A stretch of 64,000 nucleotides of DNA, from the NCBI GenBank assembly GCA_963921795.1, contig OY997661.1, positions 41,735,466-41,799,465 of the forward strand. Direction: 5' to 3'. The notes under the pieces are model-generated. The model was not told the DNA's origin and did not search any database. It saw only the letters and a list, made by a program, of their open reading frames with translations. This DNA comes from Nannobrachium achirus (taxonomy: Eukaryota; Chordata; Actinopteri; Myctophiformes; Myctophidae). Made by a program: the position numbers and the translations under genes. How positions within the stretch are numbered: the stretch's first letter is position 1; the number at the start of each line of letters is the position of its first letter. Shown one piece after another: positions 1 through 64,000 of this stretch.

Positions 1-406
1 ATAATAAGCATGTCAGTACATCAACAGCAATACAACAAATGCATAGGAATATCAATCTAGAAAAAACAATAATATGGGTAGACCACGCAGCAGCAAAAAT
101 ACCTAAAAATGTTATCTAGCTTCACGTGTGAAGTGCTATGGGTTTAGGTGGAGTCTGTTCACTGGTACAAGGACAACCAAAGGGAATCCTAGTAAGCTGC
201 TATTCAGTTTTTTTTACACAGGAAACCTTTATGTATCTCATATAACGTTGAATGACAGACGGATAGAACACAGTACTATGCAGAGGATAACATCAGCGAC
301 ATAAATTCTGAGCTCTTTATGGCAGAAGGATGAGACTTGCATTTCCAAGCTTGGACAAGAGTTCAAAACTTTCAATCCCTATCTGTGTGTATCAGATTTG
401 GATTTG

Positions 407-483
407 GGGCTTTAAAGGGATAGTTCACTTAATAGATGGCTTTCTTTTCTCTATCGATTACTCACACCATGGAGACTTGAATT
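407..483 (+). repeat. MITE end, AAAGGGATAGTTCAC type
   Basis: The stretch carries a typical fish MITE terminus and internal ATCGATTAC...CACCATGGAGA. Its mirror image occurs at 2305-2377, with obsl1 exon 18 between them. Confidence 0.6.
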
Positions 484-532
484 CATGGATATTCTCTTGT
501 ATTTGTCACATTCCTATGCCAATAATTTGATT

Positions 533-709
533 GCGATGCGTTGTGAGCTTGTAGATCGGCTATGTCCACTATAAATGTCTAAAGAATAAAGTTATTAAAT
601 ATGCCAGTCATTTATTTAGGTTATTTGTTATATCTGCCCTGTGCAACTTCAAAGCCAAACAGAAATGTAGTTTTTATTCATATGTTCCAGTGTTCAGACA
701 AAAACACAA
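533..709 (-). mobile_element. hAT-like element, left part
   Basis: The block is the reverse complement of the interior of the element at 7171-7625 (CTGCCCTGTGCAACTTCAAAG region). It opens with half of the recurrent palindrome (GTGAGCTTGTAGATCGGC). The element is interrupted by the MITE at 710-911 and resumes at 912-963. Confidence 0.6.
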
Positions 710-911
710 TTAAAGGCCCACTTCACCTCTGGGACAACCAGATCTTATTTTATTGTTGTTTGGGACACGATCAATACAATCGAGTTATTTCTTGTGTTCA
801 ATCTGTGTTTTGAGATATTTTAGTATTTCAGCATGACTAGTGATGCATTTTGCATCATATGATGCAGCATGATGCGAAATAAGATCTGGTTGTCCCAGAG
901 GTGAAGGGGGC
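710..911. mobile_element. hairpin MITE with TTAA end
   Basis: Left arm CTTCACCTCTGGGACAACC and its inverse near 885-905 flank a divergent centre. The compact version at 58056-58188 has clean TTAA ends, so this is a piggyBac-like MITE. Confidence 0.65.
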
Positions 912-963
912 AATTATTTGTGTGACAATTAATCGTCATGTAAAATGTCATAATCGTGACAGC
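912..963. mobile_element. hAT-like element, right terminus
   Basis: The segment ATTAATCGTCATG...ATCGTGACAGCC matches the terminus of the element at 7171-7625. It stops 10 bp short of the exon 18 donor. Confidence 0.6.
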
Positions 964-974
964 CCCACACTCAC

Positions 975-1244
975 CTTGCACCTTGAGGCTGGCCTTGCTC
1001 ATTGTCCCCTCCGCCTCGGCCGTGATCTTGGAGTTGTCCACCAACTGGCACTTCTTGATCACCAGCGTGTGGCACAGGCCGTTCTGCGACACCAGGAAGC
1101 GGTCGCCGAGGGCGACGGGCTCGTTGTCCATGAGCCACTGCAGCTGGACGTCGTCAGGGGAGACCACGCACTTGAAGGTGGCGTCCTCGCCCTCCAGGAC
1201 CGTGGTGTTGTGGAGCTCGGTGAGGAACTCCACCACCCGAGGCA
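975..1244 (-). CDS. obsl1: obsl1 exon 18: Ig17, last exon in window
   Basis: A 270-bp phase 1-1 exon, residues 1690-1779. FKCVVSPDD supplies the first Cys; the F strand ITAEAEGTM lacks the second. The block KKCQLVD resembles GCQLGD of human OBSL1. The acceptor is TTTCTCGCAG|TG and the donor CAAG|GTGAGT. The exon leaves in phase 1, so the coding region continues left of position 1. Confidence 0.91.
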
Positions 1245-4200
1245 CTGCGAGAAACACGGGTGCATAAGCAAGGTAAATAGGACAGGGGTTCCCAAACTTT
1301 TTTGTCTCAGGGCATCCCATAAATATTGTTTTAATCCGAGGCACCCCTACATTATAATTTTCACTCCCAGCACCTTATATTTATAGCATATCGTCGTTGT
1401 CGGGTGGAAACCGTCCAAAACCGTTCGTTTTTTATTTATCATCTATAAAATGCAATAAACTAATGAAAACAGCAGATCAGTGATGATATTTTAGTGATTA
1501 TGTTGCAAGGAAAACATTGAGATAATAGTCATTTTGGTTAGAACTGACTGAAAATAACTTTGTACTTCAAGTTTTAAATGATACTAAATATTTTTTCAAG
1601 TGTCCAAATAAATTCCAAATATTATCTAATTATCTCGCGGCACCCCTGGACTGCCATCACGCCACCCCAGGGAAAACCCCTGAAATAGGAGGTAAAAACA
1701 CCAACATCATTTTAGCTATGTCGCAATTCCAACCGGCAGATTTGTCGCACCATGGGTGCCAAACTGCAGCCGGAAGTTCGGTAGAATGCACTGGAGTCAG
1801 TGGAAGCCTGTGGAGCAGCCTGGAAGCAGCTCATGAATAAACACTGTGTCCGAACAATTGAGACCTTTATAACATACTCGGCTCAGGAAAATAAAATAAG
1901 ACATGTCACACTTTTATTTCTGCTGTGTTGATTTTCGATGTGTGCACTGTCTGTATCTAAAGATCAAAAAGTATGTTTGTAAAACGTGCCAAATATCGCG
2001 AGATTATCCACCGTCTGGGAACCAAATCTCGCGATACTTCGGAGACAGAAATGATTATTATTTACTGTTATTAATATTATTCCATTATGTACTGTGCACA
2101 TCGAAAAGCGATTGTAAAAATACCTTTGATATTTTCTATCTATCTATCTATCCTTTTTTTTTTTTTTTTTTTTTTCTAATACAATAATTTCATTACAATA
2201 AATGTACCCCCATTGATTCCGGAAGGGGTCCTAAGACATTATTGTCTTTGTCATTTTGTCTTAGGAATGCGAAAAATCCAAAGAAATATAATATACATAC
2301 GTATTATTGAACTCAACTCTCCATGGTGTAATCAATAGAAAAAAAGTCATTGTGGGGGTGAACTACTCCTTTCATTAGTGGCCAAGGCCACGAAGTGGCA
2401 ATGCCTTGGCCACTCATTGTTATTGGACTTCATCACTATTATCATTATTATTCCGCCACTTTTTCTCTAGCGGCTAGACCGTGCAGTCGCTTTTTACGAA
2501 ACTCGGCAGTATGGCAGAGGACTATGCCAAACGGCTAAAACGCGAAGCTCGCAACAATCGGCCAAAGGGTGGCGCTGTAGGAAGCCTTTGAAAAATGCCA
2601 ACTTTGAACTGGTGTAGCTCATGCCCTGTTTCAGGTACAGCAATGAAACCTGTATACACTTATGCGTCTCCTCATGCCGAACAACTTTTACGCTCTGACT
2701 TTTGACCTTTGACCTTTACTTCTCCCACAATTTTGAATTATATGAAAAACAGTAAAAATGTATCTCCTCCTGGGATTTTCGCGTAACGTGCGCGAAACTA
2801 TTTTTACATGAACTTTGGACCAATACGGTCTGCGAAGTTAGGCGGATTTTCTTTAAAGCGAAACATTATTTTTTAATAATTCACTCAATGTTGCAGTTTT
2901 ATGCAAATTATTCTTCTGCCTCTAAATCATACATGTAAAGTGACACGTTCATGGCATTTGGCAAATATGTAGAGGGTTAGTCCAAATATCACTGAAAGCA
3001 ATCTTACTCCAATTGGCCAAAGGGGGGCGCTATACGAAGCGTTTGAAAACTCAAACTTTAAAGGGGAATAAGTCATGCCTCGTTTCGTTTGAAGACATGC
3101 AACTTGCTTACACGCGTGCCTTGACTCAAGCAGAAGACATCTGTGTCTTTGTTAAGTAAGCTGCGCCCTTAGATTTTCCGCCATTTTGAGCAGTTTGTAA
3201 AACACTTAAACCCGCTTTTATTCCGGAACTTTCGCGTCACGTGCACGGAACTTTTTTTACATGAACTTTGGACCAATATCTAAAGATCTGTCAGATCAGA
3301 TTTTTTTTAAATTGAAACATGCTTTTTTAATAATTCAATGAATATTGCAAGTATTATGCAAATTATTCTTCTGCCTCTAAAACATACATGCAAAGTAAAA
3401 TTTTCATGATGAACTACTGTAGAGGGTTAGTCCAAATATCACTGAAACCAATCTTACCCCAATTGGCCAAAGGGGGGCGCTATATCATTTTGAAAGAAGG
3501 CGTCAAGTACATTACATGAAACTTTTTCTTTTTTCTTTTCTTTTTTTTCAAAATTGACAGGTCCATTATGTGTGACTGCCATAGTGTAGTGGTCAGTGCC
3601 TGTGCCTGGTATACGGATGGTTGTCAGTTCAAACCCCACATCGGGTTGAGTTGATGTTAACATCCTGGAAGCCCATGGCATGTGCATTGTCAAACTCTTT
3701 AATGTTGACACGTCTGATCTAACTCCAGATCACGTTCATGTTTAAAATGAGCCCCACAACTACTGTAGATTTACATGAAACTTTTTCTTTTTTCTTTTCT
3801 TTTTTTTTTTTAAATGACAGGTCCATCATGTGTGACTGCCGTAGTGTAGTGGTCAGTGCCTGTGCCTGGTATACGGATGGTTAGCAGTTCAAATCCCACA
3901 TTGGGTTGAGTTGATGTTAACATCCTGGATGCCCATGGCATGTGCATATGTCAAACTCACCCCAAGCCTCCAAAATATAAAAAATAAATCAATAAAATCA
4001 AGGCACTCAGCCTACATAGACTTTTTTTTTTAAAACAAACATGGTTAATAGATCCTGTGGCTGCCTAGTGTAGTGGTCAGGGCATATGCCTTTCATGCAG
4101 AAGGTCGTTGGATCGAATCTCGCCTGGGGTTTATAAGCATAAAACCATGACATTTGGTAGACTTTACAGTTTGGTTCCTTGAACAATGTCTGATATGGAG

Positions 4201-7200
4201 CCTTCCTAAAAATGTCCCCCAACCCCCCTTGATGCGTATTTGAATATCCGCCATTACTAAATAATGTATTATGCATCATAAATCCTGAAACAAGCATTAT
4301 AATACAAACTGTCATGTCTACACCTATGTTGTGATTTCCAAGGATTGCAATGATATCATGTACCAGCTCAGTGGCCTAGTGGTTTGAGTGTCGGCCCTAA
4401 GACTGGGAGATCCGGGTTCAAACCTGGGTTGTGTCATACCAAAGATTCTAAAAAATGGGACCCAGTGCCTCCCTGCTTGAAACTCAGCATCAAGGGTTGG
4501 ATTGGGAGTAACTCCCTGCGACATACTAGCAAAATGCTTCAAATCCCGCATGCAGCGTCCGATTGCCGTGAAAGGCCCAAGAACACGTGGCACCCTTTTC
4601 ACTTTGGCCTATTATAGTAGGCCAAAAAAAAACCTACCTGACCTGCCGGAGTCCTGTTCGGAAGAACACTGCTTCTAGTTTTTCTTTGATATTCTTCTTT
4701 GCTTTCCCTTGATGCCTTTTTTCTTTCCTGCTTTTTATGCCTTGGCCACTTTATCGCTGCTTGCAGCTATATTTTGATTTATTATAAAGTGCATTTCTTC
4801 TACTTACACTCCACTCTCAGCTTGGCCACGGTCCTGTCGTCTCTGGACTCGCAGGCGTATTCCCCCTGGTCCTCCTTGGTCAGCCGGTGGATGGTCAGAC
4901 TCCGCTCCACGCCGTCGGCGCGGATGGTGAAGCGCCGGCTCGGCGCCACCTCCACGCCGTTCCGCAGCCACTGCACGTCGGCCTTGGGCTTGCCCACCTC
5001 GCAGCGGAGGGTCACCATGCCGTCGGCGTGGGCCGTCGTGTCCTCAAGCGGCTTCACAAACTTGATCCTCATCTCTGCAACGGAAGCGATCGAAGTAGAT
5101 GTAAAAGGTAGGGTAAGTTGATTTCACTTAAGTTTCAGTTTTCATGTGTGTGATGTGTGCGCAATTTGGAATCACACCACAGCTCTAGGCGGAGCCGCTC
5201 ATTTCACCAATGTCGGCAGGCAGGGTTAGGTTTAGGCATAGTTTTACTGAAGTTATGTTTAGATTTAGGCATAGTTTTACTGAGGTTAGGTTTAGGCATA
5301 GTTTTACTGAGCTTGTAGATCGGCTATTTCCGGCAAAGAGCTTTGGTGTAGAGGGGAAAAAGAGCAGACTAAGTACAGAGTGAAAGGTCAAGTTTATTAA
5401 GTACTGACGGTTCAAGTGGTTAAATATCTGCAAACACAAATTGACACGAATCCAAAATACACCGACGACTGCGCTGTCAAACAATGAAACCATATGGAAT
5501 CTATGATAAGGCCGTGGGGGTCCCTGCTTCATCTCTCTCTCAAGGGGTCCCTTGGCCTGAAAACGCTGAAGACCCCCTGTTGTAAACGAGTCTTACCTTT
5601 GACCAACAGGCTGAAGTGGATAGTGTCGGTGTTGACGTCGCAGGTGTACTCTCCGGCGTCGGAGCGTCTCAGCGGCTCGATGGTCAGCGTGCGCGTGTGG
5701 CCCACCATGCTCGTGTGGAAGCGGTCCCCCTCCACCTGGGTCCAGTCTTTGAGCCAGCGCACCATGGCCCAGTCCTTGGACACCAGTCCTGACAAGGTGA
5801 CGCTCTCTGCCTCGTACCCCGTCACCACCACGTCCTCTTGCTTGTTCACGAAGGTGATTGGAGGCTCTTTGACCAATAGGGAAAGAGAGAGTCTAATCAG
5901 CAATAGAGCAGGGTTCCCCAATTCATTTTCCCCAAGGGCTGAATCATGTCTAGGGTACCAAGCCGAGGGCCACAACATTGCAGGGGGCGGCGGCGGCGTT
6001 CCCGCTACTCAATCGACAGTTCGGATATCTTCGTTGTCGGGTGGAAATCTTGTATGTCCAAAACCGTTTGTTTTGCATTTATCATTTTAAAAATTATTTA
6101 AACTAGTGAAAACAGCCGATCTACAAGCACACAACGCCTCGCACCGCGAGGCGTTGTGTGCTTGTAGATCTGCTGTTTTCACTCCTTTTGTGCGAAGGCC
6201 TTGTATGATTTGCGAAAGAACGTACACATTTGGAGATACGAGATTTCCACCCGACAATGACGATATACTAGTGTTGTTGCTGCTCTTATACCACCATTAT
6301 TACTAGGGTTGGTGGGGGCCTGACAGTAGCCCCCCGCGGGCCGCAAATGGCCCGCAGGCTGCCTATTGGGGAACCCTGCAATAGCAGCAGAAGTGGTTTC
6401 CTGGTCCCATTAAAAGAAATCGCCCATTCATTTTCCCCATAGACTTAAACAGAAATATTTATAACAATTATGTTAAGCCTAGAACCAAGCCATCCAGGAT
6501 GGCAGTGAATCATGACCATGAAACCTTTGAACCGATATAAATGTATATTTAATTTTTATATTTAATTATTTGATATACTACATTTAACCCTTTGTTTAGC
6601 GATGTTCAAAATGATACGATACGCTTCACGATACATGGTTAACGATACGATACATGGACGATATTGGTTCATTCATGGCGATACGATTCGATTCAATGAT
6701 TTAAAATCAATAGTAATTATGAAATCTGTGTAAAACGTATAAAAAATCTATTATGGCAGTAAATGCTGTGATTATCTAGCAAATACATGGACATTATATT
6801 TCAACACATATGGACAAAGCCACCAGCCACCTTGACATAAACACAGAGATTACATACGGTACATTTATCAATAGACCAAGAGTAGCTATATGGAATGGAA
6901 AGGTAATTAGACCCCTATTTTTCATTTTCCCTCTTAAAATTGCCAAATACAAGGCACAAATACTTAGTTTCCATACAATCAATTATTTGCATTGCAAAAC
7001 GATTCGATACCGATTACCCCATTTTATTGAGATGACAAAATTATAGTCCTGCATTAAATCAGATTAGATTACTGTTTTGTAAGTAAATGATTCAGGATGG
7101 GCAATAGTTGCAGTATTATTCGATAAGACTTTTAACATTCACACCAGGAACCGTATTTGAATGAAATTTGTAGGGCTGTCACGATTAGGACATTTTACAT

Positions 7201-10200
7201 GACGATTAATTGTCACTCAAATAATTGCGATTAACGATTTCATTGTGTTTCTGTCATTGACAATTACAGTACATTCCTGTTTGGCTTGTAGGCTTTGAAG
7301 TTGTACATGGCAGATATGACACATACAGTAACCTAAATATACAAAGAAATGACTTACATATTTGACAACTTTATACTTGAAAAAGAAACTCGATAGTGGA
7401 AATAGCTGATCTACAAGCTCACGACGCGTTGTGAGCTTGTAGATCTGCTATTTCCACTATTTCAGCAAATGTTTGAAAATATGATAATTTTTCAACATGT
7501 AAACGATCATGACGATTATGACAAAATAATTGCAATTATGTCAAATAACTGCAATTATGTCAAATAATTGCAATTATGTCAAATAATGGCGATTAGACGA
7601 TTATGTAATAATTGTGACAGACCTATAAACTTGTCTTCTCAACCCCAGGCTCAGTACCTTGAATCCTAACGATGATCGTCATCTTGTCGTCCCCCGTGTC
7701 GCACACGTACTTCCCGGAGTCCGAGGACTGGACGTTACAGATCATGATCCTTCTGAGAGTGCCGCGGCTTTCGATGGTGGCGCGATCGTCGCTGGTCAGC
7801 AGCGTGTCGTCGCGGTACCACTGGAGGGGAGCGTTGGCCCGCGAGACCTCGCAGGCCAAGATCAGATCCTCACCAGCCATCATCTCCTGGAATTCGGAGT
7901 CGCCCGAGTTCCCCACGATGGTTACCGGGGGCTCTGGGGGGGTGAGAGGGTTTTTAGGACATGATGCACATTATTTAGCATTATTGTGTCCAATTTAATC
8001 AACACTGATCGATTGTTATTGTCATACACTTTTGTTGGTGCTGTCCTGCTTTAAGACATTATAGTAATAATAATGCAAAATGCATGTATCATATATTTAT
8101 CGACACAGTACAATGTGTTTCAGAACAAGTCTTAAAGGACAACTCCGCCTTTAAGGGATATGGGGGGGGGATTTTATTGTCTAATCAGGCTTTTATGAAC
8201 ACCCTGAACAGTTTTAATTTGCTTGATTCAATATTTAGATATTTAATATAAATGTTACCAGGCTTTTCAGGCCCAGGGCCTCTCCCCACACACGCATTGT
8301 AACTTCAGTTATCGAAAAAACACGGCCTGCTCATGTATTAGGAGGGTAGTATGAGTCACCATAATGGGTGTTTTTAATGAATCTATCATGGTTAAAATGA
8401 AGTTTGAAGTTACAATGGGTGTGTGTGGAGAAAAGCCCATAAGGTGTTTCCCTGTTGAAAGTGGAATATCCCTTTAAATAACCTCTAGGCTCATTTTCCT
8501 ACTTATATTGATCCAAAATTACTGTCCATGGGGTCTATTGGGTAGAAATGCCCCTGTTGTCCAGTTTCCACAGCAGAAACCAGTAGCCCTCATAGCATAG
8601 AGTGGAGCCCATAAGCCTATGGCTTTTACACTATTTGTTGCAGTCGAAAGTGATTTTTTCTTCTCGTCCATGCCTTGGTTGTCCCACACAAGCCACCACA
8701 GTCTCATAAATCATGTTTTGGGGTGAGCATTCGGCACAACAGCCACGTCTTTTCAGGGAACTGGCAAAACACATAACAGCCTAACATCTGTTTAGCAGAG
8801 TGTGGCAGCTTGTGTGGGACAACGATGGCATGGATGCGTGTGTAATGGCAACTACTGTAACAACACATTGAGAAAAGAAAAAACACCAATAGCGTAAAAG
8901 CGATAGGCTTATGGGCTCCAATCTATGCTATGAGAGCTGCTGGGTTCTGCTGGGGAAACAGGACAACAGGGGCATTTCTGCCTAATAGACCCCATGGACA
9001 GTCATTTGGGATCAGTAGGACAATGAACCTAGATGTTATTTAGGGCAGAGTTGTCCTTTAAGTTAGGGGTCTTCAACAGGGTTCCAGGACCCCTAAGGGG
9101 TCCTCAGAGTTACTACAGGGGGTCCTCCAAATCTGTGTATGATAGAAACCTTTTTTTTCCCTCCTTTTTTATATTAACCACTTGAACCCTAGCGTCCATA
9201 TTCGGAGAACTTTAGCCAAAAATAGCAGATCTACAAGCTCACTGCGAGGCGCTGTGAGCTTGTAGATCGGCTATTTTTAGCAAAGAGCTTTGGTGTAGAG
9301 GGGAAAAAGAACAGACTAAGTAAGAGTGAAAGGTCAAGTTTTTTAAGTATTGACGGTTCAAGTGGTCAAATATCTGAAAACACAAATTGACATGATCCAA
9401 AACACACTGATGATCGTGCTGTCAAACGACAAAACTATATGGAATCTATTAACAGGTTGCGGGGGGTCCCTGCTTCATCTCTCTCTCAACTAAGGGGTCC
9501 CTGATTCATCTCTCTCTCAGTCTCAACTAAGGGGTCCTTGGCCTAAAAACGTTGAAGACCCCTGCTTTAAGTCAAAGCATAAGCCACAAGTGATGTAAAA
9601 TCACCACTGGCTGAATGGGTTTACCTTCTACGGTGACATGGAAGATGACGTTATCGTCGCCCACATCCAGCAGGTACTCTCCCGAGTCCCCCAGCTCGGC
9701 GTTGAGGATGATCAGCGAGCGGAAGGCGCCTTCCTCCTCCTCGCAGAACCTCTCGTCGTCCTCGACGCGCTGGCCGTCTTTGAACCACTTGGTGGCGGCG
9801 GCGGTGGCCCTGGACAGCTCACACTCCAGCTCGATGTCGCCAGAGACCAGCACCTTCACGTCTGTCTTCAGCTCTGCCTTCCCCACAATCTTCACCGGTG
9901 GCTCTGATGGATACAGAAGTGGGAAAAATGTCAACTCGTTATATGATAGCCGTAGAATGAAATATTGAATGGATAACTCTCGTGAATTATGTTAAATTTT
10001 AATATCATTAGACCACATTCAATTGAACCACGTTTTTATCATGCTGTGGGCGAAAGAGGCTAGCCTTCTACAAGTGTGTATATACGTGTGTATATATACA
10101 GTATATATATATATATATATATATGTTACAGGATGTTTGAGACGCCAGGACGTTCATTGCAAGAGCGCTTGTTTTGTCGTTCACCACACACCAATCACCA

Positions 10201-13200
10201 CCAGGTGGCGACGAAAGCCATTCAAAAGTGAAGGCGCCGACGTCACTCATTTGCGACTCCATATGCGACTCTATTTACTAGCCTAGCCTAGCCTAGCTTA
10301 GCCATTAGCTCCATCGTAGACAGGGCGTTTATCGTGGGCTTGCCCAGGCCTTACGGCCTGGGCATAAATATAACGATTGCATTCACCACGGCTTCGTAAC
10401 TCGCGCGGCGCTCCGCCGGCCACGCGGCCCTGGCCCGCTCTTCGCGGCCACTCGCGCCTGCGGCGCTCGGGGGCGAAGAGCAGGACCAAGGACCGCTGGC
10501 CTTCGCGCCGCTTGCAGTGTCGCTGTTCCGCCCCGTGCAAGCACGACGAGCGCTCCGCGTCTCGAACGTTCTGTTTCTCTAACAAACCGTGACATATATA
10601 TATATATCCCGATTTAGGGAGTCTTTACTGGTACACTTGAAACACAATTGTATACATAAATATACCAGTAAGACTCTTAAATTGGGAGATAAGTGTCTGT
10701 CAGGTCGCATACACAAACTTTGGAAGGCAATGGTAGCCAATCAGGAGGGAATATGGGAAATGGGACAGATCCATGTTGATGACATGACTGTAGAGATACT
10801 GTGTACCGCTTTGCGTGATTTTAGGGCAAAATCTGTAGGAGCAGTGTCCAAAAATTTGTTTAAAAAAAATCGGCCAGATGGTGGCGCTAGATGGGACAGA
10901 TGCATTTTGATGACAAGACTGTAGAGATACTGTGTACCGGTTTGCGTGATTTACGGGCAAAATCTGTAGGAGCAGTGTCCAAAAATGTGTCTTGCAAGAA
11001 TTGGCCTCATGGTGGCGCTAGAAGAGGGTCATGTGAGAAATGACGGGCGGGGGTTGTGGTTTGGCAGCCAAGGAGTGTGTGTGCAAAGTTTGGCATGGAT
11101 CGGGGCAACGGTGGCGAAGATATGAGTAGGGGAAAAGTGTGACGTGTGACGTACTGTAGTAACTGTCTACGACCTGACGGTCACAACAATATAAGTTGTA
11201 GCCCCACGGGGGGTGGGGCTGCTCCATCTCCCTGTCAGTTTGGGGGTCCCTGGCCTCTGTTTTAACCCATTTAGGCCTAGGATTATTGACTACTTTAACT
11301 ATTGAAAAATAGCAGATATATGCGAGCTTGTAGATCTGCTATTTTTGAAAAAGTCATGAAAATGTGTGCAAATCTTTGAATATATGTATTTTCAAAGCGA
11401 ACGTTTGTAACTCATATTTTGCTTCTGGGTGGTCCCTGGAACTAGATATTTTGAAATGGGGGTCCGTGGCCAAATAAATATCATTTTGGGGGTCCTTCAC
11501 ATGAAAAAGTTTGAGAACCACTGACATAGTAGTCTCTCAAGAACAGACTTACGGAGCTCCAGTTAAGTGAAAAGGACCTTTTCTTTGACGATGTCTGGCC
11601 AGATTGCTGACATAGTTCTTCCAAAAAATCTTAGAAGGATTCAAAAGACACTTATAGAATCGGGTCAAAATTCTAATTTTCAAGATTTTTCAAAAATATC
11701 AGATCTACAAGCTCGCAGCGCAGCACTCGGTGCCACGCTGTGAGCTTGTATATCTGCAGTTTTTTAAATTTATATTTAAAGCATAAAATATTGCGTCATA
11801 ATGTGTTCAGGCCTAAATGGTTTTAAACATTACTAAATCACAAATGTCCTTACCGGAAACGTTGACCTGGAACTCCACCTTATCGTCCACCGCGTCGCAG
11901 GTGTACCTCCCAGAATCCCCGGGTGTAGGAGAGTGGATGGTCAGCCGACGGACGAGGCCGTCCTCCGTCATGGTGACGTTGCCGCCCCACTCCAGCTGTC
12001 TCCCGTCCACCCACCAGGTCACCACGGCGTTGGGCCGGGACACCTCGATCTCCAGCACCATGGGCTCACCGGCCAAGTGCACCATGTCGTCTGACACCGA
12101 TGTGGGGCGGGTAAGCTTCACGGGAACATCTAAAACAGGGAAGGAGATCAAGTGCAGGAATTAATGGTCATGATAAACAAAAGATAGTCATTTTAAAGGA
12201 CATATTTTAGATTGTAATTAGAGAAAAGAAAATATGAGTGTTAGAATGTTTTCATTTACAGCTTTCTATTGTTTTAGAGATTTTAGTAGTTTGATTTCAG
12301 TGGTTGGGGGCATGCGTACAAGTGGCAAAATATGTCATTTTAGACACAATAAGCCAGCAATTTCTTTGTTACTATTTACACCAGCCCCCATAAGTCACAT
12401 CTACCCATGAAAGATTGTGGTGCATCTTGGGAATGGGCTTATTGTGTCTAAAAAGACATATTTGTATGCATTCCCCGAACCTGGTATGCATTCCCCGAAC
12501 CTGGGTGCATGCATGCAAATCAAAATCGTTAAAATCACTCAAACGATAGAAAGAAGTAAATGAAAACATTTTAATACTCATCTTTTCTTTTCTCTAATTC
12601 TCTAAAATATGAAACCTTGTTTCAAAGTTGTCCTTTAAGAGTCACGTGTGCTTCATAAACGAGGTGCCTTCTGTTACAAATATTGCAGAATTATGTTACG
12701 ACCCCCAGTCTAGTCTTTGTCCCCGGGTAGCTCAGTCGGTAGAGCTCTCGCCTTTGTACCGCTAGGTCATGGGTTCGATTCCGGGCACCGCCAACTCCAG
12801 CGTATGAGTAGCACGGCTTAGCAAGTCGTGCGGCAAGTACTGGGAGCTGATGGTAGGTGTGGCGCTCCACCTCAGCAGTCCATCTCCCAGGGGTCTAGCG
12901 CATTGTAACGGGGACAGACTCCCGCGTGTTACCGGCTGATACCGACAATAAGCCACTCCCGACCTACTTGACTTGCCCAGTCTAGGGTTGGGGGAAGTAA
13001 CATAAAATGGAAAACAACAATGGTTTAAAATGGAATATATATTTATTACAAAGAAGGAAAGTAGATTTTTTTTCTGCATGCAATATTGTGAATTATCCAG
13101 CTGCACACACACACACACACACACACAACTAGTACTCTATCAATCAAGCTTTATATACAGTAGCACTTTTTACAGCGTGGCTCTGAAAGAGGCTAGGCAT

Positions 13201-13352
13201 CTGTCTGCAAGGCGAGGGTACAGTATTTACCCACTTAAGCCCTTAAACCTTATGTACCTCATTGTGTGACGAATAGCAAAGGTGACCAATCTAAATGACA
13301 AGTTCACAGTCTGTAGCTTCAATGTGTTTTTGTAAGCTTGACTGTAGAAGAA

Positions 13353-13383
<31 letters not shown>

Positions 13384-16300
13384 AAGAGCCATTTTAGCCA
13401 TCTTGTTATTTAATTGATGATGTCACCAAAAGGCAGTGTTGTAAAAAGTACTCACATTTTATACTTAAGTAAAAGTATCAATACAGCAATATAGAACTAC
13501 TCCGTTACAAGTAAAAGTCCAGAATTCAAAATGTACTTGAGTAAAAGTATGAAAGTATTGGCATCAAAATGTACTTAAAGTGCCAAAAGTAAAAGTACAA
13601 AATGTTTGAAAATAGCAGATCTACAAGCTCACAACGCGTCGCATCGCGACGCGTTGTGAGCTTGTAGATCGGCTATTTTCAAATAGCCAAGGGATAAAAT
13701 AAGGCTAATATATGTTTTTTTTATATTATAATGTATAAATGCAAAGTAACTAGTAGCTAAGGTTTTCAAAAAATGTAGCGAAGTAAAAGTACAATATTTG
13801 GATCCGAGATGTAGTGGAGTAGAAGTGAAAGTATTAGAAATTGGAAATACTCAAGTAAAGTACAGATACCTCAAAATTGTACTTAAGTACAGTACTTAAC
13901 CCTCTAAGGCCCACGGTTGTAATATTACAACGTTTGTATTTTATCCAAAAAAAGGTTTAAATCATTTTATTTTAGCTCCCCCTACCACCTAAACACCACC
14001 ATTGGATTCTATTGTTTAGTATTACAATGCCATTGGCCACAATATTTGCATATAAATACCCCCCACAGGGGCTGACATTCACACCCGCCACACCCGCTGA
14101 AATTCCAGAGTTTTGACGAACAACATCTCACTTTTTCATGGAAGCTATACCTCAAAAAAACATAAGTAAAATGCCTGTACTATTCTTTTTGGTGATCATT
14201 AGAATGTCTAGAACATGTACATATGTTATTATTTTGAAAAATATCCCCCATATGTAAATTAGAGCATGATTTATGATTTTTGATTTATGGCTATAAAATC
14301 TTACAAAAACATTTTTTTGAAAAAAACATTACATTTTCCTCTTAATAGGACTCCTACAACACCATCTGATTTTTTTCAATTTTTTATTTCAAGTATTTCT
14401 TAATGCGGGCCTTAGAGGGTTAAGTAAAAGTACTTAGTTACTTTACACCACTGCCAAAAGGCATGGTCAAGGCCAGGTTGCCTAGGTATTAAACAGGCTC
14501 TCTAATCAGCCTCAGGTGTTGCCAGTGGCAGAGGCATGTTTGACTGCGTTCATGAGCGCTATGTTTGACTGTTCATGAGAGCTGTGGTCTGGTAAGCGTT
14601 TGTGTATATTGTGGGGGGGAGTGGGACTGAGTTACTAGGGCCCAAGGTGGAGGGGCCTGGAATTATTTTATACTTTAGCTATTGAAAACTAGACCAGGTC
14701 ACCTGGTTGTGCCAGACCCGCAATGAAAACTAGTATGGCACTGAACTAACACATGAACACACAGGATTTTACAGTCTCAGCAACAAAGCGTAGTGAGCTT
14801 GTAGATCGGCTGTTTTCACTAGTATGGCACTGAACTAACACATGAACACACAGGAATTTATAGTGTCAGCAGCTCGTCAGCCAACTCAACTCAGCTGGTC
14901 CCGTACAGGTGACAGCACTCAAGGCAATCAGCCGAGCAAGGGAAGGGAGGGGCAGATGAGCAGTCTGAGGAAAAGAGGGACCGACCGACAGACAGACCGA
15001 CCGACCGACAAAGGCTTTTCTAGGCCGACCCCCTGGGTCTGGCAAATAGCAGATATACAAGCTCACAGCGCGGCACCGAGTGCCACACTGCGAGCTTGTA
15101 GATCTATTATATTTGAAAATTCGTGGAAAAATCTTTAAATGTAGGCCTATGTATTTTTTAAGCAAACATTTGTAACTCATATTTTGCTTCTGGGGTGGTC
15201 CCTGGAACTAAATATTTTGAGATGGGGATCCGTGGCCAAATATATATATCATTTTGGGGGTCGTTCACATGAAAATGTTTGAGCACCACTGACATAGGTT
15301 TTTTTTTTTTTAAACCTTCAAAGACTTTCACGATTTCTCAAAAATAGCAGATCTACAGCTGGCAGCGTGGCACTCGGTGCCGCGCTTGTGAGCTTGTATA
15401 TCTGCTATTTTTCAATAGTTAAAACACAAAATAACACAGTGAATCCTTGTACCCAGGGCCCAGAATTTGTTGCGACCATAGACTGTATAAAAGATATGGA
15501 CAATGCGAAGCCATTGGTTTCTATGCAGCGCAAATGACACAATATGGGCGCTTGGCATGGGTGTTGCCATCATAGATTGAAATGCAAACGGGGGAGGCTA
15601 TTGGCTGCCAACGGTCACGTGCAACCGCAGGGATACATGGGAGAATGTGGTCGGAGCCTCCCGAAATGCAGCACACGAAGAAGAACACAGCCGACTGGTA
15701 TCAGTTTAGTTGGTCATGCACCCCGCAACTTTATCATCAATGTTAACATAAATGGGACCTTATTTTCACAAAACGCATATCATCGAGATTGAAAGGCAAT
15801 TTTTAACTAGCGATAGGAACCATAAAGTATTCATGAAAATGTTAATTAAGGTTAGAACACGAAAGGGGAAAATGAATGGGATCCAATGGAGAACAATTCT
15901 TTTTGCAACCGGCCAGGGGGAAAACAGCACAACTAGCGGCCAATCATAGGAAGTTTTAGTTCCGTATTGGGCTCATTTTAAATCGGCGGAACTCTCCCGC
16001 TGGGGTTGCGACACCCCTGGTCCTTACCTGTAATGGTCACGAGGAAGGCCACCGAGTCGTCCTCGGTGTCACACACGTACTCCCCGGTGTCGTCCGTCGT
16101 CGTCATGGGGACGACGAGCCGCCGCACGACACCGTCCGCCTCCAGGATGAGACAGGAGCTCTCCTCCACCTCCAGGCCGTCCTTGTACCAGCGAACCGAG
16201 GCGTCCTCCTGGGAGACCTCGCAGGTGAGCTCCAGCCGCTCGGAAGCCAACTGGGTCAGCTCCACTTCAGACTCTTCGGGTGAGACGATTCGGATCGGAG

Positions 16301-19300
16301 GTTCTGATGGATAAACATGGGTGCGTAGAAACGGACGATTGACACATTGACACATAACGGACGATTGAAAAGGACTTCCTTCATAACCTAGACTGACGGA
16401 ACTATTGCTGTATTGACTTTGACCCCTAAGGACCTTCCAGGGAGAGTGCTCATGTGCGTCTTGCGGTGACAAGTTTTTCTTCTTCTCTGAGCTGCTTTTT
16501 TTGTTTGTTCTTTCGCACTGATTTTTTTGTTTAATTTTTTTTTAACAATGTCAGTGAGATACTTGTTGCACTAACTAGCATTGACTGTTACGGTCGCTTT
16601 TTGTAAGACACTTTATGTATACCGGTATATACTTATATAATATTCGCACCCTCTATTGATGCACCTTCTCCTTATTGGTACTGTACTGCTCTTTTTTCCC
16701 CTCTTATCTATCTTTTTTCTTACTTCTCTGTAACTTTGTAAATACTGTACTGCTATGCTACAACTACTCCAGTATCTGGCCTATACTCCTGTTCGCAATT
16801 TGGTGTGAGGGGAGTTTCTCACCTGAACCGAGTCAGTGGGTCCCTAGACATGAAAAATCACAGAGGTGCTCGTTCGCCATAGTGCCACGAATGGCGCAAT
16901 GGCCAAATCAAATATGGCCTCCATCTGCTATAATGAAAATCCAACTTTTGTGTATATGCACGAGCAATACCTCCATTCTGACTAATTTGGGTGCGGGGAA
17001 TTCATTTCTGTTATCGTTTTGACCATTTTGAGTGATTTGGACCTTGAAAGGTCATGGTCAAGGTCATGGTCAAGGTCATTTTGTAATTCCGAAGACCATG
17101 GCCACAACTTGGCCATTGTTAGGAGTAAAAACAAGTGCTGTAGGTCTAAATCAACTAATTCTGACATGTATAATTCATTTCTGGTATTGTTTTGACCATT
17201 AAGGATCATCTTGTCTTTGAAATATCAATATCAATGCCATTTTTCAAAAACGATTTTGTCCTTACTAGCAATTTTATTTTATTTTTTCATAATAGTTTGT
17301 TTTGTTTATAACAAAAGATATACTAGTGATAATTATAAGTAAACACCCCCATTTAACTTTAAAGGGGGACTTTAAATGGGTGTTTAAATGAGCAAATAAG
17401 ACTATTTATGAATAAAAGTGACAAATAAGATCACATAACAAAATCACACTCAAAATTAAATTAAACTCAAAGTGCACCATATTGTGATTCTGTGTATGCA
17501 AGTTAGTGTGATGTGCTTTTACAGGATGGATTTGCCATTGTTCCATCACAACATATGATGCACAGAACTCCATCAGCAAGGCAGCCATAACGTTCAGTGT
17601 CACGCTTCAGACATGGCAGGAGTGTACTAAAGCCAAAGTGTTCCTTCCATCCATCAGGGCTTGACATAGACCTTTTGAGGTACTTGTCCTTTGGACAAGT
17701 ACTTCTCATTCACTTGTCCGGGCACAAAAGTCACTTGTCCGGATAAACTGAGTCAGACATTGAAATAGAATGAATAACAAAAGGACTGCTAATGACCCTC
17801 CTTGCTCCCTCCACTCCATAGTATAGTATATGGGCAGTCCATAGTCTGCATACAGCACAAAGGACAAGCCTAATGTCATGACCTGATCCATGTTCCATTG
17901 GTTCTAGTCTTTCCTCAGGTTCCTTGGCTGTTGCAAGCAGGTGGCAAGAAATGCACTAGAAAGGTGCCTTGTTGGTCTCAGCTGTTGTACTTCTCTGCTA
18001 CCAATGCTGTGTCTTCTGTCAAAGTCTTTGCCTCTCAGTCTCCAAAGTTTGTTAGATATATTGTACTTGGTCAGAAGCCATAACTGCATGTTTAATCCCC
18101 ACCTGGCCCATGCAGTCATCTCCATTCTCCAAGGCATATGTGCCTTGATCACTGTTTAGCTAGTGGTGCTCCAAGATCAATGCAGTGGAAGCATTTCCAA
18201 TTTTCACCAGTGCCATTCTTCAGCCAGTGCTTGTAAATATGGGGTGTAGTATAGCAGTTACGCGAAGGAGACAACAACTTTCTGGGGTCAGCCATAATTC
18301 CGACATCCCATTATTCCGACCATTAGGTTAGTGAAGGTTAGGGTTGGTTATTATGGAGTCAGTACATGCACCATGTGTCGGCCTCCTCAATCCTATTCAA
18401 GATGTCTGGGATCTCTACTCCACCTTTGTCATCTTCATCAGAGACAATGGTAAATGGACTGCATTTACAGTATATGGTGCTTTTCTCCAAAGCACTTTAC
18501 AATTCACCCATTAACACACCATGAAACCATGCAAGGTTCCACCCTGCTCATCGGGAGCAGTAAGGGATTCAGTGTCTTGCTCAAGGACACTTCGACACAT
18601 AACCAGGAAGAGCTGGGAATCGAACCTGGAACCTTCAGATTTCAAGGCAGGTGCTCTATACTGAGCCACTGTCGTCCAACAATGATGGTAACATTGCCAC
18701 AGGCTAGATTGGACACCATATTCCGAACACACAGCTGGAGAACTGTTTGTTCTCCTCAGACACCCAGAATTTGGAAAGTTGCTGAGGGATGGATGTGTCT
18801 ACTAGTAAGACGCCTCAGGGCGACATGCGTGCCAATTCTTGGCCATCTGGTCAGTGATGTGTATCGGACCAGTTACACATAATGAAGACAACAATGTTAT
18901 GTCAAAACATGCCAGGTATGTTCTTAATATTGATGACATTGGGACAGGGATCTCCATATATGGGCATAAAACATATGTTAAAAGCCAAGCAGTGCCTTGG
19001 CGAGTTAGGGCCTGGGTTTGATGTCTGGGGATCCCCATATATGAGCATGAGGCGGTACCCTAACAGGGCATCAAAAAGGTAGCACATCCAAAACTTGAAA
19101 TCAGTGGAGAATAAAGTACTCACGTTTCCACTTTTTTATTGGCACAAACCAACAAGAACGCTTAAGCGTTTCGGCTATGAGCCTTCATCAGAGCATTCTG
19201 GGTGTGTCTGTCAGCTCTGTTGTCTCTGATGATGAAGGCCTCCCTGCAAAAGGAGCTGGTGGTGAAGAGATCCCAGACCTCGATCTAGATTGAGGATGCT

Positions 19301-22300
19301 GGTGTTACATGTGGAGTCAATTGGCCCCTGCATCATAACTAAACCTATCCATAACCCTAACGTCAGGATTATGAGCGGACCCCATAGAGTTGTCGTAGTC
19401 TCCTTCGCATTAATGCTATACTACACCCTAAACATTCAAGCACTGGGGATGAGGAGATCTGGCTGCAGAATGGCACTAGGGGTGCTCTATGGCACATGCT
19501 TCCACTGCATCAATCAGTCTCTCATCTTGGAGCACCACTAGCCAAGACAGTGATCAAGGCACACATGCCTTGGAGACTGGAGATGACTGCATGAGCTAGG
19601 TGGGGACTAAGCATGCAGCTATGGCTTCTGACCGAGTACAGTACAATATCTTAGAAAACTTTGGAGAAGCAAAGACCTTGACAGAACATGGTAGCAGAGA
19701 AGTACAGTACAACTGCTGAGACCAACAGGGCACCTTCCTAGTGCATTTCTTGCCACCTGCATGCAACAGCCAAGGAATCCGAGGAAAGACTAGAACCAAT
19801 GGAACATCGATGGATGGAAGGAACTCTTTGACTTTAGTACACTCCCATGTCTGAAGCGTGACACTCGTCGATATGGTTGCTGGGCTGGTGGAATTCTGTG
19901 CATCATATTTTGCCATAGAACAATAGCATATCCATCCTGTAAAAACACATAATACTATCTTGCATCATAATACACAATCACAATATGGTGCACTTGTTAT
20001 TTAATTGTGTGTGTGATTTTGTTATGTGATCTTATTTGTCACTTTTATTAGTAAATAGCCGTATTTGCTCATTTAAACACCCATTTAAAGTCCCCATTTA
20101 AAGTTAAATGGGGGTGTGTACTTCTATTTATACTAGTATGTCTTTAACAAAACAAACTATTATGAAAAAAATAAAATAAAAGTGCTAGTAAAGACAAAAT
20201 CGTTTTTGAAAAATGGCATTGATATTGATATTTCAAAGACAAGATGATCCTTAATGGTCAAAACAATACCAGAAATGAACTATACATGTCAGAATTAGTT
20301 GATTTAGACCTAAAGCACCTGTTTTTACTCCTAACAATGGCCAAGTTGTGGCCATGGTCTTCGGAATTACAAAATGACCTTGACCATGACCTTTCAAGGT
20401 CCAAATCACCCAAAATGGTCAAAACAATATCAGAAATGAATTCCCCGCACCCAAATTAGTTAGAATGGAGGTATTGCATGTGCATATACACAAAAGTTGG
20501 ATTTTCATTATAGCCGATGGCGGCCATATTTGATTTGGCCATTGCGCCATTCGTGGCACTATGGCGGACGAGCACCTCTGTGATTTTTCATGTCTAGGGA
20601 CCCACTGACTCAGTTCAGGTGAGAAACTCCCCTCACACCAAATTGCGAACAGGAGTATAGGCCAGATACTGTATTAAACTGGACAACTGAATTTCCCCCT
20701 TGGGATAATAAAGGTATCTATCTATCTAATTGTTGTTAGTGTTTGGGGAAAATAAAACTACGGCAATCTTCTTTAAAGGACCACTTTGTTTTTTTACAAC
20801 AAGGGTTCATATTTTAGATTGTAATTAGAGAAAAGAAAAGATGAGTGTTAAAATGTTTTAATTTACTGCTTTCTTTTATTTTGATTTCAGTGGTTGGGGG
20901 GCCAATGGGGCATGTCTACAAGTGGCTAAATATGTCTTTTTAGACACAATAAGCCAGCAATTTCTTTGTTACTATTTACACCAGCCCCCATAAGTCACAT
21001 CTGCCCATGAAAGATTGTGGTGCATCTTGGGAATTAATGTGTCTAAAAATACATATTTAGCCAATTGCATGCCCAATGAAAAATCGTTAAAATCACTAAA
21101 ACGATAGAAAGAAGGAAATGAAAACATTTTAACACTCATCTTTTCTTTTCTCTAATGACTATCTAAAATATGAACCCTTGTTGTAAAAAAACAAAGTTGT
21201 CCTTTAACCATAGGCATGCTTACTCTATTGGTTTATGAGCTGACAGGGCTACTCCATCATCCATTACATACGGTATATTCCAGAAAGGCACCTTACTTCA
21301 TCAATTATTCTTGTATTCTATGTACGGTATTTTAAGTGTGGTTGCAATACACTATTGTTATTGCTCTGAGTTTATGGAGGAACTTTTAGCCAATGAGGAA
21401 GCAGCATTCTTGTGACGTCACCTTTTATGCAACTTTCATTGGCTAAAAGCAGTTTTTGCTGCTCATTGGCTAAAAGTTACGTATGACGCGTCGTATCGTA
21501 TGCCCATGTCACCTTTTGCTTCTTCTTCGGCAGTAGCCCCATTGACTTGAATGGGAAAATGCATTGGTATTGGTATCAAAATGTTACTTAAAGTACCAAA
21601 AGAAGAAATACAATGCCTATAGGCATTTACTCTGGAAACTAAAATAAGCTATTAAAATTGGCCATATTATCACTACAGATATGCTCTAAAAGTGTGAAAA
21701 AAACATATCTTTAACCCCTGTTTTATACTTTGCCATCCAACTGATACAGTATAAGACGTTTCCCCCCCAAATCAAACATGTATTAGTTCGATTAAACCAT
21801 TGCACCCCTATTACATTTTCTGAAACTCTTCGTGCATGTACCTGTAATGGTGAGCTGGAAGAAGACAGAGTCTCCGTCCGTGTCACAGACATACTCTCCG
21901 GAGTCTTCCACAGTCGCACAGAGGATGGTCAGTCTCCTGTAGGGCCCCTCGGACGCCACTCGGACGTTGCCGTCGCTCTCGTCCACCTCCTGGCCGTCCT
22001 TGTACCAGCGGCCCTTGCCGCTGGAGCGAGAGAGCTCGCACTGCAGGCTGATCTCCTCTGAAATGCAGCGGTCCACGACCACGTCCTGCTTGGGCTCCAC
22101 GATCATCACTGGAGGCTCTGCAATTCAGGGACGTGCAGAGAATGTTAAAGAGGCAGGGGCTGAAATTTCTCAAAGGGCCCTTTGGTGAAAATATCGAAAA
22201 TAGCAGACCTCTTACTAAGCTCTCACAACATTGTGAGCTTGGTCGGCTATTTTCGATGCTTGATTTCTACACAGAGAGGGGAATTATTTCAACGTAAGAT

Positions 22301-24694
22301 GTTGCGTTCGCGTTCAGGAGAGTTTGGACAAGGCAATTCTCTTGAATGGTATGGCATGGAAATGCCCCAGAATTTGCATTTCTTTCACCATAGTAAAAAC
22401 TGCATTCATGGTCTGGAATGGGCACTCTTTTACACACGGATAAAAGGGCAGGGGCTCATCTTCCCTCTCACTCTTGCTGGTACCCTTCTGTCAGATATCC
22501 ATTTTTGAGGTTTTTGATTTTTTTTGGCATAAATCAGGGCTATTGAACACCCTTTACAGCTGAGTGTTGGTTAAAATAATATTGAACCAATGGAAAGTAG
22601 TAAAACGTGCTTGGGACAAAACCTCCTAACTCCACACTTTCTGCCAAACCAGCTAACTCCACCCGAATGGCCCTCTCTTTTCTTCATAAATATGTGCTAT
22701 TGAACACCCTTTACGTCTCTGTGTTGGTTCAAATAATATTGAACCAATGAAAAGTAGTAAAAAGCCCTTTGGTCAAAACCTCCTAACTCCACTTGAGCTC
22801 ATTTTACAGAAAATGAACATTTTGGAGCATATCTCGGCCCGACAGCAGAGATATGCTCCTGACACTTTCCTCCAACCCTGCCTGCATTCTCTTCTTCACC
22901 ACTCTTCCACACCATGGATAGTTACTGCCCAACACCGCAAATTCTTTATTATTATTAACTATGTAGGTTAAATCATTTGTCCATGTGTTGCCAGCTGATC
23001 AGGGACATGCTGGGCCCCTGATTCAGCCCAGGAAAAAGAGTTGTAGAGGCCCTCATTGCGCGCTATACAGAGAGATCTCTCTCTATAGCACTGCTGCTAC
23101 TCAAAGATTTGCCATTTCAGATCATGACAAGTGACAAGCCAGTGGGCCAATTACATGAGTTATATTTCGTCATTGTCGGGTGGAAACCTTGTATGTCCAA
23201 AACCATTTTTAAAATGATTTAAACAGCCGATCTACAAGCACACAACGCCTCGCGGTGCGAGGCGTTGTGTGCTTGTAGATCGGCTGTTTTCACTACTTTT
23301 GTACAACAGCCTTGTATGATGAAGCAGGGCTTTGCTTTGCGAAAAAAATTACACATTTTAAACTTGGAGATACGAGGTTTCTGCCCAACAGTGACGATTT
23401 ACTTTGTTGGCCGCCCCCAGCCCCCAGGATGGAACGAAGGCCGACATTTTTATTTTTTTTCCCCTAATGGCCGGCCTGTACCGGACGTTCGGGAGTTGTC
23501 CCACTTTTCCCAATGGCCAGCACGTCCCTGCTGCTGATATGTTTTAACAGATTACCTCTGACATTGACGGTGAATGCCATGTCGTTGTCGCCAGCCTTGC
23601 AGGTGTAGATGCCAGCATCCGAGGCGTCGGCAGAACGGATGATCAACCTCCTCATGGTGCCCTCTGCCTGCAGGGTGATGTTGTCACTGGGATGGATCTC
23701 ACAGCCGTCCTTATACCTGTGGGTAAGTGAATAGTCCATCAGATCCAGAATTCAAATCCAGAATTGACTTCAAAATCCTCTTAATAACATACAAACCATT
23801 ATGGACTGGCCCCACTGTATATTTCAGAATTGCTACACGCAAAACCTAATGTTAAATCCCTCAGGTTTTCTAACAAATGTCTTCTAGACATCCCTGTATC
23901 CAAACTCAATTAATTGATGTTTTTAAGAACCTGCTGAAAACTCTTTTGTTTTGTATACATTTTATGTTATGAAGGTTTTTTTACCTGTCTCATGGGCCCT
24001 GTTTTATCTTGCTTTAACTGAGGGGGGCGGCCTCTTGGTTAGACCAGGTTAACATTCACCAGGTTAGCATTCACCAGTGTCGGCACTTTAGCTACTTACC
24101 AGGCTAGCATTCACCAGCATTAAGTTTTACTGAGGTTATGGCAGTGACATGTTACCACTTTGAGACTCACTGGTGTAGCAGAGTATTTCCAGCAGGGCCG
24201 CCGATGGGGGGGGGGGGGGGGTCTTTTCCCCCCTCCCGGAGGCATTGAGCTTGTATATCTGCTATTTTTCGATAGCTAAATAGCTATAAAATAATTAAGG
24301 CCCCTCTACCTTGGGCCCTGGTAACTCAGTCCCACTCCCCTTCCCACCCCTTGTGACACCCCTGCGTGTCTATGTTAACTAATGATCATTTGTCATACCA
24401 CACAGCTGGAGCGTCCTCTCGGGAGACCTGACAGTAGAGAACCACGGGGTCCAGCTCCATGGCACTCTTATGCAGGTCCTCTTCAGGAATGGGAGTGAAC
24501 TCCACCACGGGTCCTGGAGGAAAGAAGAGGGCGTGAGGGGACAAATGGTGTTTGTAAGCAACTGGAGGTGAGGACTGACGGGGGAGGGGGGAAACTTTGT
24601 CTCCTGGAAAGTGTTAGAAAACTGTTTGTGTTACATTTCGGGCACGCATGTTGTCGTCTTGACACCTAGAAGTCCCACACACACCACACACGCA

Positions 24695-24781
<87 letters not shown>

Positions 24782-27700
24782 GCACACACACACACACACA
24801 CACACACAGCTTTTGTTGCTAGTGACCATTTGTTAGTAGTTTTTAAATGTCTCCACCACTTGGTACCCTGGATATTCCATTTTAGTTGGTTGAAACCAGT
24901 GGTTCTCAACCTTTTCTGGCCGCGACCCCCAAAATAATCATATTTTAACTGGGGACCCCCAAAATAATCATATTTTAACTGGGGACCCCCCTACCCTGAC
25001 AAGCACTAAGAGTTGAGGCATTAGATTTTGAATAACACGGTTCTATTGTGAAAATACGCCTTGTGCTCACAACATGTAGATCGGCTATTTTCACAATTTC
25101 TGTAATATTTGACAATTCGGCCAAAGTTTAATTTAACATTTTAGAGGTAAGTCCTTAAATCGTCACTTTTAAAATGTGATGATAACCTCTATACACTAGG
25201 GCTGTCTTCGACACAGGATTTATGAAGTCGATTCGAGTCGCGGGGGTTAATCCGACGCGTCGACGAATCGTTTTATAGTCTACTTTGTGTAAAAAAAAAA
25301 AAGAGAAAAAAGTGTTGCTTTAAACCACGTCAACATAATAGAATAATACATTAAGAGATGAATTGAATACACAGTGTTTTCGGTGAGCACAAATGTTATC
25401 TGCATAGCAGTGTACAACCATAGAGTTATAACACACCGTTAAAACAAATAAAACATCTCCGCTGTTTCAACTCTGCCCCGTCTCTCGGCAGCGTGCAGTT
25501 TAGATGAGACATTCGCGAACGATTCCGGTCTCTTGAACGGCTCTTTTAAATGAACGATGGGATCCAGTCCGCAGTCGCGGGACACAGAGCACTGACAGAG
25601 TAATGAGTCAGTGTCGAGAACGGATTCATTTCAGAAAAGGATCATAAAAAGGGGGAGGCACAGCTCCCGTTAGAGCCAGCAGTGTGGACATGTCATGGAC
25701 GCAAACACAGCGAAACACAATCATTCATCATGGATTACAACACTGGAACAATTCAGAAGCACTTTAATTAGAAAATGTAACTTGTAGCCTACACTTGTGT
25801 ATGTTAATTTGACTTTAGAAGATTGTTTACTACTTCGTGGACGCGCGTTTGTGCTGTGGCAGGTTATTTAATATGGGATTTTGACAGCGTGCTTCCTCCT
25901 CTTAACGGAACACTGTCCCGGCTCTGAATGTTTTAACGAAGCGGCGGTCTGAACCGTTCTGGCCGTTCCGTCTCACTTTCAACCCGACGCTGGTGCGAGA
26001 CAATAAATAACTGTTCGCCAATTGCTACTTCTCATTGGAAGTACATGACCACACCAGTCCAGCAGTGCACCGCAGTACTGGCAGTAGTAGGCTAACTGGT
26101 GATATAAAAAAATATATATTTTCGCTTCGACTCAAACAATTGTTGTCGATTCCCGGGGCTTAAAACGACGCGTCGATTCGTCGATTTTTAGAAGACACCC
26201 CTACTATACACTTAAACTTATGTTGGCTTGTTTACCTTGGAGCGAGAAAACAAAGTTTCACATTAAGTTAATCCTCTGGGGACCCCCCCAAAATAATCTG
26301 GGGACCCACCTGGGGGTCCCGACCCACAGGTTGAGAACCACTGGTTTAAACTGGAACTCAACATACAGTTGCAATAAGTTATCAAAATGAGTAGAAACGA
26401 CAAGCCGCAAGACAACGAGGCAATTAGATGGAAAAACGATGTTTAAAAAAAACGACATCGACCCTGATGACAAGCGATTAACCGAAATGTGTTTGTTTAA
26501 AACCAACACGTTCCCTTAGGCTTAGCATCTCACTTCTGCACAACAAAGAACACCAAGTCTTCAGCTTTATCATCACCTTTGACCTCGACCTGAAACGTCG
26601 CGCAATCGTCGGCCGTCACGCACGTGTACGCGCCCGAGTGAGACCAAACGGCCGATTGGATAATCAGCGTCCTCCTGTGGCCTTCCTCGAGCAGCTCCAC
26701 GCCCGGATGGTTGAAGACCTGCTCGCCGTCTTTGTACCAGTACACCTGGCCGCACGGGTCCGTCAGGTAGCACTGGAGAGCTATGGGTTCGCCCTCCTCG
26801 GTGGATTTGGTCCGCTCGCCCTCTGGGATCTCGTAGAACTTGACGGGAGCCGCTATATATGAGCGTTTGGGAGTTGGGTTAGTGTGTGGCAGATGAGACA
26901 TGAGGAGTTTAGAAATGGCATTTTTTCCAATGTATGTCTCATTTTGAAATGGGACTCGAGGTTGAAATGGACTTCTTTTAACCACTTTACCCAGGGGTAC
27001 CTATTTTGGGCAGTCATTGTAGGTGGATATTTGTCATGAATTTTTAAAATAACTAAAAGTATTGTAAACAAAAAAGAAAGAAAACAAGAGGAAAAATTGC
27101 AAAAAAACAGTAAATCTACAAGCTCATAACATGCAACAATGTGAAGCGTTTATTTGTAATGGAAATGGAAAATTATATATAATTATATATGTGGTTAAGC
27201 GATCGTCTAAATATTTGAAGAGTACCTATTGTTTTACTAATTTCATGAAGTCCAAATTAAGTCGACTGTGTATGTGGCATTTTGCAATGATGATTTAGGT
27301 TGATTGTCATTATGGTGGGATGTAGGGTGGTTGTGATGGCATGATATGTGTATAGGAAGGGGGTTATGCATACTGTATACGTGCCAGCTCTTTTAAATTT
27401 AGGCCTAGAATTATTGAATGCTTTAACCAGTGAAAAATAGCAGATATACAAGCTCACAGCGCGGCACCGAGTGCCGCGCTGCGAGCTTGTAGATCTGCTA
27501 TTTTTGAAAAAGTAGTGAAAATGGGTGCAAATCTGTCAATATATGTATTTTCAAAGCGAACGTTTGTAACTAAAATTTTGCTTCTGGGTGGTCCCTGGAA
27601 CTAAATATTTTGAGATGGGGGTCCGTGGCCAAATAAATATAATTTTGGGGGTCCTTCACATAAAAAGGTTTGAGAACCACTGACACAGTAGTCTCTCAAG

Positions 27701-30700
27701 AACAGACTAACTGAGCTCCAGTTAAGTGAAAATGACCTTTTCTTTGACGACGGCTGGCCAGATTGCTGACATAGAAACATAGTTTTTTTTCAAAAAACCT
27801 TAGAAGGATTCAAAAGACACTTATAGAATCGGGTCAAAATTCAAATTTTCACGATTTTTCTAAAATAGCAGATCTACAAGCTTGCAGCGCGGCACTCGGT
27901 GCCGCGCTGTGAGCTTGTATATCTGCTATTTTTCAATAGTTAAAGCATAAAATAGTGATACACAATAATGTGTACCCGTTCTGAATGGGTTAAATGAAAG
28001 AGCGCCTCCGCGCACACAAACACACATACAGTACTGTCAGGGACATGCAGAGAATGTTAGAGAGGCAGGGGCTGAAATTTCTAAAAGGGCCTTTTGGTGG
28101 AAATATTGAAAATAGCTGCGACGCATTGTGAGCTTGGAGGTCGGCTATTTTTCAGTGCGTGACACCACACTAAACTAAACATACTCAAGTCAATACTGGA
28201 GATGTGGCGTAACGGCATGGATTTCTACACAGAGAGGGCAATTCTTTCAATATAAGCTGCATTCAAGTTCAGGAGAGTTTGGACAAGGCAATTCTCTTGA
28301 ATGCTGCCTTCAGGTATGGAATTGAAAGAGGGCGTTTGCATTTCTTTCACCATAGTAAAAACTGCATTCATGGTCTGGAGAGGGCACTTTTTTTACAGAT
28401 GGATAAATGGGCACAAGCGTAATTTGTAAAGGGTTGATGGGTTTAATAAACCCAAGGGCCCCCCTACTGGTGACAGTATTATAAATTCATAGGCTATTAT
28501 ATCGTCGTTGTCGGGTGAAAACCTTGTATGTCCAAAACCGTTCGTTTTGCATTTTTTATTTAAAAAATGATTTAAACTAGTGAAAACAGCCGATCTACAA
28601 GCACACAACGCCTCGCACCGCGAGGCGTTGTGTGCTTGTAGATCTGCTGTTTTCACTATTTTTGTGCGACGGCCTTGTACGATGAAGCAGGGCTTTGCTT
28701 TGCGAAAGAGCATACAAATTTGGTCTCAATAATGCCTCCCCCTGGCCAGCCGGGGCGCCTGATGGAGGGGAAAGGAACTGGTTGGAATAACGTGTTCCTT
28801 CCACGCGCTACGTCCAAACCAGGGAAATCTCCACTGTCAGGTGAAAAGAAGCAACGTGGACTCCTCATGCATAGAAGGAAGCATGAGGTCAGTCCGTTGT
28901 CTCCCCAGGCGCGGCAGAGGGAGAGCAGAGCCCAGGATTGCATAGGCAATTAGCACTGGGTGAAAAAATGGGTTACAAAATTGTGGGATAAAAATTATAA
29001 GGAAAAAAAAATAAAAAAATTGAAACTTGGAGATACAAGGTTTACACCCGACAACGACGATATGTATTTTGTCATTTCCAGTATATCAGTGGTCTCTAAT
29101 CTCCTAATCTATGGGCCCCCCCTCACAGCAGTACAGGGCCCTTTTGATCTGACAACCCATGCAGAATAAGATCTAATTTCGCCCCTGTAAATGGGACTTT
29201 GATGTCTATGTGTGCACGTGCCTGCAAACGCGCATACTGTACCTGCAACTTCCACTTTGAATTGGATGGCGTCCCCTGTACTCTGGCAGGTGTACACTCC
29301 AGAGTGCGACGCCTCGGCCGAGTGGATCACGATCCTCCTCATGTTCCCCTCCGACTGGATGTTGAGTCCGTCGCCTATCTGGAGCTCCTCCCCGTCCTTG
29401 CACCAGCGCACTATGGCGGTGGGGTGGGAGACTTCGCAGTAGAGGACGATGGAGTCGCCCAAGGTCACCTTTTTGTTGCCGTCCTGTTCGGACAGCGGGC
29501 CGAACTTCACCTCGGCAGCTTTGGAAGGTAATAGAGGAAGAACTGAAATGAACGACTCATTGTACACAGTAGGGAATTAACGAAAAAGTCGACAAAGACT
29601 CAGTCGACTTCATTACACAAGTAAACTTACTCAACTACCACCAGACAAAGTCGAAAGTCGAAGCTGAAAAAAATACTTTGTATTGTGAAAATAGCAGATC
29701 TACATGCTCACAACGCCTCGCATCGCGAGGCGTTGTGAGCATGTAGATCGGCTATCAAAAATCGACTTGCAAAAATCACAAGTCGTTCAGAGTTACAGTT
29801 TATTTTAGTGATCAGTCAATCGATTGTGTTGTAGCTTGGAAGTATGAAACTAAGGTGGTTGCGACCGTAGGGAGCAAGTTTACTATGAGAATCGTCACAG
29901 CTTGACCGTATTTATACATACGTGTAATGCCTGTGATTCTCCTCACACATCACTGTGACATCACAGGTGACATTGCAGTGATGTCATATACTCAGAGCAG
30001 GGTTCTCCATATATATGCATAAACAGGTGACATCACAGTGATGTCAGATACTCAGAGCAGGGATCTCCATATATGGGCATAAAATGGATTCTGTTAGGGA
30101 TTTCCATATATGGGCATAAAAGGCCACACTTTTTTTTCAATGTTTTTATGAAAGATACTTTGAGATAACTAGAAGAATAATTAAATAGAATAAGTGTTTC
30201 CAAATCAATTTGTTTCATCGTATACCATACCATTAATAAAACAAACAGTCTTTACACCTACGTTTAACGTTGAGGACCGCCGAATCCCGGACGCCGTTGG
30301 CTATGAACGTCACCTCGGCCGCGTTGTCCGTGGTGCACGTGTCGCGGACGGACAGGGAATGCAGCGTCTGGCAGTGCTTGACGCAGTAGCGCCCGCCGTG
30401 CTGCAGCTGCGTGCTGTTCAGGAACCACGTCCCGGACATGGAGGCCGACAGGTCGATGGAGAAGCGGGCGTCTTCTCCCTCCGTGACCTCGCAGCCTTCC
30501 AGCTTTCGGCGGATCTTGGGCCCAGGGACTAATGAACGAGAGAATGAACAAGAAAGTCAGCTAAGTAATAAAGAAGAGACAGTGGTATGTGGTCTGACTA
30601 ATAGGTTAGAGCAGAGGTCTTCAACGTTTCCAGGCCAAGGACCCCTTCGTTGAGGGAGAGATGAAGCAGGGACCCCCACAACCCATAGATACCATATAAT

Positions 30701-33700
30701 TTAATCGTTTGACAGTACAATCATCAGTGTATTTTGGGTTCATGTAAATTTGTGTTTTCAGATATTTAACCACTTGAACCGTCAATACTTAATAAACTTG
30801 ACCTATCACTCTGTACTTGGTCTGTTCTTTTCTCCCTCTACACGAAACCTTGAAAAATAGCCGATCTACAAGCTTGTAGATCCGCTATTTTTGGCTAAAG
30901 TTCTCAAAATATGGACGCTAGGGTTTAAGTTGAAGACCCCTGGGTTAGAGTGAGGATTGGAAAATAAACAATATGAGGCAACAGGTGGTCTCCATGAACC
31001 ATTCAAGTCAGTTTATACAGTGTTTGAGATTTCTTTATTTACCATAAGTACCGTATAGTGGTCCTGTAGTATTTGTACTTTACTTGAATATTTCCAATTT
31101 CCAATACGTGTACTTCTACTCCACTACATCCCAGATCCAAATATTGTACTTTTACGCCACTACATTTATTTGAACACTTGAGTTACTAGTTACTTTGTGG
31201 ATTTTGATTATTATTACAAAACATACATCAACCAGTTCAGCCTTATACAGTATACATTTTGTCCATTTGAAAATAGCCGATCTACAAGCTCACAATGTGA
31301 TGCGACGCATTGTGATCTTGTAGATCTGCAATTTAAAAAAATAAATGTAAAGAGGGTATGCACGTGACATCATCACTACTTTCTGGCCTTGACAGCCCAT
31401 ACATCCAAACAGAAAAGTCCTATCTGATCATTAAATTACGTTAAACTCACTTTGCCACTCGATTTGCCAGTCACTTTATGCATACACTTACCCGCTATAC
31501 ATTTGAAATTATTGGTCATTCTGCGTAATTGTCATTTTTATGCCAATACTTTTGTAATTTTACTCGAGTCAATTTAGAATTCCAGACTTTTTGCAGCGGA
31601 GTATCTACATTGCAATATTGATACTTTTACTTACCGTAAGTACAAAAATATGAGTACTTATTCCACCTAAACCACCCCACAGGGCGCCCGCTGGCCTACT
31701 GGTCTAGGCACATACCACATAGGCATTGCCACATAGGCATTGATGCCTGACGGCGTCGCCGATTCGATTCCCGACCTTTGCCGCATGTCACTCCCCATCT
31801 CGCCTCCATACTGTCCTATCAAATAAAGGCATAAAAGCCCAGAAACAAATCTAAAAAAAAAACACTAATTTTTGACTCACCCAGATGGACGACCTTGGGG
31901 AACTCCACGTGGCCGCTCCGCCCGTACTTGTTGATGCAGCAGACCCTGAAGCGGAAGTCCCCCTCGCACGGCACGCTGTCGCCGGTCACCTCCGTGGAGG
32001 TGGCCGTCTCCGACGTGAAGCACTTGTGCCACTCCTGGGAGCCCACCTCCTGCCGCTCCACCACGAAGATGGAGCGGGTGGTGCTGTGTGTGGGCGGGGC
32101 CGGCACCCAGCTGAGGAGGGCGCCGCTGGGGCCGTCCGCCTCCGTGTCCATCTTGACCCCCGCGGGGCAGGCAGGGGGGCTGTGTCTCGCAGCTGGCGAG
32201 GAAAACCAAGTGTGAAAAAAGAATAACATGAGCAAAGTGGTAGGTCCACAGATATAAAAAATCACACCCGTGTGAACTGAGCGGTGGTTTACCCACCAAC
32301 CCCCCCCCCCCCCCCTTCCCCCCTGTGTGTGTGTGCGTGTGTGTGTGTGCCTGGCTTGGCCTGGCCTGAAAACAGCGCCCCTCCCTTAACATGTGTGGTC
32401 ATAAAAGGTACTACACCACAGGCTTGAGGCTACATACAGACCCACCCACCCACAAACATACCTACACACACGGCCACGCTATGGAGACGGTGTGACCACC
32501 GCTCAAAAGCTAGATGCCTCATTCGCCTCTGCAGTTCTTTGGAGGGGAGAGTGTTTTTTGCAGGTCTTTCAGTCCGAGTTTATCAAAAAAGCAACTGGAT
32601 TAAGGTAGCGGAAGCTTGTGAATGGCTGCGCGGAGGTGACGAAAGTCGGGGGACGGAGATACAACTAAATCTAACCTTAACCCTAACCCTAACTTCAGTA
32701 AAACTAACGCTGGTGAATGCTAACCTGGTGAAGTTTGTGATTATGAAGCTTATAAATGGTAAACATAATTTAAACTTGTATTCATACTGTATGTTACGGT
32801 ATTCAATGCCAAAAACACAATTAATCGCTAATCGCAATTATTCGTGTGACATTAATCGTGACAGCGCTACAAAGTGGTCAGATGAACCATCCTGTAACAG
32901 GGAGATTACAGTAAAAAGAAAAGTCAAGTACTGAAGAAAAGATCTGATCCCAAAGATCTGAACTGGAGGATAGGGTGTAAAAAATAAATAACTTCAATTA
33001 AAACCTGTTAATCTGTCCTCTTAGAGTTATTTTGTTCACAGAAACACAAACAAAAAAGAGCAATCTGTATACAGTATAGTTAATTTTTAGTCCTGTTGAC
33101 ATTACCCGTAATTGTAGAGATTAAACTTTGCAAGCCCTATATCGTCAGTGTCTGGCCAAAACCTCAATTTTTGAGGTTTTTGATTTTTTTGGCATAACTA
33201 AGGACTATTTTACATCTGAGTGTTGGTTAAAATAATATTGAACCAATGGAAAGTAGTAAAAAGTGCTTGGGACAAAATCTCCTAACTCCACACTTTCTGC
33301 CAAACCAGCTAACTCCACCCGATTGGCCCTCTCTTTTTTTCATAAATATGTGCTATTGAACACCCTTTACGTCTGTGTATTGGTTAAAATAATATTGAAC
33401 CAATGAAAAGTAGTAAAAAGCCCTTCGGTCAAAATCTCCTAACTTCACTTGAGCTAATTTTCCCGAAAATGAACATTTTGGAGTTAGGAGGTTTTGGCCC
33501 GACAGCAGAGAGATAATTGTTGGTCGTACAACATATAGTGATGCAAAACTTGAGCTTGTGGACAGTTTAATAACATGACCAAAATTGTGACACTTAATTT
33601 AATATCTCTGGTTCCTATTCCTTACCTTTCACTTTAAGCCGCGAGGACGTCTTTGACCTTCCCGCCACAAAAGTGACGACCCCTGTGTCGTGATGGGCCA

Positions 33701-36700
33701 CGTTGACAAACACCAGGATGTGGGTTTTCCCGAAGGACTTCAGGATGGTCTGGTGCGTCTCGCGGAGCGGCAGGCCGTCCTTGTACCAGTTGACCTCCAT
33801 GTCGTCGTCTTCCACCTCCACGCAGAAGGCGGCGTTCTCCCCCTCCATCACCTCCAGCTTGCGGGGAAGCTTGCGAACAATGGTACCTATAGAACATAAT
33901 ACAGTGGTTCTCAACCTTTTCAGGCCGCGACCCCCAAAATAATCATAGTTGAACTGGGGACCCCCCCACCCTTACGAGCTCTACTTGGAGTTGGAAGAGT
34001 TGAGGCATGAACACAGTTAAAATAACATGCTCACAATGCCTTGCGTTGCGAGGCGTTGTGATCATGTAGATCGGCTCTTTTCACACTTTCTTTTCTAATA
34101 TGTTACAATTTGGCCAATGTTAAATTTTTCATTTTAGAGGTATTAGAAAAGATCTTAAGATTTTTTCACCTTAGGAAAAGTAGCAATACCACAAGTATTG
34201 GTATCAAAATATACTTAAGTAGGCTACCAAACGTAAAAGTACTCATTATTCATAACGGCAAAGTAATGCATTAATTTGTTCATCACTTTCACAGCTATAA
34301 TAATACATATTGTTTCAATGTGTGCTTAAATTTAAATGTTTATCTAAATCTAAGTAAGTATTAACTAAAGCTGTCAAATCATTAATAAATAATAAATAAA
34401 GATTACAAATATACATTGTTATGTGCAAAAAATGGAAATAAAAGTACCTAAAAATGTAAATGTAGTTAGTTACTTTCCACTGCATGGAATATCAAAATAT
34501 AGACGTAATGTACATGCCACAAATTGCAGTAAATGTCTCAGTGGCGTTACCGTTTTGCTTCCAACAACGCTAGTTCGATCTCGGCATACCTTTGACAGCC
34601 AGCTCTGCGATGCTCTTGCCACCGTCCGGCATCTCGCACAGGTACACGCCGTCGTCGTCCGCCCCGACGTCGTGGATGGTGAGTCTGCGCTTGCTCCCTT
34701 TGGTCTCCATGGCGTACTTGCTGCTGGGCATCAGCCTCTGGTCCTCCAGGTACCAGGAGATGGGCATGGACTCCTCGGGCACCTCGCACTCCAGTACGGC
34801 CGCGTCTCTCTCTCTCACCTCCGCGTCTTTTAGAGGACGCCTGAACCGCACCGCTGGGCCTGGAGACCGGAGACTGATGTTAGGTGGGAATAACTTTTAA
34901 GTGTGCCAACTAAGCAGGCCTTTTACATACAAGTGTTGCTGTTTTTAAGTTGCAATGATTTTTTCTCTTCAATGTCTCGCGATGCCATGGTCTCCATAGA
35001 CTTCCATGTAATTTATAGTGCACGGATCGTGCACGCCCATGCCTAGATGATGCACCACGTGTGTGCACACTGTTCACAGCTTTCAAACAAAAAAATCCGC
35101 TTGGAAATCCGTTCAGGCATTCATGATTAACCAGCCATTATGTTTTCTTCAGATGTAAACAAACATGGCTGCCATGTTTGAAAGAATGGGTTGGTATGGG
35201 GGTTAAACATGCAATTTCGCGATCGCGATCATGCCTAATACATTTCTGGAGGTCCAAAAAAAATTTTTGAAAAAAAAAATCTTTGAAAAAAAAAAATCTT
35301 TTTTTTCTTCAGAAACGGCCCAAACTCGGGAAACTCGGGGTTGGCACAGGGGGGGGGGGGGGGGGGGGGTACCTTTTCAAACTCGGGAAACTCGGGGTTG
35401 GCACCATATGTGTTAAGATGAACTAGAAAGGTGCAATTCTGGAAAATTGCAAGTGTGGTTGTACTGACGGGAGTCGCGAGGAATCCACTGGCAAATGAAT
35501 TCCATCTTACTATCAGTGTTTCTCAAATGGGGGTACCTGTATCCCTAGGGGTACGCAGAGGTATTACAGGGGGTACTCAGCCCCCAAAAAAAGAAATATT
35601 GTTCATAGTTAAATAATTGACTACAATTGAATTCGGAGGGGGAAAACTAGCCTAGTAAACTTGAGAAGGCAGGAGGAGGAGTCTGGTTTACGAGGCTAGG
35701 GGAAAACATGTACTGTTATGTTTAATGATGACAAATGGAGAAACTTGATATGAGCCTGAGCTGCTAACCCAATTTACATGGCACCCGGCAACTGGGATGT
35801 GTTTTAAAGTTAATTTTTTTAATGTATTGAAAACCATTTGAAACTCTTTCACTCCATTCCTTATTTGTGATTTTATATCCTTGGAATAGCATCATATACC
35901 ACTATTTGTTTTTATATTTTTATTACAGATTTATAAGCAAAATGTTGTTGCAGGGTAAAGGGGGTACTTGGATTCAGAAATCAGGGAAAGGGGGTACTCA
36001 GGCCAAAAATGATTGAGAAACACTGCTTTATATTACCTTATATATTGTGATGTCAAGTGAAGCATGACCAATCCTCGGACATTATATTGTCTAAGATATC
36101 TTGCCTTACAACCCAGAATATCCCACCATAATGACAGAACACATTTACTGACATAAGAATTCTCAGACCTAGAACAATAGTGTGTTACCTCTAACAACCG
36201 CACTATTTATGTACGTTTGTGCTTGGCCCGGGTTGGACTTTTCTCACGTAATGTAGGCCTGTTAGCTAGGCTTTGGCTTGTGCTGAGGCATTTCTTTTTC
36301 CACTGTCAGAACGCCATTATTCTCCATTTACCAACAAAGCTTTTCCAGAAAATATGAAATACATGGGAAAAGACGAACAAAAAAGAAGAATGATTAACAA
36401 CAAACTAATATGATAGTCTAGCCTAAGGCTTACAGACAGCCCTGTGCTTTCTAGTTGCCATACCATAGCCCATGACTCAGGAACTAAAAATATACTGAGA
36501 CACGAGTGCTTGTTTAGAGTCAAGGGTCACAATTGGGAGGCAAGAGGCGTTGATGATACCAGGAGAGTTGGAATAGTTGTTGAATATGCCTCTGCCTGTC
36601 TGCTTTAGTTCATTGATGCTGGAGTATCAGGAGTTAACTTCAATATTGGCATTCAGATTCATGCTTGAATATCTAAATGTGCAGCAACTAAAATAATGAT

Positions 36701-39700
36701 GCGATATATTTTGAATAATACTATATGTTATCATTGTAGAAAAAAACCCTTGACCTCTGGCCCTCATTATGAATCTCAAATACTAAATATCAACAGCATT
36801 TAGGCCTATTATATATTTTTTATATTCGCCTATAATGACATGCTAAATTTCGGAACACCAGGGTTAGCATGGTTAAAGGACAACTTAGTTTTTTTTTCAA
36901 CAAGGGTTCATATTTTAGATTGGAATTAGAGAAAAGAAAAGTGTTAAAATGATTTAGCGATTTTAGTATTTTGGTATTTTGATTTCTGTGGGTGGGGGCA
37001 TGCGTACAAGTGGCTAAATATGTATTTTTTAGACACACTAAGCAATTTCCTTGTTACTATTTACACCAGCCCCCATAAGTCACATCTGCCCATGAAAGAT
37101 TGCAGTGCATCTTGGGAATGGGCTTATTGTGTCTAAAAATACATATTTAGCCACTTGCATATCAAAATAGTTAAAATCACTAAAACAATAGAAAGAAAGA
37201 AATCAAAACATTTTACCTCATCTTTTATTTTCTCTAATGAGCATCTAAAATTTGAACCCTTGTTGTAAAAAAACAAAGTTGTCCTTTAAGCTGGACTCGA
37301 GCTCTCTAATTAAAGATCAAAATGTGAGACAAACCTAATACAGCTGATGCTGCCAGTTGGCAAAGTGTTTTGTATGAAATGAGCTATGTGACCCTAGACT
37401 CATCCCTTCCATTATGACTGGATTAGGAGAAAATGATTAGCAGTTAGAAACATGACGTCTGTGGTCCATACAGAAGGATTGGTGACAGGTGCACTTTGGG
37501 ACTTAGGCCTAGAATTATTGAATGCTTTAACTATTGAAAAATAGCAGATATACAAGCTCACAGCGCGGGTACCGAGTGCCGCGTTGTGAGCTTGTAGAGC
37601 TGTGAGCTGTAGAGCTTGTAGATCTGCTATTTTTGAAAAAGTGGTGAAAATGTATGCAAATCTTTGAAATATATGTATTTTTAAAGCGAACATTTGTAAC
37701 TCAAACTTTGCTTCTGGGGGGGGGGTCCCACTCCCTGGAACTAAATATTTGGGGGTCCGTGGCCAAATACATATCCTTTTGGGGGTCCTTCACATGAAAA
37801 AAATTGAGAACCACTGACATGGAAAGATAGGTTTTTCAAAAAACCTTTGAAGGATTCAAAAGACACTTATAGAATCTGGTCAAAATCGGGTCAAAATTCG
37901 AATTTTCTGGATTTTTCAAAAATAGCAGATCTACAAGCTCGCAGCGCGGCACTCGGTGCCGCGCTGTGAGCTTGTATATCTGCTATTTTTCAATAGTTAA
38001 AGCATAAAATAATAATACGCAATAATGCGCTCCCGGTCTAAATGGCTTAAAGGACCATTAAGACTGGGAACATATTAGTTTACGCATTATTACTTTAACC
38101 ATTATTTTGTGCTTTAGCGATTGAAAAAATAGCAGATCTACAAGCTCACAGGAGCTTGTAGATCTGCTATTTTTGAAAAATCGTGAAGATGCGTGCAAGT
38201 CTTTGAACATTTTGACACGATTCTATAAATGTCTTCTATCCTTTTTCAAAAATGTATGTTTCTATGTCAACGGTTCTTTTTTTTTTCATGCAAAGGACTC
38301 CTAAAATGACATGTATGTATTTTGCCGCAGACCCCTATCTTAAAATATGTTGTTGCAGGGACCCCCCCCCCCCCCAGAAGCAAATATTTGAGTTACACAA
38401 AAAGATAATCAAATATTTGCAAAAATAATCTAGATTTTTCAAAAAAAGATCTACAAGCGAGTGCCACGCTGTAAAAGAGGATTTTGCCAGTGAAGGTTCC
38501 AATTTTTAACCAACAGGCCAGCTGTCTAAAAGTTTAACCAAGAATTTAGGTTGCCGCTTTTTAAATCATAGTTTCAAAAGATTGGATATCTTTTTCGTGA
38601 TCAAAACTGTGAATAAAATGATATTAACATGAAATCGTGACATTAAAATCATTGGTTTTCAAAAAAAAAAGAAGCCGAGGCCTACCTTTGACAGACAGGT
38701 GTACGGCGCTGAGAGTGTTTCCCAGGGCGTTTGACGCTGCACAGACATAGAGCCCCGTGTCTTGCACCTTGCTGTACAGAACCTTCAGCGTGTAATACCC
38801 CTCTCTGTCCTCAAATATGAGGTGCCGTCTCCCGGGATCTAGAGGCACTCCGTCTTTCTTCCAGATGATCTCGGGTTTTGGCTTCCCGGTCACGAAGCAG
38901 CGGAACTTTGCGTGTTTGCCCTCTGCCACTGCGAATTTCTTAACTTTGGCCGCGTTGACGGGCGGCTCCTCCGAGTGCCTCGTTAAACTGTGCCTCCCTC
39001 CCCTGTGTTTCGGTGACATCAGGCCGCTGGGGAGACCGTTGGAAGACCTTCAGGGTGAGCAAGCACATTATGGAAACGGTTTATAAGAACTAGGGATGGG
39101 TATCGTCTGCGATACTTTTAATGGTATCGATCGCATGACGTCGATACTATCGGGTATCGGTTCACGTAAAAACGAACGATACCTTGTTTCGATACTCTGG
39201 AACGCACCCCTGGCCGGTCGCGTCTGTAACAGTTGGGCTACTGAGAGTTTAATGACTGCTTTAGTAGGCTACACTCGTTACTGTGGAAAATAGGCGACAA
39301 TAGCCTATAATATTATTATGATGATTATCCAACGTCTATACTCTCCGCTCCGCCACACTGTGTGATCATCATCATCACCTCTGCTCTACCGCAGCAGCGA
39401 GTCACCACTCTTTCCGTGTTGAAGTTAAACTTAAATAAAAAGTATCGAAAATGGTATCGTATCGATTCCCAGGTATCGAAAAAGGTATTGTATCGATTCA
39501 TAGGTGAACGATACCCATCCCTAATAAGAACCTCATAGAGGGAATATTAACCTTCAACATGGCAATGTGGTACGGTGATCTTAACATACAATGTAGAGGC
39601 AAGCTGCAGAGAATAGTAAATCTGGCATCAAAAATCATAGGGAAAAAACTAAAACAATTAAGTTGTATCTACAGTGAAGTGCTTAGGAAAAAAGCTGTCA

Positions 39701-41589
39701 AGATAATAAATGATCCCTCTCACCCACTCCATAGGGATTTCGATTTACTTCCTTCTGGTAGACGCTATAGAACAGCTTGGGCACACCGTAGCCGAAATAT
39801 TTTTAAAAATTCATTCATTCCAAATGCCATTAAAGGACAACTCCGCCCTAAATCACTTCTAGGCTCATTTTCCTACTTATATTGATCCATAAAGACTGTC
39901 CATGGGGTCTATTAGGCAGAAATGCACCTGTTGTCCACTGTTGTCCAGTTTCCCCAGCAGAACTCAGCAGCTCTCATAGCATAGAGTGGATAATATAAGC
40001 CTATCACTTTTACACTATTTGTTGTGGTCAAAAGTGATTTCTTTTTTCATGAATGTGTTACTAGTTGTCATTACAAACACATCCATGCCTTGTTTGCTCC
40101 ACACAAGCCACCACAATCTCATAAATCATGTTTTGGGGTGAGCATTCGGCACAACTGCCAATCAAAGTGACTGTACTGGCCAATCACAGGGCATCTTTTC
40201 CGGGACTTGGTAAAACAAATAAAAGCATAACATCTGTTTAGCAGAGTATGATGGCTTTTGTGGGACAACGATGACATGGATGTGTTTGTAATGACAGCTA
40301 GTAACACATTCATGAAAAATAAAATCACTTTTGACCACAACAAATAGTAAAAGTGATAGGCTTATAGGCTCCTCTCTATGCTATGAGAGCTGCTGGGTTC
40401 TGCTGGGGAAACTGGACAACAGGAGCATTTGTGCCTAATAGACCCCATGGACAGTCATTTTGGATCAATATAAGTAGGAAAATGAGCCTAGAAGTGATTT
40501 AGGGCGGAGTTGTCCTTTAAGGCATTGAATGATGTCATGTCTCGTTGATCTGCCTGTTTCTTCACCTTATATGCCACTGTTGTCCTTCTTGTTGCCTTAA
40601 GATGTTTTGTGTGTAAGTGTTTGTTGCTGTTTATCTGTCAGTTTAATGTTGTCTAAATGTATATGAGACAAAAGACAAATTTCCACATTGTGGACAATAA
40701 AATTAAACTAACTAACTAACCTCTTGCTGTCCTCCCGCTCCGGAACGGGCTCCACCAACAGAACGGCGCCGGCCAGCGCCTCGCCGTGGCAGTTGACGGC
40801 CCGGCAGGTGTAGACGCCTTTGTCGGGCATGCGCGTGCGGAAGACCTTGAGCTGGACCCAGCCCCCCTCCTGCTTGCTGACGCTGAAGTGGGTGCTCTCG
40901 AAGATGTCGTTGAGCTTCTTGCCGTCTTTCTGCCAGTCGACCTCGGGCAGGGGTGTGCCCCAGAGTTTGCACGAGAAGGCGGCGTCCTCTCCCCGGTCCA
41001 CGCGCAATGACAGCGGCTTGATCAGGAACCGAGGTTTATCGGCCGACGGAAGGTCGTCTTCCCCCCGAGGCTGCCGTCTCTCGCCTACTCCACCGTTGCA
41101 TTTCGCAGTGTCGCCGTTCTGGTGTTTGCCAAGCATACCATTCAAGGTTTCACCGTTTTGGTTCAAAGCTGCATTCGGGTGCACTTCGGCATGGCCGTTG
41201 ACCTGTCCTCCGAATTCCCCGTTTTCATGTGTCGGCTGATCCACGCCGTTGACCACCGCGTGTCTTTGTTCCCCTTCCTCGCTCCGTGCTTCCCCTTCCA
41301 CTCTTAGGGCGGCCGCGGCACAGGTTTCTCCTATGCTGTTTATAGCCTTGCAGATGTACTGGCCGGCATCCTCCAGGGTGACTCCAGCGATGGTCAGCAA
41401 GTAAGCCTTTCCCTCCTCCGAGAGTCTGTAGCGTCCCTCGGTCGAAATCTGAACGTTCTTGCGCTCCCAGGTCACGTCTGGTCGCGGGTCACCGCTTATC
41501 TGACACTTCAGAGTGGCGGTCTCTCCCCACCGTGCCACTACAGGACGTGGATAGCCCATTATACGCGGGGCACCCCCGAAGATGTCCAT
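975..41589 (-). CDS. obsl1: obscurin-like protein 1 gene, 18 exons, 3' end outside window
   Basis: The gene encodes a giant cytoskeletal adaptor of the obscurin/OBSL1/titin family. In the known family OBSL1 links titin and myomesin at the M-band through its N-terminal Ig domains and also works in the CUL7-CCDC8 (3M) complex. Seen here: 18 minus-strand exons join with GT-AG sites and compatible phases into 1779 codons with no stop: Ig1-linker-Ig2-Ig3-Ig4-Ig5-FN3-Ig6 to Ig17. OBSL1 rather than obscurin is favoured by the FN3 string ERQEVGS, the paired [11 protein letters not shown] and EPPIRIVSP motifs, and the Ig17 string KKCQLVD. The order of five Ig domains, one FN3 and a tandem Ig array is shared by both paralogues. 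The start is the ATG at 41589-41587 in the context GCCATCATGG. No kinase, SH3 or RhoGEF is present in this part. Teleosts carry more than one obsl1 copy, and I cannot say which this is. Introns are filled with transposons. Confidence 0.93.
1283..1682. mobile_element. hAT-like element with perfect 8-bp duplication
   Basis: Termini are CAGGGGTTCCCAAAC and GGAAAACCCCTG. The direct repeat AAATAGGA flanks it at 1275-1282 and 1683-1690. It includes half of the TCGTCGTTGTCGGGTGG module. It begins 38 bp upstream (transcript sense) of the exon 18 acceptor. Confidence 0.85.
1683..2304. other. intron 17 stretch without recognised feature
   Basis: A short inverted repeat TATCGCGAGATT / AATCTCGCGATA lies at 1991-2037, and CTAT and T runs at 2138-2176. 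Nothing else was recognised. Confidence 0.4.
2305..2377 (-). repeat. MITE end, inverted mate of 407-483
   Basis: The reverse complement reads AGTAGTTCACCCCC, then a TTGATTACACCATGGAGAG block matching the left copy. Whether the two ends ever formed one element is unknown. Confidence 0.55.
3561..3725 (+). mobile_element. tRNA-derived SINE
   Basis: Box A-like TAGTGTAGTGGTCAGTGCC and box B-like GTTCAAACCCC are spaced as in a tRNA. A near-identical copy follows at 3819-3965. Confidence 0.65.
3819..3965 (+). mobile_element. tRNA-derived SINE, second copy
   Basis: The same head (GTAGTGTAGTGGTCAGTGCC) and tail (TGTTAACATCCTGGA) as the copy at 3561. Both follow a TTTTCTTTTTTC tract, suggesting a local duplication of about 250 bp rather than two insertions. 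Confidence 0.65.
4050..4140 (+). mobile_element. tRNA-like SINE head
   Basis: CTAGTGTAGTGGTCAGGGC and GGATCGAATCTCGCC are internal promoter-like boxes. The downstream body differs from the two copies before it. Confidence 0.5.
4363..4620 (+). mobile_element. tRNA-derived SINE, common acanthomorph type
   Basis: The head GTGGCCTAGTGGTTTGAGTG and GGGTTCAAACCTGGG is followed by the body GTCATACCAAAGATTC and GTGCCTCCCTGCTTG, a body I recognise from many spiny-rayed fish. Confidence 0.7.
4808..5074 (-). CDS. obsl1: obsl1 exon 17: Ig16
   Basis: A 267-bp phase 1-1 exon, residues 1601-1689, with [14 protein letters not shown] and [12 protein letters not shown]. The CESRDDRT block resembles an OBSL1 repeat that, as I recall the human protein, lies after rather than before the KKCQLVD-type repeat. 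The acceptor is CCGTTGCAG|AG and the donor GAGT|GTAAGT. Confidence 0.91.
5308..5590. mobile_element. fragment of a hAT-like element (GTCTTCAAC family)
   Basis: Right half of the palindrome, then AGAGCTTTGGTGTAGAGGGG and a terminus-like AACGCTGAAGACCCCC. Full copies are at 9064-9564 and 30612-30942. It ends only a few bases from the exon 16 donor at 5596. Triplicated TTAGGTTTAGGCATAGTTTT precedes it at 5220-5310. Confidence 0.6.
5597..5866 (-). CDS. obsl1: obsl1 exon 16: Ig15
   Basis: A 270-bp phase 1-1 exon, residues 1511-1600. The B-strand Cys is Gly ([10 protein letters not shown]) and the F-strand Cys is kept ([10 protein letters not shown]). The core is VRWLKDW. The acceptor is TTGGTCAAAG|AG and the donor AAAG|GTAAGA. 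The domain diverges more than its neighbours but the reading frame is intact. Confidence 0.9.
6023..6267. repeat. TCGTTGTCGGGTGGAAA module
   Basis: Ends are ATATCTTCGTTGTCGGGTGG and CCACCCGACAATGACGATAT. Related copies are at 23164, 28498, 46402, 47171, 54554 and 55677 in different surroundings. Each has a full or reduced palindrome at its centre. Confidence 0.7.
6105..6183. repeat. palindrome, GTGAAAACAGC-flanked
   Basis: Arms GATCTACAAGCACACAACGC and inverse around a GCACCGCG tip. Asymmetry is CCGATC on the left and GATCTGC on the right. Confidence 0.85.
6598..7035 (-). mobile_element. degenerate hAT-like element, ACGATACGATAC type
   Basis: The sequence is the reverse complement of much of the intact element at 59122-59646, including AATCGAATCGTATCG and the AGAGATTACATACGG block. 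No target duplication was found. Confidence 0.55.
7171..7625. mobile_element. hAT-like element, TAGGGCTGTCACGATTA type
   Basis: Termini TAGGGCTGTCACGATTA and TAATTGTGACAGACCTA. Flanks GAAATTTG and TAAACTTG match at 6 of 8. Near the right end TCAAATAATTGCAATTATG is tandemly repeated. A palindrome lies at 7393-7460. The element ends 32 bp from the exon 15 donor. Confidence 0.75.
7393..7460. repeat. palindrome, ATAGTGGAAATAGC-flanked
   Basis: Arms GATCTACAAGCTCACGACGC and inverse with a shortened tip. The outer arms extend to ATAGTGG / CCACTAT. Confidence 0.85.
7658..7933 (-). CDS. obsl1: obsl1 exon 15: Ig14
   Basis: A 276-bp phase 1-1 exon, residues 1419-1510, with [18 protein letters not shown] and [11 protein letters not shown]. 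Its donor CAAG|GTACTG lies about 32 bp from the end of a hAT-like element. The acceptor is CACCCCCCCAG|AG. Confidence 0.92.
8132..9061. mobile_element. TTAA-flanked MITE, GGACAACTCCGCC type, with inner insertion
   Basis: TTAA at both ends, termini AAAGGACAACTCCGCC and GGGCAGAGTTGTCCTTT. The arms AGGCTCATTTTCCTACTTAT and AGGTTCATTGTCCTACTGAT are inverted. An unrelated TTAA element sits at 8151-8477. The intact copy is at 39830-40520. Confidence 0.8.
8151..8477. mobile_element. inner TTAA element, AAGGGATAT type
   Basis: TTAAGGGATATGGGG and GGAATATCCCTTTAA are inverted ends within the outer MITE, separating its terminus from its AGGCTCATTTTCC block. Confidence 0.7.
9064..9564. mobile_element. 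hAT-like element (GTCTTCAAC family) with perfect duplication
   Basis: Termini TAGGGGTCTTCAAC and GTTGAAGACCCCTG. The direct repeat CTTTAAGT occurs at 9056-9063 and 9565-9572. It landed on the end of the MITE at 8132-9061. It contains the palindrome 9218-9278. Confidence 0.85.
9218..9278. repeat. palindrome, CAAAAATAGC-flanked
   Basis: Left AGATCTACAAGCTCACTGCG, right GCTGTGAGCTTGTAGATCGG, with a short GAGGC tip. The asymmetry is CAGATC / GATCGG. Confidence 0.85.
9625..9903 (-). CDS. obsl1: obsl1 exon 14: Ig13
   Basis: A 279-bp phase 1-1 exon, residues 1326-1418, one codon longer than its neighbours. The B-strand Cys is present (LECELSRA) but the F-strand Cys is Leu ([10 protein letters not shown]). 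A run of acidic residues ([11 protein letters not shown]) fills the D-E region. The acceptor is TATCCATCAG|AG and the donor GAAG|GTAAAC. Confidence 0.91.
9920..10260. other. intron stretch with TA microsatellite
   Basis: A (TA)n run at 10097-10123. GTTTTGTCGTTCACCACAC at 10168 and CACCAGGTGGCGACG follow. No gene or known element was recognised. Confidence 0.4.
10275..10600. other. GC- and CpG-rich island inside an intron
   Basis: CTAGC repeats (10280-10300) lead into a hairpin CTTGCCCAGGCC/GGCCTGGGCA (10336-10365) and about 200 bp of sequence very rich in CG dinucleotides. Open frames here are arginine-rich on both strands, as expected from composition alone. The origin was not recognised. 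Confidence 0.5.
10606..11240. repeat. dispersed repeat, ATGGTGGCGCTAGA / CGACCTGACGGTCGC type
   Basis: Internal near-duplicate units share ACTGTAGAGATACTGTGTAC and AAAATCTGTAGGAGCAGTGT. Related copies are at 47520-47790, 49440-49765 and 62205-63285. Confidence 0.65.
11304..11348. repeat. palindrome lacking its left inner arm and tip
   Basis: AATAGCAGATATATGCGAGCTTGTAG: the left arm is cut after GATATA while the right arm is intact to CTGCTATTTTTG. Confidence 0.7.
11692..11765. repeat. palindrome, CGCGGCAC-tip type
   Basis: GATCTACAAGCTCGCAGCGC on the left, TGTGAGCTTGTATATCTGC on the right, tip CACTCGGTGCC. The asymmetry is GATCTAC / GTATATC. Confidence 0.8.
11854..12129 (-). CDS. obsl1: obsl1 exon 13: Ig12
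   Basis: A 276-bp phase 1-1 exon, residues 1234-1325. The B-strand Cys is replaced ([10 protein letters not shown]) while the F-strand Cys stays (RYTCDAVDD), so the disulphide is lost. The core Trp is doubled (VTWWVDG). A human OBSL1 repeat in the corresponding part of the array also lacks the first Cys, as I recall it. The acceptor is CCTGTTTTAG|AT and the donor TCCG|GTAAGG. Confidence 0.91.
12193..12638. mobile_element. TTAA-flanked MITE, GGACAACTTTG type
   Basis: Inverted arms AAAGGACATATTTTAGATTG and AAAGTTGTCCTTT with TTAA at both edges. The inner mirror CAAGTGGCAAAATATG around TTAGACACAATAAGCC is typical. Other copies: 20773, 36873, 48848. Confidence 0.75.
12718..12985 (+). mobile_element. 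tRNA-derived SINE
   Basis: The head CCGGGTAGCTCAGTCGGTAG and GGGTTCGATTCCGGGC gives both internal promoter boxes; it continues AACTCCAGCGTATGAGTAGC into an unrelated body, so it is a SINE and not a tRNA gene. Confidence 0.7.
13605..13683. repeat. palindrome, best preserved copy, TTTGAAAATAGC-flanked
   Basis: Thirty-eight bases each side pair with one mismatch only: AGCAGATC on the left against GATCGGCT on the right. The tip is GTCGCATCGCGAC. Confidence 0.9.
13896..14423. mobile_element. TTAA-flanked element, CCCTCTAAGGCCC type
   Basis: TTAACCCTCTAAGGCCC and GGGCCTTAGAGGGTTAA are exact inverted ends, piggyBac-like. It sits in the sequence TTTAC^TTAA^GTAC of its host element (read on the minus strand). 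Confidence 0.85.
15042..15113. repeat. palindrome, CGCGGCAC-tip type
   Basis: GATATACAAGCTCACAGCGC on the left, CTGCGAGCTTGTAGATC on the right, tip CACCGAGTG. The right outer arm has decayed to TATTATATTTG. Confidence 0.75.
15339..15412. repeat. palindrome, CGCGGCAC-tip type, left arm damaged
   Basis: AGATCTACAGCTGGCAGCG has lost one A from ACAAG; the right arm GTGAGCTTGTATATCTGC is intact. Confidence 0.7.
15479..15975. repeat. probable dispersed repeat, ATAGACTGTATAAAAG type
   Basis: The stretch opens ATAGACTGTATAAAAGATAT and contains GGGAGAATGTGGTCGGAGCC. I recognise this type from other fish introns but see no termini. Confidence 0.4.
16028..16303 (-). CDS. obsl1: obsl1 exon 12: Ig11
   Basis: A 276-bp phase 1-1 exon, residues 1142-1233. 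[21 protein letters not shown] and [11 protein letters not shown] make it the closest match to the human OBSL1 mid-array Ig repeats. The acceptor is TATCCATCAG|AA and the donor ACAG|GTAAGG. The upstream intron is the longest in the gene model and holds a 3.9-kb foldback element. Confidence 0.93.
16490..16769 (+). mobile_element. LINE 3' UTR fragment, left part
   Basis: TTGCACTAACTAGCATTGAC and CTGTACTGCTATGCTACAAC look like a fish LINE 3' UTR. The matching 3' end (GAATTTCCCCCTTGGGATAA then ATCT repeats) is at 20672-20730, beyond the foldback element. Confidence 0.5.
18448..18695 (-). mobile_element. tRNA-derived SINE, minus strand
   Basis: On the minus strand the head GTGGCTCAGTATAGAGCACC and GGTTCGATTCCCAGC precedes a body ending AGCACCATATACTGTAAAT. 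It belongs to the same family as 45601-45868. Confidence 0.65.
18954..18963. promoter_or_regulatory. CCATATATGG motif
   Basis: An exact CArG-type decamer in the repeat context GATCTCCATATATGGGCATA, inside the foldback element's centre. Confidence 0.2.
20773..21207. mobile_element. TTAA-flanked MITE, GGACAACTTTG type
   Basis: AAAGGACCACTTTGTTTTTT and AAAAACAAAGTTGTCCTTT arms with TTAA at each side; the second arm repeats the CAAGGGTTCATATTTTAGAT block inverted. Confidence 0.8.
21393..21480. repeat. short inverted repeat
   Basis: ACTTTTAGCCAATGAGGAAG pairs with the inverse TGCTCATTGGCTAAAAGT. A second GGCTAAAAGC lies between. Confidence 0.5.
21842..22117 (-). CDS. obsl1: obsl1 exon 11: Ig10
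   Basis: A 276-bp phase 1-1 exon, residues 1050-1141, opening EPPVMIVEP. Core motifs are [21 protein letters not shown] and [10 protein letters not shown]. The acceptor GAATTGCAG|AG sits 8 bp from the terminus of a transposon, so the pyrimidine tract is practically supplied by the element. The donor is ACAG|GTACAT. Confidence 0.92.
22126..22500. mobile_element. CAGGGACGTGCAGAG-type element
   Basis: The terminus CAGGGACGTGCAGAGAATG begins 8 bp from the exon 11 acceptor. A degenerate palindrome is at 22191-22256. Related copies: 28038-28440 and, inverted, 53876-54262. Confidence 0.6.
22506..22870. repeat. CCTAACTCCA repeat
   Basis: Blocks TGAACCAATGGAAAGTAGTA and CAAACCAGCTAACTCCACCC recur at 33165-33510 and, inverted, 41820-42125. 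Confidence 0.55.
23000..23530. mobile_element. hAT-like element, CAGGGACRTGCTGG type
   Basis: Ends CAGGGACATGCTGGG and CCAGCACGTCCCTG. Flanks CAGCTGAT and CTGCTGAT match at 7 of 8. It carries the module and palindrome at 23164-23400. An inverted full copy is at 55551-56106. Confidence 0.8.
23221..23291. repeat. palindrome, AAACAGC-flanked
   Basis: CCGATCTACAAGCACACAAC against GTTGTGTGCTTGTAGATCGG: here both outer positions are C/G, so the usual mismatch is absent. Tip CTCGCGGTGCGAG. Confidence 0.85.
23556..23716 (-). CDS. obsl1: obsl1 exon 10: second part of Ig9
   Basis: A 161-bp exon, phase 2 in and phase 1 out, residues 996-1049. It starts CTTACCCACAG|G TAT AAG, completing the Trp codon, and carries [14 protein letters not shown] and the F-strand [10 protein letters not shown]. 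With exon 9 it makes 276 bp, the same size as the intact single-exon domains. Its donor AGAG|GTAATC lies about 25 bp from a CAGGGACGTG-type transposon terminus. Confidence 0.9.
23740..24395. other. intron within Ig9 with repeat fragments
   Basis: It holds LINE-like text (CAAACCATTATGGACTGGCC, CTGCTGAAAACTCTTTTG), ACCAGGTTAGCATTCACCAG repeats at 24045-24110, a 16-base G run at 24207, half a palindrome at 24244-24272 and a CAGGGGCGTCAC-type right end at 24285-24365. Confidence 0.4.
24399..24513 (-). CDS. obsl1: obsl1 exon 9: first part of Ig9
   Basis: A 115-bp exon encoding the A-to-C strands of Ig9 (residues 958-995), ending inside the core Trp codon. The last residues are [13 protein letters not shown] and then TG|GTATGA. 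The acceptor is TTTCCTCCAG|GA. The domain is completed by exon 10; joining them restores WYKDG in frame. Confidence 0.88.
24684..24808. repeat. CA microsatellite with GCAC interruptions
   Basis: About 125 bp of (CA)n, beginning with five CGCA units. Confidence 0.95.
25049..25097. repeat. palindrome, reduced
   Basis: TGTGAAAATACGCCTTGTGC on the left has lost most of the arm; the right keeps CTCACAACATGTAGATCGGC. Confidence 0.6.
25197..26203. mobile_element. nested hAT-like element, TAGGGCTGTCTTCGAC type
   Basis: Ends TAGGGCTGTCTTCGACAC and TAGAAGACACCCCTA. Perfect duplication CTATACAC at 25189-25196 and 26204-26211. Subterminal GACGCGTCGACGAATCG is inverted at the other end. No open transposase frame. 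Confidence 0.9.
26577..26852 (-). CDS. obsl1: obsl1 exon 8: Ig8
   Basis: A 276-bp phase 1-1 exon, residues 866-957. Core motifs are [18 protein letters not shown] and [10 protein letters not shown]. The exon follows an AT-rich acceptor (CATATATAG|CG) and ends AAAG|GTGATG, the least consensus-like donor of the set. Confidence 0.9.
26990..27392. other. intron stretch without recognised feature
   Basis: AT-rich sequence with ATAATTATATATAATTATATAT-like runs near 27170 and half a palindrome arm at 27110-27130 (AATCTACAAGCTCATAAC). Confidence 0.35.
27431..27506. repeat. palindrome, CGCGGCAC-tip type
   Basis: GATATACAAGCTCACAGCGC left, CTGCGAGCTTGTAGATCTGC right, tip CACCGAGTGCC. Confidence 0.85.
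27860..27934. repeat. palindrome, CGCGGCAC-tip type, mirror polarity
   Basis: GATCTACAAGCTTGCAGCGC left, TGTGAGCTTGTATATCTGC right. The GATAT/GATCT asymmetry is reversed relative to 27431, as if the two copies were opposite orientations of one unit. Confidence 0.85.
28038..28440. mobile_element. CAGGGACRTGCAGAG-type element
   Basis: Opens CAGGGACATGCAGAGAATG; interior shares GGAATTGAAAGAGGGCG and CATAGTAAAAACTGCATTC with the copies at 22126 and 53876. A reduced palindrome is at 28104-28153. Confidence 0.55.
28578..28657. repeat. palindrome, CTAGTGAAAACAGC-flanked
   Basis: CCGATCTACAAGCACACAAC left, GTGTGCTTGTAGATCTGC right, tip CTCGCACCGCGAG. Confidence 0.9.
28721..29018 (+). mobile_element. 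SINE, 5' truncated
   Basis: The body matches the 3' half of the full SINE at 62255-62748 (GGAACTGGTTGGAATAACGT, CTTCCACGCGCTACGTCC) and ends in an A-rich tail. The tRNA head is missing. Confidence 0.7.
29243..29518 (-). CDS. obsl1: obsl1 exon 7: Ig7
   Basis: A 276-bp phase 1-1 exon (residues 774-865) with a full Ig core: [17 protein letters not shown] and [10 protein letters not shown]. The acceptor is CCTTCCAAAG|CT and the donor GCAG|GTACAG. A Cys replaces the usual Tyr after the core Trp (RWCKDG). Confidence 0.92.
29570..29840. mobile_element. hAT-like element, AGTCGACTT type
   Basis: Opens TAGGGAATTAACGAAAAAGTC with AAAGTCGAC repeats and contains a palindrome. The right end is not clear. 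Confidence 0.5.
29685..29755. repeat. palindrome, TGTGAAAATAGC-flanked, ACATGCTC variant
   Basis: GATCTACATGCTCACAACGC against GTTGTGAGCATGTAGATCGG. The T/A change in ACATG is present in both arms, so it was copied or converted across the palindrome. Confidence 0.85.
30067..30113. promoter_or_regulatory. two CCATATATGG (CArG-type) motifs in a repeat
   Basis: Positions 30067-30076 and 30104-30113 each match the serum response factor consensus CC(A/T)6GG exactly. They belong to a dispersed repeat reading TCTCCATATATGGGCATAAA, also found at 18954-18963, 56688-56697 and 57281-57290. Regulatory use is unproven. Confidence 0.25.
30262..30528 (-). CDS. obsl1: obsl1 exon 6: Ig6
   Basis: A 267-bp exon, phase 1-1, residues 685-773. 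The domain lacks the canonical disulphide: the B strand reads ARFSIDLS and the F strand EVTFIANG. The string SGTWFLNS matches the equivalent domain of OBSL1 and obscurin directly after FN3. Extra cysteines in RYCVKHC and DTC are unusual. The acceptor is TTCATTAG|TC and the donor AAAC|GTAGGT. Confidence 0.9.
30612..30942. mobile_element. hAT-like element (GTCTTCAAC family), short copy
   Basis: CAGAGGTCTTCAACG and TTGAAGACCCCTG ends; perfect duplication GGTTAGAG at 30604-30611 and 30943-30950. It contains a tip-deleted palindrome. Confidence 0.85.
30852..30893. repeat. palindrome without tip
   Basis: AATAGCCGATCTACAAGC joins directly to TTGTAGATCCGCTATT. About 35 central bases are missing symmetrically. 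Confidence 0.85.
31040..31670. mobile_element. AAGTAAAAGTAC-type element, inverted and degraded
   Basis: CTTCTACTCCACTACATCCC and ATTGTACTTTTACGCCAC are typical. A palindrome is at 31266-31334. Termini are unclear. Confidence 0.55.
31266..31334. repeat. palindrome, TTTGAAAATAGC-flanked
   Basis: CCGATCTACAAGCTCACAAT against CATTGTGATCTTGTAGATC; tip GTGATGCGACG is shortened. Confidence 0.75.
31680..31862 (+). mobile_element. tRNA-derived SINE
   Basis: CGCCCGCTGGCCTACTGGTC and CCGATTCGATTCCCGACC boxes, then CTTTGCCGCATGTCACTCCC, a familiar fish SINE body, and an A tail. ACATAGGCATTG is duplicated in the head. It ends about 18 bp from the exon 5 donor. Confidence 0.75.
31881..32192 (-). CDS. 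obsl1: obsl1 exon 5: fibronectin type III domain
   Basis: This 312-bp phase 1-1 exon (residues 581-684) is the only FN3 domain seen. It has the core Trp in LLSWVPAP, the strand [10 protein letters not shown] and the [14 protein letters not shown] tyrosine corner. The close agreement with the OBSL1 FN3 is the best evidence for OBSL1 over obscurin. A SINE poly(A) tail ends about 18 bp from the donor CTGG|GTGAGT. Confidence 0.93.
32193..33164. other. intron stretch with simple repeats
   Basis: C run and TGTG repeats at 32303-32352; CTAACCTTAACCCTAACCCT at 32672; a hAT terminus-like CATTAATCGTGACAGC at 32849. No gene recognised. Confidence 0.4.
33165..33510. repeat. CCTAACTCCA repeat
   Basis: Same block order as 22506-22870, ending GGAGTTAGGAGGTTTTGGCC. 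Confidence 0.55.
33626..33886 (-). CDS. obsl1: obsl1 exon 4: Ig5
   Basis: The exon is 261 bp, phase 1-1, residues 494-580. It begins with [15 protein letters not shown], a block shared with human OBSL1 and obscurin Ig5. The F-strand cysteine is absent (VVTFVAG), which is also the state in the human homologues. The acceptor TTCTATAG lies only 14 bp downstream of the terminus of a hAT-like repeat, so the branch point and most of the pyrimidine tract must be transposon-derived. The donor is AAAG|GTAAGG. Confidence 0.92.
33902..34160. mobile_element. hAT-like element, CAGTGGTTCTCAACC type, partial
   Basis: The left end matches 24897-24911. A degenerate palindrome is at 34019-34083 (ACATGCTCACAATGCC / GTGATCATGTAGATCGGC). 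The right end is replaced by AAGTAAAAGTAC-type sequence to about 34480. Confidence 0.65.
34590..34859 (-). CDS. obsl1: obsl1 exon 3: Ig4
   Basis: A phase 1-1 exon of 270 bp gives residues 404-493. The domain has the Cys pair in VLECEVPEE and VYLCEMPDG, core Trp in ISWYLEDQ and the DDDGVY turn. It is close to human OBSL1 Ig4. The acceptor is TCTCCAG|GC and the donor AAAG|GTATGC. Confidence 0.93.
34905..35505. other. intron stretch with long G run
   Basis: A/T-rich tracts at 35260-35305, then AACTCGGGAAACTCGGGGTT on both sides of a run of about 20 G (35350-35369). Confidence 0.5.
35514..36025. mobile_element. hAT-like element, CAGTGTTTCTCAAA type
   Basis: Ends CAGTGTTTCTCAAATGGGGG and ATTGAGAAACACTG. 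Flanks CTTACTAT and CTTTATAT match at 6 of 8. Confidence 0.8.
36030..36870. other. intron stretch without recognised feature
   Basis: No open frame of note and no member of the repeat families seen elsewhere in the window. Confidence 0.4.
36873..37289. mobile_element. TTAA-flanked MITE, GGACAACTTTG type
   Basis: AAAGGACAACTTAGTTTTTT and AAACAAAGTTGTCCTTT arms between TTAA sites. Confidence 0.8.
37534..37638. repeat. palindrome with duplicated right arm
   Basis: GATATACAAGCTCACAGCGC left; the right reads GTGAGCTTGTAGAGC, then GTGAGCTGTAGAGC, then TTGTAGATCTGC. Confidence 0.75.
37917..37991. repeat. palindrome, CGCGGCAC-tip type
   Basis: GATCTACAAGCTCGCAGCGC left, TGTGAGCTTGTATATCTGC right, tip CACTCGGTGCC. 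Confidence 0.85.
38121..38178. repeat. palindrome without tip
   Basis: AGCAGATCTACAAGCTCACA is followed at once by GGAGCTTGTAGATCTGC. The tip and inner GCGC arms are gone. Confidence 0.85.
38686..39026 (-). CDS. obsl1: obsl1 exon 2: Ig3
   Basis: The exon is 341 bp, enters in phase 2 and leaves in phase 1, encoding residues 290-403. A basic spacer of about 20 residues precedes an Ig domain containing EGKHAKFRC and [10 protein letters not shown], both strongly conserved in OBSL1 and obscurin Ig3. The acceptor GGTCTCCCCAG|C was chosen because it has a pyrimidine tract and the phase required by exon 1. A weaker AG nearer the domain also fits the phase and would drop about 17 residues. The donor is AAAG|GTAGGC. 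Confidence 0.88.
39091..39523. mobile_element. hAT-like element in intron 1, perfect duplication
   Basis: Ends TAGGGATGGGTATCG and CGATACCCATCCCTA; ATAAGAAC at 39083-39090 and 39524-39531. GGTATCGATCG and related motifs fill the subterminal regions. Confidence 0.92.
39541..40720 (+). mobile_element. L2/Maui-like LINE 3' fragment, split by a MITE
   Basis: The plus-strand frame from 39559 reads [20 protein letters not shown] ... [20 protein letters not shown], the C-terminal end of a non-LTR reverse transcriptase ORF common in fish. A TTAA MITE occupies 39830-40520. Removing it puts the frame back as NAIKALN. The 3' UTR ends AATAAAATTAAAC and ACTAACTAAC at 40720, the first intronic base after exon 1. 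Confidence 0.88.
39830..40520. mobile_element. TTAA-flanked MITE, GGACAACTCCGCC type, intact
   Basis: AAAGGACAACTCCGCCCTAA and its inverse are joined to TTAA at each side. Long arms mirror each other (AGGCTCATTTTCCTACTTAT; CAGAACTCAGCAGCTCTCAT). It sits exactly at a TTAA in the LINE coding frame. Confidence 0.9.
40721..41589 (-). CDS. obsl1: obsl1 exon 1: Ig1, linker, Ig2
   Basis: This 869-bp exon encodes residues 1-289 plus two bases (phase 2 end). Ig1 spans residues 7-97 with the Cys29/Cys80 pair and core Trp41. Ig2 spans residues 185-280 with Cys207/Cys262 and Trp219. The intervening linker of about 87 residues (98-184) is rich in Asn, Gly, Glu and His and looks disordered; I recall a much shorter linker in human OBSL1. 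Ig1 in this family binds the last Ig domain of titin. The donor reads AAGAG|GTTAGT, and its intronic half belongs to the 3' tail of a LINE. Two domains in one exon is unique in this gene model. Confidence 0.93.
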
Positions 41590-41599
41590 GATGGCGGCC

Positions 41600-41820
41600 T
41601 TTTCGAGCTCTTTTTGGTTTTTGAAGGATGATGAAAATGGCCTTTTCTGGAGTCTCCTCTGAAGGTCCCAGTTGTCTTGGGTAGATATGGCAAGAGAAAA
41701 AAGAAAAAATAAGTTTACTTATGCTGCCATACAAATGTAATGTTTAATAATGAACACATTTCAACAGAAGTCATCATTTCAGAATCTCACATTTTGAAAA
41801 AGAACATAGGCTATCTCTGC
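41600..41820 (-). other. 5' leader and upstream intron sequence of obsl1
   Basis: The frame of the start codon stays open for some distance upstream without another ATG. A T/C-rich tract (minus strand, 41690-41712) precedes AG dinucleotides at 41682 and 41659 that could end a 5' UTR intron. Confidence 0.35.
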
Positions 41821-42125
41821 TGTCGGGCCGAAACCTCTTAACTCCAAAATGTTCAAATAATTTTCGGGAAAATGAGCTGAAGTGGAGTTCGAGGGCTTTT
41901 TACTACTTTTCATTGGTTCAATATTATTGTAACCAACACACAGACGTAAAGGGTGTTCAATATCACATATTTATGAAAAAATAGAGGGCCAATCGGGTGG
42001 AGTTAGCTGGTTTGGCAGAAAGTGTGGAGTTAGGAGGTTTTGTCCCAAGCAGTCTTGACTCTTTACTACTTTCCATTGGTTCAATAAGATGTAAAGGGTG
42101 TTCAATAGCCCTGACTTATGCCAAA
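41820..42125. repeat. CCTAACTCCA repeat, inverted
   Basis: GTGGAGTTAGGAGGTTTTGT and TTACTACTTTCCATTGGTTC are the inverse of the blocks at 22506 and 33165. Confidence 0.55.
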
Positions 42126-42390
42126 AACGATATGCCATATTGACTTTTCTTCTTTCCGTGACTGTTAGAAGAATGCTTTGTCCTCTTGTATGTTTATGTC
42201 TCCTCAAGTTTACAGTTACAGTCTTTAGCCAGCTGGCATCGCGTCACATGACAAAGTCACATGACACAGTGTCTAATTTAGGAAAGAGAGCAGACAATCT
42301 ATTCCAAAATGACGTCCATCAGGGGCGTCACACCAAATTCTGGGCCCTGGGTACAAGGATTCACTGCGGGCCCCCCCATGAATGTTAACT

Positions 42391-42468
42391 ATTGAAAAAT
42401 AGCAGATATACAAGCTCACAGCGCGGCACCGAGTGCCGCGCTGCAAGCTTGTAGATCTGCTATTTTTT
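42391..42468. repeat. palindrome, CGCGGCAC-tip type
   Basis: GATATACAAGCTCACAGCGC left, CTGCAAGCTTGTAGATCTGC right. Confidence 0.8.
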
Positions 42469-42669
42469 GGGAAAACCCGTGAAAATGTGCGTCAGTGGTG
42501 CTCAAACATTTTCATGTGAAGGACCCCGAAGATGATATGTATTTGGCCACGGACCCCCATCTCAAAATATTTAGTTCCAGGGACCCCCCCCAGAAGCAAA
42601 ATTTTAGTTACAAATGTTCACTTAAAAAAATACATATATTCAAAGATTTGCGCACATTTTCACAACTTT

Positions 42670-42745
42670 TCAAAAATAGCAGATCTACAAGCTCGCAGCG
42701 CGGCACTCGGTGCCGCGCTGTGAGCTTGTATATCTGCTATTTTTC
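42670..42745. repeat. palindrome, CGCGGCAC-tip type
   Basis: GATCTACAAGCTCGCAGCGC left, TGTGAGCTTGTATATCTGC right; opposite polarity to 42391. Confidence 0.8.
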
Positions 42746-42829
42746 AATAGATAAAGTTATTAGGGCCCCCTCCACCTTGGGCCCCGGTAACTCAGTCCCA
42801 CTTTCCTACCCCTTGTGACGCCCCTGCTT

Positions 42830-44500
42830 CCATGATCCCGTCAGGTATGTGGATGGATCACAGAGAGAGGGCGAACTGAATGACACAGTTTCCAAGTTAT
42901 TCGAATGTCTTAAAATGCCAGTCACCACCAACAGCCAATGTTAAGTGAACACACAAGAGCCCTGAGCATCCAGTCTATGTTGACACGTCTTTAACAGCTG
43001 GTGCTGTAACTCAAGAGTGTATTTATAAAGCGGAGTAAAAGGCACAGCGGAGAGCATGTGTCACACCTGCAGTCAGTAAAGCTAATTGCTCTGGAACCCT
43101 AATGTTTGGCCACATGGATGTTCTGATTCTGTGTATACAGTGGCACAATGGTTTTCAACCCTATTCATATCAAGGTCTAGGGCATTCACCAAATATTCAA
43201 ATATTCGAATATCAAAGTCACTATTCGACGTAAAACGATAAATGATGGTATTAACAATCTGATCCGTGCTCAGCCCTGCTTCAATTGGTTTAAAGATGGG
43301 GGCTCAGGGTTGTGTAGATTTCAGAATCTCAACAAAAAACACTGGTGTCTACATGACAAGAAAGAGACACTGGTGTCTACTGTCTACGGTACATGTTGAC
43401 CAGAAAGAGACAGAGGAGAAGGTACAGTCAGCTGGGGCATTGAGGCCACTTTGGCCTCAGGTCATGCTATTTTTCTGAGGGGCACAAGGCCAAACTCAGG
43501 GGCAACGGTGGCCATGGCCTTCATGGCCTCCGTGAAATTCCTGCCCTGCATAGATACAGGTACAAGAAGCAGAATGTTGGTGTGACATGTGTCACAATGT
43601 CTGGCACCTTCTGGCACATGCATGCTCTACTGTATCCTCTCCCCCTGGTGGCTGTCCTAATGTTGTTATGATTTAGAACACTGTTTCTCAAAGTGCGGTG
43701 CTGTGGACTGCGGGGGTTCTTGAGCGTATAATTAGTCCTCACTAATGCTCATTATAATGCACAACCTGTCGCAATACAACATGTCAGCCTTGCCAAAAGT
43801 TGACAATTGTTGTCTTATGGGGGTCCCTGGCACAAATAATGAAAATACATGTCAGTTTGGGGGATCTTGACATTAAATTGTTTCAACGACTGACTTAGAA
43901 GATAAATCAAGCTTTGAAGGTTTAAGTTTCAGACTTTTATGCAACCAACATATGTGTAGTTTGTTGTTAGACATGATTCAGTTACAGGCATGTTTTCATA
44001 AGGTTTGTAGTACTGTAGTTATTAACCATCATGCACTTCGTCAATTGTGGTTTAGCCTTGCTTTCAGGAGCAGTTTGTTTGATGTTGTAGCCAATGGAAA
44101 TGACACCAGCATTTCACAGAAGATGCATATTCAGGCCAGGAGGAAACTATATTTAATCAAGCCTCTGATGGATAGCAATCTTGATGGATTCCAAAGTCCT
44201 CTAATTATTTTCATGTGTTTACGTACAGTAAGCGAGTGTGATATTTTGTATGAAAACAAACCCACAGCTGGTAGCACAATTACCACATTTTAGAAAGCTG
44301 CTCATATTTCCCACATCCTCTAGTTATACTGTACCAAATTAGACCCTCTACTGTAGATCCACATTACTAACCAATAGTCACCAATGGTCCATCCATAGTC
44401 AAATATCTTTGCACCATTGATATCGAGTCATTTTTTCAAAAGTAGGCCTGTGATATTTTAATTTTACATTCAATGAAGTGAGTGAATATACTTTGGAAAT
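42830..44500. other. upstream stretch, mostly unique sequence
   Basis: A hAT-like fragment TAGGGCATTCACCAAATATT at 43180-43235 recurs at 56500-56560. A GTTTCTCAAAGTGCGGTG fragment lies at 43683-43895. The rest shows no gene. Confidence 0.4.
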
Positions 44501-44529
44501 TGTTAATGTAATACATAGGCTGAGCTTAC

Positions 44530-45140
44530 CAGTGAATCGTCCGTATCCTGTTTAGAACATCACATCGACAGTATGGTGCTACAGACTCTGCCGAAGATCA
44601 ACAAGTCCAAGTAGAGTTATGATTGCCCGTCTGCTTAAGTTGAATTTCCGTTAGTGACCTTTGCCCCTTTGTGTGAAGCGGTTCTCAGAACTACTCGAAA
44701 AGGAAAGCATCTGCCGCCTGTGTCAAGCAGTGACCAATAAGACTCCTGAAGTATACTTCCTGAAGGATTTTTGCTCCTGTGTGTTCACGTCATCCAGTCC
44801 TGTGTGTTGCCTTTGTTACATAGTCTTGAGTGGCAGTCAAAATCAAAGCTGCAAAATCTCCATTCACAACTTCGAGCCAACGCTTTGGTTCCTCCTCAGT
44901 TAGTCTTGGTCGTGGTGTCCCCTTTGGTTTGGTTTTTCGCATTGGTTAGTGATGGTGAAGAGTCACCCGGGAAATGGACCACGTTCATTTATTTCCGAAT
45001 GCTTGATATTGGTGTCAGTTAGTCCATTGGTGGCCTGGCAAGACAGGGAGAGTGAGAGAGAGAGAGAGAGGGAAAGAGAGTGAGGATTGGATTTGGAGGC
45101 GGGCTAAAGGGGGCTGCTGTGGGGGGTATCAAGCGCTTTC
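44530..45140 (-). other. candidate 5' non-coding exon of obsl1
   Basis: On the minus strand a consensus donor CACTG|GTAAGC ends at 44530 in sequence that shows none of the window's repeat families. It lies about 2.9 kb upstream of the start codon. Possible acceptors just upstream of the ATG are CCTTCAG|AGG (exon start 41658) and CTACCCAAG about 23 bp further upstream. The exon start is unknown; the suggested limit follows the promoter-like motifs at 45142-45181. Inferred from motifs only. Confidence 0.3.
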
Positions 45141-45141
45141 T

Positions 45142-45181
45142 CAGCTGCTGCCCCACTGCAAGCCCACCCTGCTAAATATAG
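45142..45181 (-). promoter_or_regulatory. MEF2-type site and E-box, candidate muscle promoter
   Basis: CTAAATATAG at 45172-45181 is an exact MEF2 consensus on both strands (CTATATTTAG on the minus strand, which could also serve as a TATA-like box). CAGCTG at 45142-45147 is a MyoD-type E-box. The pairing is typical of muscle gene promoters. It lies upstream of a consensus minus-strand donor at 44529. Confidence 0.3.
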
Positions 45182-45426
45182 CACCTAGCTTCGATGACCA
45201 GTGAGTCCAGATAAAGTTAGGCACTCCATTCACAGACCGTGGCCCTGCTAAAGATAGGAGGAGAGGCACAGCTCTGTCGTGGCTCACCGGGCTTAGCAGA
45301 TATCCTGACATAAACCCCCACAAGAGAAGACCACCCCATCCAGGGGCGTCACAAGGAGGGGGGGAAGTGGGACTGAGTTACTAGGGCCCAAGGTGGAGGG
45401 GCCTTAATTATTTTATACTTTAGCTA

Positions 45427-45506
45427 TTGAAAAATAGCAGGTATTCGAGCTCACAGCGCGGCACCGAGTGCCGCGCTGCGAGCTTGTAGATCTGCTATTT
45501 TTGAAA
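45427..45506. repeat. palindrome, CGCGGCAC-tip type, mutated left arm
   Basis: AGGTATTCGAGCTCACAGCG left, CTGCGAGCTTGTAGATCTGC right. Confidence 0.75.
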
Positions 45507-45600
45507 CGTCGTGAAAATGTGTGCAAAACTTTGAATATATGTATTTTTCAAGTGAAAATAGCAGATCTACATGCTCGCAGCGCTGAGCTGTGAGCTTGTA

Positions 45601-45868
45601 AATGGTGCATTTATATAGCGCTTTTATCCAAGGCGCTTTACATAGATTGTGCATTACATTCACCCATTCACGCACACATTCATACACCGGTGGCGGAGGA
45701 AACCATGCAAGGCACCAACCTGCTCACCGGGAGCAATTAGGGGTTCAGAGTCTTGCTCAAGGACCCTTCGACATTAACTCAGGGGGAGCCCGGATTCGAA
45801 CTGGGAACCCTTCGGGAACCCTTTGTGCTCTAATAACGGTTTCTCTACCCCTGAGCTATGCCGCCCCT
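45601..45868 (-). mobile_element. tRNA-derived SINE inside a palindrome arm
   Basis: Minus-strand head GGCGGCATAGCTCAGGGG, box B-like GTTCGAATCCGGGC, tail ending TATAAATGCACCATT. TTGTA at both edges (45596-45600 and 45869-45873) is the target duplication within the palindrome arm GAGCTTGTATATC. Confidence 0.8.
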
Positions 45869-46401
45869 TGTATATCTGTTGTTAATAACATAACTTGTAT
45901 ATCTGCTATTAACATAATAATGCGTTCCCAGTCTAAATGGGTTAAACCCCCTCCTCCCCTATGAAGAACATTCATGGGGGGCCCGCAGTGAATCCCTGTA
46001 CCCAGGGCCCAGAATTTGGTGCGACACCCCTGACCACCCCACCTACTGGGCCGCTGAATCCTTGCGTCATGGTGTGTGCTGTATACAGTATGTGACCTCA
46101 TTGGCAACGCAGAGTAGCTCGACGGCGACGGGTCGTTGAAGACGACCCGTCGGTACCGTATGGATTTCTGGTGTTGTTGGAAAGTTGTCAGACCTCAACA
46201 TGAGGGATGCCTTTAATTTGATCTGGAGTCTTGGCTTGTTTATATGGAAACCTCTTCAAAGAAATGTTTTTCTGATCTTGGTGGGGGAAAAAACAAAGGG
46301 GATCAGGTGTGAATGAACTGGGCTTTGATTTCAAATTAGACTTGGATGAAGACTATCATCAATGTGTTTTATCAAGTCTGACTTTTACTTTCGTATCAGA
46401 G

Positions 46402-46652
46402 ATATCGTCATTGTCGGGCGAAAACCTTTTATCTCCAAGGTTTCAAATTTGTATGTTTGTATGCTTCATCGTACAAGACCGTCGCACAAAAGTAGTGAAA
46501 ACAGCCGATCTACAAGCACACAACGCCTCGCGGTGCAAGGCGTTGTGTGCTTGTAGATCGGCTGTTTTCACTAGTTTAAATCATTTTTAAAATGAAAAAT
46601 GCAAAACTAACGGTTTTGGACGTACACGGTTTTCACCCGTCAACGACGATAT
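46402..46652. repeat. TCGTCRTTGTCGGG module
   Basis: ATATCGTCATTGTCGGGCG and CACCCGTCAACGACGATATG ends with the palindrome at 46494. Confidence 0.75.
46494..46573. repeat. palindrome, AGTGAAAACAGC-flanked
   Basis: CCGATCTACAAGCACACAAC against its perfect inverse; tip CCTCGCGGTGCAAGG. Confidence 0.85.
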
Positions 46653-47065
46653 GCAAATGTCAGAATCTATGAAATACATCTATGATAGTCTTGATCCAAG
46701 GCTGATTCAAAACACACATCAGCCATGCTATGCAGCCAGTTGTCATGTTGCCTACAACGTATTTCTGGTACCAGAAAGAACCTCAAACAAACACCGAACT
46801 TTGCAGTGTCAAGACATCACTTTGATCACAAGAATGGAGTCGAGAGCTAGGTTGTGACACATGTGTCACGTCACGTGTGAATGGGCGCCTGTACGTCATG
46901 TGTTGTGATAAGGACAGTATGGACCACTCACTCACTCACGTATGGCACAAAGATAAGGAAGTGACTCATTATGATCTGGCACATGGAGTCCTCACCATCA
47001 GGGTGTTATGCCTGATTTAAACTTGGTTGTGCGTCATGTTTCGCACCGACAATAGACGCTCTACA

Positions 47066-47480
47066 ACAGGGTTCCCCAATAGGCAGCCCATTTGCGGCCC
47101 GCGGGTGGCTACTGTCTGGCCCCCACCAACCCCAATAATAATGGTGGTATAAGAGCAGCAACAACACTAGTATATCATCGTTGTCTGGTGGAAATCTCGT
47201 ATCTCCAAATGTGTACGTTCTTTCGCAAATCATACAAGGCCGTCGCACAAAAGTAGTGAAAACAGCAGATCTACAAGCACACAACGCCTCGCACTGCTTG
47301 TAGATCGGCTGTTTTCACTAGTTTAAATCATTTTTAAAATGATAAATTCAAAACGAACGGTTTTGGACATACAAGATTTTCACCCGACAACGACGAAAAC
47401 TGTCGCTGGAGTAGTGGGAACGCCACCGTCGCCCCCTGCAATGTTGTGGCCCTCGGCTTGGTACCTAGACATAATTCGTT
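47066..47480. mobile_element. hAT-like element, CAGGGTTCCCCAAT type
   Basis: Inverted partner of 5909-6378: CAGGGTTCCCCAATAGGCAG at the left, GGCCCTCGGCTTGGTACC near the right. Contains module 47171-47397. Confidence 0.7.
47255..47320. repeat. palindrome with one inner arm deleted
   Basis: CAGATCTACAAGCACACAAC left; after GCCTCGCACTGC the right arm resumes at CTTGTAGATCGGC. Confidence 0.8.
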
Positions 47481-47519
47481 ATGGATTTATGAAATCCATG
47501 CGTTTTATACAAGACTCCC

Positions 47520-47790
47520 TAATCGGGAGATAAGCAACCGTTAGGTCGGCAACCTCATGGTGGCGCTAGAAGAGGGGCACATGAGAAATCAGGGGTGGAG
47601 GTTGTGGTTTGCCAGCCCAAGGAGTGTGTGTGCAAAGTTTGTCATGGATAGGGGCAACGGTGCCGGAGATAAGAGTAGGGCCAAAAGTGTGACGTGACGG
47701 ACAGACTGACTGACTGACTGACTGACAGACAGCCGGTGGAGCTTTTCATAATAACTTGCAACCTAACGGTCGCAATTAGTTGGTCATATA
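47520..47790. repeat. ATGGTGGCGCTAGA repeat
   Basis: GGGAGATAAGCAACCGTTAG, CTCATGGTGGCGCTAGAAGA and AACCTAACGGTCGC link it to 10606-11240; (TGAC)n at 47700-47730. Confidence 0.6.
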
Positions 47791-48457
47791 TTCTTTGGGT
47801 TATGTCAATAGGAATACTAAATATTTATCAAACACTGAAGACAATTAGTCTGCACAAATACTGCTGGTGGAAAGCTCCTACCAGAGCTACACCTACAGTA
47901 CTGTAATATAGTCTTGAGTTTCCTGTTGACACATAGTTATGAGGTGCCATAACTTGTGTTTATGTCTTTATGTCTAACGTCTCTCAGAGGAATATTTGAC
48001 AACATAATCTCAAGCTGATATATATTTGTATTTTATTTTGTATAACAATTAGTAGCAGTTGAATTCAATTAGTCAAAAACCAACCGAAAACACATTTCTT
48101 AAAGGGGTTCATTAGTCAATCAAATTAATCGATTAAATATATATATATACCGAATATAGATTAAATATTTACAGAATATAGCAGATCTACAAGTTGTAAG
48201 CTTGCAGAATTATTATTCTACAGTATATTTAGTATGTTGGTGCAATATTGTAATAATGCACATCATACACATGCATACCTGCTGCTACAGTATGTGGACC
48301 TACTGTATGTACATTATACTTAATGCACCTACTGTGTGCTGGTCTCACGCTATGTGTATATTATTTAGATATCTTGATCTTTTATGTTATATGTTCTATT
48401 TGACTATCATTTTTGTATCTACATTTTGATCCCATAATTTTGTATCCCATGTTTCAC
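47791..48457. other. AT-rich stretch
   Basis: (TA)n at 48137-48151 and a broken palindrome arm at 48176-48212 (AGCAGATCTACAAGTTGTAA). TACAGTATGTGG/TACTGTATGT repeats near 48285. No gene. Confidence 0.4.
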
Positions 48458-48820
48458 CCAGTGCCACTCATGCTTCCTTCAATGCATGAGGATTGAGCAG
48501 GCCGCTTCTTATCAACTGACAGGGGGAAGTTTCCCCAGATGGACGTGGCATGTGGAAGGAACACGTTATTCCAACCAGTTCCTTTCCCCTCCATCAGGCG
48601 CCCCGGTTGACCAGGGGGAGGCAGACCAGGATTACTGCATGTTTTTGTGAGCATACCTACCCTAGGAGACACTGGGAGAACATGCAAACTCCACACAGAA
48701 AGACCCTTTCGTCAGCCCCACCTAGGGTATGGGCACTGATGACGCGGAGGAGAGAACACGACGCCAGCGCCCACAGCGTCCCCAGCAGGATACAAACCCG
48801 GGACCTTCTAGCTGCCCCCT
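48458..48820 (-). mobile_element. SINE, minus strand, missing its promoter head
   Basis: On the minus strand it reads from the box B remnant AGGTCCCGGGTTTGTATCCT through TCGCGTCATCAGTGCCC-like body to ATGAGTGGCACTGGGTGAAA. Family of 62255-62748. Confidence 0.7.
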
Positions 48821-48847
48821 TTCTCTTTGGCATGTTTGATTGATTGA

Positions 48848-49270
48848 ACAAGGGTTCATATTTTAGATCATTAGAGAAAAGAAACGATGAGTGTTAAAAT
48901 GTTTTCATTTCCTTATTTCTATCATTTTTAGTGATTTGTAACGATTTTTATTTGCCCCCAGGGGCATGCATGCAAGTGGCTAAATATGTATTTTTAGACA
49001 CAATAAGCCCATTCCCAAGATGCACCACAATCTTTCATGGGCAGAGGGGGCTGGTGTAAATAGTAACAAAGAAATAACAGGCTTATTGTGTCTAAAAATA
49101 CATATTTAGCCACTTGCACACATGCCCCCATCCACTGAAATCAAAAATACTAAAATCGTTAAAACAATAGAAAGCAGTAAATAAAAACATTTTAACACTC
49201 ATCTTTTCTTTTCTCTAATTACAGTCTAAAATATGAACCCTTGTTGTAAAAAACCAAAGTTGTCCTTTAA
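48848..49270. mobile_element. GGACAACTTTG-type MITE, 5' truncated
   Basis: Left starts inside the arm (CAAGGGTTCATATTTTAGAT); right end AAAGTTGTCCTTTAA is complete. Confidence 0.7.
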
Positions 49271-49439
49271 ACAAGGAAAATAACAAGAATTGACACACAG
49301 TCAATATAAAATCTGTGGATTGGTGTGTTGACGTTAGTGTAAAAAAAGTTTGAAAAATTATTTTTTTTGAAAAAAAAAAAAAAGTTTGAAAAAAAAAATT
49401 TAGAAAAAAAAAAGTTTAGGTCCAAAAATGTGTTAAAAA

Positions 49440-49765
49440 ATCGACCTGATGGTGGCGCTATATGGGACAGATCCATGTCGATGAGATAAGTGTAGACATA
49501 CTGTGTAGCGATTTGTGTGATTTTAGGGCAAAAACTGTAGGAGCATGTATTCAAAAATGTGTTTTAAAAAATTTGGCGGGGGTCCCTGGAGCTGCGGGGG
49601 TCCCTGGAAGGGTGGAGGTTGTGGATTGGCAGACAAGGATTGTGTGTGGAAAATTTCACATGGATAGGGGCAAAAAAGTGTGATGTGACGTGACAGACAG
49701 ACTGACGGACAGACAGGCGGTGGAGGTTTTCATAGTAACTGCGACCTGACGGTCGCAATTATAAT
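49440..49765. repeat. ATGGTGGCGCTA repeat
   Basis: ATGGTGGCGCTATATGGGAC, TTTTAGGGCAAAAACTGTAG and GCGACCTGACGGTCGC. Confidence 0.6.
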
Positions 49766-50177
49766 CATTATTATTGTTTATTTTTATTATTATTATTAAG
49801 GAACTCTAGAAATCTCAGTTGGAACTGTTACCCCAGTGACCCGATGCTGGATAAGCGGTTGAAGATGGATGGATGGATGGATGGATTATTTTAGAGTAAG
49901 CTACTTTATTTACCATTATTGTGTACTCCGCCACATGGGGAGCAATCTTCAATTCAATCTTCAATTCAAAGAAGCTTTATTGGCATGAGAAAACAAACGT
50001 TTACACAGTGGTGGAAAAAGTACCTACATTTTTATAATTAAGTAAAAGTATCAATTCTGCAATGTAGAATCACTCTGTTACAAGTAAAAGTCCAGAATTA
50101 AAAATGTACTTGAGTAAAAGTACAAAAGTATTGGTATCCAAATGTACTTAAAGTACCAAAAGTAAAAGTAAAAAATG

Positions 50178-50255
50178 TTTGAAAATAGCAGATCTACAAG
50201 CTCACAACGCGTCGCACCGCAATGCGTTGTGAGCTTGTAGATCGGCTATTTTCAA
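50178..50255. repeat. palindrome, TTTGAAAATAGC-flanked
   Basis: CAGATCTACAAGCTCACAAC left, TTGTGAGCTTGTAGATCGGC right; tip GTCGCACCGCAAT has one decayed pair. Confidence 0.9.
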
Positions 50256-50300
50256 ATAGCCTTGGTATAACATAGGGCTAAAGTGGTTTATGTATGTTTT

Positions 50301-52031
50301 CTTTTCAAATCTTTTTTATTAAGGTACAATGTCACAATGATGCAGGTATAGTGATGGCACCCCAAATCACATTCCAATCACAACAATCATTGGTCCAAAA
50401 TAGCACAGGATCTGAGGCGATCACGGTACGTACACATTCAGTTGTAAGGAAGAGAAACCCTGCCCATAAGAGATAATAAAAGAAAACATTTTTTCCCCAT
50501 ATACCCAATTTAGTGTCAAGCCAATTCCCCCATCCCCATACTCTACGTTTGACCTATCCCTGCTAATCCCCACAGTAGCCATTGGGAGGGTGAAGACAAC
50601 AACGGGTCTCCTCCGATACCCGATCCGTCATGCCACCATCTTCTTTTCACCTGACATTAAGGAGCTTCACCAGGGGGGCGTAACGCATGTGGAGGTACAC
50701 GCTATCCTCCCCGGTTCCACCCCCTCTGAACAGGCGCCCTGACCACTGTGGGAACCGTTAATGCAGAGACAAAATCCGTCTCTCCTCCCCAATCGACTTC
50801 CCTCCCACGAACACAGCCAATTGTGTTCGTTGGAGCGCCTGGCCAAGCCGAATGCACCATGAAAGTAGCGTTCCATGGTGGTGGACAGGAAGTTTAACCT
50901 GCCCACCCAGACGCCCCAATACTGGACTGCCACCGGGTCCCAAAAGGCAGCCCCCAGACATCAGAAATTAAAAGAAAAAAAAACACATAAACATAATAGG
51001 TTATATAATCCCAGAGGGAAGGTGCTATGTGTCGACATATCTATCCAAAAGGTTAAAAGAAATAATAATAATGTCCATGAGTCAGTTGTAAAATAGAGAG
51101 AGGCTGCTGTTATAACCAAAAAGAAAAAGTAACAAAAGTAGTAGTGATACCACCTCCCAACCGGCAGAGGCAGTGTAGAGCCATTGTCGAGCGAGGTTCA
51201 GAGTTCAGAGTTCACAGTTTGGTCCATCCTGTCAGAGGCGCCACAATGGCGGCCACTGACCAAAAACAAACAACCAACTCAGGCTATCAGCATATTAAAG
51301 CCACATAGTAGGAAGATGAAGTATAAAAACAACGAAAACATGTCGAGAAGTCTCGACTACAATCATGTCATCATAAAGTGCAAAGCATTCGATCGCTCTC
51401 TAACACTTAACTAAACCGCCGTAACGTAATCGTCATGTACGGAGAGAAAGAAACAGCGCATATTAGCATACCACAGGCACAATAGAATTCGCCGTAAACA
51501 AAATACCTAATTGAGTAAACAAGTGGTTCGCATTAACCGTTGGAACGGACATGTCTACATACGCCGTTTGATCATATAATATCAGTCAGAAAAAGGTTGC
51601 ATATTTACGTTAGAAAAGGAAATAGGAAAATTAAAGAAAGAAAAACCCCCCTGTTAGCATGTACTAGCTAGCTAGCCAACCCCACACACTATCGACCATT
51701 CCACAAGCTACTGTAAAACAATACAAATAAATAAAAAGTGGCGTAGCAAATAACACAAGTCAACCCCATCTAAACATTTACTTAATACTGTAGTATCAAC
51801 TGTAGAGTACGAGAGATCGACCATATATGTGTGTATAAAAATAAAAAAGTAGAAAAATAAATAAATAAACAATTACTGGAGGTTATATAGCATGTTAGCA
51901 TGTGTTAGCTGGCCAAGCAAGCCAGTACAATGTACTTCTAATCTACAGTCCCTTCTCAAACCGATGCGGTCGAAGTTGAAGGCGATGTCCCCTCGTTCTG
52001 CCCCTGGTTCTTCTTCAAAAAGTCTGCGGCT
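50301..52031 (-). mobile_element. minus-strand retroposon with 15-bp duplication
   Basis: GTTTATGTATGTTTT occurs at 50286-50300 and 52032-52046. The minus strand ends GGTACCTTAATAAAAAAG, giving an AATAAA signal before an A/T-rich tail. Its 5' end encodes a short frame KKNQGQNEGTSPSTSTAS before a stop. It is either a 5'-truncated LINE or a processed transcript; the source was not recognised. Confidence 0.7.
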
Positions 52032-52114
52032 GTTTATGTATGTTTTAAACTTTAGTTATTGATGTAGATTAGCATTATTGGGCTAAATGTAAAGACGCTA
52101 CGCTGCGCCAACCG

Positions 52115-52580
52115 TGAATTCAACACAATCTGCTGTTGAGCAGTTTAACCAATTTGCTACGTATGTCTACACAAACGGTCAGATTACAAAGATAAATTGC
52201 TTAGTGAAGGCTCACGGATGTCACCATAGGGTACGCTCCAGCAGAATGTCCCGTAATGATCGTATTATTTAAAGAGGAGCATTTTAATCCGATCGGTCGT
52301 CGTTTCCTTCAAAAGGTATTAATGTATCTAAGTGCAGTACACCTCGCAACCGATGGGGTCGCATGGCTGAAAAACAACAAAAATGTCTGATCGGATTAAA
52401 ATGCTGTTTATTAAACAATACGAAAGATACAGGTAATTCTGCTTGAGCGTACCATACTGTGACATCTGTGAGACTTCAGTAAGCACTTTATCTTTGAAAT
52501 ATGAACGTTTTTGTAGACGTACGTAGCAAATAGGTTTAACTGCTCAACACGAGGTTGAAGTGAATTTATTACACACCGTG
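52115..52580. mobile_element. imperfect foldback element
   Basis: GCTGTTGAGCAGTTTAACC near 52130 and GGTTTAACTGCTCAAC near 52532 are inverted, as are TTGCTACGTATGTCTAC with GTAGACGTACGTAGCAA and GCATTTTAATCCGATC with GATCGGATTAAAATGC. Confidence 0.75.
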
Positions 52581-52589
52581 ACTCGTGCG

Positions 52590-52662
52590 TTAGCCTGCAG
52601 CTAGCGCTAGCTAGCGTTAGCCTGCAGCTAGCGCTAGCTAACGTTAGCGTTAGCCGTTAGCC
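52590..52662. repeat. GCTAGC-rich minisatellite
   Basis: GTTAGCCTGCAGCTAGCGCT is repeated twice and followed by GCTAGCTAACGTTAGC units. Confidence 0.8.
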
Positions 52663-53870
52663 ACACATCCAGAATAGTCTAATATAAGTCAATTTTCCAA
52701 CGGCGAGTGAACGATTGCATTCCGTGTCCTTCATGGATTTTTTTCCCCCTGGCTGTCAATGTTTTTATTGTTCAAAAAGAAAACGTTCTGAACGTTAAAA
52801 CTAGATAGTTTTACGATCATGACAATGTGACAAACGGAACGGATCCTTTTTTTCCAAACTCGAGAAGAAGAACAGCGCAAGGCCGCTCCCAGAGCCCTAG
52901 AATGGAGAGTTGCGTGTCCGCGGTGACACCACTCTCTGATTATACTGCTCTGGCCGCTCCCAATCATGAAACTAGCTTGGTTACCATGTGACATGCGACA
53001 GCCAATCGGCAAATAGGTCGCCTAGGTCGCCTAGGTCCCCTGAATGTCTCAGGACAATGTAATCTGTTTAATGTAATCTGTTTCACAGATTTAATAACCC
53101 ATTCCTTTACACCTCTAAACCAGTCTAAACTTCTAACACTTGTTCAGTGTCACTGGTACGTGTGCGGTAAGGAAACGGCCACCCTTTATGACGGGTCTGA
53201 ATCCCCTGCTGACACGCATTCGTCCACATTCTCAGACGATAACTCGCTAAGCTGTCACTGAAGTGGAGTGTTCGGGGCTCCCAAAGACTGATACAAAAGC
53301 AAGCTGTCATCGTCAGCTATTGACCTTTTTAAAGGAGGTCTCGTATCTCCGTTTCCTTTGTTTTATTTGGTTGACAGTTGTTGACTGACAACACTCGACA
53401 TTCCTTTTCAAACCTGGCTTTACACAGGAGAATCTGTGTTTCTTATTATCTATCTAGACCGTGTTGTCCTCGGGGAAAAGGGGATGTGTGGTGATCCTCT
53501 AGTCTTCTCTATAAAGTATTCGTGGTTGGGTCCATTTGGTTCCATTTGTACACTGTCAGAGTTACAGACTTGTATGGACCCATTTAGACCCCCAAAAAGG
53601 AACCCACAGAGTCCCTGGAATCCACTTTGAGAACCAATGCTCTACAGGATCTCCAACTTTCTTTTGTGCTTATTATTTTCACAAGCAACACATTTTGCAC
53701 ATAATGCCCTCTAGCAAAGACCCTTTGATGACTGTTTTCTCCATGCCAGCAATTGTTTTGTCAAACAAATTGTCTCCATTTTTAAAACCGCACACAATGA
53801 ACGTCCAAATCCCTCAAGTCTGAGAAATGTATTGATTAGAAATGAAGAGATTATCTACAGCTAGTATTAA
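52663..53870. other. stretch without recognised gene
   Basis: TAGGTCGCC repeats at 53013-53037. Several open frames under 95 codons lack any recognisable domain. Confidence 0.35.
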
Positions 53871-53875
53871 CGCCA

Positions 53876-54262
53876 GGCACGTGCACACATAGACATCAAA
53901 GGGGGATTGAGCCCCTGCCCTTTTACCTCTGTAAAAAAGTGCCCTCTCCAGACCATGAATGCAGTTTTTACTATGGTGAAAGAAATGCCCTCTTTCCATG
54001 CCATACCTGAAGACAGCGTTCAAGAGAATTGCCTTGTCCAAACTCTCCTGAACTTAAATACAACATCTTGTGTTAAAAGAATTGCTCTCACTGTGTAGAA
54101 ATCCATGCCGTTACACCACCTCCCCAGTATTGCCTTTTTTATGCTTAGTTTAGTGTGGTATCAAGTACCAAAAATAGCTGACGTCCAAGCTCACGCGGTG
54201 CGAATATTTTCACCAAAAGGCCCTTTTCGAAATGTCAGCCCCTGCCTCTCTAACATTCTCTG
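53876..54262. mobile_element. CAGGGACGTGCAGAG-type element, inverted
   Basis: AGGCACGTGCACACATAG opens it; TTACTATGGTGAAAGAAATG and CCTGCCTCTCTAACATTCTC are the inverse of 22126-22500. A decayed palindrome is at 54168. Confidence 0.55.
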
Positions 54263-54553
54263 CTCTGATTAACGCCTTGAAAGAAAACAATGAACTCAGC
54301 TAACATGAATGTATTGATGTAATGGTTTATCTGTTGGTGCCGTTTGAAGGTCTCAAGCCACAGTGACCGCGCCACATAAGGTGATCAGTACTTCTGACAG
54401 TCTCATAGCCGTAGAGGGATGACCCTCAGCAGCTGTCAGTAAGCTACAGTATGACAACCGTACTAGGAATCAAAATAATACTGTGTAGAGTGATTGGATT
54501 TCAACAACAGTATGTGCTCTTCACTAATGGAAGGCAGCTATCTGATATTGATA

Positions 54554-54812
54554 ATATCGTCGTTGTCGGGTGGAAACCTTGCATGTCCAAAACCGTTCGT
54601 TTTGTATTCATCATCTATAAAATGTACTAAACTAGTGAAAACAGCAGATCTACAAGCACACAACGTCTCGCATCGCGAGGCGTTGTGTGCTTGTAGATCG
54701 GTTGTTTTCACTAGTTTTGTGAGACGGTCTTGTATGATGAAGCAGGGCTTTACTTTGCCACGTACTCATTTGAAACTTGGAGATACAAGGTTTCTACCCG
54801 ACAGTGACGATA
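54554..54812. repeat. TCGTCGTTGTCGGG module
   Basis: ATATCGTCGTTGTCGGGTGG to CCCGACAGTGACGATAT; palindrome at 54634-54714 (CAGATC / GATCGG, tip TCTCGCATCGCGAGG). Confidence 0.8.
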
Positions 54813-54828
54813 TAAATCTGTATTTATT

Positions 54829-55216
54829 CCCAGCAAGCACGGTCAGGACCTGGACCGATCAGTGACGTCTCGATTGGGGCCAGATCAAGTCAAACCATGA
54901 CTAGTCAGATCTGGCCTAGAATATCACCTGATTTCAACCAACATAAATCCTGCCCACGAAAACGGACGTCCTGGATTAATCAGAGAGGGTCCGATCGAGG
55001 CCATAAATAGTCAGATATGTCCCAGAATATAACCTTATATGCTCATATTTCAACTAACATTACAAACCATAACAATACTCCTATAGTCCATATGACGTCC
55101 TGGTAACGACGTCAAGATCATCCCCATATGGGCTCATTGGGCTGTGATCTGGCCTAGTTCTGAACGTCACCGGAGTCACTGGAGGACGTTATCATGACGT
55201 CAGTTGGCTTGCTGGG
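54829..55216. mobile_element. CCCAGCAAGC-ended MITE
   Basis: CCCAGCAAGCACGGTCAGG and GTTGGCTTGCTGGG are inverted ends; GACGTC and CTGGCCTAG motifs repeat inside. Confidence 0.7.
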
Positions 55217-55550
55217 TTATAATAGAAACACAGTCTTTTCCTCCAACATCGAAGCTACTGTAGGTTGCTGTGTAAATGCTCACCCAAGCTGAACCAACCA
55301 TGATTACTGTATATCAAGTCTCAAGGTTTATTTTATCAGGCATTTACAGTTGATCCAGAGAGAATTAAAGTGAGAGACATGGCAACATTCATTGTTTTCT
55401 TTTGCACAGGATGTGATTTAACATGTAGTGAGTAACGTGTGGTTTGTTTGTTTACATCTTTACACCGCCTACTACAAGCTACCATTTCCAAATGGAACAA
55501 TAAACCATTGTATTGGATTGGAACTGAATTATGCTGAACTGAATTGAACT

Positions 55551-56106
55551 CAGGGACGTGCTGGCCATTGGGAAAAGCGGGACAACTCCCGAACGGCCGG
55601 TTCATTCCTGGCCGGTCCAGGCCATTAGGAAAAAATTCAAAATAAAATGTCGGCCTTCGTTCCATTCCAACAAAGTAAATCGTCACTGTCGGGCAGAAAC
55701 CTTGTATCTCCAAGTTTCAAATTTGTAATTTTTTTCGCAAAGCAAAGCCCTGCTTCATCATACAAGGCCGTTGCACAAAAGTAGTGAAAACAGCAGATCT
55801 ACAAGCACACAACGCCTCGCGGTGCAAGGCGTTGTGTGCTTGTAGATCGGCTGTTTTCACTAGTTTAAATCATTTTTAAAATGATAAATACAAAACAAAC
55901 GGTTTTGGACATACAAGGTTTCCACCCGACAACGACGAAATATAACTCATGTAATTGGCCCACTGGCTTGTCACTTTTCATGATCCGAAATGGCAAATCT
56001 TTGAGTAGCAGCAGCGCTATAGAGAGAGATCTCTCTCTATAGCGCGCAATGAGGGCCTCTACAACTCTTTTTTCCCGGGCTGAATCAGGGGCCCAGCACG
56101 TCCCTG
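55551..56106. mobile_element. hAT-like element, CAGGGACRTGCTGG type, perfect duplication
   Basis: ATTGAACT at 55543-55550 and 56107-56114. Inverted relative to 23000-23530. Contains GAGAGATCTCTCTCTATAGC, and the module 55677-55940 with palindrome 55782-55862. Confidence 0.88.
55782..55862. repeat. palindrome, AGTGAAAACAGC-flanked
   Basis: CAGATCTACAAGCACACAAC left, GTGTGCTTGTAGATCGGC right, tip CTCGCGGTGCAAG. Confidence 0.88.
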
Positions 56107-56114
56107 ATTGAACT

Positions 56115-56718
56115 GATCAAGGAGATTATTGCCAGGACAACCTTTCTTGTTCATTAGCTACTGCGTGGATCAACAACTCTTGAGTACCAAGACTTGTTTT
56201 GCCTTAGGGGTGGTAAGGTACTGTTGCATTCGCAGCTACAGTCAAACAACACTTGTCAGAAAGAGATATAGGGCTCGCCTCTGCCAAGAACACAAGTGCT
56301 GACACCCTCACTTCACTTGTGCGGGGTGAACGTATCTCTGTGTCGGTGCGCAAGGCGCGTGCATGTGTGTCTTTGCAACCCGGCCACATAGAAGAGGTTT
56401 GGTTAGGTAAACCCACTGAGGTGACGGGTAAACCCACTGAGGTGACCACAAACAAATTTTACCTTCGTTGCCATGTCGTGGCTGACGTACTATGCAATAG
56501 GGCATTCACCAAATATTCGAATATCAAAGTCACTATTCGATTTGTAGGTATTACATTTAATGTGACTCGGTTCCGCAGATAAATATTGTGAAAATAGCAG
56601 ATCTACATGCTCACAACGCCTCGCAACGCTCTGACATCACACTCTGGCTTCACTGTGATGATGTCACTCTAACAGAATCCCTTATGCCCATATATGGAGT
56701 TCCCTGATGGCATTACTA
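56115..56718. other. stretch with repeat fragments
   Basis: ACCCACTGAGGTGACGGGTA is tandemly duplicated at 56412; a hAT-like fragment at 56500-56560; half a palindrome at 56586-56625; CCATATATGG at 56688. No gene. Confidence 0.4.
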
Positions 56719-57224
56719 TTAACTCATTTAGTGCCCCTGAAATTAACGGATTATAAAGTCCACAACGCCACCTTCAGGCTGGCATCACCGCCGTTATCTT
56801 ATTTTGAAGGCCAGAAGTCCACAGCCCAATCACTTCCGGTCTGACGTCATCGGGTCGTGCGCCGGAACCGATCCTTGTCCACGTGGAGTTGTGTAATGGC
56901 CGACCGGGAGCTTTTATAACTGTGTAACATAAGCGAGCATCTGCCTCCATCCTAGCTTCTAAAGTGTAGTTTTGAGATAATGGACATTAAAGATGAGATC
57001 CCCCGTCCACCTCAATGTTATGGATGGGACTATTTTGTGCTCGTGGAGCCGTGATGATGCGAAATCAGCGACGGATTTCGTCTCCGGTCCTCCGCCCATT
57101 CTTCTCGGTAATGTACTCGCCGTTACAGTAATAGATTACTTTTCCCGAGATATCTCGTGAATGGCACTACATATACTCGAGTACATTTCACGAGACATCT
57201 CGGGAATGGCACTAGATGAGTTAA
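56719..57224. mobile_element. TTAA-flanked element, CTCATTTAGTGCC type
   Basis: TTAACTCATTTAGTGCC and GGCACTAGATGAGTTAA ends. A second inverted pair CGAGATATCTCGTGAATGGC / ACGAGACATCTCGGG lies near the right end. Confidence 0.8.
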
Positions 57225-58055
57225 TGATGCCCTGTTAGAGGGATCCCTGTGACGCCAGGGGGAACACATCCCTTTTATGCCCATATATGGAAATATAGAG
57301 ATCCCTGTGATGCTAGGGGAACAAATCCCTTTTATGACCATAATGGAGATCCCTGATGTCCACATCCCTGATGTCCACATCACTGTGGCGCCCTTTAGGG
57401 CGAGGTCGCTTGTCGCCCTGAGGCGTCTTACTACTATTATTGTTATTAGTGTAACTATATTGTTCCACTGTTTCATCCTTACTGCGGCGCTCCTACGACA
57501 AATTAGTTATGGTCTATAATATAATATCATCCTAAAAAAAGAAGAACTTCTGAGGATTAATCCTAGCCTATCCTATCCTAATCTGTCCTATCCTATATCA
57601 TATCCTATCCTATCCTATCCTATACTATGATTGACAGGATTCACAATGTGCTATGTGCCCTTTTCCTGAAAAGAAAGAAATGTATACGTTGCTTCTTAAC
57701 ACTTCTTCCTCTGCTTTTCTTTAGGATTAGAAGAATATAATCTGGTTACAGTGACTCTGGCCTATGTACTTAACACAATTGGTTGCTTGTGTTGAATGAG
57801 GGCTACCTTTGTGCTCAATGGTAAAGTGATACTTATGATGTGCAAGATTATCGCTATATAATTTGCCGCAGGGCGAATGTTCCATTTGCAGCCATACAAC
57901 TATGAGCAGCCTTTTGTGTGTCTCTGAAACGCTGCCAAAGTTGACTCCTGCAGTGATGTCACTGGGCGGGAACGCGATGCGCCACGTTGTGACTGTGAGC
58001 TTGTAGATCGGCTATTGTCACTATCCGTTGTATGCCAAAGTGTATGGGGCTCCCA
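57225..58055. other. stretch with CCATATATGG repeat and TATCC satellite
   Basis: GGGATCCCTGTGA and CTTTTATGCCCATATATGG units at 57240-57360 and (TATCC)n at 57563-57625. Half a palindrome at 57991-58022. No gene. Confidence 0.4.
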
Positions 58056-58188
58056 TTAAAGGGCAAGTTCACCTCTGGGACAACCTGATCTTATTTTATT
58101 GTTGTTTGGGACTCAGGACTGTGTTGATCTAGTCCCAAACAACAATAAAATAAGACCAGGTTGTCCCAGAGGTGAACTTGCCCTTTAA
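58056..58188. mobile_element. TTAA-flanked hairpin MITE, 133 bp
   Basis: AAAGGGCAAGTTCACCTCTG and its inverse; arms of about 57 bp are almost perfect around GGACTGTGTTGATC. Same family as 710-911. Confidence 0.9.
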
Positions 58189-58554
58189 ATACATTCTTGT
58201 CAACTGAAATGCAGTGTTGATACATAACGTTCAAAATGTAACAGATTACCTAATTAACACCATGTACTGAAATTGTAATTGGCAACTAATGTCACTAATT
58301 TAATTACTTTTAGGCTACTTTGGAGTACTCCTTTATCAACAGAACATAGGCTACTGTTAAATGAAATAATCCACAGGTTACTGAAAGAAATCACTTATGC
58401 AGGTAATTAGTAATCTGTCCGAATTTGCGATGCAATGTTCTCAACCTCGGTGGTACATTATACAGCATTTGTTCAAATTTCTGTGTCTTTGTGTGAACCT
58501 TGATACTTCCCCTCTTTTTCTTGTCAATCAAATGTTCTCCACTTACGCCAGGTT

Positions 58555-58925
58555 AGATCTCCCTGAAGGTGGCGGCCCTGTACCTGACAGGTGTTTGTGT
58601 CTCACCGCCGCAGTCGCACACAGGTCGCGGCGTATAAGTGGCACCTCCGAAATTGCCCTTCCTGAGCTTTTGACAGCTAATGGTAACAAAGACGACGGCT
58701 GGAATGTCGACGCTCACTCTACCGAGGGCCCTAGTGAAACACATAGCCGAGGGCAGGATTTCCGAAGATGTGGTGAAATCACAGCGGAAGGCGACCTTCT
58801 TTTTTGGGGCTTTTTTACGTGTACAGGCAGGATTGACATTAGAAATGAACACGCGCGGGGGGAGAGAGAGGGAGAGAGAGAGATCCACAGGGGGAGTTGT
58901 GTCAAAGGGATTCTTCAGTTCAATT
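58555..58925 (+). other. coding-like segment of unknown nature
   Basis: The plus strand has an acceptor-like CTTCCTGAGCTTTTGACAG at 58676, then a frame of about 80 codons with MSTLTLPRALVKHIAEGRIS. CpG content is above the surroundings. A GAGAGA run (58861-58882) cuts into it. I do not recognise the product and the frame may be fortuitous. Confidence 0.25.
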
Positions 58926-59121
58926 GTAATGGTTCGCCTCTTTTAAAGAGGGCATGTTCTGACAGACCCTATTAAAAGGCACTGATATTTAGGCCTACTT
59001 AACCCTGGCTCACTGTGCTGAAAGAACGCAACTTTTTTTTGGTTAGATTCGGGGGGAAATAAAAGCAAGTTAGGACTTTCAGAATGCCCTGTTCTTTTCT
59101 GTTCTATTCTATTGTGTTGAG

Positions 59122-59646
59122 TAGGGGTGTAACGATATAGTAACTGCATCGAAATATCGTTTTTAACGTAACAAATCGAAGTATATCGAAATGAAAACAG
59201 TTAAAATCAAATCGTATCGTTTAATTTTGTATCGTATCGAATCGGCAGTGCAAAGAATCAATTGTTTCGATACTGTATTTAGCATTTTTAAGAAGAAAAA
59301 ATTTAAAGGAGGGGTTTAATTACTTTTCCTTTCCATATAGCTACACTGGTCTATCGATAAATGTGTTCAATCTCAGGGTTCATGTCAAGGTGCAGTTTTG
59401 TCACTATAAGATGTCCATGTATTTGGCAGATAATCTCTGTGTTTACTTATTTATATCCATAATAATTCCTGTTTCCCTTAAAAACCTGCACTATCCACAC
59501 CTTTCACACAGATTTAATTTCTTTGCTAAATAGTTACTATATCATCATTGAATCGAATCGTATCGTATCGCCATGAATGATCGTATCATCAACCATGTAT
59601 CGTGATATGTATCTAATCGCTATTAAAATGTAACGTTACTCCCCTA
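59122..59646. mobile_element. hAT-like element, TAGGGGTGTAACGATA type, perfect duplication
   Basis: Ends TAGGGGTGTAACGATATAG and AACGTTACTCCCCTA; GTGTTGAG at 59114-59121 and 59647-59654. The intact counterpart of 6598-7035. Confidence 0.92.
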
Positions 59647-59843
59647 GTGTTGAGTGATCTGTGTGGCCATGTGGGCATGTGTCCCCTCCGGACAGACGGC
59701 CGCGATGACTTCGTGACTTATAGTGACTTAATTTCTTCAAATAGATTACTTGGACAATGTTGGCTTACTCAAATGACAGACACAAAGTTTACTATATGTC
59801 ATGGGAGCTGGGATTTGTCTTGCTGGCTTCTACATTAAAGTTG

Positions 59844-59846
<3 letters not shown>

Positions 59847-59885
<39 letters not shown>

Positions 59886-59957
59886 GTGCGTGTGTGCGTG
59901 TGTGCGTGTGTGCGTGTGTGCGTGTGCGCGTGTGCGTGCGTGCGTGCGTGCGTGCGT
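59847..59957. repeat. TG/CG microsatellite
   Basis: (TG)n passes into TGTGCG and GTGC repeats; ends where a CAGGGGCGTCAC-type element begins. Confidence 0.95.
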
Positions 59958-59958
59958 T

Positions 59959-60528
<570 letters not shown>

Positions 60529-60863
60529 AGAGAGATTGTGTTGTTGGATGTGGGATCTGTCATTCTCAAGCCTTTCTCTCTGTATGGAATGCAGTATTTG
60601 GGCCAGACCTCAGACAGGTGCTATATGCTACTATAAGCCAACAAGTCTGAACAGGGGTAGTCAAATACATGTAATGCTATGCCCTCTGCTTATATTGCAC
60701 ATTTTCTGTGTATCACAATTTATACTGACTGCCGGCTTGGCCTGCCATGAAGTAAATGTAAGCCTCTTGTAAATTCATATGAAGAAATGTTAAACCTTAG
60801 AGACTTTATCTTCCCATTACGTTGCTGTGTGCGCAGTGGTGTAAAGTAACTAAGTAGCGTTAC

Positions 60864-61335
60864 TTAACTCTCCCCACGCTTCGAACGATAACGCTCGCCC
60901 CATTTTTTACAGAACGTCGATGCCAATACGGCGCTCGTTCGGTTCGTTCGTCTGATGACTGTAAGCTGATGAGGGGTAGCGCGGCCGTTTACTGTAAACA
61001 CATTTTCCGCTGTGATGGTGTAAAAAATCCATTATGCGTTAGATCAACGGAGAACAATTCACTTCCTTGTTGATTTCCTCTGGCCCGGAGGCTCTGTAGC
61101 CAGTGACTGCTCTGAATGTACGGCAACACATAGCAGGACAATTCACATTCATTCTCGCATGACGCCGCCCTCTGCTGCCTGGCAGACCAAAGTGCACTAT
61201 TGCACAACCCAAAAAAATAAAAATAAATAAATAAATGTCTGTCTGTCTATCTACTATAACGTCGCAAAGGTAAGCCGCTTTTTGATGGCGCCAGACCCAA
61301 TAAATAAATAAATGATCTGGCAGTAGGAGAGTTAA
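60864..61335. mobile_element. TTAA-flanked element, CTCTCC type
   Basis: TTAACTCTCCCCACGC and GTAGGAGAGTTAA ends, at the same host position as the unrelated insert at 13896. Confidence 0.8.
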
Positions 61336-61551
61336 GTACTGTACTTAAGAACAATTTTGAGGTGTTTGTACTTGATTATTTCCAGTTTTAACTACAGTAC
61401 TTTTACTTCTACTCCGCTACATCTCGGATCCAAATATTGTACTTTTTCTCCACTACAATTATTTGAAAACTTTAGTTACTTTGCAGTTATAAATTATTAT
61501 ATTAAACATACATTAACCACTTTAGCCCTATTATATACTATACCTAGGCCA

Positions 61552-61605
61552 TTTGAAAATAGCCGATCTACAAGCTTGTGAGCTTGTAGATCAGCTATTT
61601 TCAAA
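61552..61605. repeat. palindrome without tip
   Basis: AATAGCCGATCTACAAGCTT runs into GTGAGCTTGTAGATCAGC; about 25 central bases are missing. Confidence 0.85.
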
Positions 61606-61766
61606 CATTTGGTACTTTTACTTTTGGTACTTGTACATTTTGATGCCAATACTTTCGTACTTTTACTCAAGTACATTTTGAATTCTGGAACTTTACATGT
61701 AACGGAGTACTTCCACATTGCAGTATTGATACTTTTACTCAAGTCAAAAAATGTTTTTCCACCACC

Positions 61767-61769
61767 GTG

Positions 61770-61801
<32 letters not shown>

Positions 61802-61842
61802 TGCGTGCGTGTGTGTGTGCGTGCGCGTGTGTGTTTGCGCAG
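61767..61842. repeat. GT/GC microsatellite
   Basis: (GT)n, then GTGC units, directly at the right end of the element 60834-61768. Confidence 0.9.
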
Positions 61843-62116
61843 CATGCGTGTATTGTGATTCTCTGCACTTTCCCAGCCCCAAGGCACACAAACCCATGCA
61901 CGGCTTTTAAATCTCGCAAGGCTCCGCTTGTCAGAAATTTTAACTCAAATGCCCCGGAAAGTAGGCTACTGGCTGCGCGCTAATATCGTCTTCTCTAACG
62001 ATCAATCACTTTGAAGATTGACAGTAATTTTACAACCCTTTAATTAGGACCCGGGGGCAAGTCGCCTCACAGGGTTCAAGTTCGTAAATCTTGCCCCAAG
62101 CGCCTACTGAATTCCC

Positions 62117-62165
62117 AGTGGTGTAAAGTATGCCTTAAGTACATTTACTCAAGTACAGTACTTAA
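62117..62165. mobile_element. AAGTAAAAGTAC-type element, terminal fragment
   Basis: CAGTGGTGTAAAGTATGCC followed by CAAGTACAGTACTTAA. From the TTAA on, the sequence switches to AAAGGGGAGAACCACCC, a MITE-like terminus. Confidence 0.6.
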
Positions 62166-62204
62166 AGGGGAGAACCACCCATTTTCAATATTGAACTATG
62201 TCAT

Positions 62205-63285
62205 TAATTGCGATGGTCAGGTCGCAGTTTCTAGTTACTATCAAAACCTCCACCGGGGGGCACGGTGGCGCAGTGGTTAGCGCTTCGCCTCACAGCTAGA
62301 AGGTCCTGGGTTCGATACCCGCTGGGGGATGCTGTGGGTGCTGGCGTGTTTCTCCCTCCGCGTCATCAGCGCCCACACCCTAGGTGGGGTTGGCGATAAA
62401 GGGCCTTTCTGTGTGGGGTTTGCATGTTCTCCCCGTGTCTCCTAGGGTTGATACCCTCACAAAAACATGCAGTAATCCTGGTTTCAATAATGCCTCCCCC
62501 TGGCCAGCCGGGGTGCTTGATGGAGGGGAAAGGAACTGGTTGGAATAACGTGTTCCTTCCACGCGCTACGTCCATCCTGGGGAAACCCCCCTGTCAGGTG
62601 AAAAGAAACAACTTGGACTCCTCATACACTGAAGGAAGCATGAGGTCAGTCCGTTGTCTCCCCAGGCGCGGCAGAGGAGGAGAGCAGAGCCCAGGATTAC
62701 ATAGGCAATTGGCACTGGGTGAAAATGGGTAAAAAAAAATAATAATAAAAAACCTCCACCGGCTGTCCGTCAGTCTGTAAGTCACATCACACGTCAAACA
62801 TCACACTTTTCCCCTACTCATATCTCCGGCTCATATCTCCGCCACCGTTGCCCCGATCCATGCCAAACTTTGCACACACTCCTTGGCTGCCAAACCACAA
62901 CCCCCTCATTTCTCACAAGGCCCTCTTCTAGCACCACCATGAGGCCGATTCTTGCAAGACACATTTTTGGACACTGCTCATACAGATTTTGCCCCCAAAT
63001 CACACAAACCAGTACACAGTATCTACACAGTCATGTCATCAAAATGCATCTGTACCATCTAGCGCCACCATCTGGACGATTTTTGAAAAACACATTTTTG
63101 GACACTGCTCCTACAGATTTTGCCCTAAAATCACACAAAGCATGCACAGTATCTCTACAGGCATGTCATCAACATGGATCTGTCCCATTTTCCTTATTCC
63201 CTCCTGATTGGCTACCATTGCCTTCCAAAGTTTGTGTATGCGACCTGACGACGCTGATGGTCGCTTATCTCCCGATTTAGGGAGT
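62205..63285. repeat. ATGGTGGCGCTAGA / GACCTGACGGTCGC repeat, inverted, split by a SINE
   Basis: TCTAGCACCACCATGAGGCC, GATTTTGCCCTAAAATCACA and GCGACCTGACGAC are the inverse of 10606-11240. The SINE occupies 62255-62748. Confidence 0.65.
62255..62748 (+). mobile_element. tRNA-derived SINE, full length, 12-bp duplication
   Basis: Head GGTGGCGCAGTGGTTAGCGC and GGGTTCGATACCCGC carry both internal promoter boxes. The body has TTTGCATGTTCTCCCCGTGT and GGAACTGGTTGGAATAACGT; the tail is A/AAT-rich. AAAACCTCCACC repeats at 62243-62254 and 62749-62760. Confidence 0.92.
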
Positions 63286-63286
63286 C

Positions 63287-63619
63287 TAAAGCCCTTTGCA
63301 CACAGGCGCGTTTAACCGCACGGATAAAACGGACAATATCATTTTTTGAAAAGAAAACAATGATTCTCTATATGACCTCATGCACACCGGCTCCGAATTA
63401 GCCGTGCGACGAGTGGCTGCCGCCGTGCGTTTTTTTCTCATCGAACCCAGTTCGATTCGTGCGTCTTGTCGCATGCGGTAAAAAAACTCATCACTCCTTT
63501 TATGACTCCTTTTCGGATCCGCAGCGCCGATTCCGCACAGCCTTGCACACCAAATCCAATGCGTTTTATTCATGCAGCAAACGGAAGAAACGCAACTGTC
63601 CTGTGTGCAAAGGGCTTTA
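63287..63619 (+). mobile_element. TAAAGCCCTTTGCACACAG element, first copy
   Basis: Inverted ends TAAAGCCCTTTGCACACAG and CTGTGTGCAAAGGGCTTTA; GGGAGTC borders both sides. Confidence 0.8.
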
Positions 63620-63627
63620 GGGAGTCT

Positions 63628-63962
63628 TAAGGGCTTTGCACACAGGACCGTTGCGTTTCTTTCCGTTTGCTGCATGATTAAAACGCATTGGATTTGGTGT
63701 GCAAGGCTGTGTGGAATCCACACTGCGGATCCGAAAAGGAGTCATAAAAGGAGTCATTGGGTTTTTACCACAAGCGACAAGACGCACAAATCGAACTGGG
63801 TTCGATCGGGGGAAATAAAACGCACAGCCGCAGCCACCTGCCATGGCAAATTCGGAGCTGGTGTGCATATAGGTCATAGAGAATCATTGTTATCTTTAAA
63901 AAAATTTAATCATCCGTTTTTTTCCGTGTGAGAAAAACGCGTCTGTGTGCCAAAGGGCTTTA
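63628..63962 (-). mobile_element. TAAAGCCCTTTGCACACAG element, second copy, inverted
   Basis: TAAGGGCTTTGCACACAGG to GTGCCAAAGGGCTTTA. Its interior (GCAAACGG, CGGATCCG, GAACCCAGTTCGAT blocks) is the reverse complement of the first copy. Confidence 0.8.
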
Positions 63963-64000
63963 CTGGCATACCTTTACATTTTTATGTGGTAGGCTATGTG

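Follow-up and report, generated by a model that had tools for sequence, protein, structure and literature searches.

How could one and the same hairpin come to lie inside DNA transposons with unlike ends and different target signatures? The question is raised by a stretch of 64,000 nucleotides of the Nannobrachium achirus genome (the window, in which all positions below are counted), where an earlier note had described about forty complete or broken copies of a palindromic cassette.

Copy number and anatomy of the hairpin

The unit reads GC[A/C]GATC...GATC[G/T]GC over about 57 bp, with the edges TA-GC...GC-TA. It is short and non-coding and, like MITEs, has terminal inverted repeats; here the inverted repeat takes in the whole unit, with a stem of 25 + 1 + up to ~12 bp and a loop usually of 3 bases. 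The arm GATCTACAAGCTCACAACG has 55 matches in the window at ≤3 mismatches, against a shuffle mean of 0.01; at ≤4 mismatches, 58 arms resolve into 22 two-armed copies and 14 single arms. A covariance model trained on 20 two-armed window copies, which match it by construction, gave 62 matches over both strands, corresponding to 31 hairpin places. With seven outlying single arms and one broken copy near 25046, "about forty" is a fair count, and each of the 19 coordinates given by the earlier note lies within 6 bases of the start of a covariance-model place. The boundary it proposed, AAAAYAGC/GCTRTTTT, is essentially right, being the outermost stretch common to nearly all families. Single arms at 539 and 5303 exceed the range that it had given (6105..61605), and the single arm at 27113, one of the seven outside the model places, is doubtful.

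Copies of the arm were also counted over the whole genome (1.66 Gb). The whole count is 267,874 + 266,603 = 534,477 arms at ≤2 mismatches, about one per 3 kb, as against 2 + 2 = 4 matches for the arm read backwards. A sample of 20 stretches of 10 kb (200,000 letters, 8,880 of them N) gave, with up to four mismatches allowed, 37 two-armed copies and 44 single arms, as against 1 in the control; at ≤2 mismatches, its 70 arms in 191,120 read bases extrapolate to ~607,000, in agreement with the whole count.

The hairpins and host elements read in the window are the following.

6026..6267 (+): TA-flanked MITE with ends TCKTCGTTGTCGGGTGGAAA (host A), lying inside the CAGGGTTCCCC element 5909-6378
6104..6184 (-): hairpin, family A
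23215..23295 (-): family A hairpin with healed mispair, within CAGGGACRTGCTGG element 23000-23530
28578..28658 (-): hairpin, family A, no recognised outer host
46493..46573 (+): family A hairpin with healed mispair, both arms having C
47254..47320 (+): broken hairpin, family A, inside CAGGGTTCCCC element
54633..54713 (+): hairpin, family A, no recognised outer host; mispair polarity opposite to other class A copies
55782..55862 (+): hairpin, family A, within CAGGGACGTGCTGG hAT 55551-56106, duplication ATTGAACT
11301..11350 (+): shortened first hairpin of TTAA element ~11262-11825
11688..11768 (-): hairpin, family B, same TTAA element
15038..15118 (+): hairpin, family B
15336..15416 (-): hairpin, family B
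27429..27509 (+): first hairpin of TTAA element ~27393-27993, family B
27857..27937 (-): second, inverted hairpin of the same element, family B
37533..37638 (+): first hairpin, family B, with local duplication
37914..37994 (-): second hairpin, family B
38121..38178 (+): shortened hairpin, family B
42391..42471 (+): first hairpin, family B, nested in CAGGGGCGTCAC hAT ~42320-42830
42668..42748 (-): second hairpin of the family B element in that hAT
45426..45506 (+): hairpin, family B, in CAGGGGCGTCAC hAT ~45341-46032; TTAA joint kept at 45942-45945
45550..45618 (+): decayed hairpin, interior of the element at ~45341-46032
60031..60111 (+): hairpin, family B
13434..14453: host C, with ends CAGTGNTGTAAA.. 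and flanked on either side by the 8-bp duplication CCAAAAGG; contains the hairpin and, elsewhere, a nested TTAACCCTCTAAGGCC element
13604..13684 (+): complete hairpin, family C (host presumably Tol2-like, judged by its ends), near-ancestral form, A opposite G at the AGC_ position
31265..31340 (-): hairpin, family C variant
50177..50257 (+): hairpin, family C
61551..61606 (-): shortened hairpin, family C
539..557 (-): single arm, family D
7394..7459 (-): family D hairpin that has lost its loop, TAGGGCTGTCACG host
9064..9564: host E, ends YAGGGGTCTTCAAC, 8-bp duplication CTTTAAGT on both sides
9214..9282 (+): hairpin, family E
30849..30896 (+): shortened hairpin, family E, host 30612-30942
29683..29760 (+): hairpin, CATG subtype, family F
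34005..34086 (-): decayed copy of the CATG subtype in host H, whose CAGTGGTTCTCAACC end lies at 33902
25046..25097 (-): broken hairpin recognised by reading, within a second host H copy (24897-)
28101..28158 (-): half-deleted hairpin, host J

Host families, nesting and flanks

The hairpin sits in eight accepted host families, one of them known from remnants. Their target signatures are of three kinds: TA in family A and TTAA in family B, as judged by eye, and 8 bp in C and E, with the duplications listed above. The earlier note had listed a series of hosts with unrelated ends. Several families with unlike ends stood, but by our reading of the nesting two entries were misassigned, CAGGGTTCCCC wholly and CAGTGGTTCTCAACC in part. 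The CAGGGTTCCCC hAT (5909-6378; 47067-) is not a direct host, as it only carries a TA-flanked MITE, with ends TCGTCGTTGTCGGGTG, that bears the hairpin in its middle. This family A MITE also lies within the CAGGGACGTGCTGG hAT, and at 28494-29068 and 54550-54816 it has no recognised outer host. Of the CAGTGGTTCTCAACC-type ends, some are interior sequence of the TTAA element and others (33902, 24897) are those of a separate host. The TTAA element of family B carries two hairpins and is itself nested in the CAGGGGCGTCAC hAT at ~42320-42830, 45341-46032 and 59958-60390, so that A is found in two hAT types and B in a third. As to relatives of host J, a stretch near 54163 keeps a remnant, and 22192-22258 is matched by the hairpin model.

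Could the hosts simply descend from one ancestral element? The note had held that common descent does not explain the hairpin, and the flanks bear this out: in the window and the sample, comparison of locus flanks gave no sign of such descent, and homology reaching well beyond the palindrome was looked for and not found. Among the 120-bp flanks of 38 window loci (blastn, E ≤ 0.05), no cross-family homology was detected except for overlap or nesting, one hAT end shared by the B interior and H (44 bp, E 2e-4) and weak matches of 13-23 bp (E 0.003-0.031). For 74 labelled loci of window and sample at E ≤ 1e-4, the single cross-label link joins E and the 57991 copy over 58 bp. Single-linkage clustering of the flanks gave 29 clusters, including 21 singletons, and the two-armed singletons that were read look partly like variants of known hosts; no copy could be placed with certainty in unique DNA outside a transposon. 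It also produced a cluster of 80 that unites B, C, H, K and the 56600 copy, joined there solely via unlabelled arms and arrays.

The hairpins themselves are sorted by host. In a tree of 47 hairpin cores, A forms one clade (94/92) and B one clade (97/99), the two best-sampled families have one hairpin lineage each, and the family label changes 11 times as compared with 25.4 in shuffles (none of 200 as low). F and H are sister hairpins (98/93) although their flanks are unlike. Since hairpin sequence clusters by host, most copies seem to go back to about one capture for each family, and not to continuous hopping.

Edges, mispair and cassette-free copies

In the consensus sequences of B, C, E, F, H and I, a TA directly adjoins GC...GC at either edge; D has it on the left in its consensus and on both sides in the 7408 copy, and the edges of family A read CA...TG instead. 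The site around the unit is A/T-rich (AAA-TA...TA-TTT) and palindromic in about half of the families. Within these edges the core is near-identical across hosts: the C copy at 13618 and the D copy at L022:6841 agree at 52 of 53 bases, and the six bases beyond AAATAGC agree at only 2 of 6 on each side. Within one copy, by contrast, these outer six bases can mirror each other, as seen for C (5/6), two copies of D, one A copy and H (6/6 each), making up four of the eight families. Symmetry is poor (0-4 of 6) in E, F, B, I and one A copy, which counts against a palindromic target in every family.

A mispair of A opposite G is kept in seven of the eight family consensuses, with one or two copies behind each of those for C, D, F, H and I and a plurality behind that for E. 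Family B has lost it, and 15 of its 19 copies show a further A-opposite-G placed four bases inward; in family A the mispair is healed in individual copies, three of nine. Its polarity relative to the host is mostly constant: A left and C right in three of the four listed two-armed copies of C (the fourth being A/A), A left in 6/7 of those of E, and C left and A right in five of the eight judgeable copies of A, with two healed and one reversed. The mispair gives polarity to an otherwise symmetric hairpin, and it may, as a guess, have been selected in propagating copies.

Of all stem cells, 90.9% are paired, compared with 31-46% when the arms are slid. Two-sided changes, which occur on both sides of the mispair, number 69 cells against 28.4 in shuffles (0/500), with no excess of further pair types (26 versus 26.4); between family consensuses, one-arm differences in the inner stem (71) exceed symmetric two-arm ones (51). 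When eight copies were folded as RNA, as had been suggested, six gave -51.2 to -68.9 kcal/mol and two gave -43.5 and -33.0, with z from -7.7 to -16.6. Rfam, including its microRNA precursor families, had no match in the window at gathering score; sub-threshold matches are mostly to miRNA models, the best for one copy reaching 50.7 bits as against 98.

Local scars resembling template switching are also seen: inverted loops, arms repeated in tandem, deletions and a flank that is mirrored. At L009:1501 the same flank stands mirrored on both sides (35/40 positions), and among nine listed two-armed class A copies with host orientation the loop is ACC in four and GGT in three.

Host copies with an empty site were looked for, as also proposed earlier: of 18 cassette-free joints read, two are exact single-TA joints and nine keep clear pieces of the hairpin (I, 3/3; E, 5/7; D, 1/8), the others being mostly ragged. 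The two exact joints belong to fetched D copies (L048 and L050, of eight) and read GTGGAAA-TA-TTTCCAC, which is precisely the predicted empty site; deletion or slippage between the flanking TA pair could also have produced them. This form is absent from the readable joints of E (7) and I (3), and the hairpin-free D copies make no lineage of their own, with identities of 0.84-0.92 throughout.

Possible origin and spread of the palindrome

Of the three explanations put forward in the earlier note, an independently mobile palindrome gives the best fit, whereas a preferred landing site of the hosts does not suit, because the hairpin is internal to them; the remaining one, help in transposition or escape from silencing, may hold. 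We tentatively favour a tiny mobile palindrome with its own edges, inserted about once per family and then multiplied by its hosts. The palindrome, with the edges TA-GC...GC-TA, would have spread alone into several unrelated non-autonomous DNA transposons, originally by insertion at TA in an A/T-rich site with duplication of the TA, leaving about one lasting capture per host family. The most ordinary candidate for the inserting enzyme would be a Tc1/mariner-type transposase. The hosts' own transposases would then have raised the hairpin to about half a million arms, sometimes nested two deep, and template switching in replication probably keeps the arms matched after capture and deletes the hairpin in many copies. 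Symmetric outer flanks are expected from insertion into a palindromic site; target motifs of Drosophila TIR and LTR elements are palindromes that reach past the duplication (PMC3276498, accessible portion).

Is a transposase required at all? In replication or gap repair, a hairpin strand or a polymerase stalled on it might have switched template via the common AAAA...TTTT to other A/T palindromes and so copied the hairpin into new transposons. The switching-like scars (the mirrored flank, ACC/GGT loops and arm arrays) and the arms changing together suit such a course, for which the Angel model, with a released stem-loop joining a new place through local homology, offers a precedent (PMC12628747, in the part available). 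We nevertheless regard it as rather unlikely, since insertion accounts somewhat better for the common edge, the TA at either side and the exact TA joints of two of eight D copies, and template switching, while accounting for change after capture, is unneeded for capture. Ordinary inheritance with exchange, whereby the hairpin was born in one or two transposons and moved by recombination of nested or co-resident elements without ever being mobile, would agree with the common nesting, the related hAT end of B and H and the clustering of hairpins by family, and all the fetched cassette-free copies could be hairpin losses. In that case the flanks should have travelled too, yet A, C, D, E and H have no flank homology beyond weak hits and overlap, and C and D diverge right past AAATAGC, which makes this course quite improbable.

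A functional RNA hairpin, either a small-RNA source or a silencing decoy kept because it is useful to its carriers, would fit the strong RNA folds, the two-sided changes and the mispair kept in most families. It seems very improbable, given the lack of an Rfam family at gathering score, a loop of mostly 3 bases and the fact that template switching alone can match arms (PMC8794818, accessible portion). Another conceivable but distinctly unlikely reading makes the palindrome a parasite of transposons, whose folded strand with its mispair polarity would be recognised by some enzyme and which would have spread across unrelated DNA transposons under selection on the fold, until few repeats of the genome were commoner; the two-sided changes around the kept mispair, and the inward A-opposite-G of family B, speak for the fold.

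About half a million arms from one hairpin that belongs to no single transposon would amount to second-order parasitism. We know of no description of it at such a scale, and an open-access literature search found nothing similar, which is not proof of its being unpublished. The case bears on how MITEs and palindromes like Angel originate and amplify, and the copies form a large natural record of palindrome correction, inversion, arraying and deletion across several independent backgrounds.

MITEs of the Tc1/mariner type have TA at both edges and inverted repeats and lack coding sequence. The hairpin shares these features and differs in that the whole unit is one ~57-bp hairpin, whose TA duplication and autonomous partner are putative. 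Bacterial REP sequences are likewise high-copy short palindromes, hypothesised to be moved by RAYT tyrosine transposases; they are prokaryotic, and one of their ends bears an unpaired tag, GTAG or CGTC (PMC3733652, accessible portion), a tag absent here, where the hairpin ends read TA-GC...GC-TA. The GC clusters of yeast mitochondria (GC42) are tiny dispersed palindromes too, with a stem more conserved than the loop, a putative AG target duplication and, as here, an unsettled mechanism; unlike this hairpin they are mitochondrial and, in the available part of PMC4478555, not described within nuclear transposons. A precedent in arrangement is Angel, a palindromic MITE of teleosts that is also found inside the fish hAT Tol2 and for which hairpin-based amplification was proposed (PMC8151067, PMC12628747, as far as accessible), since in family C (13434-14453, duplication CCAAAAGG) a palindrome also lies inside a presumably Tol2-like hAT. 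Different from Angel, the present hairpin occurs in some eight families that have three kinds of target signature, is short (~57-80 bp), mostly keeps its mispair and has an arm in about half a million copies.

The hairpin in the window and in the genome

The arm of the hairpin, GATCTACAAGCTCACAACG, has 55 matches in the window at ≤3 mismatches versus 0.01 expected, and at ≤4 mismatches the arms pair into 22 two-armed copies and leave 14 single arms. A covariance model returned 62 matches on two strands, which correspond to 31 hairpin places, and all 19 positions at which the earlier note had located a hairpin are correct. When eight copies were folded as RNA, the inner stem reached at most 25 bp, the loop comprised 3 to 6 bases and the length of the outer stem varied, with energies of -33.0 to -68.9 kcal/mol (z -7.7 to -16.6). 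Folding as DNA, which had been suggested as well, gave the same structure for the three copies used. One position is unpaired at a constant place in 7 of the 8 RNA folds; the exception is a family B copy, with its mispairs elsewhere. No Rfam family reached the gathering score in the window, and a tRNA origin was dropped, as 0 tRNAs were detected there. At 14729-14871 a direct repeat of ~54 bases flanks half a hairpin, each copy starting at the ACTAG end of the hairpin.

Throughout the genome, which comprises 564 contigs and 1,658,514,493 bases, the arm gave 267,874 + 266,603 matches at ≤2 mismatches, and the same pattern read backwards, as a control, 2 + 2. Twenty sampled 10-kb stretches together contain 37 two-armed copies and, besides these, 44 single arms at ≤4 mismatches, where the control has 1; at ≤2 mismatches, 70 arms were counted in the 191,120 bases read, or ~607,000 when scaled to the whole genome. 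The window is somewhat denser: its 64 kb contain 45 arms at that threshold. Neither the exact nor a lightly degenerate arm matched any of the viral contigs searched (0 and 0). The 4 matches in prokaryote genomes (257 billion bases) are about the chance level, since by rough arithmetic ~7 are expected for the pattern used, 19 bases with two two-letter positions. Six 16-letter pieces of the arm were searched in published text and not found there.

Host transposons and their flanks

The earlier note had named a series of unrelated transposons as hosts. Reading the surroundings bore out several unlike hosts, but some of those named proved to be only outer carriers. We accept eight families: A, B, C, D, E, H, I and J.

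Host families around the hairpin (superfamily names are presumed from end motifs and duplication length; L numbers denote fetched genome loci outside the window, as locus:position)
Family A: TA-flanked MITE with ends TCGTCGTTGTCGGGTGGAAA; the immediate carrier of the hairpin inside both the CAGGGTTCCCC and the CAGGGACGTGCTGG hATs
Family B: TTAA element that carries a pair of inverted hairpins and lies inside a CAGGGGCGTCAC hAT, where a TTAA joint is still present at 45942-45945
Family C: Tol2-like, duplication CCAAAAGG
Family D: host TAGGGCTGTCACG
Family E: ends CAGGGGTCTTCAAC, duplication CTTTAAGT
Family F: subtype with no host ends delimited
Family H: host CAGTGGTTCTCAACC..GGCCGCGACCCCC
Family I: L019:6185 and L011:1501, further repeat
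Family J: window 28101, further repeat, remnants only

The idea that hosts landed on the hairpin as a preferred site was dropped, as the hairpin is internal to them. A Helitron-like insertion was dropped as well, because the ends do not fit CTRR, the Helitron end signature.

Among the 120-bp flanks of 38 window loci, compared at E ≤ 0.05, no homology across families was found apart from cases of nesting or overlap, a hAT end that the interior of B shares with H, and hits of 13-23 bp (E 0.003-0.031). Clustering by flank, as the earlier note had proposed, divided 147 window and sample loci into 29 clusters, but one of these is mixed: under single linkage, B, C, H, K and the 56600 copy fall in a cluster of 80, whose connecting links run through 39 loci that bear no label, most of them single arms and arrays. 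For 74 loci the label was assigned by hand from the flanks, as also in the consensuses and the tree, and the sole link across labels is a 58-bp match between E and the 57991 copy; this copy bore label I in the 38-locus comparison, and elsewhere I denotes L019:6185 and L011:1501.

Several elements near the hairpins were also noted. A separate TTAA element with TTAACCCTCTAAGGCC ends and no hairpin lies inside the Tol2-like host at 13894-14423, and a diverged Tol2-like element at 34160-34480 has no hairpin at the corresponding place. Inverted-repeat elements of the TTAAAGGGCAAGTTCACCTCTGGGACAACC type at 700-910 and 58040-58190 lie near the hairpins at 539 and 57991, and no hairpin match was found inside them. 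A family A element at 1380-1480, within another element, is truncated just inside the left hairpin arm.

Edges and arms of the hairpin unit

The hairpin cores of a family C copy (13618) and a family D copy (L022:6841) are identical at 52 of 53 bases. In AAATAGC the two agree at 7/7 positions on the left and 5/7 on the right, and in the six bases beyond it at 2/6 on each side. Because the cores agree while the next bases differ, the mobile unit, with end sequence GCMGATCTACAAGC, appears to extend no farther than AAATAGC. The six outer bases are mirror-symmetric within a copy in C (5/6), in two copies of D, in one of A and in H (6/6 each), and poorly mirrored in E (3 and 0), F (1), I (2), B (4) and another A copy (4). 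In 4 of the 8 families compared, the hairpin is centred in a palindrome peculiar to the host. In the consensuses of B, C, E, F, H and I, GC...GC is immediately flanked by TA on either side; in that of D a TA adjoins it on the left, and the A consensus reads CA...TG. Such a pattern is what an insertion into a palindromic TA target would produce.

Within 20 window copies (19 distinct), 90.9% of the cells pair, versus 31-46% in slid controls. Pairs altered on both sides number 14 versus 10.4 in shuffles (4/500 as high), and two-sided cells 69 versus 28.4 (0/500); further pair types were not above the shuffles in these copies. Over the inner 25 positions of eight family consensuses there are 51 symmetric two-arm, 5 other two-arm and 71 one-arm differences, counted across 28 family pairs that are not independent. 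Taken together, the pairing, shuffle and consensus counts indicate that the arms co-change above chance, though not always.

Such two-sided changes are in themselves no proof of selection, since template switching can create and maintain matched stems, as PMC8794818 reports. In the host E copy at L009:1470-1580 the flanks are mirrored (35/40 positions), as if copied across through the hairpin. The loop of nine listed class A copies in host orientation, a list leaving out L005, L015, L016:7066 and W:37928 (W, window) as belonging elsewhere, reads ACC in 4 and GGT in 3. Orientations tabulated for family D were set aside, the motif used for them being too loose. At L008:1-640 a tandem array joins one arm to a CAGGGGCGTCAC host piece, with spacings mostly of 52 and 31 bases, and at L010:1458-1640 four units of the arm stand in an in-register tandem array. 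The mirrored flank, the loop inversion and the arrays look like traces of template switching.

The strongest hint of selection on the fold may be a preserved mispair, A opposite G in the stem at the position after AGC. Here the arms differ, with A in one and C in the other, in 6/9 copies of A, 3/4 of C, 1/2 of D, 4/9 of E and 4/4 of F, H and I together; for C, D, F, H and I the consensus is built on one or two copies each, and support for the mispair is thin there. In family B this split is found in 0/19 copies, and an A/C split four bases inward in 15/19.

Descent, cassette-free copies and manner of spread

A tree built from 47 two-armed cores over 55 columns resolves few forks. In it, A forms one clade (94/92) and B another (97/99); C, D and I are not told apart, and E is loose, with 5 changes versus 8.3 shuffled (2/500 as low). 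F and H come out as sisters (98/93) with no flank link between them. All labels together need 11 changes versus 25.4 in shuffles (0/200 as low). This is consistent with a small pool of almost identical hairpins, from which each family durably captured about one.

When host sequences minus the hairpin served as genome queries, cassette-free host copies ranked first, so that proportions are not inferable from the following numbers. For host I, 8 of 42 listed rows span the joint, and the three spanning copies fetched all retain hairpin pieces. For host E, 40 of 4,879 candidates were scored and all 40 listed rows span the joint; eight copies were fetched and seven were readable (L042 was left out, its alignment being disturbed by several matches), with clear remnants in five and no clear ones in L040 and L043. 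For host D, 32 of 47 listed rows span the joint; among eight fetched copies, L048 and L050 read GTGGAAATATTTCCAC, with exactly one TA, which is the predicted empty form, L052 has a clear remnant, L047 perhaps one, and the remaining four have other joints. Clear remnants are thus present in 9 of the 18 joints read and the predicted empty form in 2, and no separate hairpin-free lineage was found among the D copies. Based on these joints, loss of the hairpin by deletion is frequent, the hairpin is probably older than the amplification of these host families, and a genuine empty site may exist among them. The search for empty sites that the earlier note had proposed, using the joined flanks of two-armed copies against the window and fetched loci, gave 14 rows; the matches followed were hairpin-less family B copies, two of them simple losses and L028:870 with unlike sequence instead, and other rows include copies aligned to themselves. 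Predicted hairpin-free palindromes gave nothing clean in 297,581 bases.

The most economical reading, to which we give slightly short of an even chance, is a minute palindromic element inserted at TA and then taken up and multiplied by its hosts. The tiny palindrome would have inserted at TA in A/T-rich, often palindromic sites, would have been acquired about once per host family, and would then have been multiplied by the hosts. Its weight is lowered by the remnants in 9 of 18 joints, by the single-TA joint, seen in D only among D, E and I, and by the thin support for the mispair. The nearest rival is the Angel model, set out in PMC12628747, in which a hairpin spreads by local homology; Angel in Tol2, mentioned in PMC8151067, is the nearest precedent, and GC42 of yeast mitochondria (PMC4478555) is a further analogue. 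We consider it unlikely, also in view of the three points that lower the weight of the main reading, that the hairpin is a transposon parasite, polarised by its mispair, recognised as a folded strand and spread among hosts with its fold under selection.

As for the surroundings, the repeat motifs and translations suggest animal genomic DNA, probably that of a teleost. A series of immunoglobulin-domain exons, read from their translations, lies on the minus strand at 820-41718, and we presume them to belong to obscurin or a relative. The introns in the window are rich in short DNA transposons.
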